From Candidatus Sumerlaeota bacterium (lineage in GTDB: Bacteria; Sumerlaeota; Sumerlaeia; Sumerlaeales; Sumerlaeaceae), in contig JAPLSQ010000058.1 in assembly GCA_026398535.1 (NCBI GenBank), positions 1-34,338 on the forward strand: a stretch of 34,338 bases of DNA, read 5' to 3'. The notes beneath the pieces were generated by a model that ran no database searches, was not told the DNA's origin, and saw only the letters and a program-made list of their open reading frames with translations. Below are positions 1 through 34,338 of the stretch, one piece after another. The position numbers and the translations under genes were made by a program. Position 1 is the stretch's first letter; each line of letters opens with the position of its first letter.

Positions 1-2
1 AT

Positions 3-215
3 ATTCGCGTGCGCCTGCGCAATGACATAGCGGGCACGGTCGCGCGCGCGACGCTCTATTCGCCCGATAGCCGGTCAGCGAGTACGCCATCAGGCCGGTC
101 AGCGAGTACGCCATCAGGCGCGCAGGCACAACCACTCAATATCATGCGCCACCCCGATGGCGTGGAAATCACGATCCCCGAACTGAAAACCTATGTCGCG
201 ATACGATTGGAATAG
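3..215 (+). CDS. C-terminal end of a probable glycan-active protein (partial)
   Basis: The reading frame is open from the window edge and ends at TAG 213-215, so only the last 70 codons are visible. The segment ATLYSPD followed by GVEITIPELKTYVAIRLE looks like the C-terminal beta-sandwich that closes many glycoside hydrolases and related secreted proteins; this rests on general sequence style, not on a catalytic motif. Two tandem copies of the 24-bp repeat (71-94, 95-118) are inserted in frame and read as RSASTPSG twice. Without them the text runs LYSPDSAQAQPLNIMRHP without a break. The gene converges on the GH2 gene downstream, which fits a glycan-degradation locus. The exact family cannot be told from this fragment. 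Confidence 0.6.
   Translation: MRVRLRNDIAGTVARATLYSPDSRSASTPSGRSASTPSGAQAQPLNIMRHPDGVEITIPELKTYVAIRLE
71..94 (+). repeat. 24-bp dispersed repeat, copy 1 (in gene)
   Basis: Exact copy made of CCGGTCAGCGAG plus TACGCCATCAGG. It is the first of a perfect head-to-tail pair inside the partial gene at 3-215 and is read as RSASTPSG. The preceding GATAG resembles the GATAT found before copies at 288, 5459 and 7588. Confidence 0.95.
95..118 (+). repeat. 24-bp dispersed repeat, copy 2 (in gene)
   Basis: Exact copy joined directly to copy 1. The pair adds 48 bp, so the frame of the host gene is kept. Confidence 0.95.
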
Positions 216-287
216 CGGGGAAATTGCCTGTCGTGGCAGACAATCAAATCATCATTCTTCATGCTGGATAAGCTTGTCGACCGATAT

Positions 288-311
288 CCGGTCAGCGAGT
301 ACGCCATCAGG
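288..311 (+). repeat. 24-bp dispersed repeat, copy 3
   Basis: Exact copy preceded by CCGATAT, the extended 5' context shared with copies at 5459 and 7588. Confidence 0.95.
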
Positions 312-334
312 CGGTCAGCGAGTACGCCATCAGG
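312..334 (+). repeat. 24-bp dispersed repeat, copy 4 (lacks first C)
   Basis: A 23-bp copy joined to copy 3. The pair has a period of 23 rather than 24, so one base has been lost at the joint. This pair lies outside a gene, where the frame does not matter, whereas the in-gene pair at 71-118 keeps the exact 24-bp period. Confidence 0.9.
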
Positions 335-373
335 CTTGATCAGTTTGCACGCATCCTGAAGGGGCTTGTGATC

Positions 374-433
374 GAGCGCCGCGAAGGTCAGCCTATCGTT
401 CACCACAGGAGAACACGGACAAGCACGGACGAA
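374..433 (+). repeat. 60-bp junction repeat, copy A
   Basis: Matches 5577-5636 over 60 bp with three mismatches (bases 405-407); the first 31 bp are identical. The second half consists of CACGGAC-type decamers. Confidence 0.85.
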
Positions 434-476
434 ACGGACAACATGTTATTCTCCCTGCAACCGGCAGGCAGTTTGC

Positions 477-3400
477 TTAATCTTCCCGGATGATTTCAAC
501 CGGAAGCCTGATCTCGTTCGTGTTCCAGCCCTTGATGATCATTTCCGCCTTGTAACTCCCTTTTGGGGTCATCTCCCTGGCGGCAAGTTTCAACGGGATT
601 TCCGCCGTCTGGTCTGCCCAGAGAATCACATCATTGTCCGCATAATAGGCGAAGAATGGTTCAAGGCCGTCCTTGAAATCCAGCCTGCAATTGACCATCA
701 GCGCGTACGGGTTGCCGCTGTTGGTGATGGTCAGCTTTTCGCCCGACTCGCGATTTCCAGAAACCCGGATGCGCAACTCGTCGGGGGCGGCCGTTATCCG
801 GGTGTGAGGCGCCGACAGCATGGGCTGGAGCACCGGCATCGCCGTGCCGTAGAAATACTGGTTTGACGACAGCAGCTTCCCGTGTCCATCCCAAAGGCGA
901 AGGTCAAGGCTGAACACGTCATCATCCATGGCGGCGGGCGCCTGCCAGCGCACCGTGTCAATAGCGCCGCATGAATCCGACAGAAGCTGAGTCTTGAGGC
1001 TTTTCTGCCACAGGATTTTCCCATCAAGGGATCGTATGCTCATATCGAGTCTGCAACAGGGCGTCTCTTCAAGTCTGTCGTTGTGCGTCCAGATTTCCGC
1101 CTCGAACATGCTGCCAGGCCGCCACAGAATGGCGCTGTAGCGGGCGCTCACATGATGGTCCTCATAGGCGCGCGCCAGAAAGTAGAAAGCCGGCTTCGTC
1201 TCGCCGTACCAGTCCACGATGGCATCGCATGAAATGTTCGGCCATGGCTCGTCATACTGCCAGAAGCAGCAGCCTCCGGCCGGATGATACTTCATCCGGC
1301 GCATATGCTCGAGGCAGTAGCGCGTGCCCTCGGACTGGACGTACTGGTTCGCGTTCACATACGCCTGCGGGTCGCGCGGAACGCCAAACAGCGCCGCGAG
1401 GTTGTCCTCGTAGAGCCATGTCTCGAATCCGTCGTAACCGAGGATGCCCTTGTGATAGGCCCAACTGTTGTACAGGTTGAAGTGGGAGGATCGGCTGTCG
1501 GCGATTTTCACATAAGCCGCCTCCCATTCGCGGCCGTCGTTTGACACCTCGATCGTGTAATCAATCGGGATGTTATTCCAATATTTGCCCAGCCGGTCGC
1601 GGCTCCAGATGAATTTGCGGATGATGGCGGTCTTCGGCAACTCAATCTCAAACCACCCGGAATGGACTTCGTTGGAAACCCAGCAGCGGTGGTGGCCATA
1701 CTGGCCGTCGATGATATTGTCGGCGGCGCCAAACAGGGAATCCGGAACAGACGGCCATCTCCGTTTGATCTCGGCGGCTTTCAGCCGCTCGCTGGATGCT
1801 TTGATTTTTGCGCCCTTCTTCTTCAGCGCGAGGTTCTCGCCCGTCTCATCAACAATGTCGAAAGCATCAATGACCGGAAAACTGCCGGATGCTGCCGTGC
1901 GCCAGTTGTACAGCGCCCTTGCCTCGTAGGGGGTAACGTCCGTCCCGTCGGGCAGGCAGCAGTTGAAGATGTCGTTATAGGCCTTGCATGCGTTTTCCAC
2001 CCTGCTGATCGTCATGCGCACGTGTTTTGCCTTCACGGGTTTCGCGAGTGTGATCTCACAATAGGGGGGAACGCGTTCGGGTGGAAATTCCAATTCTTCG
2101 GGGGGCATGAACTTGCTCAAGGATTTCAGGCCGACCATGCCGGGGCAGCCGAACTCGCTCAGCATTGGGAGGTTCTGGCGGTATTTGTTGTAGATATCGT
2201 AATACCCTGGGAAACTGTACTCCCAGGGCGAATGCGTTTCTTGCCCCATGGGGGAGGTGTTCAAATAGCGTCTTGTCGGATCGATTCGGTTGCACACCTG
2301 TCCCAGCTTGATGAGCAACGGGTTGTCAGGATCGAAATTGAATTCATTGCCGCCCGCCCACTGGACGATGCTCGGATGGTTGATGATGTGCCTGACCATC
2401 CCTTCGGCCTCGATGCTGCAGTAGGCGTGGAGGTCTTCCTGCTCGGGGATGGCCTGGTTGGCCAGCGGGAATTCCTGCTGGAGCATGATGCCGTAACGGT
2501 CGCAAAAGTCGTAGAAGTCCTTCTTTTGTCGTCCCCCGCCGCCCCACATTCTCATGATGACGGATTTTGTGTCGGCGACGAGCCGGATGAGATGTTTGTA
2601 GCGTTCGCGTGTCATGGTGGCGGAGAGCTGGTCGGCGGGAACCCAGTTGATCCCGCGGACGAAGATGCGGCGGCCGTTGATCCGGAAAATCCACTCGGGC
2701 GTGGGCGGTTCCATTCCCGCTCCATTCTCGAAAATGATTTCGCGGAAACCGAATTGCTCGGTTCTGGCATCCGAAACCTTTTCACCCGCCGCTTGGCCAA
2801 TGCTCACCTCAGCCTGGTAGAGGGCCTGTTCGCCATATCCGTTGGGCTGCCAAAGACGGACATTCCCGATGGTTCCCTCCAGGGTTCGTTTATTGACGCC
2901 CTTTTCCAGCCTGACCGTTTCTGATGCGTGAAAAACCTGATTTCCGGTGTCGTCCTCGCACGCGACGACGTCCAATTCGTAATCGCCCGGCGCCGAGGCA
3001 TCAATCTCCGCGGTTACCTTAAACGATGCCGATTGATAAGGCGCTTCAACCTTTGGGATCAACTGCACATGCTTGATGCGGGCGGCGCCGGTGGCCACAA
3101 GGGTGACGTTTTCCCAGATGCCCAATTGTTCGAGCCAGAGCGACCAGTCGTACTCGTTGCCCACCGGCGACTTCATGGCCACGTTGTGATAGGCGCGGTC
3201 AATCAGCACAGCGAGATGGTTGGATTGCCCTGCCGGGCGGACATGACGGGTGATTTCAATCTCGAAGGGGCTGAATGTGCCGAGATGGTCGGCGATCTTC
3301 TCCCCGTTCAGCCACACATGGGAGGAGAAGTCGACACCCTCGAAGCAAAGCCATATCCGTTTGCCATTGAAATGGGCCGGTGTTTCGAAATCCCTTTTGT

Positions 3401-3635
3401 ACCACCACTCCTTCTTTTCCACCCACATGACTTTCTCGGCATTGGTCGCGTAGTAGAGCTCTTCGATGGTTCCCCCGAAGGCATCAAGTTGCGCGCATCC
3501 TGGAACCTTGCCGGCAATCCATCCCTCCGTCGCGTGCTCCTTTTTGAAAACTCCCCGCGCTTCGCCTTCGCCAAGCTCAAAGTGCGAGGCGCTCCATACT
3601 CCATTCAGTGAAATGCTCCGTGGTGCGGTTGACAT
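477..3635 (-). CDS. Glycoside hydrolase family 2 protein with a nested discoidin-like domain
   Basis: The 1052-residue protein has the GH2 order: N-terminal jelly-roll (about 1-185, with YYATNAEKVMWVEKKEWWY and GVDFSSHVWLNGE), an immunoglobulin-like domain (about 190-300), a TIM barrel (about 310-510 plus 715-830) and C-terminal beta domains. The likely acid/base is E431 in WAGGNEF and the likely nucleophile E494 in LSEFGCPG, as in beta-mannosidase-type GH2 enzymes; the substrate is not certain. Residues about 515-715 interrupt the barrel and read like an F5/8 type C (discoidin) domain: NLALKKKGAKIKASS, then NIIDG, then WFEIELPKTAIIRKF and IEVSNDGREW. The barrel resumes at SHFNLYNSWAYHKG. No signal peptide is obvious. 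AAGGAG six bases before the ATG at 3635 supports the start. There is no 24-bp repeat within this gene. Confidence 0.93.
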   Translation of the reverse strand: MSTAPRSISLNGVWSASHFELGEGEARGVFKKEHATEGWIAGKVPGCAQLDAFGGTIEELYYATNAEKVMWVEKKEWWYKRDFETPAHFNGKRIWLCFEGVDFSSHVWLNGEKIADHLGTFSPFEIEITRHVRPAGQSNHLAVLIDRAYHNVAMKSPVGNEYDWSLWLEQLGIWENVTLVATGAARIKHVQLIPKVEAPYQSASFKVTAEIDASAPGDYELDVVACEDDTGNQVFHASETVRLEKGVNKRTLEGTIGNVRLWQPNGYGEQALYQAEVSIGQAAGEKVSDARTEQFGFREIIFENGAGMEPPTPEWIFRINGRRIFVRGINWVPADQLSATMTRERYKHLIRLVADTKSVIMRMWGGGGRQKKDFYDFCDRYGIMLQQEFPLANQAIPEQEDLHAYCSIEAEGMVRHIINHPSIVQWAGGNEFNFDPDNPLLIKLGQVCNRIDPTRRYLNTSPMGQETHSPWEYSFPGYYDIYNKYRQNLPMLSEFGCPGMVGLKSLSKFMPPEELEFPPERVPPYCEITLAKPVKAKHVRMTISRVENACKAYNDIFNCCLPDGTDVTPYEARALYNWRTAASGSFPVIDAFDIVDETGENLALKKKGAKIKASSERLKAAEIKRRWPSVPDSLFGAADNIIDGQYGHHRCWVSNEVHSGWFEIELPKTAIIRKFIWSRDRLGKYWNNIPIDYTIEVSNDGREWEAAYVKIADSRSSHFNLYNSWAYHKGILGYDGFETWLYEDNLAALFGVPRDPQAYVNANQYVQSEGTRYCLEHMRRMKYHPAGGCCFWQYDEPWPNISCDAIVDWYGETKPAFYFLARAYEDHHVSARYSAILWRPGSMFEAEIWTHNDRLEETPCCRLDMSIRSLDGKILWQKSLKTQLLSDSCGAIDTVRWQAPAAMDDDVFSLDLRLWDGHGKLLSSNQYFYGTAMPVLQPMLSAPHTRITAAPDELRIRVSGNRESGEKLTITNSGNPYALMVNCRLDFKDGLEPFFAYYADNDVILWADQTAEIPLKLAAREMTPKGSYKAEMIIKGWNTNEIRLPVEIIRED

Positions 3636-3729
3636 TGAATGCTCCTTAGATGTGGTTGAATGAACAGCCAGTCTGTTGGGCCTTTAACCGCCGAATGGCG
3701 GAGAGCGATGCGAAAGGCGGCCCTTTGAA

Positions 3730-3753
3730 CCGGTCAGCGAGTACGCCATCAGG
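3730..3753 (+). repeat. 24-bp dispersed repeat, copy 5
   Basis: Exact copy in the upstream region of the minus-strand GH2 gene. The repeat stays in plus orientation although the nearest gene is on the minus strand. Confidence 0.95.
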
Positions 3754-3870
3754 CCTGATAAAAAAGCAATGGTCATATCAATGCGTCACGCCAATCCGGG
3801 ATAGTGCAACAATTTTTCTGTAAATTTGAAAAAGCCATCAGTCAGCTCATTTTTGTTTTATCGTAATAAT

Positions 3871-3894
3871 CCGGTCAGCGAGTACGCCATCAGG
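3871..3894 (+). repeat. 24-bp dispersed repeat, copy 6
   Basis: Exact copy 97 bp upstream of the CDF start, preceded by TAATAAT. Confidence 0.95.
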
Positions 3895-3990
3895 AGAGAA
3901 ACATGTCATAAAATCAAGATGCGCCCGGATGGAACTGGTGAAACACTATGGCGTTGCTTTTTTCATCCGGTGCGGGTTAACAAGCGTGGC

Positions 3991-5448
3991 ATGACAGTAG
4001 AAATACCAAAAAACCGGTCAGCGAGTACGCCATCAGGTCTGGAAAAGCAGCATGCGGCGTTCGCGTCGGTCGTGTCGGCGGTCATTCTGACCGTCCTCAA
4101 GGGGATTGTGGGTTTCATGACCGGCAGCCTGGGCATTCTTGCCGAGGCGCTGCACTCGTTGCTTGATCTGGGGGCGGCCCTGATGACGTGGGCTTCGGTG
4201 AGTTATTCCGATCATCCCGCCGACACCGAACATCTTTACGGTCATGGCAAGATCGAGAATATTTCGGCCTTCGCCGAAACCTTTTTGTTGCTCATCACAT
4301 GCTTCTGGATCGGCTGGGAGGCGATCGCGCGCCTCATTGGCCAAAGCGCGCATCATGTGGAAGCCACGGTCTGGAGTTTCGTGGTGATGTTTATTTCAAT
4401 CGGTATTGACTGGTACCGCTCGCGCCGGTTGTACAAGGCGGCCAAGTTGCACCGCAGCCAGGCGCTGGAGGCCGATGCGCTGCATTTTTCGAGCGACATC
4501 CTGTCGTCCGCCGTGGTGATCGTGGGGCTTGTGGGCGTGAAGCTGGGTTATCCGCACGCGGACCCGATCGCGGCCCTGGGTGTTGCCGCATGGGTTGTGG
4601 TCATCAGCATACGTCTTGGTTTTCATGCGATCCAGGTGTTGCTTGACGCCGCCCCGCGCGACGCGCGCAACATGATCGCGCGCGCGGTCATGTCCATCGA
4701 CGGCATCCAGAGGGTTGCCAATGTGCGCGTACGCCAGTCGGGTCCGAACGCCTTTGCCGACATCAACGTGATCATGGATGGCGAACTTCACCTGCACGAG
4801 GTTCATCACCGGCTCGACTTGGCCGAGGACGCCGTCCGCAGTTTCATGCCGGACGCCGACGTCGTGGTGCACGCCGAACCCGACGACCTGTCGGCCAAAA
4901 GCCCCGAGATACTCGGCCGCGTGGCAGGCGTTCTGCGCGCGCTGGTCAAGGAGCAGGGCATACGTTACACTCGTCTGAGCCTTGTGGATCATGATGGGGG
5001 CACTGCGGCTCTTGTCGGGCTGGAATTTTCCCCGGGGCTGGCCTTGCGCGATGCGCGCGCCCGCGCCGAGGAGATTGAGGAGCTAATGCGGCGCAGGCTG
5101 CCGGAACTGGCCGAGGTTGTCGCGCACATTGATGCGGGCTGTTCCTATATGCGCAACGAGGCCGGAGAGCACGCGCAAACAGTCGCGCCTGCCGAAAGCG
5201 ATATCGAGCGCGAGGTGCTCAAGGTGCCGGGCGTTGTGGGCTGCCACGATGTCAACCTCAGCCCGTGGCCGCCCCCCAGCGCCGAGCTTTCCGTACCGCA
5301 GCATGCGCCGGGATTTCTGCTTTTCGTCCATGTCGCGCTCAACGGCGATGCCACCGTGGGGCAAAGCCATGATATCGCCGAGGCTGTTGAGCGCTCCATG
5401 CGCTATCGGTTCCCGCAAATCCAGCGGGTGCATGTGCATCAGGAATGA
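3991..5448 (+). CDS. Cation diffusion facilitator transporter with three C-terminal domains
   Basis: This 485-residue inner-membrane protein is a CDF-family divalent metal/proton antiporter. HxxxD pairs in TM2 (H55, D59 in AEALHSLLDLGA) and TM5 (H165, D169 in ADALHFSSDILSS) form the usual zinc site, and LYGHGKIENISAF after the second helix is a family hallmark. An HD-HD site suggests zinc or cadmium. Usual CDFs have about 300 residues and one cytoplasmic metal-sensing domain. Here I see three in a row (about 238-298, 322-385, 400-485), the last ending in VHVHQE. The ATG at 3991 is chosen because upstream residues look non-coding; no strong ribosome binding site is visible. A 24-bp repeat (4014-4037) adds RSASTPSG at residues 9-16; without it the start reads MTVEIPKNLEKQHAAF. 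Confidence 0.93.
   Translation: MTVEIPKNRSASTPSGLEKQHAAFASVVSAVILTVLKGIVGFMTGSLGILAEALHSLLDLGAALMTWASVSYSDHPADTEHLYGHGKIENISAFAETFLLLITCFWIGWEAIARLIGQSAHHVEATVWSFVVMFISIGIDWYRSRRLYKAAKLHRSQALEADALHFSSDILSSAVVIVGLVGVKLGYPHADPIAALGVAAWVVVISIRLGFHAIQVLLDAAPRDARNMIARAVMSIDGIQRVANVRVRQSGPNAFADINVIMDGELHLHEVHHRLDLAEDAVRSFMPDADVVVHAEPDDLSAKSPEILGRVAGVLRALVKEQGIRYTRLSLVDHDGGTAALVGLEFSPGLALRDARARAEEIEELMRRRLPELAEVVAHIDAGCSYMRNEAGEHAQTVAPAESDIEREVLKVPGVVGCHDVNLSPWPPPSAELSVPQHAPGFLLFVHVALNGDATVGQSHDIAEAVERSMRYRFPQIQRVHVHQE
4014..4037 (+). repeat. 24-bp dispersed repeat, copy 7 (in CDF gene)
   Basis: Exact copy near the start of the CDF transporter gene, read as RSASTPSG. Its length keeps the frame. Confidence 0.95.
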
Positions 5449-5458
5449 GGCCGGATAT

Positions 5459-5482
5459 CCGGTCAGCGAGTACGCCATCAGG
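5459..5482 (+). repeat. 24-bp dispersed repeat, copy 8
   Basis: Exact copy 11 bp after the CDF stop codon. With the preceding bases it forms the palindrome CCGGATATCCGG (5451-5462), so its 5' edge sits on a dyad. Confidence 0.95.
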
Positions 5483-5491
5483 CGTGAAACA

Positions 5492-5540
5492 ATGACAAAC
5501 ACGGACAAACAGGGACAAACACGAACAAACACAACACCGT
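5492..5540 (+). repeat. CACGGAC-type decamer array
   Basis: Imperfect tandem units of about 7-10 bp of the ACACGGACAA type follow the 24-bp repeat between the CDF and DUF6259 genes. The rest of the 199-bp spacer holds only repeats. Confidence 0.7.
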
Positions 5541-5576
5541 AATTGAGCACGGGGGATTCACGCATGTGTGCAACGT

Positions 5577-5636
5577 GAGCGCCGCGAAGGTCAGCCTATC
5601 GTTCACCCGCGGAGAACACGGACAAGCACGGACGAA
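5577..5636 (+). repeat. 60-bp junction repeat, copy B
   Basis: Second copy of the repeat at 374-433 (three mismatches). It ends just upstream of the DUF6259 gene start at 5648, so its decamers form the immediate leader of that gene. Confidence 0.85.
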
Positions 5637-5647
5637 CACGGACAACC

Positions 5648-7834
5648 ATGATCATAAAATTTCCGAATCATTCACACACATTTGAAATCGACCTGATGTG
5701 CGGGTCTTTGTTGCGCGCCATATATGATCCTGATGGCGGGAACTGGCTCGACGAGGATGCCGGCGAAACAGGGCTGTGGCAGATACGGTTCCGCGGACCG
5801 GACGGAACGGCGCCCGCAATGCGGCCCGCCAACGGGTATTTCATCGATGCACAGCCGCTTGCCGCGGATGACGACGCCTCCGGTTACGTGTTCCGCTGGC
5901 GGCTTACCCTGACCAAGAGGGATGAATGCGAGGTTCGGGTCATTGTCCGATCCGCGGACGCGCATAGTTTGTCATTGTGGAACCTTGAGATTGCACTGCC
6001 GCCCGGATGGTTTGTGACATCGGTTGATTTTCCCGTGCTGGCCAACATCCGGCTTCGCCCCGGGCTGAAAGCTGCGGTTCCTTCCGGCTGGGGGCTGGAG
6101 TATGATGCCGCGCCGGGTTTTGAGTATGAAGGTCACTATCCCTCCTGCCTTGCGGTGATGCAGTTTGTCGCGTTTTATCCGGTCAGCGAGTACGCCATCA
6201 GGACCGGCGGGAACGGGCTCTACATTGGGGCGCACGATCCCAATGCCTGCCTGAAAACATTTGGCATCAAGGTCTCGGCTAAAGCCGCGCGGTTTTCTGT
6301 CACTCATCCCGCGCCGCTTGCCGATCCGGGCGGTCTTTTCCGTCTGCCTTTTGACACCGCTATCGGCTGTTTTGCGGGCGGTTGGCACGGGGCCGCGCGG
6401 CTTTACCGCCCCTTCACTTTCACAACTCCGTGGGGCGGGGCGGAAGCCGCGGGACGCCGCGCTGCGCCACGCTGGCTCAGCGGCGCCGATCTGTGGCTGC
6501 GGCCCGACGGTTCCGCCGCGGACAATCTTGAGGTCACGAAGCGGGCGCTTGAGTATTTCGATTGTCCGACGGCGCTCCACTGGTATCGGTGGCATGTCAT
6601 CCCCTACGACACGCATTATCCTGAATATCTGCCCGCGCTTCCGGGCATTGCCGGCGCCATCGCGGAGCTTCGCGGGATTGGCGCGTCTGTCATGCCCTAC
6701 ATCAATGGACGGTTGTGGGATCCCGCAAGCGCAAGCTGGAGCGCCGAGGACGCGGCTGGGTCGGCTGTCCGGCAGGAGAATGGCGAGGCATACACGGAGA
6801 TTTACGGCTCAAAGGTTTCAAACAATGTCATGTGCCCCTTCACGCGCCAATGGCAGCGCAAGGTGGCCGATGTGGCGCGCGATGTGGCGCGCGAGCTCGG
6901 TGTGGACGGCATTTACATCGACCAGATCGGCGCGGCGCCGGGTGTGGCATGCCATAACGCGGCGCATGGCCATCCGCCGGGCGGTGGCAGTTTCTGGCAC
7001 GAAGGCTATCGCGCGCTGCTTGACACTGTCAGGCGAGAACACGACGCCGAGTTTGCGCTCACCACGGAGGAAAACGCCGAGTGCTGGCTGGACCAGTTCG
7101 ACGGTCTGCTCGTTGTCAACACGCCCACGGACGGCGAGCCCATCCCCCTGTTCCCCGCGGTTTATTCGGGGCGCGCGCTGACGATCGGTTTTCAGTATTT
7201 TCCGCCTGATGACATCGAGCGCTCACTTCCCTTCCGCCTGAAAATGGCGCGGTGTTTCCTCTGGGGCGCGCAGCTTGGCTGGATTCAGCCCGCGCGCATC
7301 ATGGCGCCCGGCGCGGCACGCGAAGCCCGATATCTCAGGAATCTCGCGCATACGCGCCGTCACGCGCGCCGCTATTTTTTGTCGGGGCATTTTCTGGGTG
7401 TTGCTGATGTGCGCGGCGGCAATTCCATTGTCAGCGGCCGGGCAAGCGGAGCCTTTGGCGGCAGTTACATGATTTCCGTTCCGCCGGTTCTTGGCTCGGT
7501 GTGGGAATCGCGGGATGGCTCGGTTGCCCTGATGATGGTCAACCACACGGATGAGCCGCATGCCGTGGTGGTTCAGGCGCCCGATATCCGGTCAGCGAGT
7601 ACGCCATCAGGCGCGATGGCCGCATCACATGGCGCGCGCCTGTGCGCGGCGCTCCACACGCACGAGGGTTTTATTAAAAACATCAATGTTGATCCGTTAG
7701 CGATCAGGCTCGATGTGCCGGCGGCCGAGGCGATCATGCTGGAATTCGCCGATGATGCAGGAGAACACGGACGAACACGGACAACCACGGACGAAGAACG
7801 AGGCGGCGGCCTGCGGATGTTCTTCCATGCTTGA
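5648..7834 (+). CDS. DUF6259-type TIM-barrel protein, probable glycan hydrolase
   Basis: The 728-residue protein resembles the DUF6259 group of glycosidase-like barrels: a beta-sandwich N-terminal half (about 1-260), a barrel with WLSGADLWLRPDG, MPYINGRLWD, DGIYIDQIGAAPGVACHN and TTEENAECWLDQFDG, and a C-terminal beta domain. D in YIDQ and E in TTEEN are plausible catalytic acids, by analogy only. No signal peptide is seen. Two 24-bp repeats are inserted in frame: PVSEYAIR at residues 178-185 and IRSASTPSG at about 647-655, in different codon phases. Removing the first restores FVAFYTGGNGLYIGAHDP. From about 7759 the C-terminus is written by CACGGAC-type repeat (EHGRTRTTTDEERGGGL), so the native stop was probably overrun. 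The start is the ATG directly after the upstream repeat; no clear ribosome binding site is seen. Confidence 0.85.
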   Translation: MIIKFPNHSHTFEIDLMCGSLLRAIYDPDGGNWLDEDAGETGLWQIRFRGPDGTAPAMRPANGYFIDAQPLAADDDASGYVFRWRLTLTKRDECEVRVIVRSADAHSLSLWNLEIALPPGWFVTSVDFPVLANIRLRPGLKAAVPSGWGLEYDAAPGFEYEGHYPSCLAVMQFVAFYPVSEYAIRTGGNGLYIGAHDPNACLKTFGIKVSAKAARFSVTHPAPLADPGGLFRLPFDTAIGCFAGGWHGAARLYRPFTFTTPWGGAEAAGRRAAPRWLSGADLWLRPDGSAADNLEVTKRALEYFDCPTALHWYRWHVIPYDTHYPEYLPALPGIAGAIAELRGIGASVMPYINGRLWDPASASWSAEDAAGSAVRQENGEAYTEIYGSKVSNNVMCPFTRQWQRKVADVARDVARELGVDGIYIDQIGAAPGVACHNAAHGHPPGGGSFWHEGYRALLDTVRREHDAEFALTTEENAECWLDQFDGLLVVNTPTDGEPIPLFPAVYSGRALTIGFQYFPPDDIERSLPFRLKMARCFLWGAQLGWIQPARIMAPGAAREARYLRNLAHTRRHARRYFLSGHFLGVADVRGGNSIVSGRASGAFGGSYMISVPPVLGSVWESRDGSVALMMVNHTDEPHAVVVQAPDIRSASTPSGAMAASHGARLCAALHTHEGFIKNINVDPLAIRLDVPAAEAIMLEFADDAGEHGRTRTTTDEERGGGLRMFFHA
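6179..6202 (+). repeat. 24-bp dispersed repeat, copy 9 (in DUF6259 gene)
   Basis: Exact copy in codon phase 0, read as PVSEYAIR between FVAFY and TGGNGLYIGAHDP. Confidence 0.95.
7588..7611 (+). repeat. 24-bp dispersed repeat, copy 10 (in DUF6259 gene)
   Basis: Exact copy starting at the third codon base, preceded by CCCGATAT. Its excision leaves VVVQAPDIAMAASHG in frame. Confidence 0.95.
7759..7813 (+). repeat. Decamer array forming a protein C-terminus
   Basis: CACGGAC-type decamers followed by CGAAGAACGAGGCGGCGGCC, a block also found at 12551-12570 and, altered, near 9823 and 19827. Here it lies inside the DUF6259 reading frame. Confidence 0.75.
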
Positions 7835-7860
7835 TTTCCGGTTGCGGCGGAAATGATATT

Positions 7861-7890
7861 CACCACAGAGACACGGAGAAAAGCGGAAAG
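7861..7890 (+). repeat. CACAGAGACACGGAGA-type repeat upstream of sdhA
   Basis: An octamer-like variant of the junction repeats between the DUF6259 stop and the flavoprotein start. It brings purine-rich AAAGCGGAAAG close to the start at 7900. Confidence 0.6.
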
Positions 7891-7899
7891 ACGATTATC

Positions 7900-9723
7900 A
7901 TGGTTGCATCCACACCCCGCATCATTGTTGTCGGTGGCGGGCTTGCCGGTCTGATGACCACGATTAAGATCGCCGAGGCGGGCGTTGCCTGCGATTTGTT
8001 CTCGGTGGTTCCTGTCAAGCGCTCGCACTCGGTTTGCGCGCAGGGCGGCATCAACGGAGCGAAGAATCTAAAGGGTGAGGGCGACTCGCCAGAGATCCAT
8101 TTCGACGACACCATCTATGGCGGCGATTTCCTTGCCAACCAGTTGCCGGTGCGCGCGATGTGTTATGCCGCTCCGGGCATCATTGACCTGTTCGACCGCA
8201 TGGGCGTGATGTTCAACCGCACGCCCGAGGGTTTGCTTGATTTCCGCCGGTTCGGCGGCACGCTATACTGCCGCACGGCGTTCGCGGGCGCGACCACCGG
8301 CCAGCAGCTCATCTACGCGCTCGACGAGCAGGCGCGCCGCTGGGAGGATGAGGGGCTTGTCAGAAAACACGAGATGTGGGAATTCCTGCGGCTGGTGCTT
8401 GACGGTGACGGGGTGTGCCGCGGCATCGTCGCCGTTGACATGCGCACACTCGAGGTTAAGGCGTTTCGCGCGGGCGCGGTGGTGATGTGCACGGGCGGCC
8501 TCGGCCTCATTTACGGCAAGTCAACCAATTCTTTCCTGAACACGGGCGCGGCGGCGGCGCGCTGTTACCAGCAGGGCGCCGTCTATGCCAACGCCGAGTT
8601 CATCCAAGTGCATCCGACCGCCATTCCGGGCGAGGACAAATGCCGCCTCATGAGCGAGTCGGCGCGCAGCGAGGGCGGGCGTCTGTGGGTGTGGGGCGAC
8701 TCGGTCAAGGTCTACAAGAATCCTTTTATCAAAGACGCGCGCGGCAATCCCAGGGAGTTCCGCTGCGGCGAGACGGGCAAACCATGGTATTTCCTCGAGG
8801 AGATGTATCCCAAGTACGGCAACCTCGTGCCGCGCGACATCGCGACACGCGAAATTTTCCTGATTTGCACGCGGATGGGTCTTGGCATTGACGGCGAAAA
8901 CAAGGTGTGCCTCGACCTGACGCATATGGACCCCGAGGTGCTCGAGCGCAAGCTGGGCGGCATCCTCGAAATTTATGAGAAGTTTGCGGGGCAGGATCCC
9001 AAGCGCGTGCCGATGGAAATTTTCCCCGCCGTGCATTACTCCATGGGCGGACTGTGGTGCGACTACAACCAGATGACGAACATCCCCGGTCTTTATACCG
9101 CGGGCGAAGCCGACTTTCAATACCACGGGGCGAACCGTTTGGGCGCCAACTCGCTGCTGTCGTGCATTTACGCGGGCATGATCGCCGGCCCGCATTGCAT
9201 GAAATTCGCCCGGCGCCAGCAGTTGAGCGCGGGGGCGCTTCCAGAATCGCTTTTCGAGCGCGAGCGCAAGGCGGAGCAGGACGATCTCGACGCGATCATG
9301 CGCATGGACGGGACAGAGAACGCATACGCCATCTGGCGCGACATGGGCGCGATCATGACGCAGAACGTCACGATCGTGCGCTACAACAAGGCGCTGGCGG
9401 AGACGGACGCCGCGCTGGGCGGAATGCAGGAGCGGTGGAGAAAGGCTGGCGCCAGCGATGCGTCCAAGGCGTGCAACTCCGCCGTGCTCTTCACAAGACA
9501 GATGCGTGACATGCTCCACCTGGCGCGCTGCATCACGCAATCCGCGCTGGCGCGCAATGAAAGCCGCGGCGCGCACTACAAACCGGAATTCCCCGACCGC
9601 GACGACAAGAACTGGCTCAAGACGACGCTGGCACGGTTCACGCCCGACGGCCCGAAGCTCGATTACGAGCCGGTGGATGTTTCCATGATCAATCCGCGCG
9701 CGCGAAAATACGCGGCGGATTGA
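7900..9723 (+). CDS. sdhA: Succinate dehydrogenase/fumarate reductase flavoprotein subunit
   Basis: The 607-residue protein is the FAD-carrying catalytic subunit that interconverts succinate and fumarate at the cytoplasmic membrane. It shows the dinucleotide-binding VVGGGLAGLMTTIKIAEAG near the N-terminus, the covalent-flavin histidine H43 in RSHSVCAQGGIN, RTPEGLLDFRRFGG, HPTAIPG and HYSMGGLWCDY with YTAGEADFQYHGANRLGANS. Length and motifs fit the long type found with single-subunit di-heme anchors (Bacteroidetes, Chlamydiae, Epsilonproteobacteria). The ATG at 7900 is chosen because family similarity starts there. The iron-sulfur subunit and the anchor are absent both upstream and downstream, where a repeat cluster and a convergent gene follow, so the gene is separated from its partners. 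It could equally be called frdA. Confidence 0.93.
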   Translation: MVASTPRIIVVGGGLAGLMTTIKIAEAGVACDLFSVVPVKRSHSVCAQGGINGAKNLKGEGDSPEIHFDDTIYGGDFLANQLPVRAMCYAAPGIIDLFDRMGVMFNRTPEGLLDFRRFGGTLYCRTAFAGATTGQQLIYALDEQARRWEDEGLVRKHEMWEFLRLVLDGDGVCRGIVAVDMRTLEVKAFRAGAVVMCTGGLGLIYGKSTNSFLNTGAAAARCYQQGAVYANAEFIQVHPTAIPGEDKCRLMSESARSEGGRLWVWGDSVKVYKNPFIKDARGNPREFRCGETGKPWYFLEEMYPKYGNLVPRDIATREIFLICTRMGLGIDGENKVCLDLTHMDPEVLERKLGGILEIYEKFAGQDPKRVPMEIFPAVHYSMGGLWCDYNQMTNIPGLYTAGEADFQYHGANRLGANSLLSCIYAGMIAGPHCMKFARRQQLSAGALPESLFERERKAEQDDLDAIMRMDGTENAYAIWRDMGAIMTQNVTIVRYNKALAETDAALGGMQERWRKAGASDASKACNSAVLFTRQMRDMLHLARCITQSALARNESRGAHYKPEFPDRDDKNWLKTTLARFTPDGPKLDYEPVDVSMINPRARKYAAD

Positions 9724-9741
9724 TCATAAAGCGTCAGCAAG
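9718..9741 (+). repeat. Stop-codon-associated repeat, copy 1
   Basis: Reads GATTGATCATAAAGCG then TCAGCAAG. The first six bases are the last codon and stop (GAT TGA) of sdhA. The same sequence begins at 17485 (end of gmhA) and 22982. Confidence 0.85.
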
Positions 9742-9780
9742 CAGGGACACCGTCAACTACTTCGGCGGACAACCACGGAC
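9742..9780 (+). repeat. 39-bp convergent-junction repeat, copy A
   Basis: Matches 12503-12541 with two mismatches. Both copies lie between the ends of convergent genes and run into CACGGAC decamers and a CCGTCAATTCA block that overlaps the facing stop codon. Confidence 0.85.
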
Positions 9781-9782
9781 AA

Positions 9783-9808
9783 GCGGGCGGGACGCCCGCG
9801 CTCCCAGG
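9783..9808 (+). repeat. 26-bp hairpin repeat, copy A
   Basis: A perfect 7-bp stem (GCGGGCG and CGCCCGC) with a GGA loop, followed by GCTCCCAGG. The other copy (21608-21633, one mismatch) lies inside a pseudopilin gene. Here it could help end transcription between sdhA and the facing gene. Confidence 0.85.
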
Positions 9809-9863
9809 CACGGACAACCACGGACGAAGAACGAGCCCCCCCCTGCGGCGGCCCCCCGTCAAT

Positions 9864-10352
9864 TCATTTGGCGCGCAGAAATTGTTTCAAGTCGTCGAAG
9901 GAGCCGAAGATTTCCGTGGCGCAACCGGCGGCCCAGCTGCTGACCTCGGCCAGCGGCATGCCGGGCACAAGGTAGACGGGGATGCCGTGATGGTGGGCCA
10001 TGGTCAGCTCGCCCGCCGTTCCGGCGCCGCGCGTGACATGGCGGTCCCAGTAGCAGATGATGAATAGTGTGTGATGAAGCAGGTTGTCGAGATCGTGATC
10101 GATGATGCGGCGCACGACACCGAGGAATCGCGGCCGGTCGGAGGATTTCCATTCGCGAAAGCTTGTTTTCTCCTCCCCGGTGAGAATTTCGAATTCGTTT
10201 GTGCACGGATCGAAAACATCGAGGCCGAGCTCGTGTGTCAGGAAACGCGCGATGTCACGCCGCCATGGTTTACCGCCGTCGGGGGCGAACTCGATGGCGC
10301 CCGCCAGATAAACGCGTTTGCGGGCGGGGGCGGCGCCGCTCACCCCATCCAC
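9864..10352 (-). CDS. Nucleoside 2-deoxyribosyltransferase-like protein
   Basis: A 162-residue cytoplasmic protein with the layout of the nucleoside 2-deoxyribosyltransferase-like Rossmann fold: an N-terminal strand and loop YLAGAIEFAPDGGKPWRRD, a central aspartate-rich segment (RRIIDHDLDNLLHHTLFIICYWD) and the C-terminal GTAGELTMAHHHGIPVYLV typical of the ligand-binding end. Members cleave or exchange N-glycosidic bonds of nucleosides or nucleotides; the actual substrate cannot be told. It starts at GTG 10352, overlapping the response-regulator stop by 13 bases, so the two are probably translated together. Its stop lies within the conserved block shared with the convergent junction at 12570-12583. 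Confidence 0.8.
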   Translation of the reverse strand: MDGVSGAAPARKRVYLAGAIEFAPDGGKPWRRDIARFLTHELGLDVFDPCTNEFEILTGEEKTSFREWKSSDRPRFLGVVRRIIDHDLDNLLHHTLFIICYWDRHVTRGAGTAGELTMAHHHGIPVYLVPGMPLAEVSSWAAGCATEIFGSFDDLKQFLRAK

Positions 10353-10927
10353 TTCTTTTGATCGGCTTCGGTGGCCTCCTGGCCGAGAGGGCGTTTGAGG
10401 CGCAGGGTGCTGGTGTGGGCGCTTTCAATGGTGGAGTGGTCGCCGGGGGCTGGCGCCGTGGGTATCCCGCTGGGATGTGTTCCGATTTTGAGCGACACGC
10501 GCAACGACACATCGCGCATGGAATAGGTTTTCTTGTGCGGCTTCATGCCGGGGTTCTGGTCGAGCAGCGACTGCACATTCTTGAGCAGGCGCTCGGGCTG
10601 GAAAGGCTTTGGCAGGTAGAGATTAGCGCCCAGTTTGTAGCCGTATTTCATGTCGCGGCTCGTGTCCTTGGCCGAGAGGAAAATGACGAGCACATGGCTG
10701 TGGCGCGGATTTTGTTTAATGAACTCGATGATCTGGTAGCCGGTGACCTTGGGCATCATGATGTCGAGGATCACGAGGTCGGGCTCGAAGATGTCGAGCA
10801 GGTCGCATGCGTTCATCGGATCGCCGACGGTCAGCACCTCGTAATGCTGTGCGAGCATGATGCTGATGAGGTCAAGAATGTCCTTGTCATCGTCAATCGC
10901 CATGATGCGGAAGGTGTCAGTGGTCAT
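10340..10927 (-). CDS. Response regulator, receiver domain with disordered tail
   Basis: The 195-residue protein has one receiver domain (about 6-125): acidic pocket D12-D14, phospho-acceptor D55 in LVILDIMMPKVTGY, S85 in FLSAKD and K107 in YLPKPFQPERL. No DNA-binding or enzymatic output domain follows; residues about 130-195 are polar and low in complexity (THPSGIPTAPAPGDHST). It may act through protein contacts, as CheY-like or scaffold receivers do. No histidine kinase is encoded in the window. AGGAGG five bases before the ATG at 10927 fixes the start. The gene is divergent from purA and co-directional with the overlapping deoxyribosyltransferase-like gene. Confidence 0.93.
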   Translation of the reverse strand: MTTDTFRIMAIDDDKDILDLISIMLAQHYEVLTVGDPMNACDLLDIFEPDLVILDIMMPKVTGYQIIEFIKQNPRHSHVLVIFLSAKDTSRDMKYGYKLGANLYLPKPFQPERLLKNVQSLLDQNPGMKPHKKTYSMRDVSLRVSLKIGTHPSGIPTAPAPGDHSTIESAHTSTLRLKRPLGQEATEADQKKWMG

Positions 10928-11004
10928 GAGTGCCTCCTCGCGCCTGATGGCGCATCATGTATGATGGCTCGCCGCAACATATTGCCTGTCCTGCAATCAA
11001 ATTA

Positions 11005-11032
11005 TATATATTAATACCATTGGCATGGCCAA
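11005..11032 (-). promoter_or_regulatory. Possible promoter of the response regulator
   Basis: On the minus strand TTGGCC (11032-11027) and TATATA (11010-11005) are 16 bases apart in an AT-rich island, about 80 bp before the response-regulator start. The -35 element overlaps the perfect dyad ATTGGC-atg-GCCAAT (11019-11033), a possible operator. Confidence 0.35.
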
Positions 11033-11041
11033 TTGATTCTT

Positions 11042-11074
11042 CACGGACAAGCACGGACAAACACAGACAACGAG
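11042..11074 (+). repeat. CACGGAC-type decamer array
   Basis: Three to four imperfect decamers (CACGGACAAG, CACGGACAAA, CACAGACAAC) between the response regulator and purA. Confidence 0.7.
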
Positions 11075-11079
11075 AATAA

Positions 11080-12471
<1,392 letters not shown>

Positions 12472-12502
12472 TGCCCGGTAGAAGGGGCATGGGCAATGCT
12501 TA

Positions 12503-12541
12503 CAGGGACACCGTCAACGACTTCGGCGGACAAGCACGGAC
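12503..12541 (+). repeat. 39-bp convergent-junction repeat, copy B
   Basis: Second copy of the repeat at 9742-9780, again between convergent genes (purA and the deoxyhypusine-synthase-like gene). Decamers and CGAAGAACGAGGCGGCGGCC (12551-12570) follow; GAGGC-ggcg-GCCTC (12559-12572) can fold into a small hairpin that might act as a two-way terminator. Confidence 0.8.
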
Positions 12542-12575
12542 GAACACGGACGAAGAACGAGGCGGCGGCCTCCCG

Positions 12576-13676
12576 TCAATTCAGCTTGTGGCACAGCGCC
12601 ATAAGGAAATCGCGGTTGTCGATCGACAGGTAGCGCATCGTGCCGCCCATGCGCGCGAAACTCTTATTGTAGCGCAGGTAGTAGTCGGGCGATGTGTCCG
12701 GCGGCTCGCCCCGCGTCCAGTCCCAGTTGGACGCGGCCAGATCGGCCACGAGGATAAAATGGTTGTCGATATGGCGCCCCTGCTGAATGGCGAGGTTCTG
12801 CGCCATGGAAAGCGATTTTTCAAAGATCATGGGGCTCATGACGGCCGAACCGAGCGACATGTAGACGCCCCCGTCGAGGCGGCTGACGCTCCCGGCGAAC
12901 ACGAGGAAATCGCGCAGCGCCGCGCGGCCAAGCAGGGCGCCGTTGTTCATCGGGTGATTGTAGATGATGTCGTGGCCGATCATGGGATGGCCGGTGGACG
13001 GCACACCGAGCCTGAAGGCCGCCGCCTGCACGCTGAAGCGCTTGAACGGGTGGCGAAGCGCCATGACGCCCGGTTTGAGATCGAACCGTTTCACGACGGC
13101 AAGCAGTTCCGCCGCGGCGGCAGCCTGCGAGGGATTGGCGGCGATGTTATCTGTGATTTCGCGCTCAAGCTGTTGCGCCGGGGGGATCGTGAGCGATTCG
13201 TTCTCGATGAACGCGCCCACGGCCTCGCCGTAGCCGCGCCCCTCGCAGGCGCCCACGTTGATCGCAAGGTTGATGTAAAATCCGGCTTCCTGCCAGTTGC
13301 CGAACTCGCCGCGCGCCACGTTGGCCCGCACGTCCTCGCTGCTCTGGCCGAGATACGCGAATTCCCAGTCGTGGATGATGCCCGCGCCGTTGGTGGCCAG
13401 GTGGGTCACCCATCCGCGCGAAATCAGCTCGATGAGCACGGGCGCGAGACCGTTCTTAATGGTGTGCGCGCCGAAGGTCAGCATGACGGGTTTGCCGTCG
13501 CGGCGCGCTCCGAGGATGCGCTCCGCCGTTTGCGCGATGAGGTCTTGTTGGACGGCGCTTAGATTGCGCGGCTCGTGGCTGAGCGGCACGTGATCGCGCT
13601 CGATGAATTTTTTGTTCTCGCGCCCGGCCAGCGGTTTCATTCTGACGGCGGAACGGTCAAGTTCAGGGTGCGGCAT
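12576..13676 (-). CDS. Deoxyhypusine-synthase-like protein
   Basis: The 366-residue protein resembles the deoxyhypusine synthase fold: LTFAHxI-type GAHTIKNGLAPVLIELISRGWV followed by THLATNGAGIIHDWEF, LGQSSEDV and GSAVMSPMIFEKSLS correspond in order to the NAD-binding elements of that family. Bacteria lack eIF5A, and bacterial relatives often act on other substrates, so I do not assign the deoxyhypusine reaction. The gene lies 41 bp after the PfkB-HAD gene on the same strand, which suggests a role in the same sugar-phosphate module. The ATG at 13676 is preferred to the TTG at 13682, since GAGG precedes it by six bases. Confidence 0.8.
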   Translation of the reverse strand: MPHPELDRSAVRMKPLAGRENKKFIERDHVPLSHEPRNLSAVQQDLIAQTAERILGARRDGKPVMLTFGAHTIKNGLAPVLIELISRGWVTHLATNGAGIIHDWEFAYLGQSSEDVRANVARGEFGNWQEAGFYINLAINVGACEGRGYGEAVGAFIENESLTIPPAQQLEREITDNIAANPSQAAAAAELLAVVKRFDLKPGVMALRHPFKRFSVQAAAFRLGVPSTGHPMIGHDIIYNHPMNNGALLGRAALRDFLVFAGSVSRLDGGVYMSLGSAVMSPMIFEKSLSMAQNLAIQQGRHIDNHFILVADLAASNWDWTRGEPPDTSPDYYLRYNKSFARMGGTMRYLSIDNRDFLMALCHKLN

Positions 13677-13717
13677 GGTCAACCTCGCATCATATTGTTG
13701 AGTATGACAATATGTGA

Positions 13718-15619
13718 TCAGCTCAATCCGAGAATTTCCAGCAGTTTACCGAGCTGGGTAAAATCGGGGATGATGAGATCGGCGCCGGCCTGCACAAGCC
13801 GGGCGCGCTTGTCGGGGTTTATGCCGAATCGCCGCACCTCGTCGCTGAGCACGCCCACGGCGAAGCCGCCGCGTTTGTGCGTTTCGCGGATTTCCACGGG
13901 CCCGTCGCCGAAGGTCGCGAGCCCGCGCATCGCGCCCGGTCCGAGCTCCTGAAGGATGCGCTCGAGCACGACCTTCTTTGCGTCCTTTTTCACGTTCCCG
14001 ACGGAGCCGTAGATGCCGCCGTCGAACAGCACGGCGTAGCCGAGCATCGCGGCCTCGGCCTTGACGTCCTCCTCGTCCGTTCCGCTGGCGAGGATCAGCT
14101 TGACGCCTGCGTCGTGCAGGCGGTGGAGCAGCGCGACGGCGTTTTTCAGCGTGAGGTCCTCGACGCCGAGTTCGCCCTTGCGGAGCTTGTCGATGCGCTT
14201 GCGCACGACATCCATGAGCGCGTCGTTGTAGAGGCGTTTGTAACCGAACTCGTCGAGAATTTCTCCTTCGGGGACGCATCCGAACTCACGGACCATCCCC
14301 ACCAGCCCGACCATCTGGACAATTGTCTGGATGCCGGTGGTTCGGTTGATGAAATCGCGCACGCGGGCGACGACCTGCTGGTAGAGCGCTTCATCGGCGG
14401 AGTCGTAGCGCGGGCCGAGGATCGCCCGCACCATCACCGGCTCCATGACTTTCTCCCAGCCTTCGCGCACGGTCGAGATGGTTCCGTCGTGGTCGAAGAT
14501 GGCATATTGGATGGGGTCGGGCGGATGAAGTCTTCCCACGATCTCAAAATCCGTCTCCGGCGCGAAGCGCGCATTGCGGCGGTCGTCGGCCAGGTCGGGG
14601 AAATAGATGTAATCCGGATCGTCGCCCGTCTCAATGATTTCCTCCGGCGTGGCGGTTCCCGTGCAATAGAGCTTCTGGACGGTGACGGAAGCCACGAAAT
14701 TACCGAGCATGGCGGCCTCGATATTGCCGCGCCCGGCGGCCAGCGCCGCGCCGATGCCCGCCAGCATGCTGTCGCCCGCGCCCACGGTGTCGGTTCTGTT
14801 AAGGAACTGGATGCCGTGGCATTCCTTGAGGCCGTCCTCGTCCATGATGATGCATCCGCGCGCGCCGCGCGTCACAAAGACGGGTTTGCGCGCCATGCGG
14901 TGGATTTCCTGTGCGGCTTGGACGGCTTCATGGCGCGGGACGATGCTTTCGGAGGGGCGTCCGCGCCCGACGATCCGCACAGCCTCGTGGTCGTTGATCT
15001 TGAGGCTGGCGCCGGGGTAGGAATCGCTGAAGTGGCGGCTGTCGACGATGAACCTGCGGTCGGGGCGGCGCCGGATGAGGTCCGCCAGAGCCGCGCGCAT
15101 GTGCGGCGTGTGCACGCCCTGCATGACCTGCTGGTTGACGATCACGATGTCGTGGCGGTCAAGCGACTCCTCAAGCGCGCGCAGGAGCGCGCCGGCCGCG
15201 GCATCCTCAAGCTGGTTGAAGTTGCCGAAATCGAACCGGTTGGATTCCCTGCCGCCGATATGGGGTTTCACATATACGAGCGTGGACCATGCGCCGGGCG
15301 AAATGAGCATTCCAGCGGCGTCGACATGGATCAATTCGAGTTGCCGGCGCAATTCATACCCCCACAGATCATCGCCGGCGATGCCGTAAGCGTGAACATT
15401 GCCGCAATCCATTGCCGCCAGGTTGTTCACCACGTTGCCTGCGCCGCCGAGCGATATCCGCTGGTTGGCCACAGGGCTGGTCCCGATGCCGGTTTCCAGC
15501 GACATCTCACGGCGCGATTCGTCCACGAACCAGTAGACATCGAGGCAGAAATCCCCGATGACCGCGATGGAAACCGACTGGATATCCCGCAAAAGTTGCC
15601 GCAGTTCCTGCTTGTTCAG
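13718..15619 (-). CDS. PfkB-type sugar kinase fused to a HAD phosphatase (HldE-like N-terminus)
   Basis: The protein has two enzymes in one chain. Residues about 10-335 form a PfkB/ribokinase domain close to the heptose-7-phosphate kinase half of HldE (VIGDFCLDVYW, ISLGGAGNVVNNLAAM, TDTVGAGDSMLAG with catalytic D283). Residues about 370-633 form a HAD domain: FDHDGT with D376 and D378, LILASGTDEEDV, and FGDGPVEI. HldE normally carries a nucleotidyltransferase instead, so this pairs a kinase with a phosphatase. With GmhA and the ROK kinase divergent next door, a heptose or related sugar-phosphate pathway is likely. I favour a CTG start at 15619, because AAGGAGGG lies seven bases upstream and the protein then begins with NKQELRQLLRDIQS (633 residues); TTG at 15592 is the alternative. 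Confidence 0.88.
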   Translation of the reverse strand: MNKQELRQLLRDIQSVSIAVIGDFCLDVYWFVDESRREMSLETGIGTSPVANQRISLGGAGNVVNNLAAMDCGNVHAYGIAGDDLWGYELRRQLELIHVDAAGMLISPGAWSTLVYVKPHIGGRESNRFDFGNFNQLEDAAAGALLRALEESLDRHDIVIVNQQVMQGVHTPHMRAALADLIRRRPDRRFIVDSRHFSDSYPGASLKINDHEAVRIVGRGRPSESIVPRHEAVQAAQEIHRMARKPVFVTRGARGCIIMDEDGLKECHGIQFLNRTDTVGAGDSMLAGIGAALAAGRGNIEAAMLGNFVASVTVQKLYCTGTATPEEIIETGDDPDYIYFPDLADDRRNARFAPETDFEIVGRLHPPDPIQYAIFDHDGTISTVREGWEKVMEPVMVRAILGPRYDSADEALYQQVVARVRDFINRTTGIQTIVQMVGLVGMVREFGCVPEGEILDEFGYKRLYNDALMDVVRKRIDKLRKGELGVEDLTLKNAVALLHRLHDAGVKLILASGTDEEDVKAEAAMLGYAVLFDGGIYGSVGNVKKDAKKVVLERILQELGPGAMRGLATFGDGPVEIRETHKRGGFAVGVLSDEVRRFGINPDKRARLVQAGADLIIPDFTQLGKLLEILGLS

Positions 15620-15877
15620 GGGCGAACCCTCCTTAATGACGCAAATGATTGGTTTTCAATGATCGAAACGGGCGCGCATCATGCGCTTTTTATGCTTTAT
15701 GGTTGAATATATAATATTCTGTTGCTGATTGTTGTGTCGACAAAAAAAGATGTTTGGCAAAGTTTGTTATGTTTGATTGTCGGACGGGTCGGACCCTGGG
15801 CGCATCTTTTTAGTTGGTTGCTTTTTGGTTTGTGCGATTGTTTCAAATGACATTGTTACTTTTATGCCAGTGAGGTT
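15620..15877. other. AT-rich divergent promoter region
   Basis: This 258-bp region between the PfkB-HAD gene and the ROK gene is strongly AT-rich in 15685-15870, in contrast to its surroundings. TATAAT occurs at 15710-15715, but no matching -35 is clear on either strand. It holds none of the window's repeats, which is unusual here. Both halves of the sugar module are probably controlled from it. Confidence 0.45.
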
Positions 15878-16855
15878 ATGGCTTTGCCCCTTATCGGACT
15901 CGACATCGGCGGCACGAAATGCGCCCTTATTCGCGCGGGTTTGGATGGCGCGATTGTTGATGTGACGACTTTCCCGACAGCGGGCGTGGATGCCACGCTC
16001 GAGAAATATTACTCACTCATCAGCCGGATGGATTTGCGCGAGCCGTCCGTGTTCGGGATTTCCTGCGGCGGACCGCTGGATACCGCGACCGGCCTCATCC
16101 TTTCGCCGCCGAATCTGCCCGGCTGGGACGGCATCCCGATCACCGCGGAGCTGGAACGGCGCTTTGGCGGGCGGGCTTTTCTGATGAATGACGCCAACGC
16201 AGGCGCCTTGGCCGAGTGGCAATATGGGGCGGGGCGCGGGTTTCACAATATCGTGTTCCTGACAAGCGGCACAGGGATGGGGGCGGGATTCATTCTTGAC
16301 GGACGGCTTTATGAGGGGACATCGGGCATGGCGGGCGAGGTCGGGCACATGCGTCTTGCGCCGGACGGGCCGGTTGGTTACGGCAAGGCGGGATCGTTCG
16401 AGGGGTTCTGCAGCGGTGGCGGCATCGCGCAACTGGCCCAGGCGCGCGCACGCGAACTGGGCGGCGCCGTGGCGTTCAATCCCGGCCGGATCGGCGGCAT
16501 TACGACGCGCGATGTCGGGCTGGCGGCCGCGCGCGGCGATACCGAGGCGCGTGAGGTGTTTGCCGCCGCCGGGCGTTATCTTGGCATGGCGCTCGCCGTC
16601 ATCGTGGATTTTCTCAACCCCCAGCGCATCATCATCGGCAGCGTCTACGCGCGCTGCGGGGCGTTCATTGCCCCGGCCATGCGCGAGACGCTCGAACGTG
16701 AGGCGCTGGCGCAGTCCCTGCGCGACTGCGAAATCGTTCCCGCCGCTCTTGGCGAGGATATCGGCAATTATGCCGCCATTGCCGCGGCACGATACAAGAT
16801 GGGAAAGTTCGATGCAGAAGGCATTTTACCACAAAAGGAAAGGACACCGCAATGA
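15878..16855 (+). CDS. ROK-family sugar kinase
   Basis: The 325-residue protein belongs to the ROK family of ATP-dependent sugar kinases: phosphate loop GLDIGGTK (7-14), catalytic D105 in LMNDANAGALAEW, SGTGMGAGFILDG and GEVGHMRL with H157. The usual CxCGxxGCxE zinc motif is absent; the place is taken by GYGKAGSFEGFCSGGGI, as in a subgroup without the full zinc site. No helix-turn-helix is present, so it is a kinase and not a repressor. Its stop overlaps the gmhA start (ATGA at 16852-16855), which implies translational coupling. The substrate is unknown; the neighbours suggest a sugar feeding heptose or amino-sugar metabolism. Confidence 0.92.
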   Translation: MALPLIGLDIGGTKCALIRAGLDGAIVDVTTFPTAGVDATLEKYYSLISRMDLREPSVFGISCGGPLDTATGLILSPPNLPGWDGIPITAELERRFGGRAFLMNDANAGALAEWQYGAGRGFHNIVFLTSGTGMGAGFILDGRLYEGTSGMAGEVGHMRLAPDGPVGYGKAGSFEGFCSGGGIAQLAQARARELGGAVAFNPGRIGGITTRDVGLAAARGDTEAREVFAAAGRYLGMALAVIVDFLNPQRIIIGSVYARCGAFIAPAMRETLEREALAQSLRDCEIVPAALGEDIGNYAAIAAARYKMGKFDAEGILPQKERTPQ

Positions 16856-17490
16856 GCCGTTATCTTGACGAGACGATTCAACGATTTCCGCAGTTGTCTG
16901 TTTGCCGCGATGACGTCGCGGGCGCGTTTGCGCTGATGCGCGACAGTTTCCGCGCGGGGGGAAAGTTGCTTGTGTGCGGCAACGGCGGGAGCGCGGCCGA
17001 TTCGGAACACATCACGGGCGAGCTGCTCAAGGGTTTTTACTCGAAGCGTCCGCTGTCGTCCGATGAGCGCGCGCGGGTGGGGGCGGAGCTGGCGGATGTG
17101 CTGCAGGGCGGTCTGCCGGCGATTCCGCTGACGGGATTCATGTCGCTCACGTCGGCGTTTGGCAACGATGTCGCGGCGGAGGCGGCGTTCGCGCAGCTCA
17201 CATGGGCGCTGGGCCGCAAGGGCGACGTCCTGCTGGGCATCAGCACATCGGGCAACGCGCGGAATGTGCTGATGGCGTTCCAGGCGGCGCGTGCGGCGGG
17301 CATGGCTGTGATCGGCCTGAGCGGCAAAACGGGCGCGCGCATGGCGGCCGCAGCCGATGTTTGCATTCGCGTTCCCGAAACCTCCACGCCGCTCATCCAG
17401 GAGCTGCATCTTCCCGTCTATCATTGCCTGTGCGGCATGCTTGAGGAGGTCTTTTTCGGGCGCCGCGCCGCGTCCGCCGTCGCGGATTGA
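16852..17490 (+). CDS. gmhA: Phosphoheptose isomerase (sedoheptulose-7-phosphate isomerase), SIS domain
   Basis: The 212-residue protein is a SIS-domain isomerase that converts sedoheptulose 7-phosphate to D-glycero-D-manno-heptose 7-phosphate, the first step of activated heptose synthesis for lipopolysaccharide or surface glycans. VCGNGGSAADSEHITGELL holds H53 and E57, and LIQELHLPVYHCLC holds Q183 and H191; the spacing equals that of the zinc ligands H61, E65, Q172 and H180 in E. coli GmhA. GISTSGNARNVLMAF is the second phosphate-binding loop. An insertion of about 25 residues (YSKRPLSSDERARVG and following) sets it apart from the short enterobacterial form. The final codon and stop form the start of the repeat at 17485-17533. 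Confidence 0.9.
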   Translation: MSRYLDETIQRFPQLSVCRDDVAGAFALMRDSFRAGGKLLVCGNGGSAADSEHITGELLKGFYSKRPLSSDERARVGAELADVLQGGLPAIPLTGFMSLTSAFGNDVAAEAAFAQLTWALGRKGDVLLGISTSGNARNVLMAFQAARAAGMAVIGLSGKTGARMAAAADVCIRVPETSTPLIQELHLPVYHCLCGMLEEVFFGRRAASAVAD

Positions 17491-17533
17491 TCATAAAGCG
17501 TCAGCAAGAAGGAGAACACCACAGAGGCACGGA
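17485..17533 (+). repeat. Stop-codon-associated repeat, copy 2 (49 bp)
   Basis: Identical over 49 bp to 22982-23030 and over its first 24 bp to 9718-9741. It begins with the last codon and stop of gmhA. Confidence 0.9.
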
Positions 17534-17577
17534 CAACCACGGACAACCATGGACAACCATGGACAACCATGGACAAC
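17531..17577 (+). repeat. Tandem decamer GGACAACCAT, about five units
   Basis: Near-perfect period of 10 bp (GGACAACCAC once, GGACAACCAT three times, then GGACAACATC), merging into the next 24-bp repeat. It is the most regular decamer array in the window and would be prone to slippage. Confidence 0.85.
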
Positions 17578-17583
17578 ATCAGG

Positions 17584-17607
17584 CCGGTCAGCGAGTACGC
17601 CATCAGG
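17584..17607 (+). repeat. 24-bp dispersed repeat, copy 11
   Basis: Exact copy preceded directly by CATCAGG (17577-17583), the last seven bases of another copy. That suggests a collapsed tandem pair. The 108 bp from here to the next gene show nothing else recognisable. Confidence 0.95.
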
Positions 17608-17715
17608 CCCGATCCTCGCGGCAACACACAAACTGCGGGTCACATGGAACTTTTTCGTTGCATGATGCTTCCAATTAACAAGAGTTTGAAGCAGATTACG
17701 CGTACTTTCACATCC

Positions 17716-18510
17716 ATGATAAAAAAACTCTTAAACATAGCTGTTGTCGTGTTCTCCACTCTTCAGCCGTTGGCCTGCGGCGGCATTGGAGAGATGGCGC
17801 AGGGCGTGGCCATTGGCGAACGTCCCATTTTTATCCCCGAGGGAAAATCCTCCGAGCCGGTTCCGGATGCGCTGGCGCGCTCTGGCGAGATTCTTGGCCG
17901 GGCGTTGAACAACCAGACAACCACGGGCGCCAAAGTTGCGGCGATCCTTGAGCAGGCGAAAGCGCTCGCGGCGCAAAAGCCCGCGTGGGTTACCGTTTTC
18001 TGCGGTCTGGCCGACGAAAAGGCCCGGACGCCCGACGAGGCGCACCTAGAGGCCTTGACCGCGATCGGCAAGACGCTGGTTGCCGCGGGCGCGCGTGTTT
18101 ATTTCGCGCCATCGAGCCCCTCGATGAGCGCCATCACGGTCGCCAATCTGCGCATCGCGGCGGACGCATCCGGCGCCATGTTCATTGACACGGGGACGGA
18201 AAGCGCGGGTCAGCCTTATGATGAAGTGCTGACACGCATCCGCAAGACCGAGGAGGCGCGCCTGAAGGGGCCGGCCGCACCCCAGGCAAGTTCCACGCCC
18301 GGCGAAGCCCCCCCATGGACCGCCGCCACTGCCACAACGGCCGATCGCGCGTCGTCCGCCACGACAACGGTTAATGCGTCGGGCACGACAGGCGCCATCA
18401 TTTCCATGCGTCCGCCTGTTGCGCTCAAACGTTTCGATCCCGAAGAGAGGTATTCTTCGATAAAACAAGGCAGGAAAGGAAAGGGCAAAAAACCGGCGAT
18501 TGCGCCCTGA
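17716..18510 (+). CDS. Exported protein of unknown function
   Basis: From the ATG at 17716 the product has 264 residues. It begins with MIKKLLNIAVVVFSTLQPLAC, a signal peptide that may be a lipoprotein signal ending at the cysteine, although the proline at -3 is unusual. The middle (about 75-165) alternates strands and helices (WVTVFCGLADE, ARVYFAPSSPSMSAIT, AMFIDTGTESAGQPYDEV) in a way that recalls SGNH-hydrolase-like folds, but I see no clear catalytic triad. The tail is Ala/Thr/Pro-rich and then basic (KQGRKGKGKKPAIAP). It precedes another exported protein separated by a hairpin. I do not recognise the family. Confidence 0.75.
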   Translation: MIKKLLNIAVVVFSTLQPLACGGIGEMAQGVAIGERPIFIPEGKSSEPVPDALARSGEILGRALNNQTTTGAKVAAILEQAKALAAQKPAWVTVFCGLADEKARTPDEAHLEALTAIGKTLVAAGARVYFAPSSPSMSAITVANLRIAADASGAMFIDTGTESAGQPYDEVLTRIRKTEEARLKGPAAPQASSTPGEAPPWTAATATTADRASSATTTVNASGTTGAIISMRPPVALKRFDPEERYSSIKQGRKGKGKKPAIAP

Positions 18511-18555
18511 CCATGCGGGGGGCGCGTTCACATGGTGACAACCCGGCCATTCATG

Positions 18556-18594
18556 TGTCATGTTTTACGCCTGTTTCAGGCGCCCAACATGACA
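18556..18594. other. Two-part stem-loop between exported-protein genes
   Basis: TGTCATGTT (18556-18564) pairs perfectly with AACATGACA (18586-18594); inside it CGCCTG (18568-18573) pairs with CAGGCG (18577-18582) around a TTT loop, with a small symmetric internal loop. No U-run follows, so it may be a terminator, an mRNA stabiliser or a structured leader for the lipoprotein gene 48 bp downstream. Confidence 0.55.
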
Positions 18595-18641
18595 GCCGGC
18601 TGCCAACCTGAAAAGATCATCAAATTCGAGGGAAGAAAACC

Positions 18642-20180
18642 ATGAAACTTTTTATTTGTCTCACACTCGCCACGGCGATCATCAGCGGTTGCGGTGAATC
18701 GGACAATGACATTGTGGCCGTGCAATCGCCGACGCCCGAGCCGACGAAGGCGTTGACGCCCGCGCCCGCCGCCACGGTCGCCGTCTCCAGGACAAAACCA
18801 GGATGGCAACCCGCGCCCGCGCCGGAGATCAAAACCGCGGATGCCGCGCCAAAGGAAGATGTCATGCCCGAGGCTCTGCGCGGCCGGTTTGATCAGTGGT
18901 TCACACCCAAAGACGCCGCAGACAAAATTGAGGGATTCGGGGCGCAGGAACGTTTTTCCGGCGTGGAAAAAGACAACAATCTTTCCTGCCGCTGGTCGGC
19001 GCCAAAATCATGGTTCACACTCAAGGATAATGGCCGCGCCAGCACCATCACGCTCAACTTCATGTTCGCGCCGATGACGGGCAAGGATTACCAGCCCGAC
19101 CTGAAATTCTTTGTTAACCGCGGCAAGACCCCTCAGAATCAGCCCATCAAAGGACCTGATTACCGGCCTGGTTCGCTGGATATCGAACTGCCCGTGCCGG
19201 AAGGCAACGAGCCTGTCATGATCGGCTGGACAGTCAAGGGAGTCAATCCTGCCAAGCTGGAAATGGGACCTGACGACCGCGACCTTGGGATTCGGGTCAA
19301 CTGGATCGGAGTGAAACACAACGACATGCCCGAGGCGCTGGCCGGGCGTTTTGACCAATGGCACGCGCCCCGGGATATCGCGGGAAAAATCGAAGGATTT
19401 GAGAATTCCGAGCGATTCTTCAGCGAGGAAAAGGATGCCGTGGGACCTTTCCGCTGGTCCAAGCCCAAATCGTGGATCACGATCAAAGACGGCGGCAAGG
19501 CAAGCACGATCACACTGTGCTTCACTTATACGCCCATGATCGGCACGGATTATCAGCCCGATCTGAAAGTCTTCCTCGACCGCGGCAATACGCCGAAAAA
19601 CACCCCGGTCAAGGGGCCAGAGTTCCGGCAGGGACCTATCGAAATGGATTTGCCGGCGCCAGAAGGCAGCGAGCCGCTCATGCTGGGGTGGATGGTCAAG
19701 GGCGTCAATTTCGCCAAGCTTAACAAGAGCGCCGATGACCGTGATCTGGGACTGAGAATCAATTGGATTGCCCAGGAGACCGGTCAGCGAGTACGCCATC
19801 AGGCGGACAACCACGGACAAGCACGGACGAAGAACGAGGCCGCGGCGGATGCGTCTGAGAAAAAGGACGTTTCAAAAGACAAAGACAAACCCGATGATGC
19901 CACGGCACCCCCCATACCCTCTGGCGCGATCGGCGCTCTCCCGGAGCCCGGGACGGCCGCCAAGGAACCTGTGACCGAGTCCTCCGACACGCAGAAAAAG
20001 GACGAGGAAACCGAAACGGCCGCGCCCAAAGACAAAGAAAAGGATGCAAAAACAGGGGCAAAGAAGGAAACACCGGCCGCCAAGGGCAAACAAACCGCCC
20101 GTGAAACACCGGGGCGCGACGCCTCCAGCGCTAAGCCCCGCCATTCGACCAAGGCCACATCACAACCGATCGGGTTCTGA
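18642..20180 (+). CDS. Lipoprotein with two tandem beta domains and a repeat-derived linker
   Basis: The 512-residue protein starts with a lipoprotein signal (MKLFICLTLATAIISGC, lipid on C17), then a Pro/Ala/Thr linker. Two copies of a domain of about 150 residues follow (about 74-222 and 228-377). Each has MPEALxGRFDQW, ERF, RW, PKSW, STITL, DYQPDLK, RGxTPxNxPxKGP, PEGxEPxMxGWxVKGVN and DDRDLGxRxNWI, so an internal duplication is clear. I do not recognise the domain; it may bind ligands or a partner at the envelope. At residues 380-399 a 24-bp repeat and CACGGAC decamers are read as TGQRVRHQA and DNHGQARTKNE, leading into a charged Lys/Asp/Glu-rich tail. The start is supported by GAGGGAAG before the ATG. 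It converges on the D-lyxose isomerase gene. Confidence 0.85.
   Translation: MKLFICLTLATAIISGCGESDNDIVAVQSPTPEPTKALTPAPAATVAVSRTKPGWQPAPAPEIKTADAAPKEDVMPEALRGRFDQWFTPKDAADKIEGFGAQERFSGVEKDNNLSCRWSAPKSWFTLKDNGRASTITLNFMFAPMTGKDYQPDLKFFVNRGKTPQNQPIKGPDYRPGSLDIELPVPEGNEPVMIGWTVKGVNPAKLEMGPDDRDLGIRVNWIGVKHNDMPEALAGRFDQWHAPRDIAGKIEGFENSERFFSEEKDAVGPFRWSKPKSWITIKDGGKASTITLCFTYTPMIGTDYQPDLKVFLDRGNTPKNTPVKGPEFRQGPIEMDLPAPEGSEPLMLGWMVKGVNFAKLNKSADDRDLGLRINWIAQETGQRVRHQADNHGQARTKNEAAADASEKKDVSKDKDKPDDATAPPIPSGAIGALPEPGTAAKEPVTESSDTQKKDEETETAAPKDKEKDAKTGAKKETPAAKGKQTARETPGRDASSAKPRHSTKATSQPIGF
19780..19803 (+). repeat. 24-bp dispersed repeat, copy 12 (in lipoprotein gene)
   Basis: Exact copy starting at the second codon base, read in the third possible phase as GQRVRHQ. 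CACGGAC decamers (19804-19842) follow directly and are also translated. Confidence 0.95.
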
Positions 20181-20231
20181 CGCGACATCGCGCGAGTGGT
20201 CCCGTCAAGCGCTCAATGTGAACACGCGACC

Positions 20232-20801
20232 TCAATCGCTGAGAAGGCGTTCGGTCGGCGGCTCATCTTCATCGATTTCCTCAAAACGTCCGACATCCTC
20301 GTTGACGAAGACGTTGTCGTGCAGATCGTCATTGGCCGTGGAGACCTCGCCGATGATGGCGTACTCGCTGACCGGCCAGAATTCATGATAGACGCCCGGG
20401 AAAAGCGTTATGCGCTCGCCCGCAAGGAGGTAAACGATGAAGTTGCTTTCGACGCGGCGCTCCTTGCCGTTGACAAGCACGCGCACGGGGCCGTCGCCGG
20501 GATTGTCCTTCTCATCAAGGCCAACCAGCCGGATGGCAAAGGTGCCGGCGCGGCAGATGATGTCCTCCTGCTTGCGCCGGTGTGTGTGAAGGGGCGTGAG
20601 CTGCCGGTGGCGCGCAAACATGACCTTTTCGCAATATTCGGGACGTTCGGCAAGATTGACAAGCACCAGTCCGTATTTCTCGAAATTGCCCAGTCCGAAT
20701 CCCGTGACGTCCCACCTTGGATTGGGGGGCAGATGCCAATGGTGGCTTTCAAAGGCCAGCCGCGCATCGGCTATGGCCGCGTTGATCTCGGAACGCTTCA
20801 T
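20232..20801 (-). CDS. D-lyxose ketol-isomerase (cupin)
   Basis: The 189-residue protein matches the D-lyxose isomerase family, metal-dependent cupins that interconvert D-lyxose and D-xylulose and often act on D-mannose. Likely metal ligands are H72 and H74 (PLHTHRRKQED), E79 and H139 (GVYHEFW). The C-terminal block GEVSTANDDLHDN followed by VGRFEEIDEDEPP is a family hallmark. I choose the ATG at 20801 because AAAGGAG lies ten bases upstream and homologues begin MKRS. Residues 143-149 read PVSEYAI and are encoded by 22 bp identical to the dispersed 24-bp repeat. By memory of family members this segment is similar in length to the usual one, so it may be native. The gene is divergent from the pseudopilin operon. 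Confidence 0.9.
   Translation of the reverse strand: MKRSEINAAIADARLAFESHHWHLPPNPRWDVTGFGLGNFEKYGLVLVNLAERPEYCEKVMFARHRQLTPLHTHRRKQEDIICRAGTFAIRLVGLDEKDNPGDGPVRVLVNGKERRVESNFIVYLLAGERITLFPGVYHEFWPVSEYAIIGEVSTANDDLHDNVFVNEDVGRFEEIDEDEPPTERLLSD
20354..20375 (-). repeat. 22-bp match to the dispersed repeat inside the D-lyxose isomerase gene
   Basis: The minus strand carries the first 22 bases of the repeat exactly; the gene then continues TCGG where the repeat has GG. It is the only reverse-strand copy in the window and the only one in a minus-strand gene. Confidence 0.9.
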
Positions 20802-20893
20802 GCTACCGGTACTCCTTTTCATTTTGTTCAATATGTCAATACACTAAAAGATAATCTCGCGCAAAGGCGCGAAGAACGCAAAGGAGAACACGG

Positions 20894-20923
20894 TTGACGC
20901 AAGACTTATGGGCGGCATATAAA
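20894..20923 (+). promoter_or_regulatory. Probable sigma-70 promoter of the pseudopilin operon
   Basis: TTGACG (20894-20899) and TATAAA (20918-20923) are 18 bases apart. Transcription would begin near 20930, just before the pseudopilin start codons. The -35 box directly follows an AAGGAGAACACGG junction repeat. Confidence 0.5.
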
Positions 20924-20940
20924 CGATTGTGTGGTTTCAT

Positions 20941-21579
20941 ATGGCGGATGAACAACTGAACATGACACGGCAGCATAATGGCCGCGCGGGTTTCACGCTG
21001 CTCGAGCTGATGGTTGTTATTGTCATGATCATGATCCTCACGCTGATGGCCATCGGTTCGTACGCCAATTTCCGCAAAAGCCGGCGCATCCGCAGCGCCG
21101 CCGAGAACGTCAACAGCGCGTTCGTGGCCGCAAGGTCTTATGCAATCGCCAACGACAAATGGTACCGCGTGGTTTTCCAGCTTAAAAATCCCCAGACCGG
21201 CGCCGCGCAATACGCGGTGTGGATCGATGAAATCCAGCGCAACACAAGCCGCCCGCCAAACCCCGCCAACGCCACCATCAACGACGGCGTCACCCGCCCG
21301 AAAATCACCACGCCTGAATTCCTCCCCGAAGCGGTGGCCGTGACAGGAGCCGTCATCAACAACGGCGTCGATCCCGTGTTCACACTCACATCCGATGGCA
21401 ACAATTATTTCCTCGTCAGGTTCATGCCCGACGGCTCTTCCGACCAGGCTTCCATTTACCTGTGGGACACGCAGTCGCCCTCCGCTACGCCGCTCACGCC
21501 CCCCCCCCATAGTTATTACACCGTCAAGCTTTATGCGCCCACCGCGCGCTCACACATTTATCCGGAGACAAGGAACTGA
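20941..21579 (+). CDS. Prepilin-type protein, GspH/FimT-like minor pseudopilin
   Basis: The product has a class III prepilin signal: a short basic leader ending RAG, then FTLLELMVVIVMIMILTLMAIGSYANF, the glutamate at +5 and the hydrophobic helix of type IV pilins and type II secretion pseudopilins. The prepilin peptidase would cut before F. The order with the next two genes matches GspH-GspI-GspJ. ATG 20941 gives a leader of 17 residues; ATG 20962 (leader of 10) is also possible and leaves more room for a ribosome binding site after the predicted transcription start. A run of ten C at 21499-21508 lies near the 3' end and codes for TPPPH; slippage there would change the C-terminus. Confidence 0.85.
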   Translation: MADEQLNMTRQHNGRAGFTLLELMVVIVMIMILTLMAIGSYANFRKSRRIRSAAENVNSAFVAARSYAIANDKWYRVVFQLKNPQTGAAQYAVWIDEIQRNTSRPPNPANATINDGVTRPKITTPEFLPEAVAVTGAVINNGVDPVFTLTSDGNNYFLVRFMPDGSSDQASIYLWDTQSPSATPLTPPPHSYYTVKLYAPTARSHIYPETRN

Positions 21580-21582
21580 TCC

Positions 21583-22047
21583 ATGTGCGCGGCACATTAC
21601 AGGACATGCGGGCGGGACGCCCGCGCTGCCAGGCGCGCCTACACGCTGCTGGAAATACTCGTGGCGCTGGCCATCCTTCTGGCGGGCATCCTGCCCATCG
21701 TTCTGCTTCTGCCCCAGGCATTCCAGACACGCAGGGATGCCGAGTATATGACGCAGGCCGGGCTGCTGGCCCAGCTCAAAGCAGAGGAAATCCGCCGCGA
21801 CGACGATTCAACCGGCACCATGACGCGCCGCATCGCGCAACTCGGAGCGCCAACCCCGCCCATTGCTTTTGCCCAGACGCCCGGACTGAGCTATTCATTT
21901 TATGGCAAATCATTTCTTTACAGCTCCAGCGAGTCACCGCAAGGCGACCCGAACGTCGCGCGCGTCATCATCCTGAAAACACCCGCTGCCACGCCGGCAA
22001 CGGTCAACTCCAAGGACGTCATTTATGAGCTGCGGTTTGGCATATAG
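21583..22047 (+). CDS. Prepilin-type protein, GspI/PilV-like minor pseudopilin
   Basis: This 154-residue protein has YTLLEILVALAILLAGILPIVLLLP after a basic leader and QAGLLAQLKAEEIRRDD, as in GspI/PilV minor pilins that cap secretion pseudopili. AAGGAA seven bases before the ATG at 21583 supports the start, three bases after the previous stop. Its leader (TCGRDARAARR, about residues 8-18) is written by the 26-bp hairpin repeat also found at 9783-9808, so the basic leader of this pseudopilin comes from a mobile-type repeat. It overlaps the next gene by 23 bases. Confidence 0.85.
   Translation: MCAAHYRTCGRDARAARRAYTLLEILVALAILLAGILPIVLLLPQAFQTRRDAEYMTQAGLLAQLKAEEIRRDDDSTGTMTRRIAQLGAPTPPIAFAQTPGLSYSFYGKSFLYSSSESPQGDPNVARVIILKTPAATPATVNSKDVIYELRFGI
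21608..21633 (+). repeat. 26-bp hairpin repeat, copy B (in pseudopilin leader)
   Basis: GCGGGCG-GGA-CGCCCGC hairpin followed by GCTGCCAGG; one mismatch to 9783-9808. It encodes the basic leader of the GspI-like protein. Confidence 0.85.
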
Positions 22048-22951
22048 AAGCGCGCGCCGCGCCCTCACTCTGCTCGAGCTGCTGGTGGCCATCACCATCG
22101 CCTTGGCGTTCGTGGGGTTGCTGGCGCTGGCCTTCACGCAGATCAACAGCGCGTCCGACCAGGCACAGGCGCGCCTCGATGCCATGGCAAACGCCCGCCA
22201 CGCGATCGAAACGCTCACCGTCGAACTCAAGGCCGCGCGCATGGGCCCGCCATGCGCTGCGCCCGTCAACCTTTTCACGGCCAGCAACCAGACCAGCGCA
22301 TCGGGAAACAGAATCAACGACGACATGGACAACCAGACCGACGAGGAAATCGCCGACGGGCTGGACAACGACGGCGACTGGAAAGCCGCCGATGACAAAC
22401 ATGCGATGATCGGCCCCGCGATGTATGAGCGGGGCATCTATCTGGGCAAAGCCGACCTCGGCGACGGGCACGTGGACGAGGACAACAAATTCGGGAGCGC
22501 CGCCCTGATTTTCCGCACCTTCCCAACGGGCGCGCCGCCCTCGCCCGGCGTCCGGCAGGTCAAGGCATACATCGGCTCGTATGATGGCGAATCCAGCGTG
22601 CTGATACTCGAAGTGACAACATATCCCTGCGGCGGAATCCCTGTCACCAAAACAGCGCCCCTGGCATTCAATGTGGTTTCATTCACGGCGCTTTTCTGGA
22701 ACCAGAGCGCCACGCTGCCCCGCTGGGAAACGGCATGGGACGCGCAAAATCCGGCATACTACGGGGTGTTGCCCGAACTCCCCATGTCGGTTTATCTGTC
22801 CATCTCCGTCTTCTCGGGCACGCCGGTGCGCGCGGGCGTTCCCCCGCAAGGGCCGATCGAAACCGTGACGCTCAACACCGTTGTCGACATCGAATCCGTG
22901 CTGGCCGACCCCCGCCTCGCCACACGCCAGGGCAACTACAAGTTGAAATGA
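22025..22951 (+). CDS. Prepilin-type protein, GspJ/PilW-like minor pseudopilin
   Basis: The 308-residue protein starts with a basic leader (SARRA), then LTLLELLVAITIALAFVGLLAL, the prepilin signal. It is longer than typical GspJ. Residues about 95-145 are rich in Asp and Asn (INDDMDNQTDEEIADGLDND) and look like calcium-binding DxDxD loops; GspJ-type pseudopilins are known to bind calcium in some systems. The C-terminal half is predicted beta. Together with the two preceding genes it forms an overlapping operon for the tip of a pseudopilus; the main pseudopilin and the export ATPase are not in the window. The stop codon TGA touches the 24-bp repeat at 22952. Confidence 0.85.
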   Translation: MSCGLAYRSARRALTLLELLVAITIALAFVGLLALAFTQINSASDQAQARLDAMANARHAIETLTVELKAARMGPPCAAPVNLFTASNQTSASGNRINDDMDNQTDEEIADGLDNDGDWKAADDKHAMIGPAMYERGIYLGKADLGDGHVDEDNKFGSAALIFRTFPTGAPPSPGVRQVKAYIGSYDGESSVLILEVTTYPCGGIPVTKTAPLAFNVVSFTALFWNQSATLPRWETAWDAQNPAYYGVLPELPMSVYLSISVFSGTPVRAGVPPQGPIETVTLNTVVDIESVLADPRLATRQGNYKLK

Positions 22952-22975
22952 CCGGTCAGCGAGTACGCCATCAGG
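22952..22975 (+). repeat. 24-bp dispersed repeat, copy 13
   Basis: Exact copy that begins at the base after the GspJ-like stop codon. Confidence 0.95.
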
Positions 22976-22981
22976 CAGGCA

Positions 22982-23030
22982 GATTGATCATAAAGCGTCA
23001 GCAAGAAGGAGAACACCACAGAGGCACGGA
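22982..23030 (+). repeat. Stop-codon-associated repeat, copy 3 (49 bp)
   Basis: Identical to 17485-17533. Its last part and the following GACACGGAGAAAGG place GGAG (23037-23040) seven bases before the sufB ATG. Confidence 0.9.
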
Positions 23031-23047
23031 GACACGGAGAAAGGCAG

Positions 23048-24493
23048 ATGCAGGACAAGTCCACAGTCAAACAGCTTGCTAACCAGGAATACAAGTACGG
23101 CTTCGTCACCGACATCGAGGCCGACGCCATTCCCAAGGGACTCAACGAGGACGTTATCCGAATGATCTCGGAGAGGAAGAACGAGCCTGATTTCATGCTC
23201 GAATGGCGATTGAACGCCTACCGCCACTGGATCACGATGACCGAGCCGAAGTGGGCCAATGTGAAATATCCGCCGATTGACTACCAGGACATCTGCTACT
23301 ATTCGGCGCCAAAGGCGCACGGGCAGGGGCCCAGGAGCCTCGACGAGGTTGATCCGCAGCTTATCGCGGTCTACGAGAAGCTGGGCATCCCTCTGCGCGA
23401 GCGGGAACTGCTGGCCGGCGTGGCCGTGGATGCCGTGTTTGACAGCGTGTCCGTGGCGACGACATTCAGGGAGAAACTATCGGAACTGGGCATCATATTC
23501 TGCCCGTTTTCCGAGGCCGTGCTCAATCAGCCCGATCTCGTCAAACAGTATCTCGGTTCTGTCGTTCCTTACACGGACAATTATTTCGCCTCGCTCAACT
23601 CGGCCGTGTTCAGCGACGGTTCGTTCTGCTATGTGCCAAAGGGCGTCCGCTGCCCGATGGAGCTGTCGACTTACTTTCGCATCAACGCGGCCAAGACGGG
23701 CCAGTTCGAGCGCACGCTCATCATCGCCGGCGAGGGCTCGTATGTGAGCTACCTCGAGGGGTGCACGGCGCCCATGCGCGACGAAAACCAGCTCCACGCC
23801 GCCGTCGTCGAGCTCGTCGCCCGCACCAATGCCACCATCAAATATTCCACCGTGCAGAACTGGTATCCGGGCAGCAAGGACGGCAAGGGCGGCATCTATA
23901 ACTTCGTCACCAAACGCGGCAAGTGCCAGGGCGCGAACTCGAAAATCTCGTGGACGCAGGTCGAAACCGGCTCGGCGATCACATGGAAGTATCCCGGCTG
24001 CATCCTGCTCGGCGACAATTCCGTGGGCGAGTTTTACTCCGTGGCCATGACCAACAATTATCAGCAGGCCGACACCGGCACAAAGATGATCCACATGGGC
24101 AAGAACACGCGCAGCACCATCGTGTCGAAGGGCATCTCGGCGGGCTTCGGGCAGAACACTTACCGGGGCGCGGTGAAGGTTCTGCGCAGGGCGGAGGGCG
24201 CGCGGAATTTTTCGCAGTGCGACTCGCTGCTCATAGGCGACCGATGCGGCGCGCACACATTCCCTTACATCGAGACGCAGAACTCCTCAGGCGTCGTCGA
24301 GCACGAGGCATCAACCTCCAGGATTGGCGAGGACCAGCTCTTCTACTGCCAGCAGCGCGGACTCTCGCGGGAGGACGCTGTCAACATGATCGTCAACGGG
24401 TTCTGCAAGGAGGTCTTCCGCGAACTGCCCATGGAGTTTGCCGTCGAGGCGCAGAAATTGCTGGGGATCAGCCTGGAAGGCAGCGTGGGATGA
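23048..24493 (+). CDS. sufB: Fe-S cluster assembly scaffold SufB
   Basis: The 481-residue protein is the scaffold subunit of the SufBCD complex, on which iron-sulfur clusters are built in the cytoplasm. Its N-terminal part ([32 protein letters not shown]) and the beta-helix core ([30 protein letters not shown] [51 protein letters not shown]) are typical, and the length is usual. It opens a sufB-C-D-S-U-T operon. GGAG seven bases upstream of ATG 23048 comes from the junction repeat. Its last 33 bases are repeated after sufT (28842-28874). Confidence 0.97.
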
Positions 24494-24516
24494 CAAATAC
24501 GGACAAACACAGACAA
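24494..24516 (+). repeat. CACGGAC-type decamers between sufB and sufC
   Basis: Short run (ATACGGACAAACACAGACAA) that begins at the sufB stop and leads into a truncated 24-bp repeat. It widens the sufB-sufC gap to 56 bp in an otherwise tightly packed operon. Confidence 0.6.
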
Positions 24517-24534
24517 GCAGCGAGTACGCCATCA
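24517..24534 (+). repeat. 24-bp dispersed repeat, truncated copy
   Basis: Only the central CAGCGAGTACGCCATCA remains; both ends are lost or were never present. It lies in the sufB-sufC spacer. Confidence 0.8.
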
Positions 24535-24549
24535 ATCACGGATACGATA

Positions 24550-25311
24550 ATGACGCCGATGCTGGAAATCAAAAATCTTCATGCGAGCATCGAGGGGAAC
24601 GAGATTCTCCACGGGATCGATCTCACCGTGAACACGGGCGAGGTTCACGCGATCATGGGGCCGAACGGATCGGGCAAGAGCACGCTGGCGCAGATCATCG
24701 CCGGGCGCGAGGTTTACGAGGTCACGCAGGGCGAAGTGATTTTCAGCGGGCGGAACCTGCTCGAACTCAAGCCCGAGGAGCGCGCCTGCGAGGGCATCTT
24801 CCTCGCCTTCCAGTATCCCGTCGAAATCCCCGGCGTCAGCAACACCTACTTTCTAAAGGCGGCCGTCAATGCCGTGCGCAAATACCGCGGCGAGGAGGCG
24901 CTGGACGCGATGGATTTCCTGGCGCTCATGCGCGGGAAGATGAAGCTGCTGGGCATGGACGAGGAGCTGATGAACCGCTCGGTGAACGAGGGATTTTCGG
25001 GCGGCGAAAAGAAGCGCAACGAGATTTTTCAGATGGCCGTGCTCGATCCGAAACTGGCCGTGCTCGACGAAACGGATTCTGGGCTGGACATCGACGCGCT
25101 CAAGGTCGTGGCCAACGGGGTGAACGCCCTGCGCGGCCCCGGGCGCGGCATCATCGCGGTGACCCACTATCAGCGCCTGCTCAACTACATCGTGCCCGAT
25201 TTTGTCCATGTGCTCGCGGGCGGACGCATCGTCAAGTCGGGCGGCAAGGAACTCGCGCTTGAACTTGAGGAGAAGGGCTACTCGTGGATCGATGAAAAGG
25301 CGGGGGTTTGA
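24550..25311 (+). CDS. sufC: Fe-S cluster assembly ATPase SufC
   Basis: The 253-residue ABC-type ATPase drives SufB/SufD conformational change during cluster assembly. It has Walker A GPNGSGKSTLAQIIAG, the SufC-specific EGIFLAFQYPVEIPGVSN, signature FSGGEKKRNEIFQM and Walker B LAVLDETDSGLDIDALK, followed by the switch histidine in AVTHYQRLL. It has no membrane segment. ATG 24550 (MTPMLEIKNLHA) or ATG 24559 (MLEIKNLHA) could start translation; neither has a strong ribosome binding site. SufD follows after 15 bp. Confidence 0.97.
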   Translation: MTPMLEIKNLHASIEGNEILHGIDLTVNTGEVHAIMGPNGSGKSTLAQIIAGREVYEVTQGEVIFSGRNLLELKPEERACEGIFLAFQYPVEIPGVSNTYFLKAAVNAVRKYRGEEALDAMDFLALMRGKMKLLGMDEELMNRSVNEGFSGGEKKRNEIFQMAVLDPKLAVLDETDSGLDIDALKVVANGVNALRGPGRGIIAVTHYQRLLNYIVPDFVHVLAGGRIVKSGGKELALELEEKGYSWIDEKAGV

Positions 25312-25326
25312 AAGGGGCGCGCACAC

Positions 25327-26700
25327 ATGGTCGAGGTCATGAGCGATAAGCCGGTCAGCGAGTACGCCATCAGGGTTTACCTGGCCGATCACGAACGGTC
25401 GGACAAGGCGGTTGAGCATCACATCCCCCCCCGCATACGCGCTCTGCGCAGGAGCGCGTTGGAGCGTTTCTGTGCGCTGGGCTTCCCGTCGGCCAAGCGG
25501 GAGGAATGGCGGTTCACCAATGTCGCCCCGCTGGCCAACACGCCTTTCCATCTTGCCAGGCAGGCCGGCGCGGGACATTTGCCGCCGGGAGCGCTTGACA
25601 AGGCTGGCGTGAAGGGATTGGGCGCGCGCCGGCTTGTTTTTCTGAACGGGCGCTATGACACCAGGCTGTCGTCGCCCGGCGAAATGCCAGCGGGCGTCCG
25701 CATCGGCAGTCTGATGGCGAACCTTGCTCATGCCGATCCGCAGGCAGAGGGGCGCCTTGGCGAATCCGCGCCGTGGCACGATCATTCCTTTGTGGCGCTT
25801 AACACGGCGTTTATCGGGGACGGCGCGTTCATCCATGTCCCCAGGGGCGTCGTCATCGAGGAACCCATTCTGCTGATCTTCATCTCTATTGCAGCGGAAC
25901 ATGCCGTCGTCTCGCATCCGCGCAACCTGATTATCGCGGAGCGCGAGAGCCAGGTCTGCGTGGTTGAAAGCTATTACGGCCCCTCGGGCGAAACTTATTT
26001 CACGAATGCCGTGACGGAAATCTTTGCCGGCGAGGGCGCCCGCGTCGGGCATTACAAGCTCCAGCGCGAGGGCGACCGTGCATGGCACATGGCCACGGTC
26101 GGCATCCGCCAGGAGCGCGACAGCGCGTGCGAGGCGCATTCGGCCGCGTTCGGCGCCGGCTTTTCACGCAATGATGTGACGGCGGTTCTCGGCGGCGCGG
26201 GCTGCTCCGCCGTGCTCAACGGCCTGACGATGATCAGCGGCAGCCAGTTCGCCGACAACCACACGCGCATCGACCACGCACAACCCCGCTGCGAAAGCCA
26301 GGAGCTCTACAAGGGCATCTTTGACGAGCGGGCGCGCGGCGTGTTCAACGGGCGCATCATCGTGCGCCAGGACGCACAGAAAACAAGCGCGATGCAAACG
26401 AACAAAAACCTCCTGCTGACCGGCACGGCGATGGTCAACACCAATCCCCAGCTCGAAATTTTCGCCGACGACGTGAAATGTTCACATGGCGCGACGGTGG
26501 GGCGCATTGACGATGAGCACATCTTCTATCTGCGCGCGCGCGGCATTTCATTTGACGAGGCGCGCAGCATCATGACCTATGCGTTCGCCAACGATGTCAT
26601 TCGGCGCATCAAGCCCGCGCCCCTTCGCGTCCTGTGCGAGCAGATCGTGCTCGCGGTCCAGGATGTGCCGGCAGATTTCATTGTCACGGAGGAAAAATGA
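25327..26700 (+). CDS. sufD: Fe-S cluster assembly protein SufD
   Basis: The 457-residue protein is the SufB paralogue in SufBC2D. FPSAKREEWRFTNVAPL near the N-terminus and the C-terminal FADDVKCSHGATVGRID, YLRARGISFDEARSIMTYAF are family hallmarks; NNHTRIDHAQPRCES-type NHTRIDHAQP is also present. A 24-bp repeat (25351-25374) adds PVSEYAIR at residues 9-16, in the flexible N-terminal part; without it the start reads MVEVMSDKVYLADHERSDK. ATG 25327 is used; ATG 25339 is possible, but its GAGG is too close. The stop overlaps the sufS start (ATGA). Confidence 0.95.
   Translation: MVEVMSDKPVSEYAIRVYLADHERSDKAVEHHIPPRIRALRRSALERFCALGFPSAKREEWRFTNVAPLANTPFHLARQAGAGHLPPGALDKAGVKGLGARRLVFLNGRYDTRLSSPGEMPAGVRIGSLMANLAHADPQAEGRLGESAPWHDHSFVALNTAFIGDGAFIHVPRGVVIEEPILLIFISIAAEHAVVSHPRNLIIAERESQVCVVESYYGPSGETYFTNAVTEIFAGEGARVGHYKLQREGDRAWHMATVGIRQERDSACEAHSAAFGAGFSRNDVTAVLGGAGCSAVLNGLTMISGSQFADNHTRIDHAQPRCESQELYKGIFDERARGVFNGRIIVRQDAQKTSAMQTNKNLLLTGTAMVNTNPQLEIFADDVKCSHGATVGRIDDEHIFYLRARGISFDEARSIMTYAFANDVIRRIKPAPLRVLCEQIVLAVQDVPADFIVTEEK
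25351..25374 (+). repeat. 24-bp dispersed repeat, copy 14 (in sufD)
   Basis: Exact copy in codon phase 0, read as PVSEYAIR close to the SufD N-terminus. Confidence 0.95.
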
Positions 26701-27977
26701 GCGCCGGGCTGACACCCGCCGCGACGCCGTCCGGGGCGGACCGCATTGTTCCTGTCCGATCGTTTGACGTCGAGGCGATCCGCCGCGATTTCCCGATCCT
26801 CGCCTCAACAGTGAACGGCAAACCGCTTGTTTACCTCGACAACGCGGCGACAAGCCAGAAACCGCGGCCGGTCATCGAAACGATCATGCGCTACTACGCG
26901 GCGGAAAACGCCAACATCCACCGCGGCGTTCACTGGCTGAGCGAACTGGCGACTGCCAAACACGAGGCCGCGCGCGTCAAGGTTCAGCATTTCATCAATG
27001 CCGCGGCGGCGCGCGAGATCATCTTTGTCCGCGGCGCCACGGAGGCCATCAACCTCGTGGCGCAGTCGTGGGGGCGCGCCAATCTCCGCCCGGGCGATGA
27101 AATCCTCGTCACCGGCATGGAACACCACTCGAACATCGTGCCGTGGCAGATTGTCTGCGAGGCGACGGGCGCCATCCTGCGCGCCGCGCCGTTCAGCGAC
27201 CGCGGCCAGCTCCTGCTCGGTGAGTTCGACCGCATGCTCACCGGGAAGACGCGGCTTGTGGCCGTGACGCACGTCTCCAACGCGCTTGGCACCATCAATC
27301 CCGTCCACCGAATTGTTCAGGCCGCGCACGACCGCGGGGCGCTCGCGCTTATCGACGGATGCCAAGCCATTCCGCACATGCCGGTGGATGTCCGTGAACT
27401 CGATTGCGACTTTTATGTCTTTTCGGGTCACAAGGTTTTCGGCCCCACGGGCATTGGCGCGCTTTACGGCAAGGAAAAGTTGTTGGACGCCATGCCGCCC
27501 TACCAGGGCGGCGGCGACATGATCAAATCCGTCAGCTTCGAAAAAACGACTTACAACGATCTCCCCTACAAGTTCGAGGCCGGCACGCCCCACATCGCGG
27601 GCGCCATCGGCCTCGGTGCGGCGCTCGACTATATCCAGGACATCGGGATGCGCCGCATCAACGAATATGAAAACCAGTTGCTCACCCGCGCCACGAACGC
27701 CATCAGCGAAATCCCCGGCGTGCGCATCATCGGAACGCCGCCGTGCAAGGCCAGCCTGATATCGTTCGTGATCGACGGCATTCATCCCCACGACATCGGG
27801 ACGATCCTTGACCAGGAGGGCATCGCCATACGCACGGGCCATCACTGCGCGCAGCCGGTCATGGAGCGCCTCGGCGTGCCCGCCACAGCAAGAGCGTCAT
27901 TTGCCTTCTACAACACGCACCAGGAGGCCGACGCCCTGGTGCGCGCCATACGAAAAGTCATCGAGGTGTTCAATTAA
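26697..27977 (+). CDS. sufS: Cysteine desulfurase SufS
   Basis: The 426-residue PLP enzyme takes sulfur from cysteine and passes it on through SufU. K246 in FYVFSGHKVFGPTGIG binds PLP, and C384 in AIRTGHHCAQPVME carries the persulfide; the spacing of 138 equals that of K226 and C364 in E. coli SufS, a group II desulfurase. An N-terminal extension of about 20 residues precedes the family start (FDVEAIRRDFPIL). GGAGG precedes the ATG at 26697, which overlaps the sufD stop. sufU follows with no gap. Confidence 0.97.
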   Translation: MSAGLTPAATPSGADRIVPVRSFDVEAIRRDFPILASTVNGKPLVYLDNAATSQKPRPVIETIMRYYAAENANIHRGVHWLSELATAKHEAARVKVQHFINAAAAREIIFVRGATEAINLVAQSWGRANLRPGDEILVTGMEHHSNIVPWQIVCEATGAILRAAPFSDRGQLLLGEFDRMLTGKTRLVAVTHVSNALGTINPVHRIVQAAHDRGALALIDGCQAIPHMPVDVRELDCDFYVFSGHKVFGPTGIGALYGKEKLLDAMPPYQGGGDMIKSVSFEKTTYNDLPYKFEAGTPHIAGAIGLGAALDYIQDIGMRRINEYENQLLTRATNAISEIPGVRIIGTPPCKASLISFVIDGIHPHDIGTILDQEGIAIRTGHHCAQPVMERLGVPATARASFAFYNTHQEADALVRAIRKVIEVFN

Positions 27978-28433
27978 ATGGGTGATCTTCGGGAACTCTA
28001 CCAGGAAGTCATCCTTGACCACAACAAGTGCCCGCGCAATTGCCGCCGCATTGACAATCCAACGTGCGAGGCCAGCGGCTACAATCCGCTGTGCGGCGAC
28101 AAGATCACCGTCTTTCTCACCGTGTCGGACAGGATCATCAAGGATGTGAGTTTCGAGGGTTCGGGATGCGCCATTTCGACCGCGTCAGCATCGATGATGA
28201 CGCAGGCGCTCAAGGGAAAAACCGTCGATGAGGCGCTGAAAATCTTCGGGCGTTTCCATGATCTTGTGACCGGCAAAACACAGGGGGACAATAGCGCGCA
28301 AGAGAACCTGGGCAAGCTGGCCGTGTTCACCGGCGTCAGCAAGTTTCCGGTGCGCGTCAAATGCGCCAGCCTCGCCTGGCACACGCTCAAGTCCGCGCTC
28401 GACGGCTCGAGCGAAACCGTGACCACGGAGTAA
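27978..28433 (+). CDS. sufU: SufU sulfur-transfer protein
   Basis: The 151-residue IscU-like protein has the SufU ligand set C39 and D41 (NPLCGDK), C64 (GSGCAIS) and C129 (VKCASLAWH) that binds zinc and accepts persulfide from SufS. The insertion typical of SufU between the second and third cysteine (ALKGKTVDEALKIF to QENLGKLAVFTGV) sets it apart from IscU. The start codon directly follows the sufS stop. SufU in place of SufE fits a Gram-positive-type or candidate-phylum SUF operon. Confidence 0.96.
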   Translation: MGDLRELYQEVILDHNKCPRNCRRIDNPTCEASGYNPLCGDKITVFLTVSDRIIKDVSFEGSGCAISTASASMMTQALKGKTVDEALKIFGRFHDLVTGKTQGDNSAQENLGKLAVFTGVSKFPVRVKCASLAWHTLKSALDGSSETVTTE

Positions 28434-28441
28434 TCCCCGCC

Positions 28442-28786
28442 ATGACGGATGCCGCCCCCCCCCTAAACAAAGCCCCCGGCGGCGATGACCTGCGCGGCAG
28501 GATCATCGAGGTTCTCAAAACGATTCGCGATCCCGAAATTCCGGTGAACATATATGAACTGGGGCTGGTTTACGAGATCGACATCACGCCCGATAACAAT
28601 GTGCGCATCTTCATGACGCTCACCTCGCCAATGTGCCCGGTGGCCGTGTCGCTGCCCGTGGAGGTGGACGCCAGGACGCGGGGCGTGGAAGGCGTGGGAG
28701 ACGTCCGGGTGGAACTGGTGTGGGATCCGCCGTGGAGCATGGAGAGGATGTCCGAGGCCGCGCGTCTCCAGCTCGGACTTGATTGA
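28442..28786 (+). CDS. sufT: SufT/MIP18-type Fe-S maturation protein (DUF59)
   Basis: The 114-residue protein is a DUF59/MIP18 domain protein, a group that helps deliver iron-sulfur clusters to target proteins. TIRDPEIPVNIYELGLVYEI and MTLTSPMCPVAVSLP with its conserved cysteine are typical. It lies 8 bp after sufU and closes the operon. A run of nine C (28455-28463) near the start encodes AAPPLN; a slip here would shut the gene off, unless an alternative start downstream is used. Confidence 0.93.
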   Translation: MTDAAPPLNKAPGGDDLRGRIIEVLKTIRDPEIPVNIYELGLVYEIDITPDNNVRIFMTLTSPMCPVAVSLPVEVDARTRGVEGVGDVRVELVWDPPWSMERMSEAARLQLGLD

Positions 28787-28841
28787 TCGCGCCCCCCCTT
28801 AGCAAGGCTGCGCGCGCCGGACGGACTGGACAGAGCGCCCA

Positions 28842-28874
28842 TGGGGATCAGCCTGGAAGGCAGCGCGGGATGAC
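28842..28874 (+). pseudogene. Remnant of a sufB 3' end
   Basis: These 33 bp match the sufB end (24462-24494) with one mismatch and read GISLEGSAG then stop, against GISLEGSVG in SufB. The preceding CCCATG also occurs in sufB (PMEFAVEAQ), so the remnant looks like a second sufB end with an internal deletion of about 29 bp. The rest of the sufT-MFS spacer holds a poly-C stretch (28790-28797) and CACAGAGACGCAGAGA-type repeats (28895-28925). Confidence 0.75.
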
Positions 28875-28960
28875 GCGACAAAAGACAAAGATTTCACCAC
28901 AGAGACGCAGAGAACACGGAGAAAAGCGGTTTTTCATGATCGGAACCGGCCTTGCCTGAT

Positions 28961-30205
28961 ATGTCCGCAAATGCTTCGGGATTATTCTCCCGCGTGGCGC
29001 AAGCGTTGGCCCTGCGGCGCAACGTGGCGATGCTGCTGGTCATGCTCATCCTCGTAGGGACGGGGGAGAAACTTTTTCAAAGATTCCTGCCTCTCTATCT
29101 CACAAAGCTGGGCGCGGGGGCGCTTGTGGTGGGACTGTATGGATTCATGGAAAACGCGCTGGGCGCGCTTTACGCGCTGCCGGGCGGCACGCTTACCGAC
29201 CGGCTCGGTCACCGCACTTCCCTCCTGCTTTTCGCGGTGCTGAATCTTGTAGGATACGCCGTTCTGGCGATCCCGTTCTGGCCGGCGGTGCTCGTGGCGA
29301 TTACGCTTTCGATGGCGTGGTCGCAGCTTTCGCTGCCGGCCACGTTTTCGCTCGTGGCCGAGCAGCTTCCCAAGGGCAAGCGGGTCATGGGCTTGGCGGT
29401 GCAGGCGATCATCCGCCGCGTGCCCATGGCGCTGGGGCCCGTGGTGGGCGGGATGGTGTTCGCCGCGTATGGCATCGTGGCGGGGATGCCCCGGGTGCTG
29501 CTGGCCGCGGCCGCGCTCACGCTGCTGGCCGTGTTTTTGCAGATGCGCCTCGCGCGTCCGGAGAAGATAAAAGCCTATGAGCCGCTTCATCCGCTTCAAT
29601 TGTGGCGCACGTTCCGGCCCGAATTGCGGCGCCTGCTGGTGTCCGACATTCTAATCCGGTTCTGCGAGCAAATTCCCAACGCGTTCGTGATTCTGTGGGT
29701 GGTGGATCGGGCGAAGCGCACGGATTTGGAGTTCGGCTGGCTGACGGCCATTGAAATGGCCGCCGCCGCCTCGCTTTACATTCCTGTGGCGCTGTGGGCC
29801 GACGCCCGCGCGCGCCAGGCGCCGGGGGGAGAAAATGTCGTCGCGCTTGCGACAGAACGCAAACCGTTTGTCATCGCCACCTTCTGTTTCTTCACGGCAT
29901 TTCCCGTCATTCTGTATTTTGCGGCGGGTTGGCGGGGGCTGGTCGCGGCGTTCATCGTAAGGGGTTTAAAGGAATTCGGCGAACCCTCGCGCAAGGCCAC
30001 GATCGTCGATCTCGCGGCCGAGGGCGTCAAGGCGCGCACCGTGGGATTGTATTACATGATCCGCGACGTTACCGTCGCGTTCGCGGCGCTTGGCGGCGGC
30101 TGGCTGTGGGCGATCAACCCGGCGCTGAACCTCTGGACAGCCTTCGCGTTTGGCATCGCGGGAACGCTCATTTATGCGATGAGCAGCGCCCGCACCCCCC
30201 CCTAG
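28961..30205 (+). CDS. Major facilitator superfamily transporter
   Basis: A 414-residue inner-membrane transporter with about 11-12 hydrophobic segments. GGTLTDRLGHRTSLLL between TM2 and TM3 is the family motif A (GxxxDRxGxR), and RPEKIKAYEPLHPLQLW followed by FRPELRRLLVSDILIRF marks the central loop. The second half has IVDLAAEGVKARTVGLYYMIRD, seen in a broad group of bacterial efflux-type MFS proteins. The substrate is unknown. ATG 28961 is listed; TTG 28952, with GGAA six bases upstream, may be used instead. The stop follows a run of eight C (30195-30202). It is co-directional with suf but separated from it by repeats. Confidence 0.9.
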   Translation: MSANASGLFSRVAQALALRRNVAMLLVMLILVGTGEKLFQRFLPLYLTKLGAGALVVGLYGFMENALGALYALPGGTLTDRLGHRTSLLLFAVLNLVGYAVLAIPFWPAVLVAITLSMAWSQLSLPATFSLVAEQLPKGKRVMGLAVQAIIRRVPMALGPVVGGMVFAAYGIVAGMPRVLLAAAALTLLAVFLQMRLARPEKIKAYEPLHPLQLWRTFRPELRRLLVSDILIRFCEQIPNAFVILWVVDRAKRTDLEFGWLTAIEMAAAASLYIPVALWADARARQAPGGENVVALATERKPFVIATFCFFTAFPVILYFAAGWRGLVAAFIVRGLKEFGEPSRKATIVDLAAEGVKARTVGLYYMIRDVTVAFAALGGGWLWAINPALNLWTAFAFGIAGTLIYAMSSARTPP

Positions 30206-30487
30206 CAGTGAAATTACAATGAGCAAATTTTAACCATCGGGAGATTGTCACGATATGTCACGCCTCCCTGCTCTGCTGATCCTTTGGGGCACTTCGTGTA
30301 ACCGTCATTTTTCATGTCCTTTTTGTCTTTTTGGAAACCGTGGGGGGAGTGTCCAAATGTTCCTTGACGGTCACCTGCGGTCCAACAAACGATGAATGAT
30401 GAACGGGTTGCCATGTGCGCCCGTATGAAACGACAGAATAAAAAATGCCCGATGATTCGGCAAATCACCGGTGCGGGAGACGTAATA
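30206..30487. other. Intergenic region, no gene seen
   Basis: The 282-bp spacer upstream of the propeller protein is more AT-rich than its surroundings. It contains TTGACG (near 30364) without a good -10. I see no known riboswitch and no dispersed repeat. A leader for the secreted protein gene is likely here. Confidence 0.4.
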
Positions 30488-33400
30488 ATGATGAGCGCCA
30501 TTTATCGTCCGGCTGCCATTGCGGCATTCCTGTTTCTTGCATTATTGATTAATCCGGTCAGCGAGTACGCCATCAGGTCTGTATGGGGGTCAACGGCATC
30601 GGGTCCCACACCGCCTTCAAACGCGGCTGTTGCGGTTGCCCCGTTGCCCGGTTCGGGTGATGGAAAGATTCATATCATTCCCGCGTTGTCGCCGCCCTCG
30701 GTGAAGGACGGACAGAAGCTCACGGTTCAGGCTGTAGTGAAGGCCGCGGCGGGCGTGCGCGAGGTTTCGGCCGATCTCGGCGGCGTGGAGCGGATTGTCC
30801 TGCGCCCTGACGCCAAACTTGGCGCCGCGAACAGCGACGGCACTATCGGAGCTTACAGCGCGGAGTGGACGGCGCGCGGACTCGAGAAGAAATCCTATCC
30901 GGTTGTCATCCGTGTGACGGACAAAACCGGGCATGTGTTTGAGGACCGCTCTCTGTCGTTTTCCGATCCGATCGCCGGCAATTCGGCCGTTGGCAGTCCG
31001 ATTTATCCCAACGGGGGTATGCGGTGGGTGAGCGAAGCGGGCCGCGAGGAACTTATCTATTGCGGCGTTGTGGACGCCGGCCGCGGCTATGCCTACCTTG
31101 GCACGTTCACCACCCCCGGGCGCGTGGTCAAGGTGGCGCTGGGTTATGGCGCCCAGATCCCGAAGCGTGTCGCGGCGATCACGCTCGAAAAGGATGAGGA
31201 TTATTTGATCAGCGCGGTGATCGACACGGCGCGCGGTTACGCCTGTTTTGGGACCGGCACGTCGCCCGGGCGCGTGGTCAAGATGGCGCTGGGCGCCGGT
31301 GACGCGCCGCCCGCGCGCGTTGGCGCCGTCATGCTTGATGCGGGCGAGGATATGCCGCGCAGCGCGGTGCTTGACGCGGGCAACAACTATGCCTGCTTCG
31401 GCACGTTGACTGTGCCCGGGCGTGTCGTCAAGGTGCGGCTGAACGACGGCAACACCTCGCCCTCGCGCGTTGGCGCCATCACTCTCAACACGGGCGAGGA
31501 TTTCCTGCGATGCGCCGTCATTGACGAAATTCAAGGCTATGCCTGGTTTGGGACGGGCACAACCGCCGGGCGTGTCGTCAAGGTGATGCTCGGGGCCGGC
31601 GCCGATCCTCCGGCGCGTGTGGGCGCAGTCACGCTTGACGCTGGCGAGGACTACCCTGATTGCGCGGTCATTGACACGGCGAACGCGCTTATGTGCTTCG
31701 GCACATCGACGGCGCCCGGACGCATCGTCAAGGTTCAGTGCGGAGGATACGGCGCGCCGCCCGCCCGCGTCAGCGCGATGACGCTTCTCCCAACGGAAAG
31801 CTTTCTTGAGAGCGCCATTATTGACCCGGCCAACAATTTGGCGTGGTTCGGGACGGGGGGATTCAGCCCGCTCACCGGGGCGTCAGTCGTCAAGGTCATG
31901 CTCACACCGGGAGTCCTGCCGCCTGTGCGGCTGGGTTCCGTCATCCTCTCCAATGACGAAAATAATGCGCGTTGCGCGATGATCGACACGGCGCACGATT
32001 ATGCCTATTTCGGCACACTGGGCATCCCCGCGCAGGTGGTGATGGTCGGCCTTGGCACGGATGGCGTTCCCTTCAACCGCGTGGGCGCGCTCACGCTCAA
32101 CGCGCTCAATATGACGGATGAAAATTTTTTATGCGCGGCCATCGACACCGTTCACGGCTATGCCTACTTTGGCACGGACACCCTTCCCGGCAAGGTCGTG
32201 AAGGTTTCGCTGGGCGGAGCGGGCGCGGTTCCGCGGCGCGCAGGGGCGTGCATTTTTCAGAATGACGAGGATTTTCTCAGTTGCGCGGTGATCGACCCCG
32301 CCGCGGGATTCGCATGGTTCGGAACGGGGACCATCCCCGGGCGCGTGATCAAAGTGGAACTGGGCGCCGGGGACGCGCCGCCATCGCGCGTGTCCGCCCT
32401 CGAGCTTAACGCGGACGAGGATTTCCCGCGGTGCGGCGTCATCGACACGACAAATCATTACGCCTATTTCGCAACCTACACCCAGCCGGGACGCGTGGTG
32501 AAGGTGAACCTTGCGGGAGCGGCGCCCACGCGGACAGGCGCCTGCGCATTCAACACGACCGAGGACTTTCCGGCGTGCGGCGTCATTGACCCGTCGTCGG
32601 GCTATGCCTGGTTCGGGACGAGCACTTCGCCGGGGCAGGTGGTCAAGGTTGCGCTGGGCGCCGGCGCCGCGCCACCGTCGCGCACGGGAGTGGTCACCCT
32701 CGATCCCGGCGAGGACAACCTGCGATGCGCTGTCCTGAACAAAGGCCTCAACTCCATTCTTTTTGGCGCGAACACATTGCCGGGTACGGTGATCAAAGTG
32801 GGCACGGGTGAAGGCGGCGTCCCGTTCTGGAAACTGGGCGTCACGTGGTTTCCCAGCGGCGAGGATTTCGTCGTTTCGGCCGCGACCGACGACAGCCCAT
32901 TCGCTTATTTCGGAACGAACACATCCCCAGGCAAGATTGTGAAGGTGTCGTTCGAGCCGGACTTTCAGCAACCGGTGCGCGAGGGCTCGATTACGCTCGG
33001 GCCCGGCGAAAATCTGCTGTTTACCGCATTGGCCGATCCTGCCACCGGGCAGGCATGGTTTGGAACCTATACCGTCCCCGGCAACATCCACAGGGTCGGG
33101 CCTCATGAAAAGGGATGGGTCAAGGGCAGTCTCATGCTCATGCCCCAGGCCGGAACGGTGGATGACGTCTTTTTCTATACGCATGCGTCCACGGGCAAAG
33201 TCCGTCTGGCGATTTACGACATGACGAACAATCCCCTGCGCTGGCAATCGGCCCCCCTGGATATGACTGTGCCGAACGCATGGGTGACCGTGCCCATCAG
33301 CTCGGGCGCGCCCAGCCACATTGTTCTGGCGCCAGGCCTGTACTGGCTTGCGTGGCAGACCGACACAACAGCCAGCGCGCCGAGTTATACGAAGGGCGCT

Positions 33401-34338
33401 GCCACGGGGTTCGGATTCTGCATGCCGTGGAATTTCGGAGACTTCCCGATCGCGGCGCCACTCAATCAGGTCTTCTTCACCGATGAAGTCTGGTCGCAAT
33501 ACATCAGTTACGATACTGACCTGATGTATGACTGGCGCGACGACATTTTCACCACGGGCGCCATCGCGCCGCCGGGATCGGCATCGGGCTGGAGCAGTTT
33601 CGGCTTCAACAGCGCGCTCGGCTGGCCCGACTACGATCCCGCGCGCCAAGCCTACCAGGGTTATGTGCCCGCCGATCCCACACATTACCGCGCCGCGGGC
33701 GTCATCGCCAACTGGGCCGAGTGGATGCCCTACTCCTTCGTGGGAAGCGACAATTATGTCAGGGTCAAATATTACATTTACGCCGCGCTTCAGCAAAATC
33801 CCTCGGACGGCAACGAAATTCCCAACATGCGCCTGCGCGCCCAGACGCGCTTTGCCGTGAACTCGATGCTCGAGGTCTTCAGCCACACGAATGACCTGAG
33901 CCCCGATCAGCGGGCAATGGACCAGGAGCTGCGCCCGTCGACCATCCCGTCGGCGCCATCGCTCTACCGCGTGGATTTCGATCCGGTGGATGTGCCGTAT
34001 CTGCGCGACAATGCCGCCGTCGAGGGCATCCAGCGGGCCTTCGAAGTCTACGCCATATACCCGCAGGACAACGGCATTCTTGCCATGACCGAAAGCTGCA
34101 TCGGCGTCTACCCGTCATGGGCGCTGCCGAATTTTATCAGCCCGTCGAAAATTTATGAGCCTTCGACAACCGACGCCGGCACGCTGCGCGTCATGAATTA
34201 CAGTGAACTGGACATCGCCAACTACATCCCGGGCGTCTCCGAGGGCGTGTTTGCCGCGCGCGATCCGGCGCCGCCGCCCGGCACGCTGCCCGCATATTCC
34301 GAGAGCAATCTCGGCATCGTGTTCGACGCGTCCAGCGT
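30488..34338 (+). CDS. Secreted protein with 14 propeller-type repeats (partial)
   Basis: The frame is open to the window edge (over 1280 codons). The start ATG 30488 has GGGAG eight bases upstream and gives a signal peptide (MMSAIYRPAAIAAFLFLALLI). A 24-bp repeat adds PVSEYAIR directly after the hydrophobic core. After a beta domain (about 55-165) come 14 repeats of about 50 residues (about 31063-33092) of the form AVIDxxxxYAxFGTxTxPGRVVKV, LGAG, RVGAxTLxxGEDxxxC, a type of beta-propeller repeat; 14 fits two seven-bladed propellers. Most repeats end in cysteine or serine. A jelly-roll-like domain follows (about 33100-33420, LMPQAGTVDDVFFY to GLYWLAWQTD), then a large region of unknown fold. 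It is probably a cell-surface or secreted adhesin or binding protein. Confidence 0.88.
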   Translation, partial: MMSAIYRPAAIAAFLFLALLINPVSEYAIRSVWGSTASGPTPPSNAAVAVAPLPGSGDGKIHIIPALSPPSVKDGQKLTVQAVVKAAAGVREVSADLGGVERIVLRPDAKLGAANSDGTIGAYSAEWTARGLEKKSYPVVIRVTDKTGHVFEDRSLSFSDPIAGNSAVGSPIYPNGGMRWVSEAGREELIYCGVVDAGRGYAYLGTFTTPGRVVKVALGYGAQIPKRVAAITLEKDEDYLISAVIDTARGYACFGTGTSPGRVVKMALGAGDAPPARVGAVMLDAGEDMPRSAVLDAGNNYACFGTLTVPGRVVKVRLNDGNTSPSRVGAITLNTGEDFLRCAVIDEIQGYAWFGTGTTAGRVVKVMLGAGADPPARVGAVTLDAGEDYPDCAVIDTANALMCFGTSTAPGRIVKVQCGGYGAPPARVSAMTLLPTESFLESAIIDPANNLAWFGTGGFSPLTGASVVKVMLTPGVLPPVRLGSVILSNDENNARCAMIDTAHDYAYFGTLGIPAQVVMVGLGTDGVPFNRVGALTLNALNMTDENFLCAAIDTVHGYAYFGTDTLPGKVVKVSLGGAGAVPRRAGACIFQNDEDFLSCAVIDPAAGFAWFGTGTIPGRVIKVELGAGDAPPSRVSALELNADEDFPRCGVIDTTNHYAYFATYTQPGRVVKVNLAGAAPTRTGACAFNTTEDFPACGVIDPSSGYAWFGTSTSPGQVVKVALGAGAAPPSRTGVVTLDPGEDNLRCAVLNKGLNSILFGANTLPGTVIKVGTGEGGVPFWKLGVTWFPSGEDFVVSAATDDSPFAYFGTNTSPGKIVKVSFEPDFQQPVREGSITLGPGENLLFTALADPATGQAWFGTYTVPGNIHRVGPHEKGWVKGSLMLMPQAGTVDDVFFYTHASTGKVRLAIYDMTNNPLRWQSAPLDMTVPNAWVTVPISSGAPSHIVLAPGLYWLAWQTDTTASAPSYTKGAATGFGFCMPWNFGDFPIAAPLNQVFFTDEVWSQYISYDTDLMYDWRDDIFTTGAIAPPGSASGWSSFGFNSALGWPDYDPARQAYQGYVPADPTHYRAAGVIANWAEWMPYSFVGSDNYVRVKYYIYAALQQNPSDGNEIPNMRLRAQTRFAVNSMLEVFSHTNDLSPDQRAMDQELRPSTIPSAPSLYRVDFDPVDVPYLRDNAAVEGIQRAFEVYAIYPQDNGILAMTESCIGVYPSWALPNFISPSKIYEPSTTDAGTLRVMNYSELDIANYIPGVSEGVFAARDPAPPPGTLPAYSESNLGIVFDASS
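30554..30577 (+). repeat. 24-bp dispersed repeat, copy 15 (in propeller gene)
   Basis: Exact copy in codon phase 0, read as PVSEYAIR at residues 23-30, between the signal-peptide core and the mature protein. It is preceded by TTAAT. Confidence 0.95.

What the first reader, a model, noticed from the sequence alone, without database searches (positions are those of the whole stretch)
71..30577. A 24-bp plus-strand micro-element spread through genes and spacers
Fifteen copies (halves CCGGTCAGCGAG and TACGCCATCAGG; one lacks the first C) occur at 71, 95, 288, 312, 3730, 3871, 4014, 5459, 6179, 7588, 17584, 19780, 22952, 25351 and 30554, apart from a degenerate and a truncated one. All run in the same direction regardless of the nearest gene. 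Copies are identical while their surroundings differ, so they spread recently, are kept by selection, or are an assembly artefact. I know no described element with this sequence. The unit is a weak imperfect palindrome (CC...GCG-AGTA-CGC...GG, 24 = 2+5+3+4+3+5+2), has no target duplication and encodes nothing. A strand bias like this is also known for replication-linked motifs and DNA uptake sequences.
Basis: partly seen in the sequence, partly recalled or inferred. Interest (0 to 1): 0.95.

Follow-up and report, generated by a model that had tools for sequence, protein, structure and literature searches.

The report
Mobile 24-base snippet of a gene
A 24-base DNA unit occurs about 160 times in the genome of an uncultured bacterium, facing one way within almost every assembled stretch that holds several copies; its first 22 bases are identical to part of the bacterium's own sugar-isomerase gene, so it likely began as a gene fragment, and it would be spread as a tiny insertion by an enzyme that has not been found.

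Summary
The draft genome holds 163 copies; 60 other genomes, 7 of its family, hold one 3-mismatch hit between them. The missed copy shows the origin: bases 20375-20354 are conserved codons (PVSEYAI) of a D-lyxose isomerase gene; all 120 listed proteins keep this segment at the same spacing, so the gene is the likely source. The other copies are insertions: one adds exactly 8 residues to a conserved enzyme; there is no target duplication, and a target motif, A-rich^YNNG. Within contigs 111 of 114 inserted loci face the same way, although target-like sites are equal on both strands. Direction follows GC skew moderately (15 contigs against 3), but three of the five densest contigs lack a clear skew. 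No Y1 transposase or reverse transcriptase was found. Best reading: a gene-derived micro-element inserted as a single strand at replication forks by an unknown enzyme; closest to cyanobacterial small dispersed repeats, with a known birthplace, target and polarity added.

The parts
20354..20375 (-). Likely source: 22-nt core CCGGTCAGCGAGTACGCCATCA as native codons PVSEYAI; followed by TC, preceded by CTGG, no A-rich flank
20232..20831 (-). D-lyxose isomerase gene that holds the source segment
   Evidence: PF07385 E 3.7e-49; 3kmh E 2e-33
71..94 (+). 24-nt unit, first of a 2-unit array
95..118 (+). 24-nt unit, second of the array (3 units in the overlapping end of contig C131)
288..311 (+). 24-nt unit, first of a 2-unit array with 23-nt spacing
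312..334 (+). 23-nt unit lacking the first C
3730..3753 (+). 24-nt unit, intergenic
3871..3894 (+). 24-nt unit at the start of a predicted reading frame
4014..4037 (+). 24-nt unit inside a cation-efflux reading frame
5459..5482 (+). 24-nt unit, intergenic, before decamer repeats
6179..6202 (+). 24-nt unit inside a DUF6259 reading frame, read PVSEYAIR
7588..7611 (+). 24-nt unit inside the same reading frame, another frame
11144..11167 (+). Degenerate copy, 4 mismatches
17584..17607 (+). 24-nt unit after decamer repeats and a partial CATCAGG
19780..19803 (+). 24-nt unit before decamer repeats
22952..22975 (+). 24-nt unit directly after the stop codon of a predicted gene
24513..24536 (+). 5'-truncated copy
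25351..25374 (+). 24-nt unit near the start of a SufB/SufD-like reading frame
30554..30577 (+). 24-nt unit

Best explanation
The 24-mer is a very small dispersed insertion unit whose 22-nt core is identical to codons of this genome's D-lyxose isomerase gene and so likely came from there, and it is predicted to be inserted as a single strand at replication forks by an unidentified enzyme acting in trans. Shown: 22 of 22 identity to codons that homologues conserve as protein; a gain of exactly 24 nt in one enzyme gene; a target preference, A-rich without C on the 5' side, then Y-N-N-G; no target duplication; one direction within contigs although target-like sites are equal on both strands; a precise 5' end and a variable last dinucleotide (mostly GG); arrays whose earlier units end in GG. 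Inferred: the 5' junction of a copy (A-rich^CCGG) still fits A-rich^YNNG, so new copies can enter on the 5' side of old ones and the oldest lies last; the one-way orientation would reflect insertion into one strand at the fork, most simply the exposed lagging-strand template; the enzyme is unknown.
For: Source: minus-strand copy in PF07385 gene; all 120 listed proteins (own included, of 2618 found) have the same spacing through the segment; 19 and 17 of 22 bases in relatives G005 and G003. Insertion: 16 residues where 71 of 83 homologues with the motif have 8. Target: 65 of 78 unique-context loci lack C in the five upstream bases (random 17%), +1 is C or T in 75%, +4 is G in 77%; the strict 9-nt motif fits 14 of 125 loci against 0.14% at random. 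Polarity: 111 of 114 loci within contigs, target-like sites 2330 and 2402; GC skew agrees in 15 of 18 contigs with a clear skew, 44 loci against 5. Ends: variant dinucleotide in 22 of 99 single copies, 7 of 24 last units, 1 of 37 earlier units. Private to this genome.
Against: No candidate enzyme: no Y1 transposase, reverse transcriptase or Argonaute match, though the draft is 92.7% complete. Gene-strand-corrected skew agrees in only 18 of 29 pieces, 11 of 13 where it exceeds 2 standard errors, and contigs C59, C109 and C51, with 58 of the loci, have no clear skew; C67, C89 and C125 disagree. Decamer repeats share the direction (269 of 283) but fit skew less well (45 loci against 18). In a 75-bp repeat the four filled copies have an altered 5' junction against the empty ones (TTTTACA to TTTAA, TTTA or TTTCGGT), so not every insertion is clean. 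Uniform spacing inside arrays (9 of 9 arrays with 3 or more units) points to some later tandem amplification. No genome of the same genus was available for direct empty sites.
Confidence: 0.5

Rival explanations
1. Target-primed reverse transcription: an RNA of the opposite strand is copied from the 3'-OH of a nick after an A-rich stretch. The RNA's fixed 3' end gives the precise CCGG junction and its ragged 5' end the variable last bases; a circular template would give arrays of several laps.
For: One precise and one variable end, variants only in the last unit of arrays; spacing uniform within and different between arrays; the gene has GG directly before the core, so the 24-mer is a circular permutation of 24 contiguous gene bases (chance about 1 in 12).
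Against: No RVT_1 match in the own genome (control rang in 3 genomes); arrays end after whole units, not at random points.
Confidence: 0.2
2. A non-autonomous derivative of a known single-strand transposon (IS200/IS605 or REP/RAYT type), moved by a transposase missing from the draft.
For: Such elements insert 3' of a short target without duplication and prefer the lagging-strand template (recalled; lagging-strand preference is stated in the abstract start of PMC6006769). Y1 genes occur in 3 of the 8 family genomes.
Against: No Y1_Tnp in the own genome, no stable hairpin, no GTAG or CGTC end, and the core is native codons of a gene.
Confidence: 0.15
3. A functional polar site, of the kind of KOPS or an uptake sequence, kept in one direction by selection.
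For: Near-identity, direction consistent within contigs, strong clustering: 82 loci in five contigs of 403 kb.
Against: Private to one genome, tandem arrays, insertion inside conserved genes, an unrelated decamer repeat with the same direction.
Confidence: 0.08
4. An assembly or adapter artefact.
For: Draft metagenome assembly; identical short sequence; two contig ends overlap at copies.
Against: The 20-nt core occurs in only 6 stretches of genome contigs and 1 of viral contigs, once each; target motif and one orientation; RecD2 and FGE with the insert are also encoded by database contigs of 41,228 and 73,760 bases against 124,755 and 63,972 here.
Confidence: 0.02

Closest known systems
Small dispersed repeats (SDR) of Nostoc and relatives (Elhai et al. 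2008; paper not held; features recalled; cited in PMC3116915, passage seen)
   Same: 21-27 nt, many near-identical copies in one clade, next to short tandem repeats, copies beside copies, no known enzyme
   Different: Source gene identified, 9-nt target preference, one direction within contigs; no conserved fold
REP/REPIN elements with RAYT transposases (PMC3733652 and PMC3116915, abstract starts and passages)
   Same: 20-40 nt dispersed units
   Different: No GTAG or CGTC tag, weak hairpin, no Y1 transposase found, not inverted pairs
IS200/IS605 elements (PMC6006769, abstract start and one passage; details recalled)
   Same: Insertion 3' of a short target, no duplication, strand preference linked to replication
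   Different: No transposase found, 24 nt long, no subterminal hairpins
Rickettsia palindromic elements (recalled)
   Same: Insertion inside protein genes without breaking the frame
   Different: Recalled as about 100-150 nt and palindromic; this unit is 24 nt and weakly structured
TAACTGA direct repeats of Beggiatoaceae (PMC4679880, passages seen)
   Same: Many short dispersed units, tandem, suspected mobile
   Different: 7 nt, mostly oriented to a start codon; here direction ignores gene strand

Membership tests
Small dispersed repeats (SDR) | Size of 21-27 nt (recalled) | tested here: met
   22-nt core, 24-nt unit
Small dispersed repeats (SDR) | High copy number in one clade | tested here: met
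   163 copies; one 3-mismatch hit in 60 other genomes
Small dispersed repeats (SDR) | Often next to short tandem repeats or to other copies (recalled) | tested here: met
   39 of 117 distinct flank pairs next to decamer or heptamer repeats; 26 arrays among 126 loci
Small dispersed repeats (SDR) | Shared secondary structure in some families (recalled) | tested here: not met
   z -1.2 for the unit alone, -2.4 with one set of flanks
Small dispersed repeats (SDR) | Sequence kinship with Nostoc SDR families | not tested
   The sequences were not at hand
REP/RAYT | GTAG or CGTC tag at one end | tested here: not met
   Sequence of the unit; tags as in the title of PMC3733652
REP/RAYT | Y1 transposase of the RAYT type in the genome | tested here: not met
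   0 PF01797 matches in a 92.7% complete draft; control rang in 5 genomes
IS200/IS605-type | Insertion 3' of a short target without duplication | tested here: met
IS200/IS605-type | Y1 transposase and subterminal hairpins | tested here: not met
DNA uptake sequence | Sites arise by mutation and retention, not by insertion (recalled) | tested here: not met
   24-nt gain in a conserved gene
Retroelement (target-primed) | Reverse transcriptase in the genome | tested here: not met
   0 RVT_1 matches in the draft; control rang in 3 genomes

The most novel reading that the evidence does not exclude
A 24-nt stretch of an ordinary enzyme gene (GG plus the 22-nt core, contiguous in the gene) was released as a tiny circle and became a mobile element. 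Circles are copied straight into A-rich^YNNG sites of one strand at the replication fork, one or several laps at a time; this would be the smallest mobile element with a known birthplace and a new kind of fork-coupled insertion that also spreads this genome's decamer repeats.
Probability: 0.2. Interest if true: 0.93.

Novelty: new variant of a known kind. Interest (0 to 1): 0.8.

Why it matters
Very short mobile repeats have been described in cyanobacteria, but where such units come from and how they move is open. Here a host gene is the likely source, a target preference can be read from 78 unique-context sites, and the one-way direction can be tested against replication. If right, about 22 nt are enough to be dispersed about 160 times, also inside protein genes. 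An enzyme that inserts so little sequence would matter for genome evolution and as a tool.

Tried and rejected
Machinery: Y1_Tnp, RVT_1 and Piwi gave no match in the own genome; Y2_Tnp is uninformative because its control did not ring; one IS110-type match (contig C117) has no copy of the unit in the 2,544 bases held. The 7 hits of the 20-nt core in public collections have unlike surroundings; in 4 of 7 the frame that reads VSEYAI is open over the 90 codons shown, in 3 it is not; I set them aside as coincidence. A search for other gene pieces dispersed the same way (286 clusters) showed no second family of this size beyond decamers and a few 20-75 nt repeats. About 348 kb of five relatives was sampled: no 16-mer reached 4 copies in G001, G004 and G005; G002 and G003 have small clusters of other repeats that I did not follow. 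Empty sites inside the genome (long output cut, so not all pairs were seen) came from the 75-bp repeat and decamers. RecD2 was a poor test of the insertion because its loop varies in length. Of the five closest isomerase genes my script read two (G003, G005); three were not matched by its motif. Literature: listings (Kiritimatiellota, Sumerlaeota with repeats) showed no paper on dispersed repeats there; searches gave nothing fitting.

Full report
What is there. The 24-mer CCGGTCAGCGAGTACGCCATCAGG is present exactly 14 times on the plus strand of the window; the copy at 312 lacks its first C. Chance expectation is zero (100 shuffles). The draft genome (4.22 Mb, 145 contigs, 92.7% complete) holds 163 copies with up to 3 mismatches, 108 contig-forward and 55 contig-reverse, and none of the reversed control. 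Of 60 other genomes, 7 of the same family, one of another phylum has a single 3-mismatch hit and the rest none. The nearest named homologues of its RecD2 helicase are from Candidatus Sumerlaeaceae, 65-66% identical.

Where it came from. The minus-strand copy lies in a 199-aa gene that matches D-lyxose isomerase (PF07385, E 3.7e-49) and aligns to solved isomerases through the segment. The 22 bases are the codons of PVSEYAI in ...YHEFWPVSEYAIIGEVSTANDD.... All 120 listed proteins, the own one included and of 2618 found, keep the same spacing here, many with the same residues. The genes of relatives G005 and G003 share 19 and 17 of the 22 bases; two more distant ones share 9 and 7. The segment is therefore ancestral coding sequence. 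In the window this copy alone lacks the A-rich flank, ends in TC instead of GG and faces the other way. I conclude that the gene is the source (inference, very likely); an insertion into the gene does not fit the homologues.

What the dispersed copies are. The stretches fetched (1.66 Mb, chosen mainly for copies) hold 126 loci with 166 copies, 26 loci being tandem arrays. Among 161 copies of the first 1.0 Mb, positions 2-22 carry 13 mismatches, position 23 has 24 and position 24 has 12; the 19 at position 1 are mostly 23-nt array joints. In a formylglycine-generating-enzyme gene on contig C136, 16 residues lie between two conserved motifs where 71 of the 83 other listed homologues with that motif have 8: a gain of exactly 24 nt. 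At 78 loci away from short tandem repeats the five upstream bases lack C in 65 (random 17%) and are A-rich, the first downstream base is C or T in 75%, the fourth is G in 77%, and 3-nt duplications number 0. Two loci that repeat others at a contig overlap, and the source, were left out of these counts. By rough gene calls of my own, 66 of 124 loci lie inside reading frames against a coding fraction of 91%: genes are hit but under-represented.

Against a clean picture. A 75-bp dispersed repeat exists with and without the unit. Its four filled copies (C9, C63, C89, C108) have a changed 5' junction, TTTTACA becoming TTTAA, TTTA or TTTCGGT. So some insertions changed a few bases, or the unit came in with other short pieces.

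Arrays. Spacing is uniform within each array: 23 or 24 nt, one doublet each of 22 and 26. A variant last dinucleotide occurs in 22 of 99 single copies, in 7 of 24 last units of arrays and in 1 of 37 earlier units. In the 7 arrays whose last unit is variant no earlier unit carries that ending, which simple duplication of one unit does not explain. New units entering at the 5' junction, which re-creates A-rich^CCGG, would explain it, as would several laps around a circular template; uniform spacing in the 9 arrays of three or more units suggests later amplification or the circular template. The ends of contigs C59 and C131 overlap with 2 base differences and a difference of one unit (2 against 3), which suggests recent change, although two similar sites are not excluded.

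Polarity. In contigs with at least two inserted loci 111 agree with the majority and 3 do not (2 on C51, 1 on C63), while target-like sites number 2330 and 2402 on the two strands. Direction ignores gene strand: on contig C2 seven loci lie inside minus-strand reading frames and face plus. It matches the G-rich strand in 15 of 18 contigs with a clear skew (44 loci against 5; C63, a tie, left out). With gene-strand-corrected skew 18 of 29 pieces agree, 11 of 13 where it exceeds 2 standard errors; by local skew 105 copies lie on the G-rich strand and 47 on the C-rich one. Copies cluster: 82 loci in five contigs of 403 kb, and three of these (C59, C109, C51; 58 loci) have no clear skew, so there the link to replication rests on consistency alone. 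Decamer repeats (CACGGACAAC type) share the direction in 269 of 283 copies and are also absent from the seven family genomes (199 against 0); by skew they fit less well (12 contigs against 3, 45 loci against 18). What sets the polarity is thus not specific to the 24-mer.

How it likely works. Insertion 3' of a short target, without duplication, on one strand, with one precise end, is what single-strand insertion at a fork would give. The enzyme is missing: no Y1 transposase, no reverse transcriptase, no Argonaute; the draft leaves room for a missed one. Target-primed copying of an RNA explains the precise and the ragged end as well but lacks a reverse transcriptase.

What it resembles. It works like the small dispersed repeats of cyanobacteria (recalled; paper not held) and in target use like IS200/IS605 elements, but it fails tested features of REP/RAYT and IS200/IS605. 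I file it as a new variant of the small-dispersed-repeat kind.

Noticed in passing
window 404-443, 5490-5656, 7756-7805, 9799-9838, 11042-11071, 12525-12564, 17518-17577, 19802-19841, 24488-24527: Decamer repeats of the CACGGACAAC type, tandem and dispersed, share the direction of the 24-mer and are absent from the seven family genomes (199 matches against 0).
   Followed up: partly
contigs C9:1465, C63:19268, C89:11808, C108:11383 and empty copies on other contigs: A roughly 75-bp dispersed repeat (AAAAACTTTTACACGGAGAACC...) exists with and without the 24-mer at the same point, with changed 5' junctions where filled.
   Followed up: partly
window 24462-24494 and 28842-28874: A 33-nt sequence that forms the end of a reading frame recurs 4.4 kb away in a spacer with one difference: perhaps another copied gene piece.
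   Followed up: no
window 374-433 and 5577-5636: A 60-nt repeat, 95% alike, next to copies of the 24-mer and decamers.
   Followed up: no
window 9742-9780 and 12503-12541; also C109:44084 and C13:16760: A degenerate unit GGACACCGTCAACTACTTCGG sits directly before CGGACAACC, the place the 24-mer takes elsewhere; it may be an older family of the same kind.
   Followed up: no
window 31062-32753: Eight copies of a 177-nt repeat, mostly at 150-nt spacing, inside a predicted 1507-aa plus-strand reading frame.
   Followed up: no
window 1-363 and contig C131 1-387: The two contig ends overlap with 2 base differences and one 24-nt unit of difference, so the contigs are probably neighbours.
   Followed up: partly
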